Source of the DNA: an uncultured Bacteroidales bacterium
Lineage (GTDB): Bacteria > Bacteroidota > Bacteroidia > Bacteroidales > Paludibacteraceae
Direction of reading: 5' to 3'
Length of the DNA: 64,000 nt
Assembly (NCBI GenBank): GCA_902778935.1
Contig: CACYZT010000004.1
Span: 106,034-170,033 of the forward strand
Shown here: one piece after another, positions 1 through 64,000 of the stretch
How the letters are laid out: each line of letters starts with the position of its first letter
Position numbering within the stretch: the first letter of the stretch is position 1
The notes under the pieces: model-generated
What the model was told of the DNA's origin: nothing
Databases searched by the model: none
What the model saw: only the letters and a program-made list of their open reading frames with translations
Translations under genes and position numbers: made by a program

Positions 1-60
1 ATTGGGATTACATGCTGCGGACAGCAAGGCAACAAGTACTATAGGCAGAAGATGTTTCAT
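1..60 (-). CDS. Lipoprotein, 5' end only (runs off the window)
   Basis: Only the first 20 codons are inside the window. They begin with ATG at 60 and read MKHLLPIVLVALLSAACNPN. This is a short positive start, a hydrophobic stretch and a lipobox ending in Cys17, so the product is a predicted lipoprotein. It follows the SusC/SusD/Big2-lipoprotein genes on the same strand, so it is probably another glycan-binding protein or glycanase of that operon, but the function cannot be read. A strong terminator-like hairpin (82-119) ends about 20 nt before its ATG, so it may be expressed by read-through or separately from the genes upstream. Confidence 0.6.
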   Translation of the reverse strand, partial: MKHLLPIVLVALLSAACNPN

Positions 61-74
61 ATCAAAAAAGGGAT

Positions 75-119
75 AAAAAACGGTACCGGTGTGGGGCGGT
101 GTGCCACCACACCGGCACC
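75..119 (-). terminator. Terminator-like hairpin just before the lipoprotein start
   Basis: Positions 82-94 and 107-119 form a 13-bp stem with one mismatch (core CCGGTGTGG/CCACACCGG). On the minus strand it is followed by a six-T run (75-80). It lies about 60 nt after the stop of the Big2 lipoprotein gene and about 20 nt before the ATG at 60. It can end the SusC/SusD transcript or attenuate transcription into the next gene. Confidence 0.65.
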
Positions 120-178
120 TTCAATCAACATTGATTAAGCTTAATTTGTTGTTTGTTAAAACTAACTAATTCCGGAAA

Positions 179-1135
179 TTACTTGTTAATTTTAACTTGC
201 AGTTTAACAGTGTGACCTGTCGGGTTTTCGTCTGTCGGAGATACCAACGGAAGAATACCAACAGATTCCCAAGATTGCTGAATGTCGAAACCAATGCCAA
301 ATTCGCTTTCATTCCATCCTACAAGCGTCGGAATCAACTCGCGCAACATTTTGAGCTCTACATATTTACCTGCTACATGCTGAGTCTGAACGAACGGAGC
401 AGCAGGAACGAGCTCCTCGCCCCAGCCCCATCCGGTACCGCCAATCTCACCGGTCCAAGGAACTACAACAGGGTTGTAATCACAAGCTTCGCCAGTGCCA
501 CTACCCTCTTCGCCTGCATAGAAGAAACCTTCCATCATAATGTCTACGTTTGCATCATTCCACTGGTCACCATAACCACCGGTAGCATCGCTGTTGTCGG
601 TATTCAGATAAACATGGAACGGAACCGATTCATGATTGGGAACTTCCTCAGGGTCATACTCAACGAGAATGTTGATGTACAACTCATCAGCGTAAACAGC
701 TGCACCCTTGAGGGCGAGATAATTAGCATCTTGCGGACACTCGCAGGAAGCAACTTTCTCAGCAGGAAGTGCCTTCCAATCCTCAATGCTGTTATCCGTA
801 ACACTGATTCCTTGAGTCGGAGGAGGAGTTATACCACCGTCCTTAACAGTTACCTTGCAGGTAGCCATAGCATTGTTCTTAACTGCTTTAGCAGTAATAG
901 TAGCCTCGCCTTTAGCAACACCGATTACAAGACCTTTGTCGCTAACAGAAGCGATAGTAGCATCGCTGGAAGACCAAGTAACTTCCATGTTGGCAGTCAG
1001 CTGGTAGTCAGCAGCAACAGCTACCTCAATTTCAGTCGCATTGAGTTTCAGCGGCTCTTCAGGATCCTTTTTGTTGTTACATGCCACTAATGTCAGCGCT
1101 GCAAGCGCTACAGCAAAAAATTTGTTTGCTTTCAT
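179..1135 (-). CDS. Surface lipoprotein with Big2 Ig-like domain
   Basis: The product is 318 residues. A lipoprotein signal ends in LTLVAC (Cys19). Residues 31-98 look like a bacterial Ig-like group 2 (Big2) domain, with the typical VTWSSSDATIASVS and GEATITA segments. The remaining 200 or so residues are acidic and rich in Gly, Trp and Tyr and match no enzyme I recognise. In the position directly after SusD such genes usually encode surface glycan-binding proteins (SusE/SusF-like in role), which is my inference here. It starts 68 nt after the susD stop and is probably co-transcribed with it. Confidence 0.75.
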   Translation of the reverse strand: MKANKFFAVALAALTLVACNNKKDPEEPLKLNATEIEVAVAADYQLTANMEVTWSSSDATIASVSDKGLVIGVAKGEATITAKAVKNNAMATCKVTVKDGGITPPPTQGISVTDNSIEDWKALPAEKVASCECPQDANYLALKGAAVYADELYINILVEYDPEEVPNHESVPFHVYLNTDNSDATGGYGDQWNDANVDIMMEGFFYAGEEGSGTGEACDYNPVVVPWTGEIGGTGWGWGEELVPAAPFVQTQHVAGKYVELKMLRELIPTLVGWNESEFGIGFDIQQSWESVGILPLVSPTDENPTGHTVKLQVKINK

Positions 1136-1203
1136 AATGTTTGTGTTTTTTAAATTGGTTAATAAATAATGTTGATTGTTTTCTTTTTATTTAATCCGAC
1201 CAA

Positions 1204-2952
1204 TTAATAGCCGGTGTTTTGCTGAATACCGCTAACGGTCCATTCGTTATTCGGAATAGGATAAACGATATGCGGTTCCTGATCCCATTTATGCACTTTC
1301 CAGAAGTGTGCACCAGGGTAGCGGCGATCCATATCCTGTTTGTTACGATATACATCGAATACACGGTGTCCTTCGAAAGCCAACTCCAGACGTCGCTCGT
1401 CGAGCACGACATCAAGTACGTTGTCATAGCCATGCATTTTAGTACCCATTTCGAACATACCCTCTGCAGGAATGCCAGCACGAGTACGGATACTATTAAC
1501 ATCTGCCAGAGCTTCTGCATTCTTTCCTTGGTGAGCATAAGCCTCAGCACGGTTCAGAATAACCTCAGCCCAACGGCAAACCACCGGCGAAGAAAGCATC
1601 GGGCTGCCATCTTGGTAACTAAACTTTGTCACGAAAATCATCGGATAACTGAAACCAGTACGGAGGACCATCTCCGGTGCCACGCGGCAAAGCAAATCGC
1701 TTGCGATACCTTCCCCAACATTGATATGATACTCGAAGTACTCGCCAGCAGGATCTGCTTCGCCTTTACCGTTCACCTTGCGTTTCTCAATAGGAGTAAC
1801 TACACCACCTATCTTACAAGTATAGTTACCAGCACCATCATCCGTCACTTTTGCCTTCAGGAGCACACTACCCTGCTCCGGACCAATAGAAGCCGGATCT
1901 GGATAATATACATAGGTATCAGACGAATTAGCTTTGTACTGCGGTCTCAAGAACGCCGTGTAGCGGATATCCGACGGATAGCGCTCGTATAGGTACATCA
2001 GTGGGTTAGAAGGATAAATCTCTCCCCATCCGATACCATCCTTGAGGAACATCGAGCCAATAGAAGACTGACCGCGGTCATCTGTTGTCTCATGCGCAAT
2101 ACAGAAGAGTGTCTCTTTAGAAGTCTTTGCATTGATGAAATAGTTTGCCAAGTCAGCATCCAATTTGGAAGCGGGGGCAGCACCGTTGAGCGCCTCATCA
2201 ACGACTGCGACGCAATCGTCCCATTTCTCCATATAGAGATATACACGACTGAGCAGACCAAGTGCAGCTTCTTTACTCGGATAACCGGCATTGCCGCGGC
2301 TCTTACCCATCAAGTCAGCAGCCTTGCGGAAGTCTTTGGCGATTTGCTCATATACCTCGCCAACCGAATTACGTTTAGTCTCGCTAGTGCTGGTACTGGT
2401 ACGGAGAGGTATACCCAGGTTATCCTGTCCATGCGTATAAGGTTTCGCATACAATGTTACCAAGTGCAGGTGCATCAAAGCACGGGTAAAGTATGCCTCA
2501 CCAAGCAACTGATTGCTCTCTGGTTTGCCTTGTTTCTCTAATGTCTCTATGACTTGGTTAGTCATAAAAATGATTTTATAACCTACCATCCAAAGCGTAC
2601 CTACATTCTTCAGACCATCGTTCATCGTGTAGGTAGTAGCCTCATAGAGTGGGTCCGTGGTATGCGCGGAAAGACAGATATTATCTCCCGGGAACTCCGC
2701 CATCTGGAAGTAGTGGCGGCAATAGGTGTTACCATCTTCATATCCCAAGAACTCCACATTGTCCTTCATCAGCGCATAGCATGCATTCATGATATACTCT
2801 GCGCCTTTGGAATCTTGCAGCAGCAAGTCGCTATTCATCTCATCCGAGGGGAAGTAGTCGAGATTGCAACTGCTGAAACCGAGCATCATAACCATGTACA
2901 AAGGTAAAATGTACCATGTACGAAGGGTTTTATTAACAATATTCGTTTTCAT
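1204..2952 (-). CDS. susD: SusD/RagB family outer-membrane glycan-binding lipoprotein
   Basis: I chose the ATG at 2952, which gives 582 residues, because it directly precedes a lipoprotein signal (hydrophobic segment, then FSSCNLDYFPSDEMN). An earlier in-frame ATG at 2979 would put nine polar residues in front. The Cys-Asn-Leu-Asp start, the helical repeats and the C-terminal block with RWAEVILNRAEAYA and RRLELAFEGHRVFDVYR are typical of SusD/RagB proteins, which cap the SusC channel and bind glycans outside the cell. It lies 47 nt after susC and forms a pair with it. A short tandem of ACATTAC-like units fills the gap. Confidence 0.93.
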   Translation of the reverse strand: MKTNIVNKTLRTWYILPLYMVMMLGFSSCNLDYFPSDEMNSDLLLQDSKGAEYIMNACYALMKDNVEFLGYEDGNTYCRHYFQMAEFPGDNICLSAHTTDPLYEATTYTMNDGLKNVGTLWMVGYKIIFMTNQVIETLEKQGKPESNQLLGEAYFTRALMHLHLVTLYAKPYTHGQDNLGIPLRTSTSTSETKRNSVGEVYEQIAKDFRKAADLMGKSRGNAGYPSKEAALGLLSRVYLYMEKWDDCVAVVDEALNGAAPASKLDADLANYFINAKTSKETLFCIAHETTDDRGQSSIGSMFLKDGIGWGEIYPSNPLMYLYERYPSDIRYTAFLRPQYKANSSDTYVYYPDPASIGPEQGSVLLKAKVTDDGAGNYTCKIGGVVTPIEKRKVNGKGEADPAGEYFEYHINVGEGIASDLLCRVAPEMVLRTGFSYPMIFVTKFSYQDGSPMLSSPVVCRWAEVILNRAEAYAHQGKNAEALADVNSIRTRAGIPAEGMFEMGTKMHGYDNVLDVVLDERRLELAFEGHRVFDVYRNKQDMDRRYPGAHFWKVHKWDQEPHIVYPIPNNEWTVSGIQQNTGY

Positions 2953-2999
2953 AATCTTCGAATTATTTATGTTATACATTACACTTTACACATTACACA

Positions 3000-5900
3000 T
3001 TAGAACGAAATCTCCAGTCCTCCCTGGAAGGTACGACCTACAGGATAGTTCTCCGAATAGAAACCGGCAAGGTTGCCTGTACCACCATCCATTCTAACTT
3101 CCGGGTCCATACCTGAGAACTTGGATGCTGTGAAGAGGTTGTCTGCCGAGAAATAGATACGGCACTTGGTCATGTGCGCCTTCTTGATGAGCGAAATCGG
3201 GAAGTCATAACCAACGGTGAGGTTCTTGAGACGGAAGTAGGAACCATCCTCCAAGAAACGAGACGAAACCTGATTCGAACTCTTGTTTCCGCTCAACTGA
3301 GCCTTCGGGTGCGTAGCGTTGTCGCCCGGGTTCTGCCAACGGCTCCAGCCAAGAGGAGAATTCTCAATCGAGAGCTGGTTGTAACCCAGATATGCACCAT
3401 CAGCATCGTATGCCTGACGGGTGTAGTTGTAAATGAGGTTGCCATATTGGAAATTGCTGTTCAGATGGAGGAAGATACCATTCCAGCTCAACTGCGTGCT
3501 CAAACCGCCGGAGAACAACGGGGTAGCTGTACCAACAGCGTGCGCCTGCGTAGCGTTGTAATCATTGGTAGTGGTCTTGTTGCCAGCAGCATCGAGAATA
3601 TAATCACCCTTCTCGTCCACGCAATACCACAACGGATCACCGTTAGCAGGATCAACTCCCGCCCATTCTTTCATATACCAGGTATAAATATCATGCCCTT
3701 CCATTACGCGTTGGTTAACCGAATTTTCGGACTGGTTGAATGCTCCCTTATTCGGATCATCAGCAGCATGCGGCAGACTCATTACGCGGTTTTGGTTGAA
3801 ACCGATATTGAAGCCGATATCCCAACGCCATTTGTTTATCTGAATTACATTTGCGTCAAGACTGAACTCAATACCACGGTTGCGTACCGAACCAATGTTT
3901 TTCGTTACCTCATAGAAACCCGTCGAAGGAGCTACAGGTACATCCAGCAACAGACCCGTGTTGTCGGTTTGATAGAGGTCAATAGACATACTGATGCGTT
4001 TGATAAACGATATATCAATACCTACAGCTGCCATATTTGCAGTCTCCCAGTGAAGCTCAGGGTTCGACAAGCGGCTCGGCATTGCACCCACCTGCTGCTG
4101 ATAAAGGAGAGTCGGTTTCGGGCTCTTACCGCTAAGAAGATTCGTAAACGCATAAGAAGAGAGATATCTGTATGCCGGGATGCTGTTATTACCCGTGATA
4201 CCATAGGAAGCACGGAGTTTCAAGAAGGAAACGACATCCTGACCCTTCATGAAGTCCTCATTGGAAATCAACCAGCTGGCAGCTACCGAGGGAAAATGAC
4301 CTACACGGTTGTTCGGAGCAAAAATAGAACTTGCCTCTGCACGGTAGGTAGCCGTAATGAAGTAGCGCTTGTTCCAGTCATAGCTGGCCTGTAGGAATGC
4401 AGCCCAACCTGCGCCCGGGATGGTATAACCACCCACACTATGCATTACACTAACATTGAGTACATCCACGCCATTCGGCATATCCGTACCTTCAGCAGTA
4501 GTGTACTCATTATGCCAATAGCTGTATTCAAAACCGGCCATTGCATTGAAGCTGTGAGCACCCCATTGGTAACCACCCTTAAGGATATTGGTCGTACCGA
4601 AGCTCTTGCTTCTACCTACGCTCTTGCCGATAAAGCCATTCTTATACGAGGTATCGTATACGCGCGGATCGATAAAGTTTGTGCTTAGCCAGTTACCGGC
4701 ACCGAAGGTATTGGTTGTCGTGAAATGTAACCAGTCGGTAAAGTGAACACCAAGCTGGAGCACTCCCGAGAAATTGAAGTCATCACCCTTTGAATAGTTA
4801 TATTGCGACGAATGGAGTGAGTTCCAGGTTTCCTGGCTCCACCATTTACCGCCGTTATCAGGACGCGTACCTTTCTCTATACGGATAAATTGGTTGGTAA
4901 TATTACCATTCTCATCGTATGCATACGGGCAATCCCACGGCATCTTGCCATAGGCATCGGCCATCATCGTCCATGTAGAAGGGTAGTTTACACTCGACTT
5001 GGAGAAATCCACTTTCACATTCATATCCAGCCATTTAGCGATGTCTGCTTTGAGCGAAGCGTGACCTGCCACTTTCTGCATACCGGTTGATTTGAATGTA
5101 CCTTGCTCACCGAAGTAGTCCAGCGATACAAAGTAAGACACATGCTCCGAACCACCGTGAACAGCCACATTGTAGTTCTGGATAACACCGGTCTTAAAGA
5201 ACTCGTTTTGCCAGTTCCAGTCAACGAGATCCTCTAAAGGAGGATAGGTAGCATTGAAAGCAACAGGGCTGTACATCGATTTATGGAAATTGTACAACTC
5301 AGCGGATTTCATCATACGGAAGTTACCAAACAAAGCCTGCTTAGCACCGGCTGTAGCCTTGATGTCCACATGAACCTTGTCATTTTTCTTACCGGACTTG
5401 GTGGTAACTACGATAACACCACCAGCAGCCGCAGCACCGTAGATACCGGTAGAACCGGCGTCTTTCAATACGGAGATGGTCTCTACATCGTTTGGGTTGA
5501 ATGTACCGCCCATGACACCATCGACCACGTAAACGGGGGCACTTCCTGCAGTAATAGAACCTGTACCACGGATACGAATCTGGGCAGCCTCACCCGGCTG
5601 ACCACTTGCGTTAGAAACCGTCAAACCTGCTACTTTACCTTGGAGCATGTTACCGATATCACTGGTGGTGACGTCGGTCAGTTTCTCTGCGTCCACCGTA
5701 ACAACGGCTGAACTCAATTCGGCTTTCTTAACAGCAGAATAACCCAGAGATACGACTTCTTGAAGTTGCTGTGCATCGGACTCCATGATAATCTGCATGT
5801 CTTCCACCGCACGAATCTCGATGGTTTTGTAGCCCATGTACGACAACTGGAGTGTCGCTTTGTCAGGCACATTGATGTCGAAGTTACCGTCAAAGTCCGT

Positions 5901-6092
5901 TACCGTACCGGTAGATGTGCCTTTAACGAGAATACTCACACCAATCATCGGTTCCGATGTGTCCGCATCGATAACCGTACCTTTCACGTGGATGTCCGCA
6001 AAAGCAGCGACAGCCAACGTCAGGCAGAAAAAGATCGCTTGTAATCGTTTCTTAGCCACAAGGGCACGATTACTTTTGGGAAAAGTTCTCAT
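3000..6092 (-). CDS. susC: SusC/RagA family TonB-dependent glycan transporter
   Basis: The product is 1030 residues, normal for SusC. An N-terminal signal peptide ends near AFA (about 32). It is followed by a carboxypeptidase-regulatory-like domain (about 35-110, including GVSILVKGTSTGTVTDFDG), a TonB plug domain (about 125-235, with TTSDIGNMLQGKVAGL and RIRGTGS) and a long beta-barrel ending in the aromatic residue F. It imports oligosaccharides bound by the SusD partner encoded next. Cloverleaf element E lies directly upstream, and the TATCTTTG within its flank (6147-6154) may serve as the -7 box. Confidence 0.95.
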   Translation of the reverse strand: MRTFPKSNRALVAKKRLQAIFFCLTLAVAAFADIHVKGTVIDADTSEPMIGVSILVKGTSTGTVTDFDGNFDINVPDKATLQLSYMGYKTIEIRAVEDMQIIMESDAQQLQEVVSLGYSAVKKAELSSAVVTVDAEKLTDVTTSDIGNMLQGKVAGLTVSNASGQPGEAAQIRIRGTGSITAGSAPVYVVDGVMGGTFNPNDVETISVLKDAGSTGIYGAAAAGGVIVVTTKSGKKNDKVHVDIKATAGAKQALFGNFRMMKSAELYNFHKSMYSPVAFNATYPPLEDLVDWNWQNEFFKTGVIQNYNVAVHGGSEHVSYFVSLDYFGEQGTFKSTGMQKVAGHASLKADIAKWLDMNVKVDFSKSSVNYPSTWTMMADAYGKMPWDCPYAYDENGNITNQFIRIEKGTRPDNGGKWWSQETWNSLHSSQYNYSKGDDFNFSGVLQLGVHFTDWLHFTTTNTFGAGNWLSTNFIDPRVYDTSYKNGFIGKSVGRSKSFGTTNILKGGYQWGAHSFNAMAGFEYSYWHNEYTTAEGTDMPNGVDVLNVSVMHSVGGYTIPGAGWAAFLQASYDWNKRYFITATYRAEASSIFAPNNRVGHFPSVAASWLISNEDFMKGQDVVSFLKLRASYGITGNNSIPAYRYLSSYAFTNLLSGKSPKPTLLYQQQVGAMPSRLSNPELHWETANMAAVGIDISFIKRISMSIDLYQTDNTGLLLDVPVAPSTGFYEVTKNIGSVRNRGIEFSLDANVIQINKWRWDIGFNIGFNQNRVMSLPHAADDPNKGAFNQSENSVNQRVMEGHDIYTWYMKEWAGVDPANGDPLWYCVDEKGDYILDAAGNKTTTNDYNATQAHAVGTATPLFSGGLSTQLSWNGIFLHLNSNFQYGNLIYNYTRQAYDADGAYLGYNQLSIENSPLGWSRWQNPGDNATHPKAQLSGNKSSNQVSSRFLEDGSYFRLKNLTVGYDFPISLIKKAHMTKCRIYFSADNLFTASKFSGMDPEVRMDGGTGNLAGFYSENYPVGRTFQGGLEISF

Positions 6093-6139
6093 AAAATTAG
6101 TATTTTAAGTTAAATGAAGTGATTGGTTGCTTTATTTGT

Positions 6140-6297
6140 AAATAAACAAAGATAAAAACCTCATTGTCTATTGCACATACGTGCTCTGTGTATTAGTCCG
6201 CTTGACCATCTATAAAAACAAGCTTTTCTATCTGTTCAATCGCCCTAATCCACACTCTGACGAGTAATTGACAATTCGGCGATAAACATAAATAAAT
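6140..6297. repeat. Cloverleaf intergenic element, copy E
   Basis: The left flank (6140-6157) and right flank (6281-6296) match those of the other copies. Helices are P1 6163-6172/6266-6275 (ATTGTC-T-ATT with AAT-T-GACAAT), P2 6173-6176/6181-6184 (GCAC/GTGC), P3 6188-6196/6245-6253 (GTG-t-ATTAG with CTAAT-c-CAC), P4 6200-6204/6219-6223 (GCTTG/CAAGC) and P5 6254-6257/6262-6265 (ACTC/GAGT). P1, P2 and P5 abut without gaps. The element ends at the stop codon of the alpha-galactosidase gene and lies upstream of susC. Confidence 0.75.
6147..6154 (-). promoter_or_regulatory. Possible -7 promoter box for susC
   Basis: On the minus strand this reads TATCTTTG and fits the Bacteroidota -7 consensus TAnnTTTG. 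It lies 55 nt before the susC ATG. No clear TTTG sits at the -33 spacing. The box is part of the left flank of cloverleaf element E. In the other copies the same position reads TATCTTGG, TATCTATG or TATTAGGT and does not fit the consensus. Confidence 0.4.
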
Positions 6298-8231
6298 TAT
6301 TTTTCTATTACTTTTAATAGGTAGTTGCGCTCGAAGTTCACTTCTATCTTCGGGTCAGAGCCCTTGACGGTGAATTCACGCGGTTCGTCCGCTGTATATT
6401 CGATAGCGGTATATTCTTTGGAAGGATCGAGTCCGCGGAGCTCCAGTGTGCCCCGATAAGAAGGAACAGGAACCGAAGCGGCATCTACATGCGCCGGATC
6501 CATCGCACCCTCCGGAGCTATTGGATCTACATAGAAGGCATAGTAGAGCGCATCGTTCTGGCGAATGACATGTCCCTCGGGATAGTCATAACCCCATGTA
6601 TAGAGATTGAGATACTCACCGCGGGCGAGGTTGTTCTCCTTATAGATCTTCATCCATTTGCGGATGAGCGCCTCTTTCTCCGGCGTCAGCAGGAAGGGAC
6701 CTTCGGACCAGTTCGGGTTATCTTTTGGCCATGTGAACTTCGTTCCGATAACGGAACCGGTACCAATCTGCGAAGCGAAATCATCGCCTCCGTCGGTCAG
6801 CTCCACATGGTCGCCATAATAAGCGAGTTGCGGCGCCATAGCGGCATACGCTTTGCGTTTCATACGCACCTGACGGGAAGACATCGGGTCAGAAGCCACA
6901 GCCTGGTTAATCTCCGGCACGAGGAAATAGTTGACCGCACAGCCGCAAGGGCATACCTGAATGACTGCATCCGGCTTCATAGCGCGTGCCTCGTCATAAA
7001 TCTTACCGAAATAAGACGGCATCTGCTCCGGAGCATCCCACGGGCTTTCCAAACCGGAAGCTTCGTTATAATCCGGCATACAGCAGTTGAGGTGCTGACC
7101 ATCGATTTTGAGACCATCGAAATTCCATCTGCGGAGGAACATATCGAGCAGATCTTTCGTATAAGCATCAGTTACGGGGTTCACCGGCGAGAGATACCAA
7201 CTGTCCCACCATGTGATATACTCATTGGACCATTCCTCGGTCTTGAGCAGCATCTCCGGGTGCTCTTTGAGAATCTGTGTGCCCGGGTCAGCAGCCAGCG
7301 ACGCCCACCACAGTTTGGCTTTCAAGCCGCGCTTATGGCACTCGTCCGTGATATGACGCATATCTTTGTCTCCACCCGGGAAAAGTTCGTTGGTATTCCA
7401 GTCGCCTTCGGCAATCTGATAACCATCGTCTATATCGACCCATGTGAAACCGAGTTCCGCCACTTTATCGAGCGTACCCAGCACCATGCCCATCTCAAAC
7501 GGACGTCCGTAGCCCCATGCGCACCAAACCGGCTCAAAAGCCTGCGGCTCCGACGGCTTCATCTGCACGCCTTCGTTAGCCTGCATATAATCGGAGAAGA
7601 TACGGAGAGCATTGAAATAGTCGCCCTTATGGCTCAGGCGGAAAGCCTTGAAGCACTTGAGCGTGTCGCCCTGCGCCAACTCTACCGGCTTCGGTAGGTC
7701 GTAACGCAGCGCCATGGTGACCTTGTTATCATAGCGCTTCCACTCCACGGGCATGGAAATCATACGGAGCACGGGCTCGAACAGACCGATAGCCATACCA
7801 CCGTCGCGCTGCCAGAGGTCCACCACAGGAATACCGCCTCCGTAATCGGAGTTATTCATACCGAGATAGTTCTGCTTAGCGAAACCCTCCTGCACAGGCA
7901 GCACCCAGTCCATACGCGCGTTGGACGAAGACGGCTGGAGCGACCAAACGACGCTATCCTTTGCCTCTATCTCCGTGCGGCACAACTCATAGGCCTTTAC
8001 CGTCACAGGCTTACCTTCATTAACGAAGTAAGTCTCGACAACCTCCAGTCCATCCACACCTTCTACGGGCGTGACGGTCTGATGCTTCACCACTTGGATG
8101 CCATTCGCTTTATACGGGAACGATGCCATCTCCGCTTCCGCGCAGATGAGACGCTCCGTCTGCGGCTTCGAGCAAGCGGACATACACAAGACCGCTGCGC
8201 TCAGAGACAAAAGATAAAAGACGTTTTTCAT
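6297..8231 (-). CDS. Clan GH-D (GH36-like) alpha-galactosidase lipoprotein
   Basis: The product is 644 residues with a lipoprotein signal (LCMSAC, Cys20). Residues about 30-220 form a beta-rich N-terminal domain. A TIM barrel follows, with GFTWVDIDDGYQIAEGDWN, HKRGLKAKLWW and WNFDGLKIDG; the Asp in LKIDG is the expected nucleophile. VCPCGCAVNYF and VASDP are the region of the acid/base. Known relatives release alpha-linked galactose or, in some cases, alpha-N-acetylgalactosamine. The nearby galactosamine catabolic genes make GalNAc plausible as product, but the sequence alone does not decide it. It is probably surface or periplasmic and lies in the operon upstream of susC. Confidence 0.8.
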   Translation of the reverse strand: MKNVFYLLSLSAAVLCMSACSKPQTERLICAEAEMASFPYKANGIQVVKHQTVTPVEGVDGLEVVETYFVNEGKPVTVKAYELCRTEIEAKDSVVWSLQPSSSNARMDWVLPVQEGFAKQNYLGMNNSDYGGGIPVVDLWQRDGGMAIGLFEPVLRMISMPVEWKRYDNKVTMALRYDLPKPVELAQGDTLKCFKAFRLSHKGDYFNALRIFSDYMQANEGVQMKPSEPQAFEPVWCAWGYGRPFEMGMVLGTLDKVAELGFTWVDIDDGYQIAEGDWNTNELFPGGDKDMRHITDECHKRGLKAKLWWASLAADPGTQILKEHPEMLLKTEEWSNEYITWWDSWYLSPVNPVTDAYTKDLLDMFLRRWNFDGLKIDGQHLNCCMPDYNEASGLESPWDAPEQMPSYFGKIYDEARAMKPDAVIQVCPCGCAVNYFLVPEINQAVASDPMSSRQVRMKRKAYAAMAPQLAYYGDHVELTDGGDDFASQIGTGSVIGTKFTWPKDNPNWSEGPFLLTPEKEALIRKWMKIYKENNLARGEYLNLYTWGYDYPEGHVIRQNDALYYAFYVDPIAPEGAMDPAHVDAASVPVPSYRGTLELRGLDPSKEYTAIEYTADEPREFTVKGSDPKIEVNFERNYLLKVIEK

Positions 8232-8243
8232 ATACTTATTTAA

Positions 8244-8400
8244 GTAAATAAAACCTAATAAACCCTTTTAAATGCTTTTGAGCTTTGCTCTACGCGTGCT
8301 TAGTTGTTAAAATCACTTGTGAGTAAACTCCCAGATGAATTTACCACCTAACCCCGCACTCCGACGAGTAAAGCATTTAAAAGCAATAAACATAAATAAA
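8244..8400. repeat. Cloverleaf intergenic element, copy A
   Basis: The helices are P1 8265-8278/8370-8383 (14 perfect bp), P2 8280-8283/8287-8290 (GAGC/GCTC, loop TTT), P3 8294-8303/8348-8357 (GCG and TTAG paired with CGC and CTAA across a small internal loop), a short P4 8315-8317/8322-8324 and P5 8358-8361/8366-8369 (ACTC-CGAC-GAGT). The right flank is 8384-8400. The element fills nearly the whole gap between the amidohydrolase and alpha-galactosidase genes. Confidence 0.8.
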
Positions 8401-8419
8401 ATATATATTCTATTGTGTT

Positions 8420-9517
8420 TTATTTATACTCCGTAAGGATTCGCTCGGCATTGTCATGATAAATCTTCTTCAGCACTTCGTCCGGCAGATTGAATGCAGA
8501 GAGCGCCCAATGATAGCCGTACTCCATGTTGTAGAAATGCTCGTCGTTGGTCTCCAGCACACGGAAGATAGCGCGGTACATCTCCGGATCGAAACCATTA
8601 TCGGTACCGAAGAGGACGCGGTCCTGATATTTAATAAGGAACTCACGCGTAGCGCGCGGCGTATGCGCGGACTCAGCAACACGAGCAGAGATATCGACAT
8701 ACATATTCGGATATTTATCCAGCAATGCGCCGAGGCGCGGCCAGTCGTGGCTCATGTTCAGGTAATGGCAAGCGATGAAGATGGTGTTCGGGTTCTCGCG
8801 TACGGCGTTCTCAAAGGACTCCATGAGTTTGTTGTAGCCATAGCAGTTGGTGGTGTCCACATGCCAATTGACAGCATTCACCAGACCGTCATTCGTCTCA
8901 TCCATCGGCAGATACATCCAGTACGGCTCTGCGATATGGATACTAATCGGCATCTTGAGTTCCGCACATTTGGCAATGAGCGGCCGGATGCGCGGGTCAT
9001 CGATATGGATATCCTTGCCCTCCACCGGACGAGCATAGGTATCGCCTTCGCCTTTATCGCCGAGTTCACCGACACCGGTAGCACCGAGTTCGTTATGATA
9101 GCGCTCAAGCAGGGCACAAGCTTTCTCGATACCCTCCGGCGACATGTCGCTATAATCGAAGCAGCACCAGAAGCGGAAGCGGTCTTTGTAGGGGCCATAG
9201 AGCTCTACTACCTCCTCAAAGGGACGACCGATCCAGGAGCAATGCATAATAGCAGTGTGCAGCACGCCGACCTCATCCATATTCTTGCACCACTGGGCAA
9301 TCTCCTCCGCATTCGCGCAATAGTCATGGGAGTGCATGTCGATAATATCGAACTTAGCACGCTCCACGCGGGTAGCAGGGATGTTGTTCACTACGGTCGG
9401 ATTGAAATCACGGAGCAAAATCTTATCCGTGGGATTAGCCGACTGCTCCGCTTTTTGGGACGGATTACAAGCCACCAAAATGGCCATCGAAACCAAGAAA
9501 AATATCTTCTTCATCAT
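8420..9517 (-). CDS. Amidohydrolase-family lipoprotein (TIM-barrel metal hydrolase)
   Basis: The product is 365 residues with a lipoprotein signal (ILVAC, Cys18). The barrel starts with a metal-binding His-x-His motif in FDIIDMHSHD. It continues with ISIHIAEP, FIACHYLNMSHDW and a late VLFGTDNG, which carry the further metal ligands expected of the amidohydrolase superfamily (amidohydrolase-2 type). The substrate is unknown. Because it is exported it is unlikely to be the cytoplasmic sugar-6-phosphate deacetylase. It is the first gene of the minus-strand operon and is transcribed away from the DeoR regulator. Confidence 0.7.
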   Translation of the reverse strand: MMKKIFFLVSMAILVACNPSQKAEQSANPTDKILLRDFNPTVVNNIPATRVERAKFDIIDMHSHDYCANAEEIAQWCKNMDEVGVLHTAIMHCSWIGRPFEEVVELYGPYKDRFRFWCCFDYSDMSPEGIEKACALLERYHNELGATGVGELGDKGEGDTYARPVEGKDIHIDDPRIRPLIAKCAELKMPISIHIAEPYWMYLPMDETNDGLVNAVNWHVDTTNCYGYNKLMESFENAVRENPNTIFIACHYLNMSHDWPRLGALLDKYPNMYVDISARVAESAHTPRATREFLIKYQDRVLFGTDNGFDPEMYRAIFRVLETNDEHFYNMEYGYHWALSAFNLPDEVLKKIYHDNAERILTEYK

Positions 9518-9549
9518 GATATTGTGATTATAGCAAATTTTTCACGTTG

Positions 9550-9557
9550 CAAAATTA
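9550..9557 (-). promoter_or_regulatory. -7 box for the amidohydrolase/alpha-galactosidase/Sus operon
   Basis: The minus strand reads TAATTTTG, matching TAnnTTTG, 33 nt before the first ATG. I see no TTTG at the -33 distance, so the promoter may depend on an activator. Confidence 0.5.
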
Positions 9558-9646
9558 CTACATTTTTTTTATATAGCATAATAATTTAATATGTTATACA
9601 GCATATTTTTCGTGTTTTACACAACTAACACACTATAAGTCAGTAT

Positions 9647-9698
9647 ATTACGAAACAAAAAACGATATTTCGTAATGTTTCGAAAATAGTATCGAAAC
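9647..9698. promoter_or_regulatory. TTTCG-type operators between amidohydrolase and deoR
   Basis: There are two adjacent inverted repeats: ATTACGAAA/TTTCGTAAT (9647-9655/9668-9676) and GTTTCGA/TCGAAAC (9677-9683/9692-9698). They contain the octamer TTTCGAAA, which recurs upstream of the agaS-like gene. TTTCG-containing repeats are typical binding sites of DeoR-family sugar regulators. The cluster sits just upstream of the deoR promoter, so autoregulation is likely. Confidence 0.6.
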
Positions 9699-9706
9699 TT
9701 TTTTTA

Positions 9707-9738
9707 TTTGCATATTTCGGAAAAAAAGTGTAACTTTG
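9707..9738 (+). promoter_or_regulatory. Promoter of the DeoR-family regulator
   Basis: TTTG at 9707-9710, 20 bp, then TAACTTTG at 9731-9738 is an exact Bacteroidota sigma-factor promoter. It would start a leader of about 200 nt that includes a hairpin-rich repeat array (9754-9920) before the regulator ATG. Confidence 0.8.
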
Positions 9739-9753
9739 CCGGCGAAATTGATT

Positions 9754-9920
9754 AGACCGCTGCGCTGACGGACCACTGCGTTGACAGACCACTGCGTTGA
9801 CAGACCGTCCTGCGGACTGACAGACTGAATTACCGACAGAGCGATAGAACGAGAAATCGATATATCGAAAGACCGCTGCGATGACGCACCACTACGTTGA
9901 CGGACCGTTGCACTGACAGA
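9754..9920. repeat. GACC/TGAC hairpin repeat family, copy 1
   Basis: This is a run of related 16-17 bp units (for example GACCACTGCGTTGACA twice in tandem) with a GTCC-TGC-GGAC hairpin (9808-9818). AT-rich text and further units follow up to 9920. The same words occur at 10932-10999, 16811-16940 and 25901-25972. It lies in the 5' leader of the DeoR-family gene. Confidence 0.7.
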
Positions 9921-9951
9921 AAAAAGAAGAAAGACATAAAATACAGATACC

Positions 9952-10728
9952 ATGAATACTTCTTCGGCAAAGGAACGCAGGGCGCTGATATTGCGCATGC
10001 TGGAACAGGAACAGGAAGTTCGTGTGACCGACATCAGTCGGGAGACGGGCATTTCGGAAGTGACTATTCGAAAGGATTTGACGATTCTTCACAACCGTCA
10101 TTTGCTCTTGCGTACGCGCGGAGGGGCTATGCGCAAGCCTGTGGATAACCCCAATGAAGACACGACGATAGCGAAGAAGCGGATGTTCAATTTCAAAGAG
10201 AAAGAGCGCATCGGCGAAGAGGCGGTGAAGATGATTAAGGAAGGTGATTTCATTATGCTTGATTCGGGTACAACGACCTTAGAAGTAGCGCGTCATTTAG
10301 GCAAATTCCAACATCTGCGTATATTGACCAATGCGATGAACATAGCTACGGAGCTGATGGTCTATAAGCGCTTTGACGTAGTGCTGCTTGGCGGCAACGT
10401 GCGCGTGAACAGCCATTCGATGGTAGGTCCTTTAGCACTATCGGTGCTTCGTAATTTCCGAGGATACAAACTGTTTCTGGGCGTTGATTCATTCTCGGTA
10501 GAAAACGGTGTATCCACTCCGAGTCTGGAGGAGGCGCTTCTTAACCAGATGATGATTCAGCAAGCAGGCAAGGTGATAGCTGTGTTTGATTCCTCGAAAT
10601 TCAACAAGCGGAGTTTTGTGCATATCGCCGAGACGAACGAGTTGGACTGCATCATCACCGATAATGCCATACCGGCGGGGATATCCACGAAGCTGCAGAA
10701 GCTTGGGATTGAGGTAAGGCTGGTATAG
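9952..10728 (+). CDS. DeoR-family sugar-operon repressor
   Basis: The product is 258 residues, normal for the family. The N-terminal winged-helix domain (about 4-60) contains ERRALILRMLEQE, VRVTDISRETGISEVTIRKDL and RTRGGA. The C-terminal sugar-phosphate sensor domain contains KERIGEEAVKMI, DSGTTTLEVARHL and LLGGNVR. Relatives such as AgaR and GlpR are released from DNA by phosphorylated sugars. It is divergent from the glycan operon, and TTTCG operators flank its promoter and also occur before the agaS-like operon. It probably controls both operons in response to a galactosamine or tagatose phosphate; this is inference. Confidence 0.88.
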   Translation: MNTSSAKERRALILRMLEQEQEVRVTDISRETGISEVTIRKDLTILHNRHLLLRTRGGAMRKPVDNPNEDTTIAKKRMFNFKEKERIGEEAVKMIKEGDFIMLDSGTTTLEVARHLGKFQHLRILTNAMNIATELMVYKRFDVVLLGGNVRVNSHSMVGPLALSVLRNFRGYKLFLGVDSFSVENGVSTPSLEEALLNQMMIQQAGKVIAVFDSSKFNKRSFVHIAETNELDCIITDNAIPAGISTKLQKLGIEVRLV

Positions 10729-10751
10729 CCCTCTGATAGTTTCTAATAGAA

Positions 10752-10910
10752 AATAAACCAAGATAAACCCTTTCATCGGCAATTCGCTCTGCCGAGCCTA
10801 CGAGGCGCCACCGCCATGTCTCCCTAAAAGTAAACTTTTCGGTAGCCCTTGCGGCTACGCCTCACCTCCGAAGGAGGTAATTGCCGCAGAAAGCGATAAA
10901 CATAAATAAA
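10752..10910. repeat. Cloverleaf intergenic element, copy B (divergent)
   Basis: The flanks match the other copies (10752-10769 and 10894-10910), but the core is GC-rich and unrelated in sequence. The same architecture is kept. P1 is 10770-10784/10879-10893 with CTTTC/GAAAG and CGGCAATT/AATTGCCG around a 2x2 loop. P2 is 10786-10789/10794-10797 (GCTC/GAGC). P3 is 10802-10807/10858-10863 (GAGGCG/CGCCTC). P5 is 10864-10869/10873-10878 (ACCTCC-GAA-GGAGGT). An inner AAAAG/CTTTT hairpin is at 10826-10839. The element begins 23 nt after the deoR stop. Confidence 0.7.
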
Positions 10911-10931
10911 TTTTAATGCTCTGCATTGAAC

Positions 10932-10999
10932 GCTGCCAGGTGTGACCTCAGAAGACAGACCGTTGCACTGACAGAACGTCCTACGGACTGACAGACTGA
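10932..10999. repeat. GACC/TGAC hairpin repeat family, copy 2
   Basis: It contains a 31-bp word (10932-10962) and a 32-bp word (10968-10999), both repeated without a mismatch at 16815-16845 and 16853-16884. The second word holds a GTCC-TAC-GGAC hairpin. It lies just beyond the terminator of the giant secreted protein gene. Confidence 0.75.
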
Positions 11000-11028
11000 T
11001 TTACCGGAACGACTGAGATAAGAGAAAC

Positions 11029-11059
11029 AAAAACAGCCCGCATTGAGCGAGCTGTTTTT
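11029..11059 (-). terminator. Terminator of the giant beta-helix protein gene
   Basis: AAAAACAGC (11029-11037) pairs with GCTGTTTTT (11051-11059). On the minus strand the stem ends in a T run, about 20 nt after the stop codon at 11078. Confidence 0.75.
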
Positions 11060-11077
11060 GTATAGAATCCTAATGGA

Positions 11078-14000
11078 TTACTTCACGGGTTGACCGGTAA
11101 CGGTGTAAACCTTGTCACCACGGAGGATGAAGATTTGACCGTTCTGGAGAACTTTGACTGCCTTCACAGAAGCATCGATATTCTCGAAGCCTTCAGCCTT
11201 CTTGTCATAGAAGTAGAGGTTAGCGAATGCTAACGGATTACCCTCGAAGCTCTCGCCAGCCGGAGTCTTGTAACCCTCCAGAACGAAGCACTTCAGATTA
11301 GCGAAGTCATACTCACCCGTCCAGGTTGCGATTTCGATATCCCAGCTGGTCCAACCTTCTGCAAGTTCAAGAACGACACCGTCTTTGTAGTTGCCACCGG
11401 CAACAGCCTCTGCAGTGAGTTTAATCTGTGCAGCAGCCGGAGCCCAGAAGTCAACGTGGAGTTTCTTGTAACCACTGAAGTCATGGATCGAATCGGTGTT
11501 AACCGGATCGATAACGCACTCCCAAGTCATAGCCTTCCAGTAAGCAATCTTCGTGTCCTCAATGTTGAGGGTCTCGTAAGCACCAGCCCATCCAGAGATA
11601 CCGAAGTGGAGGTTGTTCGTCTTGTAGTAGTCACAATAGATAGCCATTACATCCTCTTCCGCCTGAGTCGGAGCAGCAGGAGCGGTAGTCGGACGTGCAA
11701 CCGATTCCTCAGCAGAGATGAAGTAGAGCTGGAGGGCATTGTAGTAGGAAACAGCGGCAACGATGTCGTATTTCTTACCTGCCTCGAAAGCATACGCTAA
11801 TTTGAATTTGTTGTACAGATCAATAGCCTGGTTGCCCACGTTAATGTTGATTGTAGTCGATTTCGTAGTAACGAATGCTGTATCGGCTGCAAACTCAATA
11901 CCTCTTACGACGATATACTTGTTCATATCCAAGGAGTCGCTGATGAACGTCTTCTCTTCCGGAGCAGGAGCTGCACCTTCAGCAACGATGACATTCTTCA
12001 CTTGGTTGGTATCCGGTTTGAGCTCATAGAGACCATTGTAGATATCAATCGGAGCTACAAGACCTGTGAGTTGGTCACCGGCCTTCCATGCAAAGTTCGT
12101 ATTCGGCATGTAAAGCAACATTGCACCAGCCTCATCCTTAACAAAGACATTCTTGCCGTTCACATAGGTAACCGTTACCGGATTCAGATTGACTACGTCA
12201 TTCTTAGCCATCGAGTAAACCTCAAGACAGTTCTTCAGAACGATGAGTTCCGGATAAGCAACTTCGAGTGTCTGAGTAGCGAAGGTATAAGTGAAGGTAT
12301 ATTCACCAGCCTGGTCAGCAGTCATGTGCATGTTGCCATCACCGGTAGCGAGGCAAGCCGAAGGAGCCTCACGGGTGATGTTAGCACCATTAGCTTTCCA
12401 AGTACCATCGAACTTCATACCGAACTCATAGGTCTTAGCCTCGAGATTGAGTTTAAGGCTTGCGGTCAAGCTGTCAGCAGCCAGCGTGAACGGATCGGTA
12501 GTAGCCCAGTTAGGATTGGTGAAGGTACCATGCATCGTAACAACCGGGATAACAACAGCATCAGCAGTCTTCTGAGCAATTGCACTAATTCTCAACGAAT
12601 CAGCTTCAGCGTTCGGGTTGAACAGGATTGTGATGGTATAAATACCAGCCTCCGGAATCGGGAGAACATAATCACTTGCCGGCCAAGCGTGTGCCCAAGC
12701 GTGATCCTCACAAATCTTGAACTTAACCTCACCAGCTGCGAGAGCAACGCCAGTTTTCTCCCAACCATAGAGGTATTCAGAACCTACCAAGTGCTCCATG
12801 TCATTAGCAGCGTACGAAGAAGCCCACTCTTGTCCGAACAACGTAGCAGGAGCACCTGCAACGGTGTATGTATGCTGCGGTTCCGGAGTTTCCGGATACT
12901 TGAAGCCCAGGAGCTTAATGGTTGTGCCCTTGGCAGCCAACGTATAGGTATGACCTTCTACGAGTTCAAATGCCTTACCAATGTAATAGTACGAAGAGTC
13001 TACCAGAACAGAATCCTCTACCATCGAAGCAGCAACCAACTTGGTTGTCGGAGCAGCCTGGTCGAAGAGAATCATATCCTTGTTGTCGTTCTCCGTCCAT
13101 TTCTTGTCAATAGCCTGGCGAACGTAGTAGAGGATGAACGGCGCACTCTTCTTAGCCGTAATCACGAGCGGAGTGCTACCGTCTTTCTTCGTACCCGTAG
13201 GATTCTCTGCGGTCGGGAAGTTATCTACGCGTACTTGGATAGCGTGTGTAAAGGTCTCGTCGAAGATGTTAGCGCTGTGCTCAACAATCGTGCCCTTGTA
13301 AACCGTCTGAATCTTCATGTACTCGTTGTCCACGTAGATAGCACCGGCAGCAGTGTCGGTAGCAGCTACAGCCTTGTAGAGAGCCATCGGGATAACCGGA
13401 GTTGGCTCGATATACTTACCAAGCAGGGTAGCGGTAATCGTAGAATCAGCAGGATTGAGAACGAAGGTTACAGTATCCTTAGCAGCAATAGTGTCGCCAA
13501 GGAAGTTAGCCATCGGTACCCAAAGTTCAGGAGCACCCAGGAGGTCAGACTTATAGTTGACACCCGTACCACCGAAGACAACGTTCTCCAGTTTGTAGTT
13601 GTCACCGTCCTTGGTCATTTCTTTCCAAGTCCACTCTTCGCCTGCGCCCCAGTTATTCTTGAGAGAATAGTTAACTTCCGGTTGCGGCTCTGTACCGTTT
13701 ACGTTAAGAACAGTGAAGGAATAAACGCCGTCTTGCCACTGAACGGTAACTTCAGTCTCTTTAGCAGTGAAGGCAGTGAGATAGAAGATAACGCCAGCAC
13801 CCTCAATTTTGTATTGGTCAGCAGCCAGCGAGATATTGCCAATAACAGCATCAGGGAAGGTCATATAGATACCTGTACCGGTAGCAAAGCCCGGAGTCTG
13901 GATATTTACAACGGTCGGAACATCACCATCCTTGCAAACCTTGAATTGGTTAGCATAGGTCTGCTCCTGACTGCCATCACCGAGGAACGGTATATTGTTC

Positions 14001-15880
14001 CAGTCGCATCCTTGCGGTTGCGGAGTCTCAGCTTTCGGATAAACAGTAATAGAGGTCATGTAGAAACGACCCTTATTAGCCTTATTTTGTACAATCTCCA
14101 AAGCGGTAATTTCACCTGCAGGAACATACTTCAGGTTCTCAAATTTCTTGTTACCTCTCGAGAGTGTAAACGAAGTACCATTGACTGTAAAGCCTTCACC
14201 ACCCTCGCTATCACCATACATAGCAGCACGGAAGATAATAGAGTCAACATTCATGTCCTTCAAAGCGAATTTCAATGTACCAGCAGCACTAGAAGTACCG
14301 AACTTAACATTCGAGAAAACAGAGTCTTTCGAAATGTCATCTTTATACTTACGACCAAGGTAAACACTTGTCAGCGTACTTTCAGCTGCAGTATCAATAT
14401 ACGCAAGACTTGCCTCAGCAAACAGACCGGAAAGTTTCGTTTCCGCTGCAGACTTGTCACTACCCGTATTGTTGTTGTAGTTGAAGAATAATGTATAAGG
14501 ACCAGCAGGTTCGGGAGTCGGCTCATATTTCGACCATGCACCAGCTACGCCCGGGTCACCCCAAACAGCTGTTTCCGAAGTGATGGTATAAAGATCGTTG
14601 TCATCTGTCGGGATAGTCAAATCACCTGTCTTTGCACCCCAGTCAGCAACGTCACCGCTACCGTTTACGCGGGTGAAGATGATGCTCTCGTATGCGTTAA
14701 CGTCCAAATCAATCTTCCAGAGGTCAGCCTCGCCTTCAACAGCTGTCATGCGTGCGCCCGGCCATGCGGCATTGGCGGTTTCGCCTTTCCAAGCGTAAGC
14801 ACCTACAGCAGCACCGTCAGCAGTCCACCAAGCTTTGTCCATCTTGCAGTAGATAGTCTTCATCTGCGGCTCAATAGGAGCAGGAGCGGGAGCCCAACGC
14901 GGGTCACCGATAGGAGCACCATCATTCATCGTCAGAGCGGGCGAACCCTCACCAAGAGTATAGTCGCCAGTAGCAGCATTAACGAAGAGCGGATCTGCAA
15001 TGACGCAATTCGTTTTCGTTACATTGCTCTGCATTCCATATCCAGAGTCTGCCGTGTAATTGTAAACAAGGATATTGGTGGCAGCAACTACGTCGCGAAT
15101 AGTTCTAACAGAGCTAGCAGCTTCCGTCGGCATAGCGAAGATACAGTTGGATACAGCAGCTCCACTAGCCAGGCTCACTTTACCTACTGCTGCGTAGTCA
15201 GTATTCATAGCCAATACATTGTAGAACGTACATTGATTAACGTTCAAGGAACCTGCAGTAGCACGAATATCAATTACACCAGCACTATAAGAATCAGATG
15301 TAGCAACATTTGCAAAAGTAGAATTGGTTATTGCCACTGCTGCTTCATTGGTATTCTCAAGGAACAGACAACTCTTCATTACATCGTGGAAATAGCACTT
15401 GTCAATTGTTACAGCGCTTAATCTCCTAGCAGTAGTACTACGAATAATTGCTGCTACTTGCGTCCAGTTATAGAACTCACATCCAGACAAGATAACTGTC
15501 TTACCCTCTGTATCATCAGCGGGAACAATGAGGTTCTCATAGCTATTCACATCACTAAGATGTCCGCAATCGAACTTAATGCCGATAAACGTTGCAACAG
15601 CACCTTCTTTCAAACGGATAGGTACTTGCGGTTGCAGGATAACCTCTGCACCTTCAGCAGCCATAACAGTAACTTCCTTACCTGTGAAGGCAATGTAGTT
15701 AGATGGCGACTCCACGTAGGTTCCGGCAGCCATGACGATTGTGTCTCCGGTGGCAGCACCATTCAAGGCCAGACGAAGATTGTCGGCAGGTTGCGGTGAT
15801 GTAGGAGAAATGTTAATCACCGCTGCGTTTGCTGCGAAAGCGATAAGCATCGCAGCAACAAAAGATAAAATCTTTCTCAT
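11078..15880 (-). CDS. Giant secreted multidomain protein with N-terminal beta-helix and sorting tail
   Basis: The product is 1600 residues. It has a signal peptide (1-19, ending AANAA). A right-handed beta-helix-like region (about 20-330) shows short repeats such as SGCEFYNW, KCYFHD, NSTFANV and QCTFYNV. Next is a segment around 340-430 with AWWTADGAAVGAYAW and WPGARM that resembles a CBM26-like starch-binding module. Several beta-sandwich segments of unknown type follow. A carbohydrate-binding-like domain (about 1420-1560) leads into the tail NGQIFILRGDKVYTVTGQ. I see no catalytic motif I can name. It is probably an exported, cell-surface or released polysaccharide-binding protein. It has its own terminator and stands alone. 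Confidence 0.7.
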   Translation of the reverse strand: MRKILSFVAAMLIAFAANAAVINISPTSPQPADNLRLALNGAATGDTIVMAAGTYVESPSNYIAFTGKEVTVMAAEGAEVILQPQVPIRLKEGAVATFIGIKFDCGHLSDVNSYENLIVPADDTEGKTVILSGCEFYNWTQVAAIIRSTTARRLSAVTIDKCYFHDVMKSCLFLENTNEAAVAITNSTFANVATSDSYSAGVIDIRATAGSLNVNQCTFYNVLAMNTDYAAVGKVSLASGAAVSNCIFAMPTEAASSVRTIRDVVAATNILVYNYTADSGYGMQSNVTKTNCVIADPLFVNAATGDYTLGEGSPALTMNDGAPIGDPRWAPAPAPIEPQMKTIYCKMDKAWWTADGAAVGAYAWKGETANAAWPGARMTAVEGEADLWKIDLDVNAYESIIFTRVNGSGDVADWGAKTGDLTIPTDDNDLYTITSETAVWGDPGVAGAWSKYEPTPEPAGPYTLFFNYNNNTGSDKSAAETKLSGLFAEASLAYIDTAAESTLTSVYLGRKYKDDISKDSVFSNVKFGTSSAAGTLKFALKDMNVDSIIFRAAMYGDSEGGEGFTVNGTSFTLSRGNKKFENLKYVPAGEITALEIVQNKANKGRFYMTSITVYPKAETPQPQGCDWNNIPFLGDGSQEQTYANQFKVCKDGDVPTVVNIQTPGFATGTGIYMTFPDAVIGNISLAADQYKIEGAGVIFYLTAFTAKETEVTVQWQDGVYSFTVLNVNGTEPQPEVNYSLKNNWGAGEEWTWKEMTKDGDNYKLENVVFGGTGVNYKSDLLGAPELWVPMANFLGDTIAAKDTVTFVLNPADSTITATLLGKYIEPTPVIPMALYKAVAATDTAAGAIYVDNEYMKIQTVYKGTIVEHSANIFDETFTHAIQVRVDNFPTAENPTGTKKDGSTPLVITAKKSAPFILYYVRQAIDKKWTENDNKDMILFDQAAPTTKLVAASMVEDSVLVDSSYYYIGKAFELVEGHTYTLAAKGTTIKLLGFKYPETPEPQHTYTVAGAPATLFGQEWASSYAANDMEHLVGSEYLYGWEKTGVALAAGEVKFKICEDHAWAHAWPASDYVLPIPEAGIYTITILFNPNAEADSLRISAIAQKTADAVVIPVVTMHGTFTNPNWATTDPFTLAADSLTASLKLNLEAKTYEFGMKFDGTWKANGANITREAPSACLATGDGNMHMTADQAGEYTFTYTFATQTLEVAYPELIVLKNCLEVYSMAKNDVVNLNPVTVTYVNGKNVFVKDEAGAMLLYMPNTNFAWKAGDQLTGLVAPIDIYNGLYELKPDTNQVKNVIVAEGAAPAPEEKTFISDSLDMNKYIVVRGIEFAADTAFVTTKSTTININVGNQAIDLYNKFKLAYAFEAGKKYDIVAAVSYYNALQLYFISAEESVARPTTAPAAPTQAEEDVMAIYCDYYKTNNLHFGISGWAGAYETLNIEDTKIAYWKAMTWECVIDPVNTDSIHDFSGYKKLHVDFWAPAAAQIKLTAEAVAGGNYKDGVVLELAEGWTSWDIEIATWTGEYDFANLKCFVLEGYKTPAGESFEGNPLAFANLYFYDKKAEGFENIDASVKAVKVLQNGQIFILRGDKVYTVTGQPVK

Positions 15881-15938
15881 ACGATTAGAATTTTGTTAAT
15901 AAATTGGTTAAATTAATTGATTGGGTTGTTTTTGATAA

Positions 15939-16499
15939 TTAGTACTGTATTGTGTAATACATACGTATCGTATCGGGACTCCATTGCCCTATTTCTAAAT
16001 CTGCTCTCAAAAAACCACATTTAGAATAGAAGCCAACCGCCGAATATTCATTAGTATGATAAGCATCCACTGTCAGGAACTGGCACCCCGCCAAAGCCTG
16101 CGCCTTAACACGTTTTATTATCTCGCGAATAATAGCCTTGCCAAGATGTCTATGCTGGCATTCCTTGCTAACTGCCAAGTAAGCAATATCGATAGCAGGA
16201 TATCTCATTTGTCCATTGAAAACAGAGCGATGATCATCTGACTTAAAAGCCGGCGAGCCTATGCCCATTTTCATATCATCGTAATCATTTTCTGTCAAAT
16301 GCAAAGAATCAAAACTCAATGCAAACATAGCAACAACCTCGTCGTGGTCGTTGTGCATGGTATATAATTTACAGTGGCGATTATCTATATCCAACTCAAG
16401 CCTCGTATGAATGAATTCATCCATACTCTCTACACCGCAATAGAAATCTTTTAGGACAGCGGCAGAGGATTGCTGAAGGATATAATACGAAGGTTTCAT
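15939..16499 (-). CDS. GNAT acetyltransferase resembling TacT-type toxins
   Basis: The ATG at 16499 gives 186 residues. An upstream TTG at 16505 would add two residues, but the ATG overlaps the stop of the preceding small gene as ATGA. The N-terminal half has DFYCGVESMDEFIHTRL, recalling the start of TacT-type GNAT toxins. The C-terminal half has the GNAT core (AIDIAYLAVSKECQHRHLGK, where RHLGKA stands for the acetyl-CoA loop) and a final VGFYSKCGF. TacT toxins acetylate charged tRNAs and are encoded after a small antitoxin gene. That role is inferred here from sequence resemblance and gene order. An ordinary acetyltransferase is the alternative. Confidence 0.7.
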   Translation of the reverse strand: MKPSYYILQQSSAAVLKDFYCGVESMDEFIHTRLELDIDNRHCKLYTMHNDHDEVVAMFALSFDSLHLTENDYDDMKMGIGSPAFKSDDHRSVFNGQMRYPAIDIAYLAVSKECQHRHLGKAIIREIIKRVKAQALAGCQFLTVDAYHTNEYSAVGFYSKCGFLRADLEIGQWSPDTIRMYYTIQY

Positions 16500-16657
16500 T
16501 TCCAAACTATATCAAACTCTCCTTCTTCCTCTTGGAAGCGTTTACGCTGTAAGTCGCTTTCATTCAGCTGGCCTGTCTGCATGCGGATGAGCGTTGCTCT
16601 AATGTCATCCGCCACCGCTCCGGTAATGGGATTATGAACGGATTTAACACCTAACAT
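16496..16657 (-). CDS. Small 53-residue protein, candidate antitoxin
   Basis: This ORF encodes 53 residues, begins MLGVKSVHNPITGAVADDIR and ends EGEFDIVWK. It has an unusually good ribosome-binding site (AAAGGAG, 7 nt before ATG) and a -7/-33 promoter at 16694-16724. Its TGA overlaps the ATG of the GNAT gene (ATGA), a sign of translational coupling. The C-terminal third is highly charged (KRFQEEEGEF). I recognise no ribbon-helix-helix motif, which is the usual antitoxin fold beside GNAT toxins. If it is an antitoxin, it is of another type. It belongs to no family that I can name. Confidence 0.65.
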   Translation of the reverse strand: MLGVKSVHNPITGAVADDIRATLIRMQTGQLNESDLQRKRFQEEEGEFDIVWK

Positions 16658-16693
16658 AGTTGACTCCTTTCTTACAGATTTTTAATTCGGCTG

Positions 16694-16724
16694 CAAAGTT
16701 ACTACTTTTTTTTTAAGTATGCAA
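16694..16724 (-). promoter_or_regulatory. Promoter of the small protein/GNAT operon
   Basis: On the minus strand TTGC (16724-16721), 19 bp, then TAACTTTG (16701-16694) lies 37 nt before the ATG. It matches the Bacteroidota consensus well. Confidence 0.7.
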
Positions 16725-16775
16725 GAAAAAGGAGAAAAAAATATTTTTTTTAGTAAATTGTGGCATAAAATCAAT

Positions 16776-16796
16776 GGTAAATAAACATAGATAAAG
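16776..16796. repeat. Solo flank of the cloverleaf element
   Basis: This stretch matches the left-flank sequence of the cloverleaf copies (AAATAAACATAGATAAA) but no P1 arm or hairpins follow. It could be the footprint of a lost copy or an unoccupied site. Confidence 0.5.
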
Positions 16797-16810
16797 AAGT
16801 GTTTAGCACA

Positions 16811-16940
16811 GACCGCTGCCAGGTGTGACCTCAGAAGACAGACCGCCTACGGCTGACAGAACGTCCTACGGACTGACAGACTGAATTACCGAGAAATCGA
16901 TATAACGAGAGATCGATATATCGAAAGACCTTTGCTCTGA
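16811..16940. repeat. GACC/TGAC hairpin repeat family, copy 3
   Basis: It shares 31-bp and 32-bp words with copy 2 and contains two triloop hairpins of one design, GCC-TAC-GGC (16845-16853) and GTCC-TAC-GGAC (16863-16873). A stretch of related ATCGATAT words follows, also present in copy 1. It lies between the TA-like operon promoter and the 11-bp array. Confidence 0.7.
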
Positions 16941-16960
16941 CAGAGAGTGGTAAATGTTGA

Positions 16961-17004
16961 TAAGCATTTGATATGCACTTGATAAGCACTTGATACCGAT
17001 ATGG
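16961..17004. repeat. 11-bp-period tandem array 1
   Basis: There are four consecutive 11-mers: TAAGCATTTGA, TATGCACTTGA, TAAGCACTTGA and a degraded TACCGATATGG. The array lies 17 nt beyond the terminator of the metallophosphoesterase operon (minus-strand sense). Confidence 0.75.
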
Positions 17005-17020
17005 GTGCGAGGGAAAGAGC

Positions 17021-17049
17021 AAAACAGCCCGCGGGGTGCGAGCTGTTTT
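17021..17049 (-). terminator. Terminator of the metallophosphoesterase operon
   Basis: AAAACAGC (17021-17028) pairs with GCTGTTTT (17042-17049), with extra GC pairing inside. On the minus strand it ends in four T residues, about 60 nt after the stop at 17107. The stem resembles that of the terminator at 11029-11059. Confidence 0.7.
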
Positions 17050-17106
17050 GGGATAAATGATGATGAATGAGCGGGCAATGGAATTGCCCTGCTAATAGAC
17101 ATACGA

Positions 17107-20100
17107 TTACTTGACTTCTGTGCCTAACGTGGTGTAGGTCTTGCCATTCTTGCGAATGAAGAGTTGACCATTACGGATGAACTTTTCCCCTTCGCGAACT
17201 TCCGTATTCACATTTTCGAAGCCTTGCGGCACGGTATGCTCTTTGGTACGCTTAATTTGCAAATTATTGAAGAGCGTAGCATTTCCGTGCTGATCTGCCG
17301 TATAGGAGTTAATCTCAATGCAATTATCTTTTACTGTGAACTTGGTGAACGAAGGCGCACCCGGTTGACCAAATCGAGAGGTGAAAAGGTCAAAATAGTT
17401 CTCCACGTCATGATGGTTACCATCGAAAAGGAGCGACTTATCGGTCGTATATTTCTCCTCCATCTCGGCACGGCTATACGGATAGTAACGCTTGCGTCCG
17501 CAGGTAGCGCCGATGAAATAGAGTGTACCATCGTCCGTGGTGAACTCACCACCATACTTACCGTTCATATTGGTACTGGTGTTAACGGTAGTATCCTTGA
17601 CGTTGGAGACAGAACCGGCAATAACTGTCCGCGTATCAGGATCCACCGGGCCAATCACCTCATAGCAGTGGTCGTGACCCTGGATAGCGAGGTCGATTTC
17701 ACACTCCTTGAGAATAGGCAACATGAACTTGCGGAACAGAGGAATCTCATTGTCGGTAGAGTGACCGGAACCTGAGAAGATGTTCTTATGCGCCAGCGTT
17801 ACACGATACTTGGTATTCGGGTGCTTGGCTATTTCTGCCTTGAACCAATTGGGCACATCTTTAGAAAGATAGGTTGACATCATAGACGTCTCACCACTGG
17901 ATGAACGCCACCAATCCTGGAGCGAATATACGAGGAAGAGGACATCGCCATAGACGAAGCTATACGTGATACCGTGGAACTGCGGTCTATACGATGCCGG
18001 AACAGACATCGCGAAGTCAGTAGGCGTATTGAAATGATAGTCGTAGTTGAGATTCTTGGTATCATCGTGGTTACCATCCGTCGGCACAATCGGCATTTTC
18101 ATGATAACGGGTTTGATAGACTCATCGAACCAGCGCTCCCACTCCCATTCGGAGTTCATCTCTGTACCTGTTTCCACGAAGTCACCAGGGAAGAGGCAGA
18201 AGCGCGCATCACCTGCGTTTGCCGCAGCCGCCTTAGCGCACCACTTGGCATTCTCTACGTATTCCGCATCCATAATATGGCTATCGGACATATATAGGAA
18301 CGAGAACTCACCCTGCTCATCTTCCTTAGTGCGGAACTGCGCGATGTCACTCCAATGGCCCTCATAACCGCAACGCCAACTATAGGTTGTACCGGGTGTC
18401 AGGTTCTCAGCAAGGGCTTTATGGCTGACATAGGTGAACTTGGTGTTACTTGCCAGTTTTGCCGCCTTAGTGATACCGGAAGCAGAAACGGCATAGTTGA
18501 GTGCCGGTGTGGTGGTAGGAGTAGCATTGATAGAGAGAACGCCATCCATCGTAGCGAAGTCGTTCGCTGTAGCATTGGCAATCGGGAGGAGTTGTACCAG
18601 TCCATCATTAATACCTTCATTTGTAAACCAGCAGAATGCCATGCGTGTTTTGGGATCCCCATTGATATTCGCTATCATGTTATACGGTTCCTCTTTGCCA
18701 ACTAATTTGCCGATAGCAGCGTTCATCTCAGCAATTTTGCCCGCAATAGAAGGCAGGTCGCTCTCGGGATTTAAACTATCGATACGCGCAGCTTCTTTAG
18801 CAATCAAGAACGGGATGAACGAAGGCACCGTGTAGTTCACCATCGGATAGAGCGAGTCAGCCGCTAACACTTCATCCGGATATTTGGTTGGAGGAATGGG
18901 TAATATAACCACAATTGCGCTATCCATGAATCCACCATCCTGCGTCTCAACGCGAGCTATAGTTTGTCCTTCTTCTACTCCGGTAACAGCTCCATTATGG
19001 ATGGTGGCAATTGCCTCATTGTCAATCGTCCATGTGACACGCTTATTGTTGGCGTTTGCCGGTTCGATGAGTGCAATGAGCGTACCCGATTGCTCCTTGA
19101 TAATCTTAATGGTATCCTGCATGATATTTACACCTGTGACAGCGATGACCGATGCATCGGGGTCGTACTCATAGGCACCGATATCCACGCCCGTTCCTTT
19201 AGGACGAGCCACACCCTCGATATCAGTTGCAGGGGCTTTGGTTGCATCCGCAAGATTGAGGAGAGCAACAGAAGCTTCCGTCAACGAGAAATCCGCGTTA
19301 CGCATAGCGGCAACTTGACCGGCATCAGCAGGAGCACCAACAAAAGTTGTCGGGTTTCGGAAGTTCGGTCCACCAGCCGCTGTATTATTTGCATCAAGCA
19401 ACGGAGTCAAGAATTTGCCACTCGTGGTAGATGCATCGTCCGCTGCATTATGACTACCGAGAGCTCCAGTGGCGATATAGTTGACGTGTTCCGTAAATTC
19501 CGGAGCTGCCATATTGCCCCAAAAAACAGAATTATAAACGCCACCTGCTTCTGAACAATAACCCGCATACTGCGCGCCATAGTTATTGCAGACCGTACAG
19601 TTATAGACATTGCCTCCATCATTATAAATACCACCGCAGTCGGGCCACCCTGTCACACTGGCACTATTGTTGTACAATACGCAATTGCGAACTATTCCGC
19701 CTGTTTCGTTTCTGATGGTGCCATATTTGCCCTGACAGCCACGAATGATACAGTTTTCTATCAAGGCTCCTTTGTTGCGGATAGCCCCTCCTGAACTAGT
19801 AGAAGAGCACAGCTCAATAAGGCAATTACGTATAACTGCTTGAACTGTGGCATTGCCCTGCTCAACGTGGATTCCACCTCCATTTGAACCATGGCAGTTA
19901 ATGATTTTACAATTGCTGACAATCATATTGCCACGCATAAACATAGCACCACCTTCATAGCTATGCTCTGCATTCTGCATGGTGAGACCATCAATAGTGA
20001 TAAGGGTTGCAGGCGGAGCATCATACTTGACAATAATCCACTTACCCTGATCAGTACCATCAATGATGGTTTCATATAGTTCAATGTCGCGAACACCGGT

Positions 20101-20349
20101 TGTAGCATTGTACCCGCCGAGGATAGTTTGACCGTCACTGACGGAGAAAGCTTGATTATACAGGCCTTCGGCAATAAAAACCGTATCGCCGGCAGGAACG
20201 CCCCATACGGCTTGTTGAATTGTCGCTTTGGCATTAGCCCAAGACTTTCCATCCAAGCTGTCATCGCCATCAGGCTTGACATACTTGTTACTTGCAGACG
20301 CGCACAGCACCGCTGTGCAGACCGTCAAGAGGAGTAAAAATCGTTTCAT
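17107..20349 (-). CDS. Secreted beta-helix, Big2 and metallophosphoesterase protein with sorting tail
   Basis: The ATG at 20349 gives 1080 residues and a clean signal peptide (MKRFLLLLTVCTAVLCASA). An ATG two codons upstream is also possible. In order: a beta-helix region (about 20-390, with AGDTVFIAEGLY and repeated ENCIIRGC-like turns), a Big2-like domain (about 400-480, RVTWTIDNEAIATI), a fibronectin-like segment (FRTKE), and a calcineurin-type phosphoesterase with MSDSHIM, FPGDFVETG, TDGNHDD, LAHKNIFSGSGH and IQGHDHCYEV. Those carry the usual di-metal ligands. It ends in the tail NGQLFIRKNGKTYTTLG. It is the last gene of an operon of four related enzymes. The substrate is a phosphoester, unidentified. 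Confidence 0.82.
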   Translation of the reverse strand: MKRFLLLLTVCTAVLCASASNKYVKPDGDDSLDGKSWANAKATIQQAVWGVPAGDTVFIAEGLYNQAFSVSDGQTILGGYNATTGVRDIELYETIIDGTDQGKWIIVKYDAPPATLITIDGLTMQNAEHSYEGGAMFMRGNMIVSNCKIINCHGSNGGGIHVEQGNATVQAVIRNCLIELCSSTSSGGAIRNKGALIENCIIRGCQGKYGTIRNETGGIVRNCVLYNNSASVTGWPDCGGIYNDGGNVYNCTVCNNYGAQYAGYCSEAGGVYNSVFWGNMAAPEFTEHVNYIATGALGSHNAADDASTTSGKFLTPLLDANNTAAGGPNFRNPTTFVGAPADAGQVAAMRNADFSLTEASVALLNLADATKAPATDIEGVARPKGTGVDIGAYEYDPDASVIAVTGVNIMQDTIKIIKEQSGTLIALIEPANANNKRVTWTIDNEAIATIHNGAVTGVEEGQTIARVETQDGGFMDSAIVVILPIPPTKYPDEVLAADSLYPMVNYTVPSFIPFLIAKEAARIDSLNPESDLPSIAGKIAEMNAAIGKLVGKEEPYNMIANINGDPKTRMAFCWFTNEGINDGLVQLLPIANATANDFATMDGVLSINATPTTTPALNYAVSASGITKAAKLASNTKFTYVSHKALAENLTPGTTYSWRCGYEGHWSDIAQFRTKEDEQGEFSFLYMSDSHIMDAEYVENAKWCAKAAAANAGDARFCLFPGDFVETGTEMNSEWEWERWFDESIKPVIMKMPIVPTDGNHDDTKNLNYDYHFNTPTDFAMSVPASYRPQFHGITYSFVYGDVLFLVYSLQDWWRSSSGETSMMSTYLSKDVPNWFKAEIAKHPNTKYRVTLAHKNIFSGSGHSTDNEIPLFRKFMLPILKECEIDLAIQGHDHCYEVIGPVDPDTRTVIAGSVSNVKDTTVNTSTNMNGKYGGEFTTDDGTLYFIGATCGRKRYYPYSRAEMEEKYTTDKSLLFDGNHHDVENYFDLFTSRFGQPGAPSFTKFTVKDNCIEINSYTADQHGNATLFNNLQIKRTKEHTVPQGFENVNTEVREGEKFIRNGQLFIRKNGKTYTTLGTEVK

Positions 20350-20376
20350 AAGCATTTAATTTGGTTAAACGAAAAA

Positions 20377-21723
20377 TTAGTTGTTCTTTCTTTTATAAGG
20401 CAGGCCCAGCATTGTGACCATTTCACCGTCCTGCCTGCGGATAAAAACCGCACCGTCCTTCACTACTTTTTCCGGTGAGGTAGCGGTTTGCGGTGTTTGC
20501 ACGTCTTGCGGCCGGTCGCTACCATCCAACATAAAGCGATAGGTATAGAACTCGTTGCCCACCGAATCACGCGCAGAGAGGTCTATATACGAAGCATCCG
20601 CCGCCATATCCAACAGCGAGAAACACGACACCTGACGATAGAACAGCGAATATTGCGCATCTTTCAACTGTGTCTGCTGCGGATAATTGGAATCGCGGCC
20701 GCAGCCCGGGCGGACATAATGCACGCCATCCTTATAGATATGCTCGAAAGAATGATCATCACCGGAAAGGGAGATAATCCGCTTGCCCAATGCCGCATGC
20801 TTCTCAAGCAGTTTGGAGAACTTCTTTGGATAATCAGACCACTGGCCATGATAACCACTGGTCCACATACCTACATGATGGCAGACAAAAATCCACGGTC
20901 TATCGCAAACAGCCAGTATGGAATCCGCCCATTTATACTGCTTGCTGCCCGGCAAAAAGCGCGGCGAAGAAGCATCATCGTTGATATTGAGCATTATCAC
21001 ATCGGCATTACCATAGGTAAAATGGAAATACGCCTCTCCACGGGGATCTTTGATAGAATCTTCCGGTGGGCCATCATGGCTGAACTGGTGGAAATAATCG
21101 TAGAAAGAGGACCATCTGTATGTTGCCGGTACTCCTGTCTCATGATTTCCTACCGAAGACATGATCGGCACTTGACCCAAGAACGGCGCCCCAGGCGTGA
21201 AGAAATACTTATTCCACCGGCGGTCCGCTCCATTGTCGCTGACAAAATCACCGTTCATGAGACTGATATCGGGATTGAGTGCGCAGATGGTGTCCTGCAT
21301 ATTCGACCAATTATTGCGGGCATTGCCGTGGATATCGGAGATCGAGAAAATCCGGTACGCTGTTCCCTGCTCCGGAGCAGTCTTGGTGCAACATGTATCC
21401 GCATAGCGACCGAGGCTGTTGCCGACCGTGAAATAATAGCGCGTGAAAGGTTGCAGATTCGTCAGTGTGACAATATGCATATACCCTTCGCCCGCCACAT
21501 TCCATCCATCAGAGGTAGTGACACACATGCTGAGGCTGTCACGGCACGTGCCGTAATACACCGATGCCTCTGTGGGTTCCATCTCCTCCGCCATTTGCCA
21601 TAGAATCTTCACCGACGAGGTGGTGGGAGCCATGGAATAAGGCTTCTTGTATGGCACATAGCCCTCCGCTGCCGCCCATACGGGCAGCAGAGCGAGGGCG
21701 AATATGAAGATTGTTTTATGCAT
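20377..21723 (-). CDS. Secreted purple-acid-phosphatase-like metallophosphoesterase
   Basis: The product is 448 residues with a signal peptide (1-19). A fibronectin-like N-terminal domain (VKILWQMAEEMEPTEASVYYG) resembles that of purple acid phosphatases. The catalytic domain has SISDIHGN, LMNGDFVSDNG, SSVGNHETG, FVCHHVGM and LSGDDHSFEH. It ends in a variant of the sorting tail (VVKDGAVFIRRQDGEMVTML). Its start codon overlaps the stop of the preceding phosphoesterase gene by one base (TAATG). It is more distant from the other three enzymes of the operon than they are from each other. Confidence 0.82.
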   Translation of the reverse strand: MHKTIFIFALALLPVWAAAEGYVPYKKPYSMAPTTSSVKILWQMAEEMEPTEASVYYGTCRDSLSMCVTTSDGWNVAGEGYMHIVTLTNLQPFTRYYFTVGNSLGRYADTCCTKTAPEQGTAYRIFSISDIHGNARNNWSNMQDTICALNPDISLMNGDFVSDNGADRRWNKYFFTPGAPFLGQVPIMSSVGNHETGVPATYRWSSFYDYFHQFSHDGPPEDSIKDPRGEAYFHFTYGNADVIMLNINDDASSPRFLPGSKQYKWADSILAVCDRPWIFVCHHVGMWTSGYHGQWSDYPKKFSKLLEKHAALGKRIISLSGDDHSFEHIYKDGVHYVRPGCGRDSNYPQQTQLKDAQYSLFYRQVSCFSLLDMAADASYIDLSARDSVGNEFYTYRFMLDGSDRPQDVQTPQTATSPEKVVKDGAVFIRRQDGEMVTMLGLPYKRKNN

Positions 21724-23498
21724 TATTGCATCATGGTTGGGATAGAGTGATTCTTGGTGCGGACGATACGCATGGTATTGAGCAGGGAAGCGTTACCCTG
21801 GTCGTCATCCGCCAGATAGGAATTGAACTCCAAACAATCCTCTTTAACCGTAATCGCCGTGAAGCACGGTTTCTCGGGTTGGCCGAACATACCGGTGAAG
21901 AGGTCAAAGTAATTCTTGACATTATGGTGCTTGTCATCCTGAAGGAGATTGATATCATCGGTATATTCTCTCTCCATACGCTCACGGCTATGCGGATAAT
22001 AGCGTTTGTAACCGCAGGTAGCGCCGATGAAATAGAAAGTACCATCGTCCGTGCAGTACGTACCTCCCTTATAGCCGGTCATATTCTTATTGTTACCACC
22101 TCCCACTTCTTCGCGATCGGAGATAGCGGAGAGAATCGGGGTAAGGCTATCGGGGTCAACCGGACCGATGACCTCATAGGTATGGTCATGTCCCTGGAGC
22201 GCCACGTCTATTTCGTTCTCCTTGAAGACCGGCAACATACAATGGCGGAACACAGGCGGTTCCTTATCGGTCGAGTGGTCCGAACCGGAGAAGAGATTGA
22301 AGTGGGCGAGCGATACACGCCACTGCGTACCGGGGTTCGCCATGGTCTGATCGCGGAACCAGGAGCCGATATGGTCGGTCAGATAGGTTGAGGTCCAGTC
22401 CAGATAGCTATGGGTCTCACGCCAGAAATCCTGCATGGAGAAGACATAGAAGAGCACATCGCCATAGACGAAACCATAGACTATACCTTGGAACTGCGGC
22501 GCAGAGGTGTAGTTCTGGTTAAAATCATTGTTGGTATTGAAATGGTAGGTATAGTTGATGTTCGGGCTATCGTCATGGTTACCATCGGTAACGACCATCG
22601 GCATGGCTTTGATGACGGGTTCCATGGACTCCTCGAACCAACGCTCCCATTCCCATTCGGAGTTGCTGGCATCACCATCCTCGACAAAGTCACCCGGGAA
22701 GCAGCAGAACCGCGCTTCAGGCACCGTCTTAACCACGGCTTTGGCACAACGGCGTGCTTCCTTGATGAAGGTAGGGTTCTCGATATGGCTATCACTCATC
22801 ACTACGAAGGTATATTCTCCTTGGTTCGCATCCTCGGTGCGGAAATGACCGATAGGGCTCCAGTGGCCGTCATATCCGCAGCGCCATGAATAAGCAGTAC
22901 CCGGCGTCAGATTCTGAGCCAGTGCTTTATGGGCAATATAGTTATATCTATCTGCAGCAGAGATTCCTGCGGCATTGACGATATAACGCGCCTTGCCGGC
23001 ATAACGCAGTTTGCGGGTTCGCTCATAATCGGCACGAACGGTCATGACTCCGTTATTACCCTCAAAATCCTCGACCGTAGCATTCTCAACCGGAATGATT
23101 TGTACTTCACCCTCAAACACACTATCATTGGTAAACCAGTTGAACGCCATGCGGGTTTTCGGGTCACCATTGATATTCGCCACCATACAATAAGGCTCGG
23201 TCTTAGGCTTCAGTTCGCTTATTCTCAGACGCAAGGTCTCGAGGTTCGCTTCCGAAGGATCGGATGCACAAGCGGTGATAGCAATCTTGAGTGCTGTATG
23301 GCTCGGGACGGTATAGTCGTAGCGGGTGTAGGCAGAGTCCGCTTTCTCCCACTCGGTCTTCGGTATCACCACTTCCGAGGTATCGGGTGGCAGGGGTGGA
23401 TCGGGCGGTTCCGGCGTAACCGGTTCCTTACACGAGGTAAAGGCAAAACTTACTGTCATAAATAATGACAAAAGATAAAAGAAGGATTGCTTTTTCAT
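21723..23498 (-). CDS. Metallophosphoesterase lipoprotein
   Basis: The product is 591 residues with a lipoprotein signal (FAFTSC, Cys22) and a Pro-rich linker. Residues about 100-215 share with the two beta-helix paralogues the GDPKTRMAFNWFTND and PGTAYSWRCGYDGHW segments. The calcineurin domain has MSDSHIE, FPGDFVEDG, TDGNHDD, LAHFNLFSGSDH and LQGHDHTYEV. It lacks both the beta-helix and the sorting tail, so it is probably anchored by lipid. The three similar enzymes thus sit at the surface by different means. It starts 4 nt after the upstream gene. Confidence 0.85.
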   Translation of the reverse strand: MKKQSFFYLLSLFMTVSFAFTSCKEPVTPEPPDPPLPPDTSEVVIPKTEWEKADSAYTRYDYTVPSHTALKIAITACASDPSEANLETLRLRISELKPKTEPYCMVANINGDPKTRMAFNWFTNDSVFEGEVQIIPVENATVEDFEGNNGVMTVRADYERTRKLRYAGKARYIVNAAGISAADRYNYIAHKALAQNLTPGTAYSWRCGYDGHWSPIGHFRTEDANQGEYTFVVMSDSHIENPTFIKEARRCAKAVVKTVPEARFCCFPGDFVEDGDASNSEWEWERWFEESMEPVIKAMPMVVTDGNHDDSPNINYTYHFNTNNDFNQNYTSAPQFQGIVYGFVYGDVLFYVFSMQDFWRETHSYLDWTSTYLTDHIGSWFRDQTMANPGTQWRVSLAHFNLFSGSDHSTDKEPPVFRHCMLPVFKENEIDVALQGHDHTYEVIGPVDPDSLTPILSAISDREEVGGGNNKNMTGYKGGTYCTDDGTFYFIGATCGYKRYYPHSRERMEREYTDDINLLQDDKHHNVKNYFDLFTGMFGQPEKPCFTAITVKEDCLEFNSYLADDDQGNASLLNTMRIVRTKNHSIPTMMQ

Positions 23499-23502
23499 AC
23501 TG

Positions 23503-25887
23503 TTACTTATTTAGGGTTATTGTATTGAAATGCTTGATTGAGCCATCCGGCTGCACTGCGAAAGTCTCCAGTTTGAGCCGGTCTTTGCGGACGGTGACGC
23601 GGGTGTAGGAAGGTGCGCCGGGTTGCGCCAGTTTCGAGAAGAGGTCGAAATAGTTCTCCACATGATGGATATGCTTGGATGCGTCCATCTCTTCTCGAGT
23701 AAGCGGCGTATAGCGTTTGGCCCCACAGGTAGCTCCGATAAAATAGAGGGTGGAGTCCACGGGACCGATGACCTCATAGCAGTGGTCGTGTCCCTGCAGA
23801 ACAAGATCCATGCGGCACTCCTTCATCACAGGCAGCATGGTAGAGCGGAGGAGCGGCGTCTCTTTATCGCGCTGATGGTCGGAACCGGAGAAGAGATTCT
23901 TATGCACCAAGCCTACATGCCAAGATTGGGCGGGATGGGCTGCCACCTGCGCCTTAAACCAATTACCGAGGTCATGCTCCAAATACTCGGAAGTACCGGC
24001 AGCATAATTGTATTCCCCTCTCCAGAAGTCCTGCATAGAGAAGGCAATGAGCAGCATATCGCCATAGACGAAGGAGTAGTTGATGCCTGCAAACTGCGGA
24101 CGAACCGAGGTGATGAGGTTAAAGGAAGTATCGGTATTAAAATGATAGGAATAGTTAAGCAGCGGCGAGTCGTCATGGTTACCGTCCGTCGGAACGATAG
24201 GCATGGCCATGATAACGGGTTTGAGAGCTTCTTCGAACCAGCGCTCCCACTCCCATTCGGAGTTGTTCTCCGTGCCGGTATCGACGAAGTCACCGGGGAA
24301 GACACAGAAGCGAGCGTTTTTCTCATTACGCGCGACCGCCTCTGCGCACAAGCGCGCTGCGTCCACATATTCCTTATTTTGTATATGGCTGTCCGTCATA
24401 TAGATGAAGGAGAACTCGGCGTTGGTATCATCCGCTGTGCGGAAATGCGCGATGTCACTCCAGTGACCGTCATAGCCGACGCGGTACGAATAATCGGTGC
24501 CGGGCTTGAGGTTCTGCGCCAGAGCCTTATGACTGACATAGCGGAAAGCGGTGTTCTTATCTATGAGCGCCGTCTTGAGGATACCTGACGAAGAGATAGC
24601 GTAGTGCAAAGGCACCGTCGTAGTCGGCGTCGCGACTACATTTGAGATTTGAGATTTGAGATTTTCAAAATCAGTTGCAGTGGCATTGGCTTTGGAAATG
24701 ATTTGCACTTCGCCATCGGTAATACCTTCATTGGTAAACCAGCAGAAGCCCATTCGTGTTTTCGGGTCTCCATTGATAGTAGCCACCATGCAGTAAGGTT
24801 GCTCCTTGGACACGAGTGTCGTAGAAGGATCTACGAGAGAAGCGATATAGGAAGGAACGGTATAATCCAAGGGATAGGGAATGGTTCTCAATTCCGGCAT
24901 ATAATCCCTCGGAGAAGCAGGCGGCATCGATGCTATCCGATGTGAAGGCGGTCCGATGCGATAGTCGGCAGCCAACATGATTGCCTGTTCCGCCTCTGTG
25001 ACGGGCACTCCGGCAAAGGTAGCGGGGTCACAGAAATGCGGTCCGTCGGGTGCTTCGTTATCCGACGAGAGCCATGGTTGATCAAAGAAATGCGTCTCAA
25101 AGCCTTCGTCCGCCCGGCTCTGGCCAGACGTACTCTCATCAGAGACATAGTTAGATGGGTCCACGAATCCGTACTCGTTGCGGTTGCCCCACATAGTACA
25201 GACATAGACCGAACTCTCGGAATGGATACCGCCGTAACGGTCACCATAATTGTTGGCAATGGTACAATGATTGAGCACACCATCGAAGTTCGCCACACCT
25301 CCTGCATCGGGCCAGTAGTGGCCGGTAGCCGAACAGTTATGGATAAGACACTCTTCGAGTTTGGCACCAAGCGCTGAGGCTTCGGGCAGGTCTCCTTTGA
25401 TAAGGACACCGCCACACTGAAGTCCGCTGCAGCCACGGATGACGCAATGGCGCATGATGACTTTTCCTCTCAGCCAAGCTGCACCACCCTGCTGGTTATG
25501 GCGTGCATTCTGGAGCACAAAATCTTCGATACGCGTCGGCAGGGTACAATCCGCTTCACAGGACACAAGACGTGTGTTGAGATTCGTACCATCCAAGACG
25601 GATTTATCCTGATGGTCACGGAAGCGCGGAAGGGGTTCATCCGCCGCGCAACCACCGATGATGCTCACTCCGTCCTTGAGGACAATCCCCTCATGATAGA
25701 GTCCCGCTTCCACGAGCAGTGTATCGCCCGCGCGACAATTATCTATACCAAGGCGAATAGACGCCTGTGCTGTCTCCCATGACTTACCATCGTCACCGTC
25801 ATGGCCGTCGGTACGCACGTACCATGTGGCAGCCGACGCATTAAGCGCCGCTGCCAGACACAGTACTATGAAAAAGATTCGTTTCAT
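23503..25887 (-). CDS. Secreted beta-helix metallophosphoesterase
   Basis: The ATG at 25887 gives 794 residues beginning MKRIFFIVLCLAAALNASAA, a signal peptide like that of the paralogue ending at 17107. A longer reading frame upstream runs through a repeat and is unlikely to be translated. Residues about 20-350 form a beta-helix (AGDTLLVEAGLY, MRHCVIRGCSG). The phosphoesterase domain has MTDSHIQ, FPGDFVDTG, TDGNHDD, LVHKNLFSGSDH and LQGHDHCYEV. There is no Big2 domain and no sorting tail. A small tandem TTTGAGA repeat (24641-24665) encodes a loop (NLKSQISN) absent from its paralogues. Confidence 0.82.
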   Translation of the reverse strand: MKRIFFIVLCLAAALNASAATWYVRTDGHDGDDGKSWETAQASIRLGIDNCRAGDTLLVEAGLYHEGIVLKDGVSIIGGCAADEPLPRFRDHQDKSVLDGTNLNTRLVSCEADCTLPTRIEDFVLQNARHNQQGGAAWLRGKVIMRHCVIRGCSGLQCGGVLIKGDLPEASALGAKLEECLIHNCSATGHYWPDAGGVANFDGVLNHCTIANNYGDRYGGIHSESSVYVCTMWGNRNEYGFVDPSNYVSDESTSGQSRADEGFETHFFDQPWLSSDNEAPDGPHFCDPATFAGVPVTEAEQAIMLAADYRIGPPSHRIASMPPASPRDYMPELRTIPYPLDYTVPSYIASLVDPSTTLVSKEQPYCMVATINGDPKTRMGFCWFTNEGITDGEVQIISKANATATDFENLKSQISNVVATPTTTVPLHYAISSSGILKTALIDKNTAFRYVSHKALAQNLKPGTDYSYRVGYDGHWSDIAHFRTADDTNAEFSFIYMTDSHIQNKEYVDAARLCAEAVARNEKNARFCVFPGDFVDTGTENNSEWEWERWFEEALKPVIMAMPIVPTDGNHDDSPLLNYSYHFNTDTSFNLITSVRPQFAGINYSFVYGDMLLIAFSMQDFWRGEYNYAAGTSEYLEHDLGNWFKAQVAAHPAQSWHVGLVHKNLFSGSDHQRDKETPLLRSTMLPVMKECRMDLVLQGHDHCYEVIGPVDSTLYFIGATCGAKRYTPLTREEMDASKHIHHVENYFDLFSKLAQPGAPSYTRVTVRKDRLKLETFAVQPDGSIKHFNTITLNK

Positions 25888-25900
25888 TTTATTGCTTCGC

Positions 25901-25972
25901 AATGACCGCTTCGCTGTTGGACCACTGCGTTGTAAGACCGTTACTCTGTAAGACCGTCCTTCGGACTGTAAG
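25901..25972. repeat. GACC/TGAC hairpin repeat family, copy 4
   Basis: It contains units GACCGCTTCGCTGTTG, GACCACTGCGTTGTAA, GACCGTTACTCTGTAA and a GTCC-TTC-GGAC hairpin. It follows the same plan as the other copies with TGTAA in place of TGACA. It fills the gap between the PfkB kinase and the first metallophosphoesterase gene, so it lies in the transcript. Confidence 0.65.
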
Positions 25973-25978
25973 AATTTA

Positions 25979-26923
25979 TTAGCTCCAGCCGAAGCGTTCA
26001 CGGCCGATGCGCTCTACGTCTTCACGGCAAGTGAAAGCGGTGGTGCCACCGGCTGCGGTGGTATTGACAGCACCGGTCATGTTACCATATTCCTGACACT
26101 TATCCAGCGGATCACCTGCTGCAAGACGAGCGATGAAGCCCGAGTTGAAGGAGTCACCGGCACCGATACAATCGACTACATTCTTATTGAGCAATGCAGC
26201 TTGCTTGCGGTCGGGTTGGCCTTTGCGCATGAGGATAGAGCCCTTGCTACCGCACTTGATAACTGCGGCGTTGGTGTAAGGACGGATCTTCTCGATGGCC
26301 TCTTCCAAGGTCTCGGAACGCGTGAGGAACTTGAGTTCGGTCTCATTAGGCATGAAGACGGTGAGCATAGGGAGGACGGCTTTGTAGTCGAGGTCCCATT
26401 GCTCTGTCGGGTCCCACTGGCTATCCAGCGTGACGGTAACACCATTCTCCTTGCAAAGCTCAAGAATCTTCATGAGGTCACGTTTGACACCACTCTGCAT
26501 GTAGATAGAAGAGATATGGATATGCTTGGTCTGCTTGAAGACCTCGGGGTTGATGTCTGCCAGTCCCATATAATCCATGGCGCCCTGATAAGTCAGGTTC
26601 GCACGGTCCTCATCATAACTCATACAGATGGTAGCGCCGGTAGCATACTTATCCTGACGGATGAGATAGCGTGTGTCCACACCTTTTGCGCGAAGGCTCG
26701 ACTCCACGAGGTCGCCGAAGCTATCGTTGCCTATCATACCGCAGAATGCCACTTTAGCACCCAGTGCGGCTGCGTTCGCAGCGAAGATGGCAGTAGAGCT
26801 ACCCAATGTAAGGGTCATCTGCTTGGCAAACTTCTCTTTACCGATTTCCGGTTCGCCTTCTATCTGATTGAGAATCAAATCGACGTTTAACTCGCCTAAG
26901 GCGATGATATCAAATGGTTTCAT
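25979..26923 (-). CDS. PfkB-family sugar kinase (candidate tagatose-6-phosphate kinase)
   Basis: The product is 314 residues, normal for the ribokinase/PfkB family. It has the N-terminal signature IIALGELNVDLI and the Gly-rich LTLGSSTAIFAANAAALGAKV. The C-terminal GAGDSFNSGF carries the catalytic Asp and anion hole. It is cytoplasmic. Beside AgaS- and GatZ-like genes the expected reaction is phosphorylation of tagatose 6-phosphate to the 1,6-bisphosphate. The sequence does not distinguish this from 2-dehydro-3-deoxygluconate or fructose kinase activity. Confidence 0.82.
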   Translation of the reverse strand: MKPFDIIALGELNVDLILNQIEGEPEIGKEKFAKQMTLTLGSSTAIFAANAAALGAKVAFCGMIGNDSFGDLVESSLRAKGVDTRYLIRQDKYATGATICMSYDEDRANLTYQGAMDYMGLADINPEVFKQTKHIHISSIYMQSGVKRDLMKILELCKENGVTVTLDSQWDPTEQWDLDYKAVLPMLTVFMPNETELKFLTRSETLEEAIEKIRPYTNAAVIKCGSKGSILMRKGQPDRKQAALLNKNVVDCIGAGDSFNSGFIARLAAGDPLDKCQEYGNMTGAVNTTAAGGTTAFTCREDVERIGRERFGWS

Positions 26924-26957
26924 TGTTGTTGGGGTTAGAGGGTTAGAGGGTTAGGGG

Positions 26958-28325
26958 TTATTGGTATTTTTTCCAAAACTCGGCTATCATCGAATACCAA
27001 TTCTTAGGATAGTCATGCGTCATATCGGGATAGAAATGATATTCCTTGTCCGCTTCGGGTGTCTTCAGATTGTTGAAGGGCGCGATATTGGTATGCGGCG
27101 GGCAAGTGCCATCCTTCAGACCGCTCGTAGCGAGTACGGCGCAGGAGATGCGCGTAGCCAGATTCTTGGTATCGAAATAAGAGAGGAAGGTGTACATCTC
27201 TTCGTCCGTCATTCCTTTCTTTTTCGCTTCCGCTTTTGCGGTAGAGCCAGGCCAGTCCACAATCTTGAAATAATCCGGGAAGTCACCCAGGAATGCCACA
27301 TTGGGCGTGATAGCCTTGAAGGGATAGTCACTCAAAGCGGCAGCGGCATAGCAGAGCGCACCGCCCTGGCTGGAGCCTTCGGCGAAGATATGCTCCATAT
27401 CGCTGGTCTCGCGGGTAGCCATAAAGCGCACCGCTTGGACTACATCCATGAAGGCACCGCGGTAGTAATAGCCGTCCTTGTCTCCGAAGTTATATGCAAA
27501 CCAGTCGCCGTAGATATTAACGGTTTCCTCATCCACGCCGGGGTTCGTTCCCGCAGGGCGGTTGTTGAGGTACTGTCCGCGATGGGATACATAGAACTCA
27601 GCATAATTGGATGAGCCGCCCATCGGGCACTCGCATTTGGACTTGCTGCCCTGTGTGTCATATCCGAAGAAATGGAGCAGTACCGGATGCTTGGCGCCGT
27701 CCGTCGGTTCGCAATAGTATCCGCGAATCTTTACCGGTTCTCCGGTCAGTCCATCGGGCACGGAGTAGAACTCCACCAGATAGACCTTGCGTTTAGCGCT
27801 GCTATTCTTCTCTATCTCGGTTAGCGTAGGATTCATCTCCACTGCAGCGAGTTGGTCTTTCGCAGTCTGCCAGAACTGGTTAAAGTCCGGTTGCATATCC
27901 GGGGCAGAGACGATATCGAAGGGGTCGATACCGAAAGGTTGATTGCGCACGGTCTTGCCATTCACGAGGCAAAGCGCACGGTAGAAACCGGGAGCCATAT
28001 CCTCGGTGGTGGTGACGGCGTAGTTACGCTTCGAATTGCCCGCCACTTTCACTGTATCATCCATCTCCACTATCAGCTGCTTCATATCAGAGGTGATACG
28101 AATCTTTATCGGCATGGCTGCTGAATCGGGTTCGGTGTTCTCCAATGTGATATTGAAATAGGGTCTGGCATGCCAAATCATGTCTTCCGGCTCGACCACC
28201 GTTGTATCGTGCGGATTCGGCGTCGGGTCCACCTTCGGGTCAACAGGATTCGGTCGCTCGCAGCCGCATGCGCCCAACATCAGGACGCATGCTACTGCTG
28301 CTACTATAAAGAGTCTGCTTCTCAT
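26958..28325 (-). CDS. Acetyl-xylan-esterase-like lipoprotein (AXE1-type deacetylase)
   Basis: The product is 455 residues with a lipoprotein signal (LGACGC, Cys20) and a Pro-rich linker. A beta-rich N-terminal domain (about 50-130) is followed by an alpha/beta hydrolase (about 140-455). The nucleophile elbow is AEGSSQGGALCYAAA (Ser), and the His lies near the C-terminus in MTHDYPK. AXE1 and cephalosporin-C deacetylase relatives remove acetyl groups from sugars. Its start overlaps the gatZ-like stop (ATGA), so it is in the same operon. It may deacetylate the imported glycan outside the cytoplasm. Confidence 0.75.
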   Translation of the reverse strand: MRSRLFIVAAVACVLMLGACGCERPNPVDPKVDPTPNPHDTTVVEPEDMIWHARPYFNITLENTEPDSAAMPIKIRITSDMKQLIVEMDDTVKVAGNSKRNYAVTTTEDMAPGFYRALCLVNGKTVRNQPFGIDPFDIVSAPDMQPDFNQFWQTAKDQLAAVEMNPTLTEIEKNSSAKRKVYLVEFYSVPDGLTGEPVKIRGYYCEPTDGAKHPVLLHFFGYDTQGSKSKCECPMGGSSNYAEFYVSHRGQYLNNRPAGTNPGVDEETVNIYGDWFAYNFGDKDGYYYRGAFMDVVQAVRFMATRETSDMEHIFAEGSSQGGALCYAAAALSDYPFKAITPNVAFLGDFPDYFKIVDWPGSTAKAEAKKKGMTDEEMYTFLSYFDTKNLATRISCAVLATSGLKDGTCPPHTNIAPFNNLKTPEADKEYHFYPDMTHDYPKNWYSMIAEFWKKYQ

Positions 28326-29551
28326 TTCAGATAGTCGTTAAGATTAACGATATTGAATGCATTGTAGTACTTATCCATATTATGCTCAATACGCATGAGT
28401 ACTATCTCCTCCGCCTGAATACCGAGGCGCTCGAGGTTATCGTACAGCATCTGACGAGCAACGAGAGCTTCGGGTTTCTGCCAGATATAACGGCAGCCGG
28501 TCTTCACGAGCCAGAGTTGACGCTCCTTAGTGCAGTCCTTGAGGTCTTTACCTACCTCATCGCCACGGAGCCATTTCTTCCAGCGATTCGACTCGTAAAC
28601 ACATTGCCAGAGCACCTGGGTCATGTTACTCAATTGGGCCACCTTGCCTTCTGCATGCAGTTTCTTCTCTTCTTCCTCGAGTTCAGCTAATGCATCGTAC
28701 TCGTTCATGGTGAACTCCGGACCTACGTTAGCAGCACCCATGCCTGCCTTCGGGTAGTCCTCCGGGTTGTCCACATCATCGGAATAGTGGCCCTTGATAT
28801 AACTGCCGTACGGGCGTACCTTAGCCGTCAGCTTGCGGGCTACCTCGGCGTCAAAGAACGTGGTATGCAGGTCGGTGCCCACTTTGCCCACGATGAAGCA
28901 TGGCCAGATGTCATCCAGACCTACCTCGTGCAGACCGGCTTTCAGCCCCTCAAGGAAGGTATCGAAGGTCTTCTCGTCAGCCAGACCGCCGTGTACCTCT
29001 TCGGTTCCTACTTCGTAGGAGATAGGAGCGATGTTGTGTGCTTTGCGGAAGTCCTCGGCATGCTTGATCAGCTCAACCGTACGTTTCACCACCACATGGA
29101 TGTCGATGATCTGACCTTTCGGCAGGAAGATATCCACTGTCGGGTCCACGTGAATGAGGTCATAACCGGCGAGGAGAGCCGCCTCGTAACTCTTCTTCAC
29201 ACCGTCCATGGCACGCTCGGTGTCCCAGCGCTCGATGCTCTGTTTGTCTTTGAGCCACGGACCGCCGTGGTCAATCGCCACTACGTATGGACCCGTGTAA
29301 TGAACGGCTGCCGCCTCACGAGCCAGGATCTTCGTGAAGACCTCCTGTGTCATACCCGTATAACCACCATCGCAGTCCACCTGATTGAGGGTGGTAGCGA
29401 AATAAATAGGCGCGTTGTTACGTTTCGCTGCGCGGAACGAAGCCTTGATTACCGACAGGGAGTTCGGGCAAGCTGCAAAGAGCGTCATAGGAACTCCAGT
29501 TGCTTTTTTACGCTCCTCCATTACGCGGAGGATATTCTCAGTTTTTGCCAT
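28322..29551 (-). CDS. gatZ: Tagatose-1,6-bisphosphate aldolase subunit GatZ/KbaZ-like
   Basis: The product is 409 residues, close to the usual length. It matches the GatZ/KbaZ family along its whole length, with RVMEERKKATGVPMTLFAAC, ATTLNQVDCDGGYTG and YEVGTEEVHGGLADE. In enterobacteria this protein supports a catalytic class II aldolase (GatY/KbaY) that splits tagatose 1,6-bisphosphate. No GatY gene is next to it. The nearest class II aldolase in the window is at 54263-55264. It follows the agaS-like gene by 41 nt, and that gap contains tandem ATTTACAATT words. Cytoplasmic. Confidence 0.87.
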   Translation of the reverse strand: MAKTENILRVMEERKKATGVPMTLFAACPNSLSVIKASFRAAKRNNAPIYFATTLNQVDCDGGYTGMTQEVFTKILAREAAAVHYTGPYVVAIDHGGPWLKDKQSIERWDTERAMDGVKKSYEAALLAGYDLIHVDPTVDIFLPKGQIIDIHVVVKRTVELIKHAEDFRKAHNIAPISYEVGTEEVHGGLADEKTFDTFLEGLKAGLHEVGLDDIWPCFIVGKVGTDLHTTFFDAEVARKLTAKVRPYGSYIKGHYSDDVDNPEDYPKAGMGAANVGPEFTMNEYDALAELEEEEKKLHAEGKVAQLSNMTQVLWQCVYESNRWKKWLRGDEVGKDLKDCTKERQLWLVKTGCRYIWQKPEALVARQMLYDNLERLGIQAEEIVLMRIEHNMDKYYNAFNIVNLNDYLK

Positions 29552-29592
29552 AAGGAAATTTACAATTTAGATATTTACAATTTATTTACAAT

Positions 29593-30714
29593 TTATTCAT
29601 AGATGGTGACACCTTCAACCACGCGGTGGATGTTTCCGGAAACGGAGGGAGCATCGGGGTTGAGATTGTGTGCACAGGAAGCATAGTATCCGAGGAGCTG
29701 ACCGACGAGAACGTACGGTACGATACCATAGAAATCGGTCTCGGCAGGGCTGTACGGCATGCAAACCATGAGGTCGGCCTTCACACCATCCAGAGCCGGT
29801 TTGTTACCAGCAATAACGATGATTTGCGCCACCGGCTTGTTGTTACTATCCACCTGACGAACGAGGTCACGCTCATAGCGCTGTACTTTCTCGTCATCAA
29901 CCATGAGGTAAACGACAATCGACTTGCTGTTCACCACCGCCTTCGGTCCGTGACGGAAGCCAAGGAAGCTATCGAACTTGCAGACCACAGCACCGTCGGT
30001 GAGTTCCTGCAGTTTGAGATGGCACTCCTCTGCGATACCCTTGAGAGCACCGGAACCGAGGAAGACGCCACGCTCGAACGGGCGCTCGGCGATAGCTTTG
30101 AGTTTGTCCTCATACTCCGCGATAACCGCCTCTGCATTCTTAGCTGTTTTCTCGATTTTGTCGATGTCCTTGTCCAGCGTGTCGATATGACCGAGCATGA
30201 GGCACGTGAGCAACATCGTAGAGAAGCTACTGGTCATAGCGAGCGACTTATCGTCCGTCTCTTCGGGCAACAGGAGCAGAAGGATGTTGTCTTGTCCGGC
30301 AGCCTGGAGGGCGAGGTTACCATTCTTGTTGCAAGTGATATAGACGTGTGCTACATTCTTGCAGTGTTTGTTAGCGAGATTGACCGCTCCGACGCTCTCA
30401 GGGCTGTTACCGGAACGTGCGAAGCTGACGAGCAGCAACGGGCGCTCTTTGTCGAGCAGGTAATCGGCATGGGTGATGATATCGGTGGTGGGCACGGAGC
30501 GCACATTACGCCACATACCGCGCATAACCGGCAGAAGCGCATCTCCGATGAACGCCGAAGTACCGGCACCGGTGAGAACAATATCGGTGTCCGGGGTTAA
30601 ATACTTGTGCATAAAAGCACTAATCTCAGCCTTTGCTTTGAGCAATGTCTCGAGTTCCTTGCGCCACATAGCGGGCTGCTGATGGATCTCATTGAAGGTA
30701 AAAGAAGTTGCCAT
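29593..30714 (-). CDS. agaS: AgaS-like galactosamine-6-phosphate deaminase/isomerase (SIS domains)
   Basis: The product is 373 residues with two SIS domains. The first contains VLTGAGTSAFIGDAL and SFARSGNSPESVGA, both typical of AgaS. The second contains GSGALKGIAEECHLKL and FRHGPKAVV. AgaS converts galactosamine 6-phosphate to tagatose 6-phosphate and ammonia. The neighbours (PfkB kinase, GatZ-like subunit, DeoR-type operators) fit this pathway well. First gene of its operon, with TTTCGAAA operators and a -7 box upstream. Confidence 0.87.
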   Translation of the reverse strand: MATSFTFNEIHQQPAMWRKELETLLKAKAEISAFMHKYLTPDTDIVLTGAGTSAFIGDALLPVMRGMWRNVRSVPTTDIITHADYLLDKERPLLLVSFARSGNSPESVGAVNLANKHCKNVAHVYITCNKNGNLALQAAGQDNILLLLLPEETDDKSLAMTSSFSTMLLTCLMLGHIDTLDKDIDKIEKTAKNAEAVIAEYEDKLKAIAERPFERGVFLGSGALKGIAEECHLKLQELTDGAVVCKFDSFLGFRHGPKAVVNSKSIVVYLMVDDEKVQRYERDLVRQVDSNNKPVAQIIVIAGNKPALDGVKADLMVCMPYSPAETDFYGIVPYVLVGQLLGYYASCAHNLNPDAPSVSGNIHRVVEGVTIYE

Positions 30715-30772
30715 ATTGTTATAGTTTAGAAATGATATACGTTGTTTTACGTAGTAATTTTATTTGACGGCG

Positions 30773-30780
30773 CAAAATTA
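30773..30780 (-). promoter_or_regulatory. -7 box of the agaS-like operon
   Basis: The minus strand reads TAATTTTG, 59 nt before the ATG. No matching TTTG is seen at -33. A palindrome GGTATT-TT-AATACC (30793-30806) sits where an operator or activator site could be. Confidence 0.5.
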
Positions 30781-30816
30781 CAACATATTTTTGGTATTTT
30801 AATACCATTTTTTATG

Positions 30817-30906
30817 CTTTCGAACATATTTCCTATTTCGAAATATATAAGTAACTGATTATAAGCGACTTGTATTTTTTATTTCCGTTTTCGAAACGTT
30901 TCGAAA
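30817..30906. promoter_or_regulatory. TTTCGAAA operator cluster upstream of agaS-like gene
   Basis: Sites are CTTTCGAA (30817-30824), the palindrome ATTTCGAAAT (30835-30844) and two TTTCGAAA octamers spaced 10 bp apart (30889-30896 and 30899-30906). The same octamer occurs at 9678-9685 beside deoR. The shared motif links the regulator to this operon. Confidence 0.6.
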
Positions 30907-30960
30907 AAAGATGATACAAAAGGAGATAAAAGAAGGCGCAAGGTATTCGTTTCTCTCTTG

Positions 30961-31081
30961 TTGGTATGCTGTTGATATGCTTAATGTATCGTGTATCTAA
31001 CGTATATGTATCGTATATCTATCGTATATGTAACGTAGATAAAGGCGGATTAGAAGCGGATTAGAAGTAGATTAGAAGTAA
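30961..31081. repeat. 11-bp-period tandem array 2
   Basis: There are eleven consecutive 11-mers without slippage. They drift from TTGGTATGCTG through TATGTATCGTA/TATCTATCGTA/TATGTAACGTA to GATAAAGGCGG and three ATTAGAAG-type units. It lies 29 nt beyond the hairpin at 31111-31140 in minus-strand sense. Confidence 0.8.
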
Positions 31082-31110
31082 AAAAGAGCGCAGTGTCGCA
31101 GGAATACAAA

Positions 31111-31140
31111 AAGCAGCACCTTCAGTCGAAAGTACTGCTT
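31111..31140 (-). terminator. Terminator-like hairpin
   Basis: AAGCAG (31111-31116) pairs with CTGCTT (31135-31140). The inner arms pair with two mismatches around an AGTC loop, and on the minus strand a five-T run follows. It could end transcripts coming through the CBM9-like gene and cloverleaf copy D. Confidence 0.6.
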
Positions 31141-31180
31141 ATTTGCTGTAGTTACGTTATACTAATGTAAGATATACTAC

Positions 31181-31300
31181 CACTATTGTCCCATAAAAAA
31201 GAAAATAAACTAAGATAAACCACTGGTGTCCCATAAAAAAGAACAAAAACATAGATAAACCACTGGTATCCCATAAAAAAGAAAATAAACCAAGATAAAC
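31181..31300. repeat. Tandem array of three 40-bp repeats ending in the cloverleaf flank
   Basis: The units are 31181-31220, 31221-31260 and 31261-31300. Each starts CACTRTTGTC or CACTGGTRTC, continues CCATAAAAAAGAA and ends in the AAATAAAC..AGATAAAC flank of the cloverleaf family. Element D begins directly after unit 3. There are no unique spacers, so this is not a CRISPR array. Confidence 0.8.
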
Positions 31301-31440
31301 CCTTTGAGTGCTTTAGAAGCGATGCTTCTTTGACAAATTGCTACTAAAATCTGCTTGTAAGCAAGCTCACAGACAGCTTTTACTACCAATTTGTACAACT
31401 CTACGAGTACAAAGCACTCAAAGACATAAACAAAAAAACA
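31281..31440. repeat. Cloverleaf intergenic element, copy D
   Basis: The helices are P1 31302-31314/31411-31423 (13 perfect bp), P2 31315-31320/31324-31329 (AGAAGC-GAT-GCTTCT), P3 31333-31340/31387-31394 (ACAAATTG/CAATTTGT, 8 perfect bp), P4 31353-31357/31362-31366 (GCTTG/CAAGC) and P5 31398-31401/31405-31408 (ACTC-TAC-GAGT). The right flank is 31424-31440. It lies 51 nt after the stop of the CBM9-like gene on the minus strand. Confidence 0.8.
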
Positions 31441-31491
31441 TTTTCAAATCAAATCCGTTCACTCAAACGCTAAAGATAGTCCGTAGTAAGG

Positions 31492-32061
31492 TTATTGTAA
31501 CTCTATCTCTCCGAAGAACTGGGGGCAATGGAAGTTCGGTTGCGGGAGGGGGATAGGTTGCCAAGAGAGGTAATGGGGTTGTTTGGTTTTATCGGCACAC
31601 TTATAGAAGTTCAGGCGCAGTTTTTGCGGGAAGTGAGGCTTGGTGTTTCGGAAGACAAGAGCGAGCGGAATACGCAGTTCGACCGTCCATTCGAAGAGTC
31701 CGTCTTTCTCTTCGAAAGGTTTGCGCGGGAAGGTGCATTTACGTTCAATTTGCTCCATTTCATCGGGAGAAAATGGTTGTACGTCTTCATCGCGTCCGCG
31801 GCGCCGAGAAGCCACCATGGCGCCGATACAATTGGTTTCAAAATTATAGTAATAGGGTTCTCCGGGCACCTGGCAGAAGAACTCGACGCAGGAGTCTTCC
31901 CACACCTGTCCTTGGTCGTGAGCCGTAACGGCACGGAGTTGCTCGCCCTTGACGGAGTACTTGAGGTAGAGCGCTTCGCGGTCGTTGGTCACATCGACAG
32001 ACACTACTGGTTTCTCCGGGAACTGAGCGGGCCAGTTGACACAATCAATATTCAGTTTCAT
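31492..32061 (-). CDS. CBM9-like (DOMON-fold) protein, no signal peptide
   Basis: The product is 189 residues without a signal peptide. It resembles the carbohydrate-binding family 9-like proteins common in Bacteroidota, with ALYLKYSV, the acidic VWEDSCVEFF, the aromatic YYYNFETN and the closing HYLSWQPIPLPQPNFH. The role of the cytoplasmic members is not known. It is preceded by cloverleaf copy C and followed by copy D, so it is framed by two of these elements. Confidence 0.72.
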   Translation of the reverse strand: MKLNIDCVNWPAQFPEKPVVSVDVTNDREALYLKYSVKGEQLRAVTAHDQGQVWEDSCVEFFCQVPGEPYYYNFETNCIGAMVASRRRGRDEDVQPFSPDEMEQIERKCTFPRKPFEEKDGLFEWTVELRIPLALVFRNTKPHFPQKLRLNFYKCADKTKQPHYLSWQPIPLPQPNFHCPQFFGEIELQ

Positions 32062-32102
32062 GGTTAAAAATAATTAAACAATAGTAGTGATGTGTTAATT
32101 TT

Positions 32103-32266
32103 AAACAAAAACATAGATAAACCCTTTTGAAGGCTTTATGAGCTTCGCTCTATGCGTTATTAGCTGTTAAAACTCCCTTGTGTGCAAGCACCAAGATGAC
32201 TTTTACCATCTAATCCCGCACTCTAACGAGTAGAAAGCCTTCAAAAGCAATAAACATAAATAAATA
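32103..32266. repeat. Cloverleaf intergenic element, copy C
   Basis: The helices are P1 32124-32137/32234-32247 (14 perfect bp), P2 32140-32143/32147-32150 (GAGC-TTC-GCTC), P3 32154-32163/32210-32219 (GCG and ATTAG paired with CGC and CTAAT around a 2x2 loop), P4 32177-32180/32185-32188 (CTTG-TGTG-CAAG) and P5 32220-32223/32228-32231 (ACTC-TAAC-GAGT). It fills the gap between the kinase and CBM9-like genes. Its core is clearly homologous to copy A, but P1 differs on both arms. Confidence 0.82.
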
Positions 32267-32291
32267 CTGCAACCGATTTTATCGATTATCC

Positions 32292-33368
32292 TTAGGAAAG
32301 GCGGTTGATGATAGCGGTCATTTGGTCGGCGACTTTCTCTTGCTCTTCGAGTAGGCGTAGTTGGGCACGCGTACGGACGAGGTTATGCTCGGGATACTGA
32401 ATCTTATAGTAGGTGTCTCCGTTGATGTAATCGGTAAAGAAGCGCACGGTCTGCATATAGCTGAGCAAACGACATCCGTAAGGCAGCAGTTCTTTCTCTA
32501 TATCAGAGAGGAAGGTAGCGTGCTTGAGATAGCCGCGTGTGTAGGCCTCGAAGATCTGCAGGTCCACATGGATATTCTCAAGGTTCGGGTCGTCCTCAAG
32601 TCCGGTGTTGGCGGCGGTACGCATGAAATCGCCGAAGTCGCTGAGAACAAATCCGGGCATGACGGTATCGAGATCGACGATACAGATAGGTCTGCCGGCA
32701 TCATCGAAGAGGATATTGTTGACCTTGGTGTCACAGTGGTTGATATGTTTCGGCAGTTTGCCTTCGCGGAAGAGTCGTTCCGCCAGACACATATCCTCGC
32801 GGCGGCTGTTGATAGCCTCGATGATATCGGCACAAGCGGCTTTTCTGCCCACCGAGTCAGCAGCAAGCGCTTCGTCGAGTTGCTTCAGTCGGAACTCGAT
32901 GTTATGGAAATTGGGAATGGATTCGCACAGTTCATCAAAGGGCAGGTCCGCCAGTTGGCACTGGAAGCGTCCGAAAGCCTCTCCCGCCAATTCAGCCGAA
33001 GCCGGCGTCACTTTCTCCTGCGAGTGTGCATTCTCAATGAGCACATAGACGCGCCAATAGTCCCCTTCTGGCGTGCAGTAATAGAGTTTGCCGTCCTTGG
33101 TAGGCACGAGTTCGAGGACCTTACGGTCGATGTCCGTTTCTCCTGCTTCGGTCAGTTTGCGGCGGATATGGTCGGTCACCTTACGGATGTTCTGCTGCAA
33201 GCCCTCAACATTCTGGAAGATATGGTGGTTGATACGCTGCAAGAAATAGGATTTTTCGCCCTCGTGCTTAGCACGGACGATGAAGGAATCGTTGATAAAG
33301 CCTATTTTCAAAGGCTTGGGGTCCGCCACCTCATTGGGAATGGCAAATTGGTTTAAGATGTTTTTCAT
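32292..33368 (-). CDS. N-acetylhexosamine kinase-like phosphotransferase (APH fold)
   Basis: The product is 358 residues, the length of NahK-type kinases. The catalytic loop HINHCDTKVNNILFD (His-x-Asp-x4-Asn) and the metal-binding segment IVDLDTVMPG resemble NahK, which phosphorylates N-acetylgalactosamine or N-acetylglucosamine at C1. The N-lobe has SYFLQRINHHIF. Its start overlaps the upstream HAD gene (ATGA), so the two are co-translated. A hexosamine substrate would suit the rest of the region, but choline or other sugars are possible for this fold. Confidence 0.75.
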   Translation of the reverse strand: MKNILNQFAIPNEVADPKPLKIGFINDSFIVRAKHEGEKSYFLQRINHHIFQNVEGLQQNIRKVTDHIRRKLTEAGETDIDRKVLELVPTKDGKLYYCTPEGDYWRVYVLIENAHSQEKVTPASAELAGEAFGRFQCQLADLPFDELCESIPNFHNIEFRLKQLDEALAADSVGRKAACADIIEAINSRREDMCLAERLFREGKLPKHINHCDTKVNNILFDDAGRPICIVDLDTVMPGFVLSDFGDFMRTAANTGLEDDPNLENIHVDLQIFEAYTRGYLKHATFLSDIEKELLPYGCRLLSYMQTVRFFTDYINGDTYYKIQYPEHNLVRTRAQLRLLEEQEKVADQMTAIINRLS

Positions 33369-33985
33369 GATATAATAGATTTGAGTTCGTCAATAGAAGC
33401 GCAGGTTCGCCAGCCGGCAAATCGTTCTCCCGCTGCGCGGTTCTTATCGAGGTCATCGACATAAATAGTGTGCTCGCAATCAATATTCGCTTCGCGCACG
33501 ACATAGTCGAAGATTTCACGGTTCGGTTTGGCAATATGCAGATGATGTGACGCAAAGACAGCATCGAAATAGCGGTCGAGGTGGTATTGCACAAAGATAG
33601 GATCCCAATGCATCTGATTCGAATTAGACAAGAGCACGGTCTTGTATCCCGCCTGACGAAGGGAGGCGATGTAATCGAGTTTGGCCTGCGGCAGTTCCGC
33701 CAGCATGCTCATCCATGCTTCGCGAATCTGCTCAATCGTTGTGCCTTCATAGCAATACTGCTGCAGGGTGGTGAGAAAGTCATCGGTTGAGATATTGCCG
33801 TACTCATAGTCATGCATGAGTTGTCGCGTAGCGGCACTGACCGCCACGACGCCTTCTCCTTCGTCATCAATACCGAGGATGTTTCGCACATTCTCTTCGC
33901 CCATCAATCGCTTGAAATTCTCCACGCAACGGGGCACATTGAGGTCAATGATGACGCCTCCTAAATCAAAGACTATTGTATTCAT
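33365..33985 (-). CDS. HAD-superfamily phosphatase
   Basis: The product is 206 residues. Motif I is VFDLGGVIIDL (the nucleophile Asp then Leu-Gly-Gly, as in the YihX group), motif II is VLLSNSNQMHWDP, a Lys lies in HHLHIAKPNREIF and motif III is YVDDLDKNR. YihX-like members hydrolyse sugar 1-phosphates. Encoded with the NahK-like kinase, it may act on a sugar phosphate. Overlaps both neighbours by 4 bp, so the three genes form an operon with the flavodoxin first. Confidence 0.83.
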   Translation of the reverse strand: MNTIVFDLGGVIIDLNVPRCVENFKRLMGEENVRNILGIDDEGEGVVAVSAATRQLMHDYEYGNISTDDFLTTLQQYCYEGTTIEQIREAWMSMLAELPQAKLDYIASLRQAGYKTVLLSNSNQMHWDPIFVQYHLDRYFDAVFASHHLHIAKPNREIFDYVVREANIDCEHTIYVDDLDKNRAAGERFAGWRTCASIDELKSIIS

Positions 33986-34479
33986 CTTTTAAGTTCTCCT
34001 TTTTGCCATTTGAGAGAGGGATAGGTACTCCGCAAGTACGCTTCGGCATCCTCAATCCCACTGCTTCCGCTCGTAGCAAAGGGGATGAGTATTTTGCTCT
34101 CCAGTTGTGGCAGGTTGTTATCGAGCCATGAGTTGATGATACGCGGACATATGCCCCACCAAATCGGGAAACCGACAAAGATGGTATCGTACGGGGTGAT
34201 GTCGGTACACTGTTTGATAGCAGGGCGTGCTTCGGGGTCGTTCATCTCGAGAGACGAGCGAGATTTGGGATTGCGCCAATCGAGGTCCGCTGCCGTGTAT
34301 TTCTGCGCAGGTTCAATCTCCCAGAGGTCAGCATGGTGTTGTTTGGCGAGTTTTTGTGCTGCCGCCTTTGTCGTGCCGGTAGCAGAGAAATAAGCAACTA
34401 ATGAATGCATTTCGTTTGATTTTTGAGCCCAAGCTGTCATGGTACAAAGCGCCAAGGCGAAGATACATAGTTTTTTCAT
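33982..34479 (-). CDS. Exported flavodoxin-like protein
   Basis: The ATG at 34479 gives 165 residues with a signal peptide (MKKLCIFALALCTMTAWAQ). An earlier in-frame ATG at 34506 lies in front of this signal and close to the promoter. The flavodoxin FMN phosphate loop is VAYFSATGTTKAAA. VGFPIWWGICPRIINSWLD and FATSGSSGI follow as in the flavodoxin_4 group. Exported flavodoxins of Bacteroidota have no agreed role. It heads the operon with the HAD and kinase genes. Confidence 0.8.
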   Translation of the reverse strand: MKKLCIFALALCTMTAWAQKSNEMHSLVAYFSATGTTKAAAQKLAKQHHADLWEIEPAQKYTAADLDWRNPKSRSSLEMNDPEARPAIKQCTDITPYDTIFVGFPIWWGICPRIINSWLDNNLPQLESKILIPFATSGSSGIEDAEAYLRSTYPSLKWQKGELKR

Positions 34480-34516
34480 ATTGTGTTTTCTATCAATGAT
34501 TAGCAATTTTGCGGTG

Positions 34517-34547
34517 CAAAATTACAACAATTTTTGCAAATATACAA
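34517..34547 (-). promoter_or_regulatory. Promoter of the flavodoxin/HAD/kinase operon
   Basis: On the minus strand TTG (34547-34545), 20 bp, then TAATTTTG (34524-34517) ends 37 nt before the ATG at 34479. Confidence 0.6.
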
Positions 34548-34583
34548 GAAAATGACGAATTAAAAATAAAAAAATATATGCTC

Positions 34584-34616
34584 AAGGGTAGCGCAAGGGT
34601 AGCGTAAGGGTAGCGG
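34584..34616. repeat. 11-bp-period tandem array 3
   Basis: There are three units: AAGGGTAGCGC, AAGGGTAGCGT and AAGGGTAGCGG. The array directly abuts the stop codon of the last aryl-polyene cluster gene (34618). Confidence 0.8.
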
Positions 34617-34617
34617 A

Positions 34618-36735
34618 TTAGCGTGATTTACAGAAGCGAATATACAGACGGAAGAGAAGCGGAGGAACGGTGAACGCCATGAGCAGGACGATGGTCATTC
34701 CGATAAGAGTGACCGTTCCCAAGGAATGCATAGCGGGATGGACAGCAAGGACAAGGATGCCGATGCCGAGTAACATAATCAACGCAGAAAGGATGATAGA
34801 CTGGCGGTATTGAGGTAACATCGGTTTGCCGGTACAGTGCTCATAGAGCAAGCCTTCGACGATGAAGATGGTATAGTCATCTCCCTGGCCGAAGATAAAG
34901 GTAGCGAGGATGATATTGACGATATTAAACTGGATGCCGAAGAGGTGCATGATAGCAAGAATCCATACCCAACTAAGCGCCATAGGAATGAAGGCAATGA
35001 GCGCCAAGACCAGACCATTGACGATTGGACGATTGACGAATATATGATTGGCAGAGGGCAAAGGGTCTGAAGGAGGGCGCAAAGCAAAGGTGAGAAACAA
35101 AAAGACAAAGACGATGAGCGAGCAACAGAGGCCGATATAATCGAAATTCTCCGAGAGGCGTTCGGCGAGATTGTTGAAACTGAACGTATTAGCGGTCTGC
35201 GGATTAGGGTTCAGGAGATAGTCATAGAAGGGTTGGAAAGCGTCCGGACGGAACCCTGCTCTTTGAGCTTCGGCTTGTATGAGCGAGACCAGAGCCGGCG
35301 CATCGTGCGATTGCCAATAGGATGACCATTGGTCTGCATTGGTATTGGCTTGGGTATTGGCATAGACTTTTGCTAACTGCTCCATATCCGCACGCTGCTG
35401 CGAAGTCATATAGTTGATATGGGTGAGGTTGGAATCAAAGAATTGACGATTGGACGAATGACAATTGACGATTAAATAGCCTCCAAAAACAAGCGTAAGG
35501 ATGAGAACACCCCATGGCAGTCCCGCTTTTAGTTTAGGGCTATGGGTTGTTTGTTTTAGTTTGATTTCGCGAAGCGGGGTCGGTTCCGCAGACATGAGAT
35601 GAGGCATGACGAAGATGCAGAAGAGGATCGTGCCTACGAGCATAGCCGATGCGAAAATCCCCAGATGGCGCATAGCCGTCGCTTGCAGCGGTACAAGGGT
35701 CAGGAAAGCTCCGACGGTAGTGATATTTCCCACCACGAGCGGGGAGAGCACTTCATCGAGCGTCTGTCGTACGGAGGTGGTATAACGCTGGTGCACGAGG
35801 AGGTGCAAGGGGTAGTTAACCGCTATTCCGATGAGGACACTGCCTATTCCAAGGACGATGGCACTTACTGCCGTTGTGAAGAGGCGTAGCACCGCCATGC
35901 CCGTCAACCAGCCGAAACTGACCGCCAAGAGAATGAGCCACAGGTCGCGCCTACGCGGGAATGCGTACGCTAATAAGATAAGGATAAGCACCAGTGAAAG
36001 GGCTATGCAAAGGAGTGTGTCGGTTTTGATTCGACGCGCATTGCCGACAGCTATGAGCGGTGCTCCTATCCAACGGATGTTGAGGTCGGGATAGGCTACA
36101 GCGACTTCGTTGGTTATTGCGTTGAGCGAGTCGATAAGCGCCGCATTCTGTTTTGTTTCCGTTCCGCCAAACGGGCTTTCGATATAGGCGTATTGGCTAT
36201 TGGCTATTGGCCATTGGCTGTTGGCAATAGGCATAGGGACCAGTCCTAAAGGGTCGGCCTGGATGAGCGGTGCAAGGGCAGAGCCGCCGGGTGTAGAGAG
36301 GATGCGTTTGTCCCGCTCGAGGGCAGCACGAACCGCTTCGGGCGTAAAGAGCGAGTCGAGTCGGCTATTGGTGATTGGTGATTGGCTGTGAGCTATTAGC
36401 CATCGGCTATTTGCCAGGTCACTCAAATCAAACTCCGACAAGGGATGACCGGCTTCCGCCAAACGTTCATCCAGGTCATAAAAGGCATCGCTACGCCGGA
36501 GCTCGTCTTCCCCCTCGATGATAAGGACGAGACGAGAGGCAGACTGCTGAGACTGATAGGCTTCGAGAGCAGCGCGTTCTTCGGGCGTGACAGGCAGGAA
36601 ATCCATGATATCCTCGTTATAGCGCAAAGTAGCCGCCAAGGCGACCAGGATAAGGCACAACGCAGCGAAGCCCGTCCACAGCCAGCGGCGATGGGTTAGG
36701 AAGCAGTCATATAAGCGAAGCAGCCTATCTTTCAT
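34618..36735 (-). CDS. MMPL/RND-family exporter of the aryl polyene cluster
   Basis: The ATG at 36735 gives 705 residues. A longer frame upstream lies inside the ligase gene. It starts MKDRLLRLYDCFLTHRRW and then has a membrane segment. A long periplasmic loop (about 45-235) precedes a five-helix block (LLCIALSLVLILILLAYAF onward), followed by a second loop and block with FGQGDDYTIFIVEGLLYEH. This is the MMPL arrangement. In aryl polyene clusters MMPL proteins move the lipid product across the inner membrane. The periplasmic loop holds repeat-derived segments (IANSQWPIANSQ) encoded by tandem TTGGCTA words. Last gene of the cluster. Confidence 0.85.
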   Translation of the reverse strand: MKDRLLRLYDCFLTHRRWLWTGFAALCLILVALAATLRYNEDIMDFLPVTPEERAALEAYQSQQSASRLVLIIEGEDELRRSDAFYDLDERLAEAGHPLSEFDLSDLANSRWLIAHSQSPITNSRLDSLFTPEAVRAALERDKRILSTPGGSALAPLIQADPLGLVPMPIANSQWPIANSQYAYIESPFGGTETKQNAALIDSLNAITNEVAVAYPDLNIRWIGAPLIAVGNARRIKTDTLLCIALSLVLILILLAYAFPRRRDLWLILLAVSFGWLTGMAVLRLFTTAVSAIVLGIGSVLIGIAVNYPLHLLVHQRYTTSVRQTLDEVLSPLVVGNITTVGAFLTLVPLQATAMRHLGIFASAMLVGTILFCIFVMPHLMSAEPTPLREIKLKQTTHSPKLKAGLPWGVLILTLVFGGYLIVNCHSSNRQFFDSNLTHINYMTSQQRADMEQLAKVYANTQANTNADQWSSYWQSHDAPALVSLIQAEAQRAGFRPDAFQPFYDYLLNPNPQTANTFSFNNLAERLSENFDYIGLCCSLIVFVFLFLTFALRPPSDPLPSANHIFVNRPIVNGLVLALIAFIPMALSWVWILAIMHLFGIQFNIVNIILATFIFGQGDDYTIFIVEGLLYEHCTGKPMLPQYRQSIILSALIMLLGIGILVLAVHPAMHSLGTVTLIGMTIVLLMAFTVPPLLFRLYIRFCKSR
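36190..36412. repeat. Coding micro-tandem repeats in the MMPL gene
   Basis: Two blocks (36190-36229 and 36362-36412) of near-tandem ATTGGCT/ATTGGTG words lie inside the reading frame and encode Ala-Asn-Ser-Gln and Ala-His-Ser-Gln rich loops. They keep the frame and fall in the predicted periplasmic loop. Confidence 0.6.
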
Positions 36736-38017
36736 CGATGAACTTAACGGGTTTGCGGCTCTTGGCAGGGAAAGTGATTTGACGAATGACATCATCGGGC
36801 AGTATCTCCACATTCGGCGCTACTCGCAGACGACTGCGGAAATGGTCCTTGAGTTGCTTGACCGCTTCGTCGGCAGTGATGGTATTGTCCTTTAGACTGA
36901 TACGAACTATCACTTCGTCCGTACCTGCGTCAGAGGGACGTACAACGACCACATAGTTCGCGACAAAAGGTGTGTTATCCAGCACATCATTGATAGCAGG
37001 CGGGTAGATAGTGGTACCTTTGAGTTTAATCATATTATGCTTACGTCCGATGATAGGCGTGAGGCGATAGGAGTTACGTCCGCAGGCACAGGGTGTGATC
37101 ACTTTGGCAGCGATGTCCCCCGTTCTGAAACGGAGCAATGGCATGCCTTCGACACCCAATGTGGTGATGACGATTTCTCCGGGTTCGCCGTCAGGTACGG
37201 GTTGGTCATTTTCTCCGATTATCTCAACGATGATGAGCTCCGGATGCACATGTCCGCCACAGGCATGTTCGCACTCCGAGAAAGTAGCAGACATCTCCGT
37301 AGAGGAATAAGTTGCGTACAACTCCACTTCGGGCCATTTATCATGAATACGCTGCCCGAGGAGGTTGAGCCGGAACTGCTGGTCACGGAGTCCTTCGCCA
37401 ATACCAATGATTTTGCGTATAGACGAGTGGCGATAGTCAATATTATTCTGCTCCGCGTAGTCAATGAGACGCAGGATGAACGATGGTACACACATGATAG
37501 CCGTCGGATGCAGGCGCTGAATGGTATCCCATTGGAGTTCGGGAATACCATTGCCTACACGGATGATGCTTGCCCCCATGCGGCGGATGCCCATCCAATA
37601 AGCCAGACCAGCCATGAAGCGCTTGTCGATGGTGGTCATGAGTTGAAGGATGTCCCCTTTCTTCAGTCCTGCGCAAGCAAACGATTTATGCTCGTTATAC
37701 GCCAAGCGCTGCAAGTCCGCCTCCGTACAGCCGAAAAGAACAGGGTCTCCGAGTGTACCGGAAGTAGTGATATAATCGATGATTTGCTCACGCGGCACGC
37801 AGAGGAAATCATTATTGAAACGCTGCAAGTCAGCCTTTTCCGTAAAGGGCAAACGCTGCAAATCCGCAATAGTGCGGATGGAGGCAGGGTCAATATGCTG
37901 CTGCTCGAACAAGCGGCGGTAATAAGGCGAATGAGCAGCAAGATAGGCCATTTGCTTGCGCAACAAGTCCTCCTGATACTCACGAATAGATTCTATTGAT
38001 TCAAATTCGATATCCAT
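36725..38017 (-). CDS. Adenylate-forming ligase, PaaK-like, for the aryl starter
   Basis: The product is 430 residues and similar to phenylacetate-CoA ligases: SPYYRRLFEQQHID, the P-loop-like TTSGTLGDP, YSSTEM, a zinc-site-like HAC/CAC pair, LRFRTGDIA and GRKHNMIKLKG. It would activate p-coumarate (made by the ammonia-lyase of the cluster) as CoA or ACP thioester. This is inferred from the context, as the sequence does not fix the acceptor. It overlaps the MMPL and hydrolase genes. Confidence 0.82.
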   Translation of the reverse strand: MDIEFESIESIREYQEDLLRKQMAYLAAHSPYYRRLFEQQHIDPASIRTIADLQRLPFTEKADLQRFNNDFLCVPREQIIDYITTSGTLGDPVLFGCTEADLQRLAYNEHKSFACAGLKKGDILQLMTTIDKRFMAGLAYWMGIRRMGASIIRVGNGIPELQWDTIQRLHPTAIMCVPSFILRLIDYAEQNNIDYRHSSIRKIIGIGEGLRDQQFRLNLLGQRIHDKWPEVELYATYSSTEMSATFSECEHACGGHVHPELIIVEIIGENDQPVPDGEPGEIVITTLGVEGMPLLRFRTGDIAAKVITPCACGRNSYRLTPIIGRKHNMIKLKGTTIYPPAINDVLDNTPFVANYVVVVRPSDAGTDEVIVRISLKDNTITADEAVKQLKDHFRSRLRVAPNVEILPDDVIRQITFPAKSRKPVKFIDER

Positions 38018-38817
38018 TGTATAAATTCATTTTTCCATTGACGTGATTCTTCCGTTCCTTTGGTCTCCGAGGCACCGAATCCGTGTCCGCCGGTCCGATA
38101 GCGGATGTAACGATGCGAGACATGATTTGCTATCAAGGCAGAGTCCAACAATACGGAGTTTTGATATTTGACAACCGGGTCATCCTCGCAGTTGACGAGA
38201 AAGACAGGCGGGCAGTCGGCTGCTATATGCTGCTCGATAGAGAGGCTATCGCGCATGGGTTGCTTCCATTGCCCCCATACCCCGAGAGCTCCACGTCGCG
38301 AGCGCTGATGTGCATAACGTTTGTCCGACATGGTAACCACAGGATAAACAGGACAGAGAAAAGCAGGTTTATAAGGCGTACGATTATGGGTAAAAGACAT
38401 CATGGTAAGGTGTCCACCGGCAGAAAAACCCATGACGCCTATTTTCGCTTTATCAATATGCAGCGAATCGGCGGATTCATATACTTGTTGTAATGCGTTT
38501 TCCACATCCGCAAGCATCTTCGGATAGCGGTTGCCGATTCCTAAGACTCGGTATCCAAACATGTATGCAGACACATTGGCTACATGGTATCGCAGGACGA
38601 ACGCATTGATTCCATTCGACTGAAGCCAGCGAGCCACGCCTATGCCTTCCGTTTTCATATCCAGCCAGGAATAACTGCCCCCCGGGCAGACAACAACAGC
38701 GATGCCCGTATTAGTCGCGCTATCCGCCAGGAAGGGCGTGAGCCGCGGCTTGGCTGTTAGCTGTTGGCTTATAACTATCAGCAGGAGTGTCAATATGATT
38801 ATTGCGCATCTTCGCAT
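37993..38817 (-). CDS. Exported alpha/beta hydrolase of the aryl polyene cluster
   Basis: The ATG at 38817 gives 274 residues with an N-terminal signal or anchor (MRRCAIIILTLLLIVISQQL). Hydrolase features are the oxyanion-hole segment VVVCPGGSYSW, the nucleophile elbow VMGFSAGGHL, Asp in NCEDDPVV and His in TGGHGFGAS. Relatives include feruloyl and acetyl esterases. It may cleave or transfer an ester of the pigment after export; the exact role is unknown. It overlaps its neighbours at both ends. Confidence 0.75.
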   Translation of the reverse strand: MRRCAIIILTLLLIVISQQLTAKPRLTPFLADSATNTGIAVVVCPGGSYSWLDMKTEGIGVARWLQSNGINAFVLRYHVANVSAYMFGYRVLGIGNRYPKMLADVENALQQVYESADSLHIDKAKIGVMGFSAGGHLTMMSFTHNRTPYKPAFLCPVYPVVTMSDKRYAHQRSRRGALGVWGQWKQPMRDSLSIEQHIAADCPPVFLVNCEDDPVVKYQNSVLLDSALIANHVSHRYIRYRTGGHGFGASETKGTEESRQWKNEFIQWISNLNQ

Positions 38818-41294
38818 AGAGCTTGTACTGTTAGTTGGGCGGTCATGGCTGTTCCGCAAAGACCATGAAGGAAGATATTCTGTCCTGAGAGGTAGAAATT
38901 CTTCACGCGAGTTCGGACAGAACCGACTGATTCACTCATTCCGAACATGGCTCCTTCGGGCGACAGGTAATCATCACGATAGGTAAGGGAGGTAGAGGAG
39001 AAGATATCAATCATTTGTTCGCGTATGTTCGGGTATATTTTCCCGATGAAATCGAGCGTTTCCTGCTCTTTTTGATGCTTGAACGCCGCATATTGGTCAT
39101 AATGCTCCTGGCGGTTTTGATGCCACGGAGCGAGTTCGCTATAGTCCATCGGCATGACCGTCTCAATCGTGCGTGCAAAACGTTGGTCAGATTCGGAGCA
39201 GGGCGTCATGACGAGCAACTTATGCTCGGGGATATAATGCGTAACCGAATCATAGGGAAGCGTATCGGGTTTGAGACGAATATAGGTCTTGAATGAACCC
39301 GCTGTCTCGGGTGTATTGAGAATGCGATTACGGGTGATCGTACGGAACAAAGGCAGGTCGGTAAGGGACAAGAGCTGCTTGGGATGCAACGTAGAAACGA
39401 CCTTATCAAAAGAAAGACCGGAGATGGAGAATTTAGAATCCGCTGTTTGCGTGATATTCTCTACCCTATGCGAAGTGAGGATACGTCCGCCATGACGGGT
39501 GATATAGAGCGCGAGGTCATCCGCCAGTTGCTGACTACCGCCAACAAAGCGATAGACTGTATTATGGGACTGCTCCCATTCCGATTTGCCTATTAGCTGA
39601 TCAGGGTTATTGTCTAGGATTGTTTCGGTAATGCTCGCTTTCAGGTCTAAGGTTGACAGTATTTTGGTTACCGGGCCATCGGGTTCGAGTCCAGAGAGAA
39701 TATGCATGCCTGTGAGCCATGTTTCTCCGTTGCGCTCGTAGGAATAGAGTCCTCCGCCATAGACGGGCAGCTGCTCAAAAAGCGTTACGAGGTATCCTTC
39801 TTTCGCCAGCAGAGCTCCTGCAAACAGTCCACCGACGCCTGCTCCGAGAATAGCTATTTCGGTTCGATTACTATGCAAGAGGGCGCTATAATACAGCTCG
39901 AGCGACTTGGTTCTGCGTTTGTAATCGCGTCCGAACGACACATCGCCATGCGGAATGAGCGGCAGGATATGAAGCGTGACGTTATTTGGTTTGATGGCAA
40001 ACTGACGACGCGAGAGGTAATCACACATTCCCTCCAACAAAAGGGGTTGAACGGGCAGTTGGAGCAAGTGAGCATAATAAGCAGCTCCTCTATGGAAACG
40101 TCCGATTTCACCGGTAGTAGTACGTGTTCCTTCGGGGAAAACCATGAGCGAATATCCCTCATCCGTCACTCGCTGTATGAGTGTTTGTTTCGCTTCTTCA
40201 TCCAAAGAAAGCGGGAAGCAGTCCAACTTACGAGCGACGGTATGGAAGATAGGATTATTCCAGATATAATCCTTCACCATAATCGCCATCTTCGGCGTCT
40301 GCGAAAGGATAAGCATAATGTCGATATGGGACTGATGATTGGAGATGATAACAGACGGTTGTTCTCCCAATCGAATATTCTGCGGATTATCAATGGTATA
40401 ATGGAATCCGCTAAGTAATAAACAATAGTGCTTTGCCAACCGCTGCATCTGCAGCCGATAGCGCAACCGGCTTTCAGGTGTCTCTCCACAGACCGCAAAA
40501 TAAAGGAGCGTATAAGGCGTGACAAGAAGCAACATCGTCAGTCCGAAATAACCGAAACAGAGGATGGTACGCCAATACATATTGATGTAGCCGAAGAGGA
40601 GTGCTCCAAGGCAAAGGAAACAATTGAGAATACTTATCCGTGTGAAATCATAGGCGGGCCTGAAATGGCTGACGCGTTGTTCCTTAGGCGGGTAATAGAC
40701 ACGAATAGGCACCGGTACCAAGGGGACATTACGCCATGCGGCGAAGACGAGCAGTTCGAGTTCAGCCTCATAACGGCTGGTGATGAGATGGAGTCCGTAC
40801 AACTGATGCAAAGGGTATATGCGCATACCCGTTTGTGTATCGGGCAGATTGACGGTTGTCTGGAGTCGGAACCAAAAATTAGAGAACCTATTGGCAAACC
40901 GGCTCTTGCCATCCATGTTCTCGTCCGTGAATTGGCGTGAACCGACGATGATGGCACCCTGATGCAAGTCCAATGCGCGCAAAAGAACCGGTATGTCCTC
41001 GGGGTAATGTTGGCCGTCGGCATCCAAGGTCAACGCATACTCAAAGCCCATTTCCATGGCTTTTCGGAAACCGGATACGAGTGCTTGTCCTTTGCCTTTG
41101 TTACGTTCATGCGTGACGATGGTTATCGGGAAATCCAAGGATGCCAAGAGTGCCAGAGTGTCATCCGTACAACCATCATTGACGACGATAATATCGCGCA
41201 TGTACTTATGCACACGGCGAAGGACATCAATGATTGTTCCGGCATTATTATACGTCGGTATCAAGGCACATATAGGATGCTGAGAATGAAGCAT
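38799..41294 (-). CDS. Three-domain protein: GT2 glycosyltransferase, acyltransferase and CrtI-like oxidoreductase
   Basis: The product is 831 residues. Residues 1-230 are a family 2 glycosyltransferase (ALIPTYNNAGT, IVVNDGCTDDT, LTLDADGQHYPED) followed by membrane helices. Residues about 280-470 are a PlsC-like acyltransferase (NHQSHIDIML with the H-x4-D motif, and FPEGTRT). Residues about 480-831 are an FAD/NAD(P) oxidoreductase related to phytoene desaturases (ILGAGVGGLFAGALLAKEGY and the closing FYLSGQNIFLHGLCG). Glycosyltransferase/acyltransferase fusions occur in aryl polyene clusters. A third domain on the same chain is unusual. It would decorate the polyene with sugar and acyl groups and perhaps change its oxidation state. 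Confidence 0.85.
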   Translation of the reverse strand: MLHSQHPICALIPTYNNAGTIIDVLRRVHKYMRDIIVVNDGCTDDTLALLASLDFPITIVTHERNKGKGQALVSGFRKAMEMGFEYALTLDADGQHYPEDIPVLLRALDLHQGAIIVGSRQFTDENMDGKSRFANRFSNFWFRLQTTVNLPDTQTGMRIYPLHQLYGLHLITSRYEAELELLVFAAWRNVPLVPVPIRVYYPPKEQRVSHFRPAYDFTRISILNCFLCLGALLFGYINMYWRTILCFGYFGLTMLLLVTPYTLLYFAVCGETPESRLRYRLQMQRLAKHYCLLLSGFHYTIDNPQNIRLGEQPSVIISNHQSHIDIMLILSQTPKMAIMVKDYIWNNPIFHTVARKLDCFPLSLDEEAKQTLIQRVTDEGYSLMVFPEGTRTTTGEIGRFHRGAAYYAHLLQLPVQPLLLEGMCDYLSRRQFAIKPNNVTLHILPLIPHGDVSFGRDYKRRTKSLELYYSALLHSNRTEIAILGAGVGGLFAGALLAKEGYLVTLFEQLPVYGGGLYSYERNGETWLTGMHILSGLEPDGPVTKILSTLDLKASITETILDNNPDQLIGKSEWEQSHNTVYRFVGGSQQLADDLALYITRHGGRILTSHRVENITQTADSKFSISGLSFDKVVSTLHPKQLLSLTDLPLFRTITRNRILNTPETAGSFKTYIRLKPDTLPYDSVTHYIPEHKLLVMTPCSESDQRFARTIETVMPMDYSELAPWHQNRQEHYDQYAAFKHQKEQETLDFIGKIYPNIREQMIDIFSSTSLTYRDDYLSPEGAMFGMSESVGSVRTRVKNFYLSGQNIFLHGLCGTAMTAQLTVQALCEDAQ

Positions 41295-41604
41295 TTAGGG
41301 AATTGGAAATTGAGAATTGAAAAATGAACGTATTCAGCGGTTCGCCTTTTTTCAAGCCTAAGATGATATCCTTATCGGGATAGACAGGTTGGCGAAACTT
41401 GAGATTATGCACGGAAGTGAAAGCGACAGACTTGCCGAGACGCTCGGACAACAAGTCTTCGGCTATCTGGACAAGGCATGCTCCCGGCACAATCGGATAG
41501 TTCGGGAAATGGCCCGCAAAGACAGGATGCTGTGCATTAAAACGAATCGTAAAAGACGAATCGTCTTGGGCTATAACATGATATAAGTTATCTCGTAACA
41601 ACAT
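41248..41604 (-). CDS. Hot-dog dehydratase, FabZ/ApeI-like, with Glu replaced by Gln
   Basis: The product is 118 residues with the FabZ segment GHFPNYPIVPGACLVQIAED. The catalytic His (GHF) is present. The position of the catalytic Glu (normally PGV-L-I-x-E) is Gln in PGACLVQ. It belongs to the aryl polyene dehydratases by context. A tandem ATTGAGA-type micro-repeat (41296-41330) encodes its C-terminal strand region and overlaps the next gene by 47 bp. The second dehydratase of the cluster (45831-46223) has the reverse loss, so the two may work as a heterodimer. Confidence 0.78.
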   Translation of the reverse strand: MLLRDNLYHVIAQDDSSFTIRFNAQHPVFAGHFPNYPIVPGACLVQIAEDLLSERLGKSVAFTSVHNLKFRQPVYPDKDIILGLKKGEPLNTFIFQFSISNSLNASFSASYMCLDTDV

Positions 41605-41989
41605 TGATAAACTCTATCGTTGTGATGTCACCGTTTTTCTCGGTTAACTCTACTTTTTTCGCTACTAGTCCGGTATCGTCCATAGTGATTTGCACGTCTT
41701 TGAAAAGCCGTTTGGACTCCCGCTTCATCTTCTCGTCTTCGTTATTACCGGCGATAGAAGACATAATCATTCGCAGCAGTTTCTGTATCTGCGGGTTGAC
41801 ATTCGAGTTCTGTCCATCTACCTCCCAAACGAGCTGTTGCGGCTCGGTATATGCCCACTGCATATAATCCGGTGCGCGATAGATGAGATGTCCTTGGGAC
41901 ACCTGCGGTTCGCTCATTAATGCGACCGTTTTGGTCTGCGTAAAATCAGCTTCGAGGCTTACTATAAGTGCGATGATGAATGCTACCAT
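41588..41989 (-). CDS. LolA-like outer-membrane lipid carrier
   Basis: The product is 133 residues with a short N-terminal hydrophobic segment. It is LolA-like: ADFTQTKTVALMSEPQVSQG, LIYRAPDYMQWAYTEPQQLVWEVDGQN, and a C-terminal KVELTEKNGDITTIEF. It is shorter than LolA itself. Aryl polyene clusters usually carry such a protein together with the MMPL exporter, and it probably ferries the lipid through the periplasm. Confidence 0.78.
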   Translation of the reverse strand: MVAFIIALIVSLEADFTQTKTVALMSEPQVSQGHLIYRAPDYMQWAYTEPQQLVWEVDGQNSNVNPQIQKLLRMIMSSIAGNNEDEKMKRESKRLFKDVQITMDDTGLVAKKVELTEKNGDITTIEFINVVTR

Positions 41990-41990
41990 A

Positions 41991-42341
41991 TCAATTGACT
42001 ACTAAATAACAACCCGCCATAATAAAGAGTATTCCGACCCATTGCGTCCACACGATATGCTCATGAAAGACGAGCATCGCCGCAATCATACCAAAGACAT
42101 ACGCAAGGCTGCTTAGAGGATATGCCTGCGAAAAAGCCCAATGCTTGAGTATATACATCCACAGCAGTCCAGCCGCGGTAAACGAAACACCACATGCGAG
42201 CCACCACCAGTTAGTAAGCTGACTTGCTACGAATGCCCACGACCATGAAACAACACCCATTGCCTTGAGTGCCAATTTCATAAACATTTGTCCTGCGCAA
42301 AGCAGCAGACTCTGTATGAGTGCCAAAAGTATCAGTTTCAT
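41991..42341 (-). CDS. EamA/SMR-type small membrane transporter
   Basis: The product is 116 residues with four predicted membrane helices (starting LILLALIQSLLLCAGQMFMK, WWWLACGVSFTAAGLLWMYI, AYPLSSLAYVFGMIAAMLVF and WVGILFIMAGCYLVV). This is the size of EmrE/ArnE-type small multidrug or undecaprenyl-carrier flippases. An ArnE-like role in flipping the lipid-linked sugar or the pigment is possible. Its start overlaps the stop of the ketosynthase gene upstream. Confidence 0.75.
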   Translation of the reverse strand: MKLILLALIQSLLLCAGQMFMKLALKAMGVVSWSWAFVASQLTNWWWLACGVSFTAAGLLWMYILKHWAFSQAYPLSSLAYVFGMIAAMLVFHEHIVWTQWVGILFIMAGCYLVVN

Positions 42342-44077
42342 TTCGTTACAATATATGCTTTGGCTATGTTTTGCGTTTGGTCTCCTACCAGCCGGAGGAC
42401 ATTATCCCAAGCATCCACTTGCTCGTCAAACTCAAGCACCAGCGCATTGTTGATAAGCCCGAGTGACAGCTGTGTTTGGATATCCTTGAGGGCACAATCG
42501 AGCGAGTGTTTGCCTTGCGAATAGGTTGCATTATAGCCGTGGTTACCAGTAAGTATCGCTATGAGCGAGGCAATGGTGTTATGCGTTGACTGGATGAAGG
42601 GCGTAGGTTTGAGTTGCTGTTCACCGGAGTCTATCATATCCTGCAAGAATCGCATAGACTGGAGCATACATCCATACTGTGTAGCACAGACGACAGCATC
42701 CGGTTTGAGGATATCGGCTTCCTCCATTGCCCGTTTCGCAGCCGCGACTATACGACGCGTCTGCGGGGTCATGCGACGAGCCTCAGCCGGAGAGACATAG
42801 CGATTTATCTCCGTGTCCTCATTCATATCGACAGATGTCACGGTTGAGAGAGTGCTATTCACAGGATTTTCGCTCAAGTTGACACCCTCGGCACTAATGA
42901 CCAATGAGGACTCATTACCACCAAAACCGAAAGCATTACACAAGATATTGCGCAACGGACGATGCTCTGTATGAACAGCAGGCTTGACCAGTCCTTCAGC
43001 CGTCTGCTCCCAATGCAAGTTAGCAGGAACAAAACTATGCTGCATAGCCAGGACACAAATAGCTGCCTCCAGTCCTCCGCTGGCGGAAGTCGTATGTCCT
43101 GTGAAAGCTTTCGTGCTGCTGACAGCAGGCATCAAATCACCAAACAAACGCTTCAAAGCAGCCGATTCACTAAGATCATTATTGGGCGTAGCCGTGCCGT
43201 GCGCATTGATATAATCAATATCATCAGGTTGTATTTTCGCCATCCGCAGCGCCTTGCTCATTGCCCAATAAGCCCCTTCTCCATTCTCCGAAGAAGCCGT
43301 CTGATGAAAAGCATCACATGTATTGGCATAACCACCTATATAACCGAGAATCTTCGCTCCCCGCTCCAAGGCATCGGCTTCGCTCTCCAACATCAGATAT
43401 CCCGCTCCTTCACCGAGGTTCAAGCCATTCCGATTGGCATCAAAAGGCCGGCATGGCTGCTTATCAAGAATCATGAGCGTATTGAACCCATTCAAATGGA
43501 ACTTGCTTAGGCTCTCAGCACCTCCTGCCAGCACTTGCTTGGCTTGCCCCGTACGCAAGAGATTAGCTCCCAGCATGATTGCATTCAACGCAGACGAGCA
43601 TGCCGTTGAAGGCGTTGCTATAAAAGCGAAGGGCGAAGGGACGAATGGCTCAAGGTGCTTGACTATGAGATTGGTGGATTCACCAGCCTCGTGGAGACAG
43701 ATGTTCTCCGTCGCTTTGCCTTGTGCATAATCCGTCCAGTGCTGCTCCGTCAAGTCCATTCCGCCCACCGTTGTTCCGCTGATAAAGGCGAAATCATTGG
43801 CCATTTGGCCATTTGGCCATTTGGCCATTTGCAAAGCTTCACGCGCTGCCATCAAACCCAAGAGAGAAGTACGCGACATGGGTTCGTTGATGCCCAACAT
43901 CGCTTTCAGTTGGTCGTTGCTATACGGCACTTCCCCTACGGGTATGTCGGAATGGGCGCTGTTCAGATAACGCATCGAAGCAATACCTGAGCGTTCGGCC
44001 AATAATGCCTGCAGTGTCTCGAAACAATTCGCTCCGATTGCACTGACAAGTCCTATTCCGGTGATGGCAATTTTCAT
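42338..44077 (-). CDS. Ketosynthase fused to a C-terminal ketosynthase-like domain
   Basis: The product is 579 residues. Residues 1-410 are a complete beta-ketoacyl-ACP synthase with Cys160 in PSTACSSAL, His in YINAHGTATPNND and His in AFTGHTTSASGG. Residues about 430-579 resemble the short ketosynthase-like proteins of aryl polyene clusters (AKRAMEEADILKPDAVVCAT, HNTIASLIAILTG, ALVLEFDEQ) and carry no Cys-His-His triad. It would extend the polyene, with the fused part as structural or chain-length partner. An in-frame 4 x 8-bp repeat (43799-43830) encodes AKWPNGQMAN at 85-94. Confidence 0.85.
   Translation of the reverse strand: MKIAITGIGLVSAIGANCFETLQALLAERSGIASMRYLNSAHSDIPVGEVPYSNDQLKAMLGINEPMSRTSLLGLMAAREALQMAKWPNGQMANDFAFISGTTVGGMDLTEQHWTDYAQGKATENICLHEAGESTNLIVKHLEPFVPSPFAFIATPSTACSSALNAIMLGANLLRTGQAKQVLAGGAESLSKFHLNGFNTLMILDKQPCRPFDANRNGLNLGEGAGYLMLESEADALERGAKILGYIGGYANTCDAFHQTASSENGEGAYWAMSKALRMAKIQPDDIDYINAHGTATPNNDLSESAALKRLFGDLMPAVSSTKAFTGHTTSASGGLEAAICVLAMQHSFVPANLHWEQTAEGLVKPAVHTEHRPLRNILCNAFGFGGNESSLVISAEGVNLSENPVNSTLSTVTSVDMNEDTEINRYVSPAEARRMTPQTRRIVAAAKRAMEEADILKPDAVVCATQYGCMLQSMRFLQDMIDSGEQQLKPTPFIQSTHNTIASLIAILTGNHGYNATYSQGKHSLDCALKDIQTQLSLGLINNALVLEFDEQVDAWDNVLRLVGDQTQNIAKAYIVTK
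43799..43830. repeat. Coding 4 x 8-bp tandem GGCCATTT
   Basis: There are four exact copies of GGCCATTT (43799, 43807, 43815 and 43823) inside the ketosynthase gene. A change of one unit would shift the frame, so this is a possible slippage site. Confidence 0.8.
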
Positions 44078-44334
44078 TATTTCGTGCGGTGCTGCTGAAT
44101 ATATTCTGCCATGGTACGTACCGATTGGAAGATAGCTTTCCCTGCTTTAGGGTCAGCGAGTTTAATTCCATATTCGCGATCCATGAGCATAATGAGTTCG
44201 AGCGCATCAATCGAATCCAGCCCTAATCCTTCGCCAAACAACGGAGCATCGGTCTCAATGTCCGCAGGCGTCATGTCCTCAAAATTGAGCGCATCAATAA
44301 TCTGCGCTTTCAGTTGTTCAATCAATTGTTCCAT
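44077..44334 (-). CDS. Acyl carrier protein 1 of the aryl polyene cluster
   Basis: The product is 85 residues, an acidic four-helix ACP with the phosphopantetheine Ser41 in GLGLDSIDALELI. It carries starter or growing chains for the cluster enzymes. Its stop overlaps the ketosynthase start by one base (TAATG), and its own start overlaps the end of the gene upstream by 13 bp. Confidence 0.9.
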   Translation of the reverse strand: MEQLIEQLKAQIIDALNFEDMTPADIETDAPLFGEGLGLDSIDALELIMLMDREYGIKLADPKAGKAIFQSVRTMAEYIQQHRTK

Positions 44335-44876
44335 ATAATTTGCAATTTCGCATTAAACATATTTGCTTCGCTACACTCGCACCAACCGGTCAATATGACA
44401 GCTGGCGAATGGCGAGTGGCTAAAGTGCTCTGCACGATTGGTTCCAGTTGTTCGGGATTATCCAACACGTAGAACGATGTTTCCCCCTGTATATGATGGC
44501 GAATGGCAATCTCGCCGGTTACTATATTCGGCAAAGTATAGACGAAGAGCGCAGGAGATGGATAGTAATTACCATCCGAAATAGTAGCCAAATAATCCGT
44601 GTCATTCTTAATGCTGGCACTACGATTAGCCAGGATAATGGCCGTTGGCTGTTGGCTATTGCAGGTCTGCCCCTGCTGCTTGAGTACTATCTCTGCCGCT
44701 ATGAACCCAAGGCGAGCGAGGGTGTCCATCTTGAAGAACTTCGGATAATCCCCCACATAACGACGGTATAACTCGACCAGCATTTTCTCGCCAGTGTCAT
44801 TGACCGCGATGGGCTGTCCGTCCAGGATTACCGACGTCGGCGTTATTTCTATTTCGTGACTTACTCGCATCTCCAT
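44322..44876 (-). CDS. Short ketosynthase-like protein lacking the catalytic triad
   Basis: The product is 184 residues. FKMDTLARLGFIAAEIVLK, AIILANRSASIKNDTDY and SPALFVYTLPNIVTGEIAIR look like the N-terminal half of a ketosynthase, but no active-site Cys or His motifs follow. Short proteins of this kind occur in aryl polyene clusters and may form non-catalytic partners of the ketosynthases. The identification is from resemblance only. An alternative is a standalone chain-length or scaffold protein. Confidence 0.62.
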   Translation of the reverse strand: MEMRVSHEIEITPTSVILDGQPIAVNDTGEKMLVELYRRYVGDYPKFFKMDTLARLGFIAAEIVLKQQGQTCNSQQPTAIILANRSASIKNDTDYLATISDGNYYPSPALFVYTLPNIVTGEIAIRHHIQGETSFYVLDNPEQLEPIVQSTLATRHSPAVILTGWCECSEANMFNAKLQIIWNN

Positions 44877-45826
44877 CTAACTGCTGCATTAACCCCTCCA
44901 AAGCCGGAGAGCATTTTGATGATGAACGATGTACGATTTACGCTGTACGATTGTGTGGCTTGCAGGGCACAGATAATCGTCTCCAAGACGCCTGCCGCTC
45001 CCATGGTGTGACCGAAGACGGGCTTGAGCGCCGACACAAGCACATTCTCCAGTCCAGCACGCTGAATAGCGATTTTCTCCATATCATCGTTATACAGCGT
45101 AGCCGTACCATGCACGCCCAATAAAGCTATCTCGGAAACAGAGACTCCTTCCAACACGTCCTGCAGACATTGGAAAGCCCCTTCGCCGGTACGACTGGGC
45201 GCAGAGATATGATTGGCATCATTATGGATACTACCCGTCTCCAAACACCAACCATCCCTTGGTTCGGTAGTCAAGACCATTGTAGCCGCCGCTTCTCCCA
45301 AATTCAATCCTTTTCTATCCGGGCTGAATGGTAAGCAGGGTTCCGGCGACAAGGCTTTGAAGGCTTGAAAACCGCTGACGATAAACTGCGATTGTATATC
45401 ACATCCCACCACCACTGCATGTCTGTATAATCCCGCGTCCAACAATCGCTTAGCCGTTATCTGCGCACAGACACCTGAGGTGCAAGCATTGCTGACGACG
45501 ATGGGTCTGTTCGGATTACCGAAATGGCGTGCGATGGTTTGCGCGGGTGTCCACAAATCGAGATTGTCACCTTTCGTGGTGCTTAAGACAAAGACCGTTT
45601 GAGAAGAAGCCAAATCCACGTTCGTCACAGCTAACTCCACACTCTTGATACACAAAGGCACAAACGATTGAGGAGTATCAAACAGCGAAGCGCAGAAAGG
45701 TTCCACGGAAGGGAACCGGTCCGTGTACTGCTTCAATCCGCTACGTCCTGCACGGACGGCTTCCAGATTTGCCTGCGAGCCTTCGCCAAGCGGAGAAATG
45801 ATACTATGTCCGGCACAATATACCAT
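44861..45826 (-). CDS. Short-form beta-ketoacyl synthase
   Basis: The product is 321 residues, shorter than the usual 400. The active residues are still readable: Cys115 in SNACTSGVCA, His in LLGVHGTATLYNDD and His in PVFGHTMGAAGV. The region between Cys and the first His and the N-terminal part are compact. It is probably a second extending or starter ketosynthase. It sits 4 nt after the dehydratase gene, in step with the ordered cluster. Confidence 0.82.
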   Translation of the reverse strand: MVYCAGHSIISPLGEGSQANLEAVRAGRSGLKQYTDRFPSVEPFCASLFDTPQSFVPLCIKSVELAVTNVDLASSQTVFVLSTTKGDNLDLWTPAQTIARHFGNPNRPIVVSNACTSGVCAQITAKRLLDAGLYRHAVVVGCDIQSQFIVSGFQAFKALSPEPCLPFSPDRKGLNLGEAAATMVLTTEPRDGWCLETGSIHNDANHISAPSRTGEGAFQCLQDVLEGVSVSEIALLGVHGTATLYNDDMEKIAIQRAGLENVLVSALKPVFGHTMGAAGVLETIICALQATQSYSVNRTSFIIKMLSGFGGVNAAVRWRCE

Positions 45827-45830
45827 CTAA

Positions 45831-46223
45831 TTAATCGACAATCGCCAGTTTAAGCGTTGTTGTTGCTATTATCTCATCGCCTACCTTCGTTGCACACTCA
45901 ATAAGCGAAATATTCATTACTTCCTGTAAGAGCCGCACTTCGGTAGTCAGCGTCTCTCCTGATTTCGGAAAGCGCGTTGCTACCATCTGCTTAACCGCTC
46001 CGATGAATCCTATTCGGTTACCGCCGCTAAAACCGGCTCTGACCGCACATGTCTGCGCTGCATTTTCCATAAGTCCCGCAAGAGATAATTGTCCGTTCTC
46101 CTGCAACGGAGAGTCAACAGGAATGGTATATTGCGTGACAGCGTGCGTCTCACTCACTTCCACCACCGTATCAATAAATACAAACGGCGGTCGCTGCGGA
46201 ATCCACTTATCTATGTCATGCAT
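45831..46223 (-). CDS. Hot-dog dehydratase, FabZ/ApeP-like, without the catalytic His segment
   Basis: The ATG at 46223 gives 130 residues. A longer frame upstream runs through the acyltransferase gene and is not used. It has the FabZ N-terminal signature WIPQRPPFVFIDTV and LAGLMENAAQTCA, which supplies Glu53. The GHFPxxPxxPG loop that normally holds the catalytic His is shortened and has no His. In FabZ the His and Glu of one site come from different subunits, so pairing with the protein at 41248-41604 would give one complete site. Confidence 0.8.
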   Translation of the reverse strand: MHDIDKWIPQRPPFVFIDTVVEVSETHAVTQYTIPVDSPLQENGQLSLAGLMENAAQTCAVRAGFSGGNRIGFIGAVKQMVATRFPKSGETLTTEVRLLQEVMNISLIECATKVGDEIIATTTLKLAIVD

Positions 46224-47103
46224 CGGGTTCATGCCAGAAATCAAAGAAATTAAACCACTCATAAGGATGCGCCAATGCCATTTGTTCCAATCTCGTAGCA
46301 AACTGCTGCGCCAAAGCGACAGCCTGCTGTGCACGCGGCAAAGAGATATCGGTATGCAGTTCTTCGGTGAAGATATGATATCTATTGTTCGGTTCTTTGA
46401 GAACGAACGTGAGGACAATCGGGCAATGCAAAGCTGCGCATAAATGGAACACTCCTGCAGGGAAAGGTGCCGCAGCTCCCATGAAGGTACACGATATTGT
46501 TTTATCTCCCATACGACGATCACCAGCCACCGCCAGCACTTCGCCACGCTCCAGTGAATTATGAATCTCAAAGATATGTCCCATTTCTCCGGGATTGACA
46601 ACAATCATGCCAATATTATTGCGCTCCAACACTTTAGCCCGCTCCGCCATAACAACAGGTGTCTCACCGCCAAAAGCGAGAATATTCATGTGTTTGTCCG
46701 GCGTAGCCATCGAATAAGCCGCCATCTCGCTATTTCCAAAATGGGAGAAAAGCAGCACGAATCCTTTCTCTCGGTTCATCTTACCATAATAAAGTTCTTT
46801 ATTCTCCACTATGATATCGAACCGATGACCGGCATAAACCGCAAAACGGTCAATGATTACCTTACCGAAATGGTAAAAACTGCGATATACATCGAATGCT
46901 GCCTGCAGTCGGCGACGCCCTCTACGGCGATGGAAGATATATGCCCCTCGTGTAACGGACGGACGAACGAGTATGTACCAAACGAGCCAAAGGTGCATGA
47001 AGCCATAAACAGGCTTCACACCTACCACCCGAATGAGACTCACGAGCGCACGCTGCATGCCGTGAGTACCACCTGTCTGTCCATTCCACGCTTGCTGAGC
47101 CAT
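46216..47103 (-). CDS. LpxL/HtrB-like lipid acyltransferase
   Basis: The product is 295 residues and resembles the lauroyl/myristoyl acyltransferases: an N-terminal membrane helix (MHLWLVWYILVRP), the active-site motif LLFSHFGNSEMAA (His-x4-Glu), then AGDRRMGD and FPAGVFHLCAAL. In aryl polyene clusters such an enzyme is thought to move the polyene acyl chain to a lipid or sugar. It overlaps the dehydratase by 8 bp and the ACP stop by one base. Confidence 0.82.
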   Translation of the reverse strand: MAQQAWNGQTGGTHGMQRALVSLIRVVGVKPVYGFMHLWLVWYILVRPSVTRGAYIFHRRRGRRRLQAAFDVYRSFYHFGKVIIDRFAVYAGHRFDIIVENKELYYGKMNREKGFVLLFSHFGNSEMAAYSMATPDKHMNILAFGGETPVVMAERAKVLERNNIGMIVVNPGEMGHIFEIHNSLERGEVLAVAGDRRMGDKTISCTFMGAAAPFPAGVFHLCAALHCPIVLTFVLKEPNNRYHIFTEELHTDISLPRAQQAVALAQQFATRLEQMALAHPYEWFNFFDFWHEPDA

Positions 47104-47342
47104 TATACGTGAGCTTCAATATAATCGTAGAAATCCTGTAATGTCTTAACCGCTTTCAGTTCCTCTGCTTTAGGTTTGAATCCGAATTCGCGGTCAATAA
47201 GCACCACAATATCCACAAAATCAAGCGAGTCTATTTCCAAATCGCTTTTGAGAGAAGCCTCAGGCGTCAGTAAGTCCTGCTCAATCTCAAACTCCTCAAC
47301 CAAGAGGTTGTTAACTCTGTCAATAATCAAGTTTTTATCCAT
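47103..47342 (-). CDS. Acyl carrier protein 2 of the aryl polyene cluster
   Basis: The product is 79 residues with Ser39 in LEIDSLDFVDIVV. It is clearly different from ACP 1. Two distinct ACPs are usual in aryl polyene clusters, one for the aryl starter and one for elongation; which is which cannot be told here. Confidence 0.9.
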   Translation of the reverse strand: MDKNLIIDRVNNLLVEEFEIEQDLLTPEASLKSDLEIDSLDFVDIVVLIDREFGFKPKAEELKAVKTLQDFYDYIEAHV

Positions 47343-47350
47343 AAATTGTA

Positions 47351-48448
47351 TTATTTTTTACAAACCAATATTGAATGTCCGCCGTTTCCAATGCGGTCAT
47401 AAATCTGCTCTATCTCCAATCCAGCCTGTTGTATGAGGCGCGTCAAATCGTCCGTATTGTACATTTTGCTATTGCCGTTAGCGAGCGCTGTGAAGTACAG
47501 GCTTGTCATGGTCAGACTCATGGCAGCCGGCACATAATCCTGCCTGTCCCACAAGGTCTCCATGATATAAATACGATTGTTCGAATCCAAAACAGCCGCA
47601 GCACGACGCAGAATAGATACTATCTGCTGCTCGCTAAAACAATCGAGAAATTGCGACATCCAAATGACATCATAGCGAGTGTCGGTCGGAAAAGCGACAC
47701 TCTCGTCCAATATATTCATCCTCACTCCATGGATACGCTCCGAACCGGGTTGCCCATCCGTGGCCTGCTTCATCATCTTAATCTGCTGCGGCAAATCACA
47801 TATTGTCACTTCGATGGTTGGGTTAGAAGCCACGCATCGCATTGCAAATCTACCGGTGTTGCCTCCTACATCAAGCAAATGTCTCGTATTATTGGCATGA
47901 ATGATAGCCAGTGCTTCATCAAACGAGTGGTCCGAATAATAATGGTCAAATCCGAACCAACTCTTCTGTACTTGTTCCGGCAGACTGCTGAGCCCTTCGT
48001 ATATCGTCGGCCAATCGCCAAAATGCTTCAATCCGGCAGGTTGTCCTTGCTCCAACGCTTTATCCAAAACGAACCACCCTTCATAGTTCACATCATGATT
48101 AAAGTCTATATCCGCTCGAATCATGGCGTCTCGAAGGAGAAACCACCCTGTCTTGGCCAAAAAGTATTTATCCGTCTCTGTATCAATCAAGACGATATGA
48201 GTTGTTAAAGCCGACTCCAACAGACATTTGGCAGCGTAGTCGCTCAGGCCTGCAGCCCGAGCTATTTCATTTTGCGTCAAGCCTTCACGATGGTCATTGA
48301 GCAAATCCAGTATCCCATATTTAATCAGCAAACGGCACACTTGAAAAATCACCGCTCCCCATGAATATAAATGCGCCATCTCCTGCGCTTGCTGCGCATT
48401 GTACGGCTCCTTGGTAAATACCCTTTTTAAGTTTTCAAACAGCTGCAT
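47351..48448 (-). CDS. SAM-dependent O-methyltransferase
   Basis: The product is 365 residues. The N-terminal part is a winged-helix dimerisation domain (ILDLLNDHREGLTQNEIARA). The C-terminal domain has the SAM motif HLLDVGGNTGRFAMR, then TICDLPQQI and a late IYIMETLWDRQDY. It is like the plant-type and hydroxyneurosporene O-methyltransferases. It probably methylates the 4-hydroxyl or the ring of the aryl head group. Confidence 0.83.
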   Translation of the reverse strand: MQLFENLKRVFTKEPYNAQQAQEMAHLYSWGAVIFQVCRLLIKYGILDLLNDHREGLTQNEIARAAGLSDYAAKCLLESALTTHIVLIDTETDKYFLAKTGWFLLRDAMIRADIDFNHDVNYEGWFVLDKALEQGQPAGLKHFGDWPTIYEGLSSLPEQVQKSWFGFDHYYSDHSFDEALAIIHANNTRHLLDVGGNTGRFAMRCVASNPTIEVTICDLPQQIKMMKQATDGQPGSERIHGVRMNILDESVAFPTDTRYDVIWMSQFLDCFSEQQIVSILRRAAAVLDSNNRIYIMETLWDRQDYVPAAMSLTMTSLYFTALANGNSKMYNTDDLTRLIQQAGLEIEQIYDRIGNGGHSILVCKK

Positions 48449-48451
48449 ATT

Positions 48452-49669
48452 CTACACCATACGAAGTACCAACGCACTATTCGTACCTCCGAAACCAAAA
48501 CTATTACTTAACACCGAGCGTAAAGGTGTCTCAACCATTTGCTTTGCGAGACGTAATTGCGCCGCACACGGGTCAACGTGCTCAAGATTGATGTTCGGCG
48601 CCACAAAACCCTGCTGCATCATCAAAATGCTATATACTGCTTCACTGGCACCTGCCATCCAACATTCGTGGCCTGTCATGGATTTTGTACTGCTAATCCA
48701 TGCTTTCTTACCGCCAAACAACCGCGTCAGAGCGACTGCTTCTTCTTCGTCACCCTGCTTGGTAGATGTGGCGTGCGCATTGACATAATCGATTTCATCC
48801 GCACTTATGCCTGCATCCTTGAGCGCCCGCTCCATTGCGATGAACGACCCTTCGCTGCTGGGTTGCGATATACCTCCCCCGTTACTGGAGAAACCGTAAC
48901 CGCATACTTCGGCTAAGATGGTAGCTCCCCGAGCGACGGCATGATCATAATCCTCCAAGACCAATGCAGCAGCACCACCGCTGGGTACCAGACCGTCACG
49001 ATCACTATCGAAGGGGCGACTGGCTTTCGCCGGTTCGTCCACGCGGCACGAGAACGTGCCCAAGGCATCAAAAGCCGCCATGGCATAGGGATTGACCTCC
49101 TGAGCGCCACCTACCAACACCATGTCCTGCAAACCCTGACGAATGAACATTGCTCCCAAACCGATGGAATGACTACCGCTCGCACAGGCTGCACTAACGG
49201 AGAAATTAATTCCACGCAAATGGAAAATGGTGCTCATATTCATATTAACCGTCGAGTTCATAGACTGGAAAATGAGTCCGCTTCCCAACAAAGCAGTATC
49301 ATGCTTATCGAGCATTAACTCATGCATTTCTACGGTGGGCAACGCCGTACTGTCATTACCGAACAATACACCCACTTCATTATCAAGCAGGTACTGTTCG
49401 TCCACAGCTGCCTGATGGAATGCTTCTCTCGCCGCCATATAGGCATAGGTTGCTTCCTGCGACATACCGGTACGGAGTCGACGATGAAGCAGCGCCTTCA
49501 AATCCGGCGTTTCGACTATTCCGGTTAGCGGGCTGCGGAAACCGTATTCCTTGCGCGCCTCGTCATATCCAATACCGCTTTTCCCTGCTCGCAACGAAGC
49601 GGTCACTTCTTCTTTATTCCGGCCGATACAACTCCATATACCCATGCCGGTAACGACTACTCTTCTCAT
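48452..49669 (-). CDS. Beta-ketoacyl-ACP synthase II-like
   Basis: The product is 405 residues, full length. The triad is visible as Cys162 in SVSAACASGSHS, His in YVNAHATSTKQGD and His in STKSMTGHECWMAG. The ending SNSFGFGGTNSALVLR is FabF-like. It would elongate the polyene chain. It starts as ATGA overlap with the ketoreductase gene, so the two are translationally coupled. Confidence 0.9.
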   Translation of the reverse strand: MRRVVVTGMGIWSCIGRNKEEVTASLRAGKSGIGYDEARKEYGFRSPLTGIVETPDLKALLHRRLRTGMSQEATYAYMAAREAFHQAAVDEQYLLDNEVGVLFGNDSTALPTVEMHELMLDKHDTALLGSGLIFQSMNSTVNMNMSTIFHLRGINFSVSAACASGSHSIGLGAMFIRQGLQDMVLVGGAQEVNPYAMAAFDALGTFSCRVDEPAKASRPFDSDRDGLVPSGGAAALVLEDYDHAVARGATILAEVCGYGFSSNGGGISQPSSEGSFIAMERALKDAGISADEIDYVNAHATSTKQGDEEEAVALTRLFGGKKAWISSTKSMTGHECWMAGASEAVYSILMMQQGFVAPNINLEHVDPCAAQLRLAKQMVETPLRSVLSNSFGFGGTNSALVLRMV

Positions 49670-50394
49670 CCCATTCCTCCTGCTATAGCAATAACCTGCC
49701 CTGTTATATACGCTGCCTGATCAGAGCATAAGAAACTAACCAATGAAGCCACTTCTTCCGGTTGTCCGAAACGTCCGGCAGGGATAGTCTTCTTCAACTC
49801 TGCTTCCTCCAAGTCCGCCGTCATATCGGTAGCAATAAATCCAGGTGCCACTGCATTGACCGTTACCTTACGTGCTGCCACTTCTTTGCTCAGCGCCTTG
49901 GTAGCCCCTATGAGCGCTGCCTTGGCTGCAGAATAGTTGACTTGACCGGGTAAGCCGCTAATACCGGAGACGGAAGTGATATTGACTATTCTGCCTTTAC
50001 GGGCTCTCAGCATGCCGGACAGTACATGACGGGTGATAAAATAGAATCCTTCGGTCGTTGTACGCATCACATTATGCCAATCGTCTTCGCTCATAAAAAC
50101 CATCAATCCGTCGCGACGAATCCCTGCATTGTTCACAAGCACAGATATATGTTCTCCTTCGTGCGCCGCTTCCCATTGAGTCAAGGCCGTTTCGATAGCG
50201 CCACCATCCGATACATCAAACGGAAGCAATTCGGCATAACCGCCTTTCGCTTCAATAGCCGCTTTGGTGGATTCAGCCGCATCGATATTGTGATGATAAT
50301 TGATGATGACCTTAAAGCCATCTTCCGCCAAACGCTCAGCGACAGCGCGACCTATTCCGCGACTCGCTCCGGTGACAAGTGCATATTCGTTCAT
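49666..50394 (-). CDS. fabG: 3-oxoacyl-ACP reductase (FabG-like)
   Basis: The product is 242 residues, a short-chain dehydrogenase. It has the NADP loop VTGASRGIGRA, NNAGIRRDG, the catalytic Tyr-x3-Lys in NYSAAKAALIG and VAPGFIATDM. It reduces the beta-keto group before the dehydratases form each double bond. It overlaps both neighbours by 4 bp. Gene symbol used for family only; the housekeeping paralogue may be elsewhere. Confidence 0.9.
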   Translation of the reverse strand: MNEYALVTGASRGIGRAVAERLAEDGFKVIINYHHNIDAAESTKAAIEAKGGYAELLPFDVSDGGAIETALTQWEAAHEGEHISVLVNNAGIRRDGLMVFMSEDDWHNVMRTTTEGFYFITRHVLSGMLRARKGRIVNITSVSGISGLPGQVNYSAAKAALIGATKALSKEVAARKVTVNAVAPGFIATDMTADLEEAELKKTIPAGRFGQPEEVASLVSFLCSDQAAYITGQVIAIAGGMG

Positions 50395-51902
50395 TTGGTA
50401 CTGCGTAAGTAAGTTTCAATTTTTTCCAAATCCTCGTAAAAAGGAGTATCTTCAATTATCGTCGGCGTGATAGCACGTATTGCGTTGTATTGTGCCTTCG
50501 TTGCCGGCGCAAGGTAATTCGCTATCTGCAAGCAATCCACCGCCTGCGCCATTGCCAGGAACAGGATGGACAGCACCTGATAGCAGTTATTGATGACGAG
50601 TCTGCATAGCTCGGCACTATTCGTTCCCATCGAAACGATGTCCTGATTATCGTTATTGTTTGGTATCGAATGCACATAGTTCGGCATTGCCAGCGTCTGA
50701 CACTCCGCCGTGGTACTGGTTGCCGTGAACTGGCAAGCCTGAATACCGTAGTTCAATCCGAGCGTACCCATATTCAAGAACGGAGGCAGGATACCATTGA
50801 TACGATCATGGCACAGGTAGTTCAACTGCCGCTCGCTGACCATCGCCAGACGCACCATAGCTATCTTGATTTTATCCGCTTCCAGCGAGATATAATCGCC
50901 GTGGAAATTACCGCCATGATAGACATTCTCTGTTACGGGATCGACTATGGGATTATCGCTTGCTGCATTGAGTTCCTCCTCTATAACGCGACGGCTGTAC
51001 GCCAGGGTGTCATAAATCGGTCCGAGAATCTGCGGAGCGCAACGCAAGGAATAGTACGCCTGCACTTTGTCTTCAAACACTTTCGTCTCGGAATGTCCGG
51101 AGTCATAGAGTTTATTCGCGCGTTTTTGCAAACGCTTGCTTCCTTTGCTTAAACGTCGCATATCCTGAGCGATGCTAATCTGTCCTTCGTGGCGACGGTA
51201 CTCATTCAATGGCGCCGACATCAAGTCATCATAACTGCCGGCTATCTCGTTCATCCAAACAGCCGCCAGCACTGCCCAATGCAACAGATTCTCAGCGTCT
51301 ATCAGGTTGACCGCACTAATACCGGTCATGACACTGGTTCCGTTGGTACAACTGAGTCCTTCGCGGATATGAATACTGATTGGTTTGAGTCCGCACTCGT
51401 CCAACACCTCTTTGGTCGGACGCCATTCGCCTTTGTAATGTACTTTTCCTTCCCCGATAAGGCATAAAGCCATGTGCGCCAGCTGCACCAGGTCACCGCT
51501 TGCTCCTACACTGCCGTGCTCAGGAATAAACGGACATATACCTCGATTGATAAAATCCGTAAGTAAGAGTATCAATTCAGGGTGAATGCCGCTTTTGCAT
51601 TGCGCGAACGAGCCCACGCGCGCGAGCATGGCCGCGCGTACAAGAGAGTCCTCGAGCGGTTTACCGGCTCCCGTTGCATGGGAACGGATGATATTATATT
51701 GCAATTCTCGCAGATGGTTATCTTCCACGCGCCATTGTGCCATTGGTCCAAAACCGGTGTTAATACCATAGATAACCTTATCGCTCAAAAAACGCTCCAA
51801 GAAAGCAAAGCACTCGGCAATGCCTTTTCGGGTTGCTTCATCCCAAACCAACTGGCCATCCCCGTAGAGGATGTCGTGCATCAACTGTAAATCTATTTTC
51901 AT
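50391..51902 (-). CDS. Aromatic amino-acid ammonia-lyase, tyrosine ammonia-lyase type
   Basis: The product is 503 residues. The MIO cofactor triad Ala-Ser-Gly is at 134-136 in HGSVGASGDLVQL. KVIYGINTGFGPMAQ (Tyr45), REGLSCTNGTSVMTGI, YSLRCAPQILGP and SIPNNNDNQDIVSMGTNSA agree closely with the tyrosine ammonia-lyase known from Flavobacterium johnsoniae, including Ser-His at 74-75. It would convert tyrosine to p-coumarate, the starter of flexirubin-type and some aryl polyene pigments. Histidine ammonia-lyase is the alternative but would not fit the cluster. It lies between fabI and the ketoreductase. Confidence 0.88.
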   Translation of the reverse strand: MKIDLQLMHDILYGDGQLVWDEATRKGIAECFAFLERFLSDKVIYGINTGFGPMAQWRVEDNHLRELQYNIIRSHATGAGKPLEDSLVRAAMLARVGSFAQCKSGIHPELILLLTDFINRGICPFIPEHGSVGASGDLVQLAHMALCLIGEGKVHYKGEWRPTKEVLDECGLKPISIHIREGLSCTNGTSVMTGISAVNLIDAENLLHWAVLAAVWMNEIAGSYDDLMSAPLNEYRRHEGQISIAQDMRRLSKGSKRLQKRANKLYDSGHSETKVFEDKVQAYYSLRCAPQILGPIYDTLAYSRRVIEEELNAASDNPIVDPVTENVYHGGNFHGDYISLEADKIKIAMVRLAMVSERQLNYLCHDRINGILPPFLNMGTLGLNYGIQACQFTATSTTAECQTLAMPNYVHSIPNNNDNQDIVSMGTNSAELCRLVINNCYQVLSILFLAMAQAVDCLQIANYLAPATKAQYNAIRAITPTIIEDTPFYEDLEKIETYLRSTK

Positions 51903-51903
51903 T

Positions 51904-52731
51904 TTAATCTTTTACGTCCTCGATCCGTCGATAATCATCGACCAAGCCGGGTGTTAAAATCGTGCGACCGAAACCGCCGTCACAATAGACGGTCTGCATC
52001 GTTACCTTGCGCATCAAATCGCTGAACAGCGCCACACAAGTATCGGCACAATCGTCTGCATCGGCGTTACCCAGCGGGGACAAATGGTCCGAATAACGAT
52101 AGAAAAACTCTATCTCTTTCCATCCTCCTCCAGCTTTGGTAGGTGTGGGAGACTGGCTGACGATATTAACCCTGACTCCTTTCTTCTGTCCGTACAGCGC
52201 TCCCATTTGGCGCGCTATACTCTCGAGCATCGCTTTGGCATCCGCCATATCATTATATCCGTAGAAATAACGCTCCGAAGCGATGTACGAGAGCGCTACT
52301 ACACTTCCACCCTCGGCTATTACATCCATTCTCATGGCTGTGCTCAGTAACTTATGCAGACTGAGGGCAGATATATCCAGCGTTTGCTGAAAATAGGTGT
52401 AGTTAGCCTCTTCGTATGTTTTATGCCGTCGCAGGTTCGTGCTTTGCGCCACGGAGTGCAGAATAAAATCTATGTCTCCGCCCGTGAGCGCCCTCGCACG
52501 CGTAAAAAGAGCCTCTATATCTTCGGTTTTCGTTGCATCACAAACAATCAAGGGCATGTTGTGCACGGCAGCGAGTTCCGCCACCGTGCCCAATTGGATA
52601 GCCGTTTCAGTGTTGGTTAGAACGATTTGCGCCCCCTCCTGCTGGCAATGTGTCGCCACATGCCAAGCCAGCGAACGCTCATCCAACGCACCGAATATAA
52701 TGCCTTTTTTACCTTCTAACAGTCCGGCCAT
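51904..52731 (-). CDS. fabI: Enoyl-ACP reductase FabI
   Basis: The product is 275 residues with the NAD loop GKKGIIFGALDERSLAWHVA, SVAQSTNL and the catalytic YFYGYNDMADAK (Tyr-x6-Lys). It is the usual NADH enoyl reductase of fatty-acid synthesis. A polyene pathway leaves its double bonds unreduced, so this may be the cell's general fabI that starts or borders the cluster, or may supply fatty acyl chains for the acyltransferases. Its start overlaps the stop of the CoA-transferase gene by one base. Confidence 0.9.
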   Translation of the reverse strand: MAGLLEGKKGIIFGALDERSLAWHVATHCQQEGAQIVLTNTETAIQLGTVAELAAVHNMPLIVCDATKTEDIEALFTRARALTGGDIDFILHSVAQSTNLRRHKTYEEANYTYFQQTLDISALSLHKLLSTAMRMDVIAEGGSVVALSYIASERYFYGYNDMADAKAMLESIARQMGALYGQKKGVRVNIVSQSPTPTKAGGGWKEIEFFYRYSDHLSPLGNADADDCADTCVALFSDLMRKVTMQTVYCDGGFGRTILTPGLVDDYRRIEDVKD

Positions 52732-54227
52732 TAACGTTTATAGTTTTCCCATTTCGTATTACGCATATCACCGCTCTTGAGGAACTCCTCGTGCATCGCG
52801 AAAGCGAGAGAGAGGTTATGTTGCGTCTGTCCGTGCTTAGCGAACTTGAGATAATCACGCAGCATTTCTCGGTATTCGGGAGCTACGCAATTATTGATAA
52901 TCTCTTCCGCACGCTGACGAGGACTCTTGCCGCGCAAATCGGCTACACCCTGCTCCGTTACAATCACTTTGACGGAGTGCTCGGAGTGGTCGAGGTGCGT
53001 TACCATCGGTACGATGGACGAGATAGCTCCGTTCTTCGCCGTAGAAGCGGTGGTGAAAATGCTGAGGTAAGCGTTACGGGCAAAGTCACCCGAACCGCCG
53101 ATACCATTCATCATCTTCGTACCGCATACATGCGTGGAATTGATATTTCCGTATATATCCGCTTCGAGCGCTGTGTTGATAGCGATGATACCCAGACGAC
53201 GAGCCACCTCGGGACTATTCGAAGTCTCCTGCGGACGAAGCAAGAGCTTGTCGCGGTAGAAATCGAGGTCCGCCAGCACTTCTGCCATTTTGCTCTCTAC
53301 CAGACGCAGCGAGCAACCGGAAGCGAACTTACAGTGACCGGCTTTGATGAGGTCCACGACAGAGTCTTGAATTACCTCCGAGTACATCTCAAACGGCGGG
53401 ATATGCGGGTTCTTGCCCAGCTCGCCAAGGACGGCGTTGGCTACGTTACCTACTCCACTCTGGATGGGCAAGAATGACGCAGGAATACGTCCGGCTTTCA
53501 TCTCTGCCTCCAGGAACATTGCTACGTTAGCACCGATTTTGGCGGTTGTCTCGTCCACGGGTGTGAAGGGAGCAATCTCGTTCGGACGATTGGTCTTCAC
53601 TACCGCAGCTATCTTGCTCGGGTCCACTTTAATATGGTCCGAACCGCAGCGGTCGGAGGGTTTGTAGATAGGTATCTCGCGACGGCAAGGCGGGTCGAGC
53701 GGCTCATAGAGATCGTGCATTCCACGCATTGCGGCCGGGAACATCTCATTGAGCTCAACGATAATCTTATCCGCCATGCGACAGATAGTCGGCATAATAC
53801 CGATACCTGCAGCGGGCACGATAGTACCATCCTCGCCTACATACGAAGCCTCGATAATTGCCCATTTGGGTTTGGGCAGGAAGCCGTAACGCAGGTCTTG
53901 CGCCATGTGACTCAAGTGCATATCGAAATAGTGCGTACCTTCGGCGTTAATCTCCTCGCGCATGGACTTGTTCGACTGATAAGGCGTACGGAACTCCACT
54001 GCGTGCGCACGCGCCAAAGCACCGTCGCAACTATCGCCCATCGAGGCGCCCGTCTCCAATCCTACACGGAAAGGTTTGCCCTCCGCGTGCAGACGCTCTG
54101 CGCGTTGCGCTAAAGCAAAAGGAACCGCCTTGGGCACACCGGTGGCTGTGAAGCCACCCATGCCCAGGACGTCACCGTGTTGTATTAATTCAGCCGCTTG
54201 CTCAGCGGACATAAATGGTAAAGCCAT
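52731..54227 (-). CDS. Acetyl-CoA hydrolase/succinate CoA-transferase family protein
   Basis: The ATG at 54227 gives 498 residues, the usual length. It has the CoA-transferase N-domain (GMGGFTATGVPKAVP, GASMGDSCDGAL), the IQSGVGNVANAVLG segment, PFEMYSEVIQDS with the expected catalytic Glu, and THVCGTKMMNGIGGSGDF. Relatives transfer CoA between succinate and acetate or butyrate in fermentation. It is probably housekeeping rather than part of pigment synthesis. Confidence 0.9.
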   Translation of the reverse strand: MALPFMSAEQAAELIQHGDVLGMGGFTATGVPKAVPFALAQRAERLHAEGKPFRVGLETGASMGDSCDGALARAHAVEFRTPYQSNKSMREEINAEGTHYFDMHLSHMAQDLRYGFLPKPKWAIIEASYVGEDGTIVPAAGIGIMPTICRMADKIIVELNEMFPAAMRGMHDLYEPLDPPCRREIPIYKPSDRCGSDHIKVDPSKIAAVVKTNRPNEIAPFTPVDETTAKIGANVAMFLEAEMKAGRIPASFLPIQSGVGNVANAVLGELGKNPHIPPFEMYSEVIQDSVVDLIKAGHCKFASGCSLRLVESKMAEVLADLDFYRDKLLLRPQETSNSPEVARRLGIIAINTALEADIYGNINSTHVCGTKMMNGIGGSGDFARNAYLSIFTTASTAKNGAISSIVPMVTHLDHSEHSVKVIVTEQGVADLRGKSPRQRAEEIINNCVAPEYREMLRDYLKFAKHGQTQHNLSLAFAMHEEFLKSGDMRNTKWENYKR

Positions 54228-54262
54228 GTTAATGTACAATTTAAAAATGTACGATGTACGAT

Positions 54263-55264
54263 TTATTCAGCTTTGCCGTCGGAACCAAGCACGTTGATGA
54301 TCTTATGCTTGTAGAGCTCGGTCATCAGGTCACGTGCCGGACCGCAGTACTTACGCGGATCGAACTCACCCGGTTTCTCTGCGAATACCTTACGAACGGC
54401 AGCGGTGAAAGCCAGACGGGAGTCGGAGTCAATGTTGATTTTGCAAACAGCAGACTTGGCAGCCTTGCGGAGTTGCTCCTCAGGAATACCTACTGCGTCA
54501 GGCAACTTGCCGCCGTACTTGTTGATCATATCCACATACTCCTGCGGAACGCTGGACGAACCGTGAAGGACGATCGGGAAGCCCGGAAGCTTCTCCATAA
54601 TAGCGTCGAGTACATCGAAAGCCAATGGAGGAGGAACGAGACGACCGGTCTTCGGGTCACGGGTACACTGCTCCGGAGTGAACTTATATGCTCCGTGGCT
54701 CGTACCGATAGAGATAGCCAAGCTGTCGCAGCCCGTGCGGGTAGCGAAGTCAACAACCTCTTCCGGTTTGGTATAGTGGCTGACAGCAGACGAAACCTCG
54801 TCCTCTACACCTGCCAGTACACCCAACTCTGCCTCAACGGTTACGTCGTACTGATGAGCGTAGTCAACGACTTTCTTGGTCAGCGCGATATTCTCCTCGT
54901 ACGGCAGGGAAGAAGCATCAATCATGACGCTTGAGAAACCGAAGTCCACACAGGATTTGCACAGTTCGAAGCTGTCACCGTGGTCGAGGTGCAAGCAGAT
55001 CTGCGGGTGCTCCCAGCCGAGTTCTTTAGCGTACTCAACGGCACCTTGCGCCATATAACGGAGGAGGGTCTGGTTAGCGTAGTTACGAGCACCTTTCGAA
55101 ACCTGCAGAATAACCGGACTCTTGGTCTCTGCGGAGGCTTTGATGATAGCCTGTAACTGCTCCATGTTATTAAAATTGAATGCAGGGATAGCATAGCCTC
55201 CCTTGATTGCCTTTGCGAACATCTCTTTAGTGTTCACAAGACCTAATTCCTTGTAACTTACCAT
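54263..55264 (-). CDS. fba: Class II fructose-bisphosphate aldolase
   Basis: The product is 333 residues, a zinc aldolase with YAIPAFNFNNMEQL, LHLDHGDSFE (zinc ligand His), EAELGVLAG, SIGTSHGAYKF and VLHGSSSVP. Normal role: glycolysis. It is also the only class II aldolase in the window and could serve as catalytic partner for the GatZ/KbaZ-like protein in splitting tagatose 1,6-bisphosphate, which is inference. It follows the isomerase-fold pair by 12 nt. Confidence 0.93.
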   Translation of the reverse strand: MVSYKELGLVNTKEMFAKAIKGGYAIPAFNFNNMEQLQAIIKASAETKSPVILQVSKGARNYANQTLLRYMAQGAVEYAKELGWEHPQICLHLDHGDSFELCKSCVDFGFSSVMIDASSLPYEENIALTKKVVDYAHQYDVTVEAELGVLAGVEDEVSSAVSHYTKPEEVVDFATRTGCDSLAISIGTSHGAYKFTPEQCTRDPKTGRLVPPPLAFDVLDAIMEKLPGFPIVLHGSSSVPQEYVDMINKYGGKLPDAVGIPEEQLRKAAKSAVCKINIDSDSRLAFTAAVRKVFAEKPGEFDPRKYCGPARDLMTELYKHKIINVLGSDGKAE

Positions 55265-55276
55265 AATCGTTAAAAT

Positions 55277-56380
55277 TTATTGTTTATATATGAATTTTTT
55301 AGCATGTTTTCCTTTTATGAGGATATGATGGTTGGCGATGGGGTCGGTCAGGAAATAGTGTGCCACTTGTGGTGTAGCTTTTATCCAAACCTGTGTACGG
55401 CATAAGTTCGGTTCGAACTGGCACCGCTCCAGGTGTACATCAACCGCCAAAATACGCTTCATGTCATTGCTCAGTTTGACCAGCGTGTAGTCACCTTTGG
55501 GCAAATCGCCGTGAATGGCGACACCGATGCCCGACTCGAAATGGGTGGTGTACTCATGTTTCTCCGTCATGCCAAGCGGCAACGTACAATGGGCAAAGAG
55601 CATCTCACCGTCGGGCTGAATACGCGCGGGGTTGACCTGGAAGCACAACTCGCCTGTCAGTCGTTTACAAACCATCATCGTCAGTAAGGTCGGTATATCT
55701 CCTTCGCACGCCGCGGGTATTCCTTCGTCGTTCAGTTTGCTCAGGGCGATACAACCGGTGTTCTTGACCGTTGTCAGCAGATCGAAGCAACGAAGCGTGA
55801 CGCCCTGCAGATTATACTTGCCGACTATCTGTTTGAGGCGTTGATAGATAGCCTCAGCACCTTTCATGCCCGGGTCCACTTCTCCAAGCGAACTGACTTC
55901 ATCAATCGGAATATCTATCAGTTCGCAGTTCATCCGCTTGAGCACCTCGGTGTAATCGACACCCGAGGCAATCAACCAGTCGGACGGCATACCGATAACT
56001 CCCAATCGCATCGTTTGGGGCGATTGAAGGAGTGCGTCAGAGGGGCTTAACGTCAGCGGATGGTCTGCTGTATTGTCCAGGATTGAGTCGATATGGGTGT
56101 CTTCTGCACTCGACATGACCTTTCCTATTCCGTTGTGCTGACGGATGAAACTTAGTATCTCCAGTGCGGCTGCCAATGAATTGCTATGACCGCTTACCAT
56201 CAGAAAGACCGGTTTGCGCAAATCGACCAAGCCCTCCTCCACTAACTGCAGGAACTTCGCTTCGGTTCCTCCGGTCAGCACAGCGACAACCTGGTTCTCC
56301 CGCAAGAACGCTTCAGGCAACTCGAACGGCACCTTCAGCGTCTCTTTATGCATTTCCGATGATAAGATATGTAGCAGCAT
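55277..56380 (-). CDS. Fucose-isomerase-fold protein, paralogue A
   Basis: The product is 367 residues. VDPGMKGAEAIYQRLK, LRCFDLLTTVKNTGCIALS and DEGIPAACEGDIPTLLTM resemble the L-fucose/L-arabinose isomerase superfamily, where Glu and Asp residues bind the metal. The end is HYEY-like: KHEYTTHFESGIGVAIHG and HHILIKGKHAKKF. A ketose-aldose isomerase role is likely but the sugar is unknown. It is the downstream member of a tandem pair with the gene at 56387-57481. Confidence 0.72.
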   Translation of the reverse strand: MLLHILSSEMHKETLKVPFELPEAFLRENQVVAVLTGGTEAKFLQLVEEGLVDLRKPVFLMVSGHSNSLAAALEILSFIRQHNGIGKVMSSAEDTHIDSILDNTADHPLTLSPSDALLQSPQTMRLGVIGMPSDWLIASGVDYTEVLKRMNCELIDIPIDEVSSLGEVDPGMKGAEAIYQRLKQIVGKYNLQGVTLRCFDLLTTVKNTGCIALSKLNDEGIPAACEGDIPTLLTMMVCKRLTGELCFQVNPARIQPDGEMLFAHCTLPLGMTEKHEYTTHFESGIGVAIHGDLPKGDYTLVKLSNDMKRILAVDVHLERCQFEPNLCRTQVWIKATPQVAHYFLTDPIANHHILIKGKHAKKFIYKQ

Positions 56381-56386
56381 ACTATA

Positions 56387-57481
56387 TTATTCTCTCCAGA
56401 ATTTAGCGGCGTGGTGGCCTTTGATGAGTACATGGTGATCGCTAAGCGGATTCGAGAGCAGATACTGGCTGACGATAGGTGTCGATTGAATCCAAATCTG
56501 CGTGCGGCAGAGGTTCTTCTCGTACTGGCAGCGGGTAACGGTCACATTTACCGCGAGCAAACGCTTCATGTCGTTGCTTAGTTTGACCAGCGTGTATTCA
56601 CCGGGTTCCACTTCGCCGTGAATAGCGACACCGATGCCGGACTCGAAATGAGTGGTGTACTCATGTTTCTTGGTCATCGAGAGGGCGATGGTACATTTCG
56701 CCAGCAGGATTTGTCCGTCGTTTTGAACGCGGGCAGGACTACCCATCCACCCGGCTTCGCCCGTGAGTTTCTTGCAAGCCATCAGGGTGAGCAGCACAGG
56801 TATATCTGCTTCACAACCGGCAGGAATGCCTTCGTCGTTGAGTTTGCTGACAGCGATACATCCGGTGTTCTTGACCGTCGTAAAGAGGTCAAAGCAGCGC
56901 ACGGTGATGCCATCCAGTTTATGCTTGGTGATAATCTCTTTCAATCGTTCGTAGATAGCCTCGGCTCCTTTCATACCAGGGTCCACTACACCTATGCTTG
57001 ACAATTCTTCGAAGGGTATATCGACCAGTTCGCAGTTCATCTTCTTCAACACCTCTTTGTAATCCACTTGTGAACCGATGAGCCAGTCGGAGGTCTTGCC
57101 TACCACACCCAGTCGCTGCTTGGTCTCATTGCAGAGCACTTTCTCCAACGGGGTACGGGTCAACGAAACCGTGTCACTATCGTCCACAAAAACAGTGTCT
57201 TTCGGGTGTTGCATGATTTTCGCCATTCCGTTACGCTGACGGATGAAGCTCAAAATCTCCAGTGCCGCAGGTAAGGAGTTGCTAAAACCGCTGACCATCA
57301 GATATACAGGACGCTTCAAATCAATCTTGTCCTCACGCACGAGGTCCATGAACAGCGCCTCGGTACCGCCGGACAAGACGGCTACAACCTGGTTCTGGTC
57401 GATAAAGGAGTCAGACACTTTGAAAGGAATGTCTTTTTCGGATACCTCGGTGTGAAGTTTGGAACGAAGAATGTGTAACAT
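56387..57481 (-). CDS. Fucose-isomerase-fold protein, paralogue B
   Basis: The product is 364 residues and similar to paralogue A along its whole length, with the same GMKGAEAIY, CFDLFTTVKNTGCIAVS, GIPAGCEADIPVLLTLM and KHEYTTHFESGIGVAIHG blocks. The change from Glu-Gly to Glu-Ala at the CEGD/CEAD site and Gly/Ala differences show the copies have diverged. They are only 6 nt apart, so they are co-translated. They could be a hetero-oligomer or have different substrates. Confidence 0.72.
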   Translation of the reverse strand: MLHILRSKLHTEVSEKDIPFKVSDSFIDQNQVVAVLSGGTEALFMDLVREDKIDLKRPVYLMVSGFSNSLPAALEILSFIRQRNGMAKIMQHPKDTVFVDDSDTVSLTRTPLEKVLCNETKQRLGVVGKTSDWLIGSQVDYKEVLKKMNCELVDIPFEELSSIGVVDPGMKGAEAIYERLKEIITKHKLDGITVRCFDLFTTVKNTGCIAVSKLNDEGIPAGCEADIPVLLTLMACKKLTGEAGWMGSPARVQNDGQILLAKCTIALSMTKKHEYTTHFESGIGVAIHGEVEPGEYTLVKLSNDMKRLLAVNVTVTRCQYEKNLCRTQIWIQSTPIVSQYLLSNPLSDHHVLIKGHHAAKFWRE

Positions 57482-57501
57482 AGATTTATATATTTAAGGG
57501 T

Positions 57502-57984
57502 TTATATTTTTGCAAAGGTGTAGTATTTCTGTCCTAAGTAACTAACGGCTACGGTAACGAGCGTGATAGCCATTTTGCTGGGCGTCGGATACCAGCCCCA
57601 CACCTCCACGCATAGTTTCAAGCCGAAATAGTTAATCGCCAGATTGAGCGCGACGATGAGGATATATCTGCCTAACTGCCGCCATCCGTTGAGCTCAGAA
57701 GCCGTGAAGGTCACGTATTTCTGCAGCCAAAAGCCCGTCAAGAGGGTAATGGGGAAGACGATACAGAGAGTCGCTATGTGCGGGGTAAGACATATTTGCT
57801 GACTAAAAACAGTAAAATACACCAGATCATGACCTATAACAAAATTATAAATGAGAAAATACAGCACCCAGTCCAGAACCATGTTCCCTCCGCCGCAAGA
57901 CGCATAACGAAACAGCTGCTTAGGCACCCATTTTTCGAACGGATGATAGAAAAAATCAATTATTTTCGCAATAAATTTGCTCAT
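57502..57984 (-). CDS. GtrA-family membrane protein
   Basis: The ATG at 57984 gives 160 residues. The start follows a perfect promoter (58059-58090), whereas the longer frame starts upstream of the predicted transcription start. It has four predicted helices and the GtrA-like opening FEKWVPKQLFRYASCGGGNMV, then FWLQKYVTF and YLGQKYYTF. GtrA proteins help move lipid-linked sugars across the membrane for glycosylation. No glycosyltransferase is adjacent. Confidence 0.85.
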   Translation of the reverse strand: MSKFIAKIIDFFYHPFEKWVPKQLFRYASCGGGNMVLDWVLYFLIYNFVIGHDLVYFTVFSQQICLTPHIATLCIVFPITLLTGFWLQKYVTFTASELNGWRQLGRYILIVALNLAINYFGLKLCVEVWGWYPTPSKMAITLVTVAVSYLGQKYYTFAKI

Positions 57985-58007
57985 TTCAAAAAAAAGTAGT
58001 ACTTTTG
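57976..58007 (+). promoter_or_regulatory. Promoter of rsmA
   Basis: TTTG (57976-57979), 20 bp, then TACTTTTG (58000-58007) exactly fits the Bacteroidota consensus. The -33 box lies inside the first codons of the divergent gtrA-like gene. The leader to the rsmA ATG at 58138 is about 120 nt. Confidence 0.82.
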
Positions 58008-58058
58008 CAGTCGCAAAAGAAAGCGGACTAAAAAATGCGCTCTTTTGCAATTTGCGTG

Positions 58059-58090
58059 CAAAGGTACAAAAAATTTTTGATACACGCAAA
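58059..58090 (-). promoter_or_regulatory. Promoter of the GtrA gene, facing the rsmA promoter
   Basis: On the minus strand TTTG (58090-58087), 20 bp, then TACCTTTG (58066-58059) is an exact consensus. Its transcript runs left over the rsmA promoter, so the two promoters face each other and their leaders overlap by about 40 nt in antisense. Confidence 0.82.
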
Positions 58091-58137
58091 TATTTTTAAC
58101 TAAAATTAAAAATAAATGGACGATTATCATCTAAACA

Positions 58138-58953
58138 ATGCAACAAGTACGAGCAAAGAAACAATCGTGCGAGTACACCGTACGAGCAAAGAAATTTCTC
58201 GGGCAGCACTTTTTGACAGACTTGAAAGTCGCCCAACGAATTGCTGAAACCCTTCTTTCCGGCCGAACCATCGAGATTGGTCCGGGCATGGGTGTACTTA
58301 CTCAATATCTGCTTAAAAACCCGCAAATCCGGCTTACGGCGATAGAGATAGACCGCGAATCCGTGGCTTATCTCAAAGAGTGGTATCCGGAGCTGGACCT
58401 CATAGAGGGCGATTTTCTCAAATTGGATCTTGACCAACTTATTCCCGAAGGCGAATTCAACGTCATCGGTAATTATCCTTATAATATATCCTCGCAGATT
58501 TTCTTTAAGGTACTGGACTATAAGGACCGAATACCTGTTTGCTCGGGGATGATACAAAAGGAAGTGGCGGAACGAATAGCGTCCAAGCCTGGCAAAAAAG
58601 CGTACGGCATCCTATCGGTTCTGCTGCAGGCCTATTACGATATAGAATATCTATTCACGGTGGACGAACATGTGTTCAACCCGCCGCCTAAAGTCAAATC
58701 CGCCGTCATACGCATGACCCGAAACAAGCGACGACGGTTGGATTGCGACGAGGCGCTGTTTAAGACAGTCGTAAAGACGGCGTTTAACCAGCGACGAAAA
58801 CAAATGCGCAATTCTCTTCAGCAGCTGGTAGGAAAGGGTAATCCCATCCTCGAAGAGAATATATTCACAATGCGCCCCGAACAGCTGACAGTAGAACAAT
58901 TTGTAGAACTCACTAAATTGATTGAAAATGAGCGAAATCAAGATATTCTATAA
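58138..58953 (+). CDS. rsmA: 16S rRNA dimethyladenosine transferase RsmA (KsgA)
   Basis: The product is 271 residues, normal for KsgA. It has RAKKFLGQHFLTD, the SAM site IEIGPGMGVLTQ (46-57), the catalytic NYPYNISSQ and FNPPPKVKSAVIR. It dimethylates the two adenines near the 3' end of 16S rRNA during small-subunit assembly. It ends 26 bp inside the following corA gene, so the two are co-transcribed. Confidence 0.95.
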   Translation: MQQVRAKKQSCEYTVRAKKFLGQHFLTDLKVAQRIAETLLSGRTIEIGPGMGVLTQYLLKNPQIRLTAIEIDRESVAYLKEWYPELDLIEGDFLKLDLDQLIPEGEFNVIGNYPYNISSQIFFKVLDYKDRIPVCSGMIQKEVAERIASKPGKKAYGILSVLLQAYYDIEYLFTVDEHVFNPPPKVKSAVIRMTRNKRRRLDCDEALFKTVVKTAFNQRRKQMRNSLQQLVGKGNPILEENIFTMRPEQLTVEQFVELTKLIENERNQDIL

Positions 58954-59878
58954 AGATAAGGAGAAAATCAAGGTAGCCCGCACTATCTCGGCTCTCAAGG
59001 AACTGGACAAGAAGGATATCATCTGGATTGACCTGCTCGATGTATCGGACAAGACCGAGGATACGCTGGAGGGATTTCTTAAAATCGATATCCAGGAAGA
59101 CGAGGAGATGGAAGAGATTGAGTTCTCGTCCCGTTATATCCAGACGGATGACTCGATTGTCGCGAACTCCAACTTCCTCAAAAACAACTTCGAGACCGAG
59201 CCGGTGAACTTTATCTTAAAGAACTCCATTCTGGTGTCTATCCGCGATAACGAACTGGACACCTTTAACGAGACCTTTAAGAAGCTCTTCGTCAACACGC
59301 GTAATTTCCCGACAGGCTTTCATGTGTTGGTGGCGCTGATGGAGACCCGAGTAGAGAAGGATGCCGATATGATTGAGGACACGACGGATATGATTACCGC
59401 GCTGTCTCAACAAATCACCGCCAATTCGGACAAAGTGGATGAAGACTTGCTGGTACAGATTAAGGACTTGCAGGAAAAAGTGACGATTATCCGTCAGAAC
59501 ATCATGGATAAACAGCGTGTCATATCCAACCTGCTCAAGTGCGATTTCTTCCCGGAGGAACTATACCCGCGTCTGACGATGATTATCAAGGATATCAACT
59601 CGCTGTTCGATTATACGAAGTTCGGTTTCGACCGTCTGGACTACCTCCAGGATACCTTCCTCGGTTTGGTAAACATCGAGCAGAACAAAATCATCAAGAT
59701 ATTTACCGTCATCAATATTATCTTCCTGCCTCCGACGCTCATCGGCAGTCTCTACGGAATGAACTTCGATTTTATGCCCGAACTGCACTGGCAGTACGGC
59801 TATGTATGGTCATTAGGACTGATGGTATTGTCGGTAGTGGTTATCTTACTGATATTCAGACTAAAAAAATGGTTATAA
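58928..59878 (+). CDS. corA: CorA-type magnesium transporter
   Basis: The ATG at 58928 gives 316 residues; a TTG two codons upstream is the only other option. There is a long acidic cytoplasmic domain, then two C-terminal membrane helices around the signature YGMNF (Gly-Met-Asn at about 277) and a basic end (RLKKWL). The pentameric channel carries Mg2+ or related ions. It overlaps rsmA by 26 bp. Confidence 0.93.
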   Translation: MSEIKIFYKDKEKIKVARTISALKELDKKDIIWIDLLDVSDKTEDTLEGFLKIDIQEDEEMEEIEFSSRYIQTDDSIVANSNFLKNNFETEPVNFILKNSILVSIRDNELDTFNETFKKLFVNTRNFPTGFHVLVALMETRVEKDADMIEDTTDMITALSQQITANSDKVDEDLLVQIKDLQEKVTIIRQNIMDKQRVISNLLKCDFFPEELYPRLTMIIKDINSLFDYTKFGFDRLDYLQDTFLGLVNIEQNKIIKIFTVINIIFLPPTLIGSLYGMNFDFMPELHWQYGYVWSLGLMVLSVVVILLIFRLKKWL

Positions 59879-60039
59879 ACATTTTGTTAACAACCCTATC
59901 GTTCCACATTTGATAACCTGTTCCACGTTGCATTTATCATAAATCATAACATTTCGCTTACAATACCCCTTATCCAATAACCCTCTAATCCTCTAAACGT
60001 TACCAAACTTATTAACAATTTCAACATCCTATATATATC

Positions 60040-61005
60040 ATGGAATTAAAAAGAAAAAAAGAATATATAGATAAAATAAAGTCTTTAGCCCGCGAGAAGA
60101 ACGCCGTTATTTTTGCGCACTATTACACCCGTCCGGAGATACAGGAGATAGCGGATTTCATCGGTGACTCTCTTGCGCTCGCACAGCAGGCTACGCGCGT
60201 GCAGGCGAATATATTAATAATGTGTGGTGTTCATTTCATGGGCGAGACGATGAAAATCCTCTGTCCGGATAAGAAAGTGCTCATTCCTGATATGAACGCC
60301 GGCTGTTCGCTGGCGGACAGTTGTAAGGCGGAGGACTTGAAACAGTTCATCGAAAGCCAAACGCAAGCAGCTGATGGCGAAAAACCGCTCGTCGTATCGT
60401 ATGTCAACACCTCTGCCGATGTGAAGGCGCTGACGGATATCGTGGTGACGTCTTCGAACGCCAAGAAGATAATCGACCAGCTGCCCAAGGACGCGAAAAT
60501 CATCTTCGGTCCGGACCATAACCTCGGTTCGTATATCAATTCGGTTACGGGCAGGCAGATGATCTTGTGGAATGGGGCGTGCCATGTACACAGCCGTTTC
60601 TCGCTGGAGGCGCTCTTGAAGTTAAAAAATGAGAACCCGGGTGTGGAAGTATTAGCTCATCCGGAGTGCAAAGCGCCTATTTTGGCGCAGAGCGATGTCA
60701 TCGGTTCGACGCAGGCACTTCTGCAGCATACCATCAAATCGTCCGCCAAGCGCTTTATAATAGCCACAGAGAGCGGTATATTGTTTGAGATGCAGCGGGC
60801 ATGTCCGGATAAGGAGTTTATCCCTGTACCGCCGGAGGTGACGGAAGGCGTCGGTTGTAGTTGCAACGAGTGTGAGTATATGCGTCTCAATACGCTGGAG
60901 AAAGTCTATGAATGTCTGCTCAACGAATCGCCGGAGATGCAAGTGAACGAATCGACAGCCCGCAAAGCCGTTTCGTCGATTCAACGCATGTTACAGATGA
61001 GTTAG
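60040..61005 (+). CDS. nadA: Quinolinate synthase NadA
   Basis: The product is 321 residues. It has NAVIFAHYYTRPEIQ, MCGVHFMGET, WNGACHVHSRF and GCSCNECEYM, which together give the three Cys that bind the [4Fe-4S] cluster. It condenses iminoaspartate with DHAP in NAD synthesis. nadB and nadC are not adjacent. Its stop overlaps the stop of the convergent DUF2851 gene. The 161-bp gap from corA shows no recognisable -7 box. Confidence 0.95.
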   Translation: MELKRKKEYIDKIKSLAREKNAVIFAHYYTRPEIQEIADFIGDSLALAQQATRVQANILIMCGVHFMGETMKILCPDKKVLIPDMNAGCSLADSCKAEDLKQFIESQTQAADGEKPLVVSYVNTSADVKALTDIVVTSSNAKKIIDQLPKDAKIIFGPDHNLGSYINSVTGRQMILWNGACHVHSRFSLEALLKLKNENPGVEVLAHPECKAPILAQSDVIGSTQALLQHTIKSSAKRFIIATESGILFEMQRACPDKEFIPVPPEVTEGVGCSCNECEYMRLNTLEKVYECLLNESPEMQVNESTARKAVSSIQRMLQMS

Positions 61006-62237
61006 AACAGTTGTAATTGCTTTTGTTGGAAAATCTTATAACCCACTTCGCAGTTGATGCACTCGTGGTGTTGGCAATAGTTTTGGTATAAATGCAGCAG
61101 GGCTTGAGTGTCCGCTGCATTTTTTATTTGCTGTCCCAATACGCGCCATTGACGGATGACGATATTGTTCTCCGGCGCGATGTGGTCCATGAGTGCCATG
61201 ATGGTTTCCGCATGGCTGTCGTGCTTATATAGCGCGTACGCGTATTTATAAGGAATAACGGTGTTAATAAGTATGATGTCTATACTGCTTTTACCCAACG
61301 GCGGGACGGACGAGTCTTTGAATTGGAACAACTGTACCAATTCTTTCAAATCGTTGGTGTCTAATATCTTACTGAGCAGGCTCTCCGATTGGTAGAGCAG
61401 TTGTGCAAATTGTCGGATACGCAGTTCAGGGCTGTTCTGCGGACGCATTCTGGCGTGCTTCCAGACACTTCCGTCTAAGGGCGTCAAACTGAACTTCATC
61501 CGCAAGAACTCATATTCCTTCTTCATTTCCGGGAATCCTTCAATAAGCCCTGCCTGCCCCATAAGCAAAGCCGTTAACTGAAACAGGCTGTTACGATGTT
61601 TCTGCAGGCAGGAGAGAGGGGTGTTGATAGCGAGTTCCTCAAACGGCACGCTGTTCGTATGAAATCCGAAATTCCGCGCCAACGAAATGTATAGTGCGTG
61701 TTCCCAGCTGTTTTTGGTTATTTGCAACAATCGTTCGATGGATGCGCGTTTGCACTCCAGTCGTTTGCGTAGCAGCGTTTTGCGCCATCCGTCCGTAAGC
61801 AGCTTCGGTTCCTGCAGTAATTGCTCGGCACATCCTATTCGCGCCATGGCACTATCCATCTGTTGAGCTGACTCAAACAACGCACTCAGATAGTCCTTGT
61901 CCGACGGATATTGTAATTCGCATTGCGGTACCAACTCACCATGCGAGTTATAGATCGGTTTGTCTGCCGTACGGACGACATGTAGGATAACGGAGTCATA
62001 GGCGGGGTCGAGGTGGTGATGATGCTTCACCCAATCGCTTGAGCATATATGGATTTCGATGTTTCCTATCCATTCATGCCCGTCTATGCGTATCCGCGCA
62101 TGGCTGTAATCGGGACCTGCGTCTTGGTTATGTTCGCCCACAGACAGGATATCTACTCTCCGTCCGTCCGTTGTCTGCTGTTCGAATCCCGCCCATAAAC
62201 AATGTTCCCAGATATAATGCAATACAATCTCCGGCAT
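61002..62237 (-). CDS. DUF2851 family protein
   Basis: The ATG at 62237 gives 411 residues. The promoter at 62259-62290 would start transcription near 62252, so the longer frame beginning at 62261 is not possible. It has the DUF2851 pattern: LHYIWEHCLWAG, LSVGEHNQDAGPDYSHARI, WIGNIEIHICSSDWVKHHH and a Cys-rich end (YQNYCQHHECINCEVGYKI). DUF2851 proteins are widespread in Bacteroidota and have no known role. The N-terminal Glu-x-Asn-x-Asp-x-Gly-Pro-Asp and His-rich segment look like a metal-dependent nuclease site. Confidence 0.85.
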   Translation of the reverse strand: MPEIVLHYIWEHCLWAGFEQQTTDGRRVDILSVGEHNQDAGPDYSHARIRIDGHEWIGNIEIHICSSDWVKHHHHLDPAYDSVILHVVRTADKPIYNSHGELVPQCELQYPSDKDYLSALFESAQQMDSAMARIGCAEQLLQEPKLLTDGWRKTLLRKRLECKRASIERLLQITKNSWEHALYISLARNFGFHTNSVPFEELAINTPLSCLQKHRNSLFQLTALLMGQAGLIEGFPEMKKEYEFLRMKFSLTPLDGSVWKHARMRPQNSPELRIRQFAQLLYQSESLLSKILDTNDLKELVQLFQFKDSSVPPLGKSSIDIILINTVIPYKYAYALYKHDSHAETIMALMDHIAPENNIVIRQWRVLGQQIKNAADTQALLHLYQNYCQHHECINCEVGYKIFQQKQLQLF

Positions 62238-62258
62238 ACAGGTTTCTTTTTGTGCTTG

Positions 62259-62290
62259 CAAAAGTACTTCTTTTTTTTGACATGTGCAAA
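62259..62290 (-). promoter_or_regulatory. Promoter of the DUF2851 gene
   Basis: On the minus strand TTTG (62290-62287), 20 bp, then TACTTTTG (62266-62259) is an exact consensus. It gives a leader of only about 15 nt before the ATG at 62237. Confidence 0.82.
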
Positions 62291-62361
62291 TTTTATAGCA
62301 AAAAAATAGCGTTTATGCTTTCTATCTCCCTTTACTTTCTCACTTATCTCTATAGGAGAAT

Positions 62362-62427
62362 CTTAGGTGATACATAGGTGATTCTTAGGTTATTGATAGG
62401 TGATACTTAGGTGATTGGTTAGTTGGT
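62362..62427. repeat. 11-bp-period tandem array 4
   Basis: The units are CTTAGGTGATA, CATAGGTGATT, CTTAGGTTATT, GATAGGTGATA, CTTAGGTGATT and a degraded GGTTAGTTGGT, with no slippage. It lies about 60 nt beyond the terminator at 62489-62515 in minus-strand sense. It is also upstream of the DUF2851 promoter. Confidence 0.8.
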
Positions 62428-62488
62428 ATGCTACCCAACACGATACATGAGTGATACCATAAGATACTAACAACGTACAAAAAAAATA

Positions 62489-62515
62489 AACACCATGCTT
62501 TGCGGGCATGGTGTT
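62489..62515 (-). terminator. Terminator of the secreted repeat protein gene
   Basis: AACACCATGC (62489-62498) pairs with GCATGGTGTT (62506-62515), a 10-bp perfect stem. On the minus strand the stem is followed by TATTTTTTTTG. It is 24 nt after the stop at 62540. Confidence 0.85.
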
Positions 62516-62539
62516 TTGAATGTCAGGTACAATATTTGT

Positions 62540-64000
62540 TTACCTTATTAATTGTCCGTCAAGGGTGTAGATATTGTCACCGCGGAGGATGTATATTTGG
62601 CCATCAATGAGCACTTTATAGACGCCATTCTTGCCGACGGGCAGTTCCTCTATTCCTTGTTCTGCGTTACGGCGGTCCACCACATTGGAGCGTCCGGAGA
62701 TGCCGTTAGCGGGAGCCTTTGCCTTACCGGGAGCGGAAGCCGGAGCAGAGAGGATGTACTCAATCGCATAGTACGGCAGGTTGTCGTCCGGTGCCTGGTC
62801 GGTATAAGAGGTGTTGGATGCCGCTACGGTAGCTATCGACGTGAGGGAGGTCGGTGTGGCACCACGGAGGATGTTATAGGAGCCTATAGCGGCACCCTCG
62901 TAGGCGTTCCAGATGAGGTTGAACGTACCGTTCGTCACACCGCGGTTGATAGTGAGGTGTACGGTCTTGTGGATAGCACTCTCAGGCGACTCGTTACCAT
63001 TTGCCGTCACGCCGGTTAGGCGGTAACGCTCGGCTTTCTGCGAAGCATCGGACGTATTGTCGGTATAAGTACCGGCGGAAGCCGCAGCCGAACCGATGAG
63101 TTGGAACTCATTGAGGCTGTTACCCTCCTTATAGACATTGACGGAAGCAAACGCATCGGCATTGGTCCAGTTGATGAAATTATGCGCCGAAGCATCGGTA
63201 GTGACGAGCGTGAGCGTCGGGATATTGGTGGACGCGAGTACCGTAACAGATGTATAGAAATAGTGCTCGCAGTAGTTGGCGTTGGTCACCTTGAGATAGA
63301 GTTTGACGTCTTGACCCACGAGTGTCTTATCCGTTGCATTCCGTACATAATGTGCCGTGACGTTCAGTCCTTGCGCAGTCAGACGTTTGTCATAGTTGGC
63401 AAAGACAGTGGTCGTCGGCAGGATGATTCCGTACTGGTTAATCGGATAGAGCTCACCGTTGTCGATGGAGGCAATAGAAGCGAACCATTGGTATTCGATA
63501 CCCTCAGGCACACTTGCGCTGGCCGGTGTCTCCTCGTAGAGGACGGTAGGAATAGATACCTCTATCGACTTGATGTTATCCACCGTGACGGTCTGTGTGT
63601 AGGTCTGTCCATTGAGGGTCAGAGTGACGGTCTTCTCTCCGCCGGAGAGCCAGGAAACGGTATAAGGACCAAATCCCGAACCGCTCTTTATCACTCCGCC
63701 GCCGAAGTTCCATACCGGCGTGCCGGTGGTCTCTGCGCCGCGGTAGGAGACAGTCACATACTTGTCCGCACAAGCGGAAGCGGGAGCCTCTATCGGATTA
63801 CGCGTAACGGGCACGGTGACGGTCTCCGAGAAGAAGGACAACTGGTCTTGACGGTCGAGTGCCTGAATAGTAATCTCGTAATTGCCGTTATTAAGATAAG
63901 CTGTCGGAATGAGATAGGAAGTACCCTCTATGTAGTCATAATCCGGAAGGAACGCTGCATTCGCATTAAGTCCGTTCTGCGGGCTGATGAGATAGGTAGC
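62540..64000 (-). CDS. Secreted repeat protein with sorting tail, 5' end outside the window
   Basis: The frame stays open to the right edge of the window (read back through NYEITIQALDRQDQ), so at least 486 residues are present and the start is missing. The TTG near 63841 is not the start. The visible part has PKD- or SprB-like beta repeats (VTVSYRGAETTG, WFASI) and fibronectin-III-like repeats (TNADAFASVNVYKEG, WNAYEGAAIGSYNILRG). It ends in the tail DGQIYILRGDNIYTLDGQ, as in the genes at 11078, 17107 and 20377. It is probably a large exported or surface protein of unknown role. Confidence 0.75.
   Translation of the reverse strand, partial: ATYLISPQNGLNANAAFLPDYDYIEGTSYLIPTAYLNNGNYEITIQALDRQDQLSFFSETVTVPVTRNPIEAPASACADKYVTVSYRGAETTGTPVWNFGGGVIKSGSGFGPYTVSWLSGGEKTVTLTLNGQTYTQTVTVDNIKSIEVSIPTVLYEETPASASVPEGIEYQWFASIASIDNGELYPINQYGIILPTTTVFANYDKRLTAQGLNVTAHYVRNATDKTLVGQDVKLYLKVTNANYCEHYFYTSVTVLASTNIPTLTLVTTDASAHNFINWTNADAFASVNVYKEGNSLNEFQLIGSAAASAGTYTDNTSDASQKAERYRLTGVTANGNESPESAIHKTVHLTINRGVTNGTFNLIWNAYEGAAIGSYNILRGATPTSLTSIATVAASNTSYTDQAPDDNLPYYAIEYILSAPASAPGKAKAPANGISGRSNVVDRRNAEQGIEELPVGKNGVYKVLIDGQIYILRGDNIYTLDGQLIR

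Follow-up and report, generated by a model that had tools for sequence, protein, structure and literature searches.

Structured intergenic repeats that point to an undescribed kind of mobile DNA in a group of gut bacteria

REP/REPIN sequences occur as inverted pairs, with a transposase gene located beside the repeats. IS200/IS605 elements generate no target duplication, and in integron attC sites the structure of the folded single strand is kept rather than the sequence. In the portions of the literature drawn on here, REP/REPIN are described as being moved by RAYT (TnpA-REP, a Y1/HUH transposase; PMC3116915, PMC6006769, PMC8266576, PMC3733652), the foot of the REP palindrome as carrying a GTAG or CGTC tag (PMC3733652), and the subterminal secondary structures of the single strand as being recognised in IS200/IS605 (PMC6006769).

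The elements analysed here, found in a 64,000-base stretch of DNA (the window) and in related genomes, resemble REP/REPIN, as those portions portray them, in being small, gene-free, structured intergenic repeats amplified within a genome. Close pairs are likewise mostly inverted: among the matches listed, on contigs with several of them, pairs less than 150 bp apart were head-to-head in 9 cases, tandem in 2 and tail-to-tail in none, while the corresponding numbers for pairs less than 1 kb apart were 12, 9 and 1. Unlike the 20-40 bp palindromes of REP/REPIN, each cloverleaf is approximately 160 bp long with a four-way junction, there is little constraint on the sequence of its helices, and the gene associated with it encodes a PD-(D/E)XK protein. 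The lack of a detectable target duplication is shared with IS200/IS605, but a RAYT/IS200-type transposase was searched for and rejected, with no match to Y1_Tnp (PF01797) at E<=0.001 in six element-bearing genomes (G000, G001, G003, G005, G028 and G035). PF01797 matches were present in 22 of 61 genomes of the genus (18 over the cut-off), including the element-bearing G002, G007, G017 and G034. As in attC sites, it is the structure of a folded single strand that is kept, whereas the cloverleaf differs in its four-way form and direct-repeat ends. Integron-like cassettes, suggested by the alternation of E1, E2 and E3 with genes, were set aside, the neighbouring genes sitting together in element-free relatives.

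A preliminary description had reported five intergenic elements in the window that fold alike, and all five were found at their places with a common fold, in which a stem P1 encloses the hairpins H1 and H3 with the long, mismatched arm H2 between them. The elements are approximately 158-165 bp long. They are given below with the features adjoining them; bit scores refer to the structural model R2.

E1, 6139..6296, minus strand: element with direct repeats at plus-strand 6142-6156 and 6282-6296; R2 111.4 bits, E=4e-19; absent in the relative G003.
E2, 8245..8400, minus strand: element with its right direct repeat at 8386-8400; R2 126.3 bits; absent in G003.
E3, 10750..10910, minus strand: element with the ACCTCC-GAA-GGAGGT hairpin variant and direct repeats at 10751-10767 and 10896-10910; R2 110.2 bits.
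Solitary direct repeat, 16779..16795, plus strand: no cloverleaf.
Three 40-bp tandem units adjoining E4, 31179..31299, minus strand: one direct repeat copy per unit.
E4, 31282..31440, minus strand: element with its left direct repeat at 31283-31299 and a degenerate right repeat; R2 122.1 bits.
E5, 32104..32264, minus strand: element with direct repeats at 32107-32121 and 32250-32264; R2 136.9 bits; absent in G003.
P1 arms of E5: 32124-32137, CTTTTGAAGGCTTT; 32234-32247, AAAGCCTTCAAAAG.

The AT-rich flanks noted earlier are indeed shared, and are more precisely near-identical direct repeats; their consensus, ATAAAC[AC]nA[AG]ATAAA, has 8 matches in the window with up to 2 mismatches, compared to 0.17 expected. 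The arms of P1 and P3 differ between copies as first described, and P5 reads ACTC-N3/4-GAGT in four copies and as the E3 variant in the fifth. Pairing of P1 over 9-14 bp does not extend to copy 1, which has approximately 6 uninterrupted P1 pairs, and the helices abut nearly but not entirely without gaps, a linker of mostly 3 nt separating the long arm from the last hairpin. On the strand originally put forward, the junction appears in four of the five minimum-energy folds, copy 2 being rearranged, while the opposite strand forms it in all five. The preliminary description knew no named family of such a layout, and no Rfam family fits: a search of the entire window against Rfam 15 gave 0 matches above the gathering threshold, and between 6000 and 11000 no match at E<=5 fell on an element, with one weak match (E=0.56) outside them. 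Element mobility, selection on the other strand and the associated nuclease gene family were beyond the reach of the preliminary description.

A stem with exactly three branches was obtained in the minimum-energy fold of 83 of 110 copies, compared to 71 of 110 for the complementary strand and 4-11 of 110 for shuffled sequences; the 110 are those of the 115 elements in the examined loci that remained after exclusion of lengths below 135 or above 210 nt. Covariation was counted on a plain sequence alignment of 53 representatives, retained from 102 sequences of 145-170 nt, using R2 (53 pairs), which replaced a first model, R1, of 19 pairs, and slid and shuffled controls were run for the R2 pair counts. 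Because these 53 sequences had also served to derive R2, the figures lean towards it; they were 73.7% paired cells compared to 53.2% shuffled, and a covariation of 0.512 compared to 0.199. Two-sided change occurred at 52 of 53 pairs, with a shuffled mean of 48, so that it is the paired-cell and covariation figures that carry weight. The results show that the helices co-vary almost completely. Every helix takes part, H1 being the weakest with 61% of its cells paired, and the absence of co-varying pairs that the preliminary description had allowed for did not occur; its view that structure is what is kept is supported by the diverse representatives.

The strand on which selection acts was visible in the long arm. 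In six mostly mismatched H2 columns, the unpaired cells comprised 188 purine-purine, 6 pyrimidine-pyrimidine and 9 A/C combinations, with 55.5% purines in the core, and the wobble pairs of H2 were 252 G.T versus 49 A.C (506 versus 313 in shuffles). Neither P1 (37 G.T versus 24 A.C) nor H3 (16 versus 12) was clearly biased to either strand, and the one-strand signal thus comes from H2. The type of mismatch and the bias among wobble pairs show that selection acts on the minus strand; the earlier proposal of RNA or single-stranded DNA with a conserved structure stands as to structure, with the strand being opposite to the one stated. Folding energy was lower for the minus strand in 5/5 window elements, as base composition alone also brings about (313/330 shuffles), and z-scores with RNA parameters favoured this strand in only 2/5. 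With DNA parameters, the minus strands of E1-E5 gave z-scores of -4.9, -9.5, -6.4, -8.7 and -7.8, and the mean over the 53 representatives was -7.58, compared to -4.56 for the complement; a control of 9 tRNAs also shifts towards DNA (-0.81 versus -1.68). From these folding models, we infer that DNA rather than RNA is probably the acting form. A mobile non-coding RNA, in which the cloverleaf acts as RNA in retrotransposition or as a guide or cofactor of a nuclease, with a GxxExxY protein as its partner, would agree with the strand-specific selection, the preference of H2 for G.U over A.C, the CTTG tips and GNRA-like loops that occur in elements, and the A-rich flanks beside both ends. We regard it as distinctly unlikely, given that DNA parameters fold the sense strand relatively better in 47/53 representatives (likewise in 7/9 tRNAs), that wobble pairs are rare in P1 (37/1695 cells) and that no target duplication was found.

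The comparison of genomes indicates that the elements are mobile. The prospect that related genomes would hold no further copies did not materialise, as copies are present in at least 23 of 36 genomes of the same genus; among the matches listed, none of 24 genomes from other families had any. The window's own genome has 20 full-length copies as well as short derivatives. G003, which is 95% identical to the window genome in one flanking protein, lacks the element at 9/9 sites for which both flanks could be matched; copies for which they could not, among them E3 and the C8 copy, are outside this count, as is a short copy (C9:51413) with a one-sided match. At E4 the element is absent in G003 with one flank match being weak, and in G001 the intergenic gap corresponding to that of E2 holds a separate element in the opposite orientation. 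Intergenic DNA is too diverged between species for exact insertion junctions to be placed. The copies are discrete intergenic units that lie between AT-rich direct repeats, and their surroundings are unrelated: the cores of the four closest pairs in G000 share 95-97% identity, with a flank identity of 0.50-0.68, the median for all flank pairs being 0.55 (5-95% range 0.47-0.68). A target duplication was not found among 108 copies, with a mean end match of 3.96 versus 3.82 for shuffled pairs (highest shuffle 4.06). The exact two-ended pattern occurred 0 times in viral contigs, and a search with E5 gave no match in plasmids or phages. Local GC skew was positive at 8/24 positions, with no clear replication-strand bias.

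The orientation of the elements is independent of the genes. Of 73 single copies, 24 were sense to both neighbours, 29 antisense to both and 15 + 5 mixed, and the downstream gene had the same sense in 39/73. This counts against a leader or cis-regulatory RNA, according to which the folded minus strand would lie in a 5' untranslated region and control the downstream gene. RNA-like covariation and the wobble pairs favoured in H2 would suit such a role, as would the situation in G000, where the downstream gene has the same sense in 19/26 entries (short derivatives and a solitary repeat counted) and some elements are just 13-46 nt from a gene start. The G000 bias fails across genomes, only 1/11 head-to-head pairs lies between divergent genes, and relatives carrying the same genes have empty sites. 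With the orientation counts largely excluding it, we consider a regulatory RNA very improbable.

Some copies are located inside a miniature of another kind. In G007 and G018, cloverleaf and IS4-type terminal repeat together form MITEs of approximately 277 bp, with 3 nt between the terminal repeat and the cloverleaf inside it, and the terminal inverted repeat of an IS4-type insertion sequence is also found, in degenerate form, in each of the tandem units adjoining E4 (TTTTTTATGGGACACCAGTGG). A 1.3-kb insertion sequence with the same ends encodes a DDE transposase, which could be the enzyme that does the moving. Of 115 copies examined, however, just 5 have this terminal repeat 35 nt or less from their 3' end (the MITE-rich G007 being represented by one copy among the 115), and near-identical copies in the window's own genome lack it; nor do the 108 copies show a target duplication. 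An IS4-type transposase is thereby rejected as a general mechanism and is, as the source of the movement, highly unlikely.

A more promising partner for the folded strand is a gene found beside the elements. It is a clear member of the GxxExxY family (TIGR04256/PF13366; 104 bits against a cut-off of 35) in the PD-(D/E)XK superfamily, the cloverleaf-clade protein being 147 aa long, with D83, E93 and K95 invariant in 18/18 aligned proteins; no paper on GxxExxY function or repeat association was found. Among the loci examined, one GxxExxY clade is represented by seven intact genes, which share 66% identity or more with the first; 7/7 are encoded 7-27 nt from a cloverleaf, and three of them (L265, L268 and L293) sit between a head-to-head cloverleaf pair. 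L297, which belongs to a different clade, is flanked on each side by a weaker cloverleaf match (E=6e-8 and 6e-6). By coordinates, at least 9 of 25 PF13366 matches in the same genus lie no further than about 100 nt from an element. Gene-element adjacency by itself does not prove mobilisation.

Repeats were also found around GxxExxY genes elsewhere. For each of two tests, 30 loci were examined and 28 yielded a gene with enough flank. Matching flanking repeats were present at 16/28 genes compared to 3/47 control ORFs; 7 of the 28 are in cloverleaf loci (2 positive), and loci without cloverleaves gave 14/21. The phylum-wide replicate gave 19/28 versus 4/36 (Fisher p = 4e-6) at a threshold of 25 bits, which was our choice, and 12/28 versus 3/36 at 40 bits. 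In these other families the repeats are long, periodic and imperfect, unlike the cloverleaf, and their mismatches were 73 outward and 51 inward for purine-purine, 46 and 56 for pyrimidine-pyrimidine. A repeat flanking GxxExxY in G049 has 20 matches in that genome on seven contigs, mostly partial.

The gene may instead be a passenger, captured between two cloverleaves that another recombinase, of the host or of an element, moves. A PF13366 gene was detected in 12/24 element-bearing versus 2/13 element-free same-genus genomes, the split resting on elements among the matches listed (Fisher p = 0.07, a trend only); the remaining 12 of the 24, G000 and G005 included, have none detected, and 16/25 same-genus PF13366 matches are not beside any listed element. 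In the window's own genome (90% complete), neither PF13366 (at 1e-8) nor TIGR04256 (at 1e-15) had a match. That GxxExxY genes of other families also lie between matching repeats would not be expected from chance capture, and the tight spacing in the clade speaks against it as well. On balance, we find a passenger role rather unlikely.

From the placement of these genes, we infer that a GxxExxY protein probably mobilises the cloverleaves. Our main reading, to which we assign a probability of roughly 0.52, is that the window elements are non-autonomous mobile repeats moved as one folded single strand, REPIN-like without a Y1 transposase, and probably with a GxxExxY nuclease. The GxxExxY protein of this clade, or a related one provided in trans, would recognise the folded junction, most likely in single-stranded DNA exposed at replication forks; nicking of the junction would allow the strand to be excised or copied, and then joined into AT-rich intergenic DNA. 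Selection would act on the shape of the substrate, not on its letters, which would explain how helix sequences change while the overall fold and both ends persist. More tentatively, and at somewhat less than even odds, GxxExxY proteins may serve as the enzymes for a large class of mobile elements, so far undescribed and spread through Bacteroidota, in which a PD-(D/E)XK nuclease gene lies between structured repeats. The nuclease would read the shape of these repeats in folded single-stranded DNA, and non-autonomous repeats would be dispersed in trans. The cloverleaf would then be one family with essentially free helix sequence, and a junction-recognising nuclease would take the place of HUH or tyrosine enzymes.

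If true, this would assign a function to an orphan nuclease family of wide occurrence and define a class of mobile elements recognised by DNA shape rather than sequence. It would help to explain intergenic repeats located between genes of one operon, and the more than 100 sequence-divergent four-way junctions would constitute a natural library for studying how proteins read structure. Of 118 Bacteroidota genomes examined, 58 had GxxExxY, with up to 9 matches each; the gene occurred in 5 of 72,556 plasmid records and in 0 of the phages searched, and two queries found no relatives in viral contigs. Among solved structures, a single protein gave one chance-level match (E=0.77) and the profile none. 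One GxxExxY protein had a weak Cas4b-like match (E=0.00045).

The five intergenic elements of the window (E1–E5, approximately 158–165 bp) were located at the positions given in the preliminary description and are listed here by the strand on which the fold is discussed below.

Window 6139..6296, minus strand: cloverleaf element E1
Window 8245..8400, minus strand: cloverleaf element E2
Window 10750..10910, minus strand: cloverleaf element E3
Window 31282..31440, minus strand: cloverleaf element E4
Window 32104..32264, minus strand: cloverleaf element E5

The common cloverleaf claimed for the strand first described, with an outer stem (P1) enclosing three arms, was recovered in four of five minimum-energy folds, but copy 2 was rearranged. 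On the opposite (minus) strand, hereafter termed sense, the junction formed in all five copies, with z-scores of -4.9 to -9.5 under DNA parameters. The shared AT-rich flanks proved to be near-identical direct repeats (8 matches in the window vs 0.17 expected), and Rfam held nothing similar to the layout, in agreement with the statement that no named family has it. Of the checks proposed at the time, a covariance-model search of relatives gave copies for 23 of the 36 genomes of the same genus and for none of the 24 taken from other families of the order. An exact two-ended pattern matched 15 stretches in a named genome collection, all titled Bacteroidales or Paludibacteraceae, some of them from sheep or roe deer gut. 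The window's own genome (G000) carries 20 copies of full length, along with several short derivatives with ends kept and arms lost, possibly internal deletions or excision scars. Such derivatives, with both ends and only a small hairpin, or with ends fused and nothing between, occur at the loci L044 (4611–4675), L043 (4679–4727), L033 (3414–3488), L222 (1050–1124) and L035 (around 7033–7060), while extended forms of approximately 185–205 nt, with longer arms and the same ends, occur at L273 (1690–1874), L093, L276 (97–300), L260 (1576–1774) and L270 (4300–4489).

Another of these checks, base-pair covariation, was made on a plain sequence alignment of 53 representatives, drawn from 102 copies by clustering at 80% identity. 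Here, 73.7% of cells were paired compared to 53.2% when shuffled and at most 54.9% with partners slid, covariation was 0.512 compared to 0.199 and at most 0.221, respectively, and two-sided change was seen in 52 of 53 pairs vs 48 in shuffles. In 126 model-aligned matches, an alignment that leans towards structure, the values were 82.1% and 0.617, and a single P1 column held G-C 44, U-A 44, A-U 11 and C-G 7 times. A stem enclosing exactly three branches formed in 83 of 110 minimum-energy folds, compared to 4–11 of 110 in five rounds of shuffling. The original observation is real, and stronger than was claimed.

Since the complementary strand also gave the three-branch stem in 71 of 110 copies, this count does not choose a strand, nor is the lower minus-strand energy evidence by itself, because the same asymmetry appeared in 313 of 330 shuffled sequences. 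Mismatches were examined in the cores, which contain 55.5% purine. In six usually mismatched columns of the long arm (H2), the 203 unpaired sense-strand cells comprised 188 purine-purine, 6 pyrimidine-pyrimidine and 9 A/C, vs 257, 157 and 108, respectively, in the other 47 columns. G.T outnumbered A.C in H2 by 252 to 49 (506 to 313 in shuffles), and P1 (37 and 24) and the last hairpin, H3 (16 and 12), were without clear wobble bias. The best-supported reading is that a single folded strand is selected. With RNA-energy folds, the small loop was of the form C(GNA)G or C(GNNA)G in 41 first hairpins and in 38 last hairpins, out of 83 each, and the tip of the long arm was often CTTG, TTTA or CTCG. 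Small loops such as these may be especially stable in DNA. For the 53 representatives, mean z was -7.58 (sense) vs -4.56 (complement) with DNA parameters, and -5.90 and -5.10 with RNA parameters; as nine control tRNAs also shifted towards DNA parameters, the sense-strand energies favour DNA only moderately.

That the copies move as units is also among the best-supported readings. In G003, a relative with 95% identity to G000 in one flanking protein, the element was absent at all nine sites with both flanks matched, and also at a tenth matched on one side. By eye, E1 and E2 were not in place in any of 19 relatives' alpha-galactosidase neighbourhoods, the gene-end side being readable in only 16, as one match is to a fragment of the gene and two contigs stop at that point; in G001, a separate element occupies the E2 gap in opposite orientation. 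G000 copies with 95–97% core identity have flank identities of 0.50–0.68 (background 0.47–0.68). In G028, near-identical copies partly have a common spacer repeat, so some may stem from tandem duplication; at L257 (1601–3002), tandem copies are separated by a repeated spacer of approximately 50 nt (GCTGCACAGCCG...GGCAGGCGCGAA). No sign of target duplication was seen at the copy ends. Copies are oriented either way relative to neighbouring genes, and among the matches listed those less than 150 bp apart were head-to-head in 9 cases, tandem in 2 and tail-to-tail in 0, and those less than 3 kb apart in 12, 23 and 2, respectively.

In G028, one and the same 147-aa gene sits inside each of two wider head-to-head pairs; its product is a GxxExxY protein (TIGR04256, 104 bits; PF13366). 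A pair of head-to-head elements in G029 surrounds a related gene. All seven intact, distinct genes examined that share at least 66% identity with the first adjoin a cloverleaf; in six, the start codon is 7–27 nt from the element 5' end, and the remaining one has its stop side at a distance of 9 nt. For genes of other clades, weaker cloverleaf matches lie on both sides at L297 in G002 (E=6e-8 and 6e-6), and one at L298 in G003 (E=1e-5). In a search of 61 genomes, 9 of 25 same-genus PF13366 matches lay within approximately 100 nt of an element among the matches listed. All 18 aligned proteins retain the D, E and K of the PD-(D/E)XK motif. Within the genus, a PF13366 gene is present in 12 of the 24 genomes that bear elements and in 2 of the 13 that lack them (p = 0.07). 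The PD-(D/E)XK gene is part of what looks like an autonomous form of the element.

Repeats accompany GxxExxY genes beyond the cloverleaf as well, since genes of other families are also repeat-flanked. When the sequence to the left was matched, direct or inverted, against that to the right, 16 of 28 GxxExxY genes from relatives and from further families of the order had matching flanks (14 of 21 without the seven cloverleaf loci) vs 3 of 47 other ORFs at the same loci, and an independent draw from the phylum gave 19 of 28 vs 4 of 36 controls (Fisher p = 4e-6), some control positives being neighbours of the same repeats. In non-cloverleaf families the flanks consist of short words repeated imperfectly over long stretches, e.g. 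ACACAGAGAGCCACAGAG...CTCTGTGGTTCTCTGTGT. At the Bacteroidota loci L307–L336 and L277–L291, the genes are often enclosed by long periodic repeats, imperfect and either inverted or direct, that are built from words like CACAGAG or CACGGA. One repeat flanking a GxxExxY gene in G049 has 20 matches on seven contigs of that genome, those outside one contig spanning approximately 40 of 83 bases. In the literature searched, the term GxxExxY occurs in a paper with a passage on classifying reverse transcriptases (PMC8934634) and in PMC12085832, and PF13366 is named in PMC9756366; titles and abstract openings retrieved with PDDEXK_3 and related phrases held nothing relevant.

The cloverleaf finding leads on to a system of mobile elements working in the manner of REPINs, but with a difference in the enzyme by which REPINs are defined: the Y1/HUH transposase (RAYT) was not found in G000, G001, G003, G005, G028 or G035. 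The GxxExxY protein may instead recognise single-stranded DNA folded into the four-way junction, cutting it at or near its AT-rich ends, and the window copies would have been moved in trans. Against this mechanism, no PF13366 or TIGR04256 gene was detected in G000 (assembly 90% complete), nor a PF13366 gene in half of the element-bearing genomes. For the bolder reading, mobile elements with an enzyme of a new class, we tentatively put the probability at about 0.4.

A second route is suggested by G007, G017, G018 and G022, in which, by coordinates, a cloverleaf lies 3 nt from a terminal repeat, CACTACTGTCCACTAAAAA. Slightly changed, this repeat also bounds an insertion sequence in G022.

L250 202–1518 (G022 contig 68): 1.3-kb IS4-type insertion sequence with a 405-aa DDE transposase (DUF4372); its ends also delimit 277-bp MITEs with a cloverleaf inside

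One end of this type lies close to each of two G000 copies, C9:49559 and C1:32921, and the three 40-bp units in tandem next to E4 look like what is left of such an end. As only 5 of 115 copies examined carry the terminal repeat, the IS4-type MITE is treated as a side route.

The window contains further repeats and genes.

Window 9755–9839, 10926–11010, 16811–16895 and 25904–25988: short words, for example GACCGCTGCGCTGACAGACCGTCCTACGGACTGACAG, in arrays that often adjoin cloverleaf elements
Window 11030–11064 and 17021–17055: two similar terminator-like hairpins (AAAACAGCCCGC...GCGAGCTGTTTT)
Window 17107–26001: three genes that have similar stretches in common (direct repeats D1, D3, D4 and D6)

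The word arrays are another dispersed repeat family, found also beside the copies L007, L010, L017, L024 and L026. The three genes are, by their motifs, presumably metallophosphatases.
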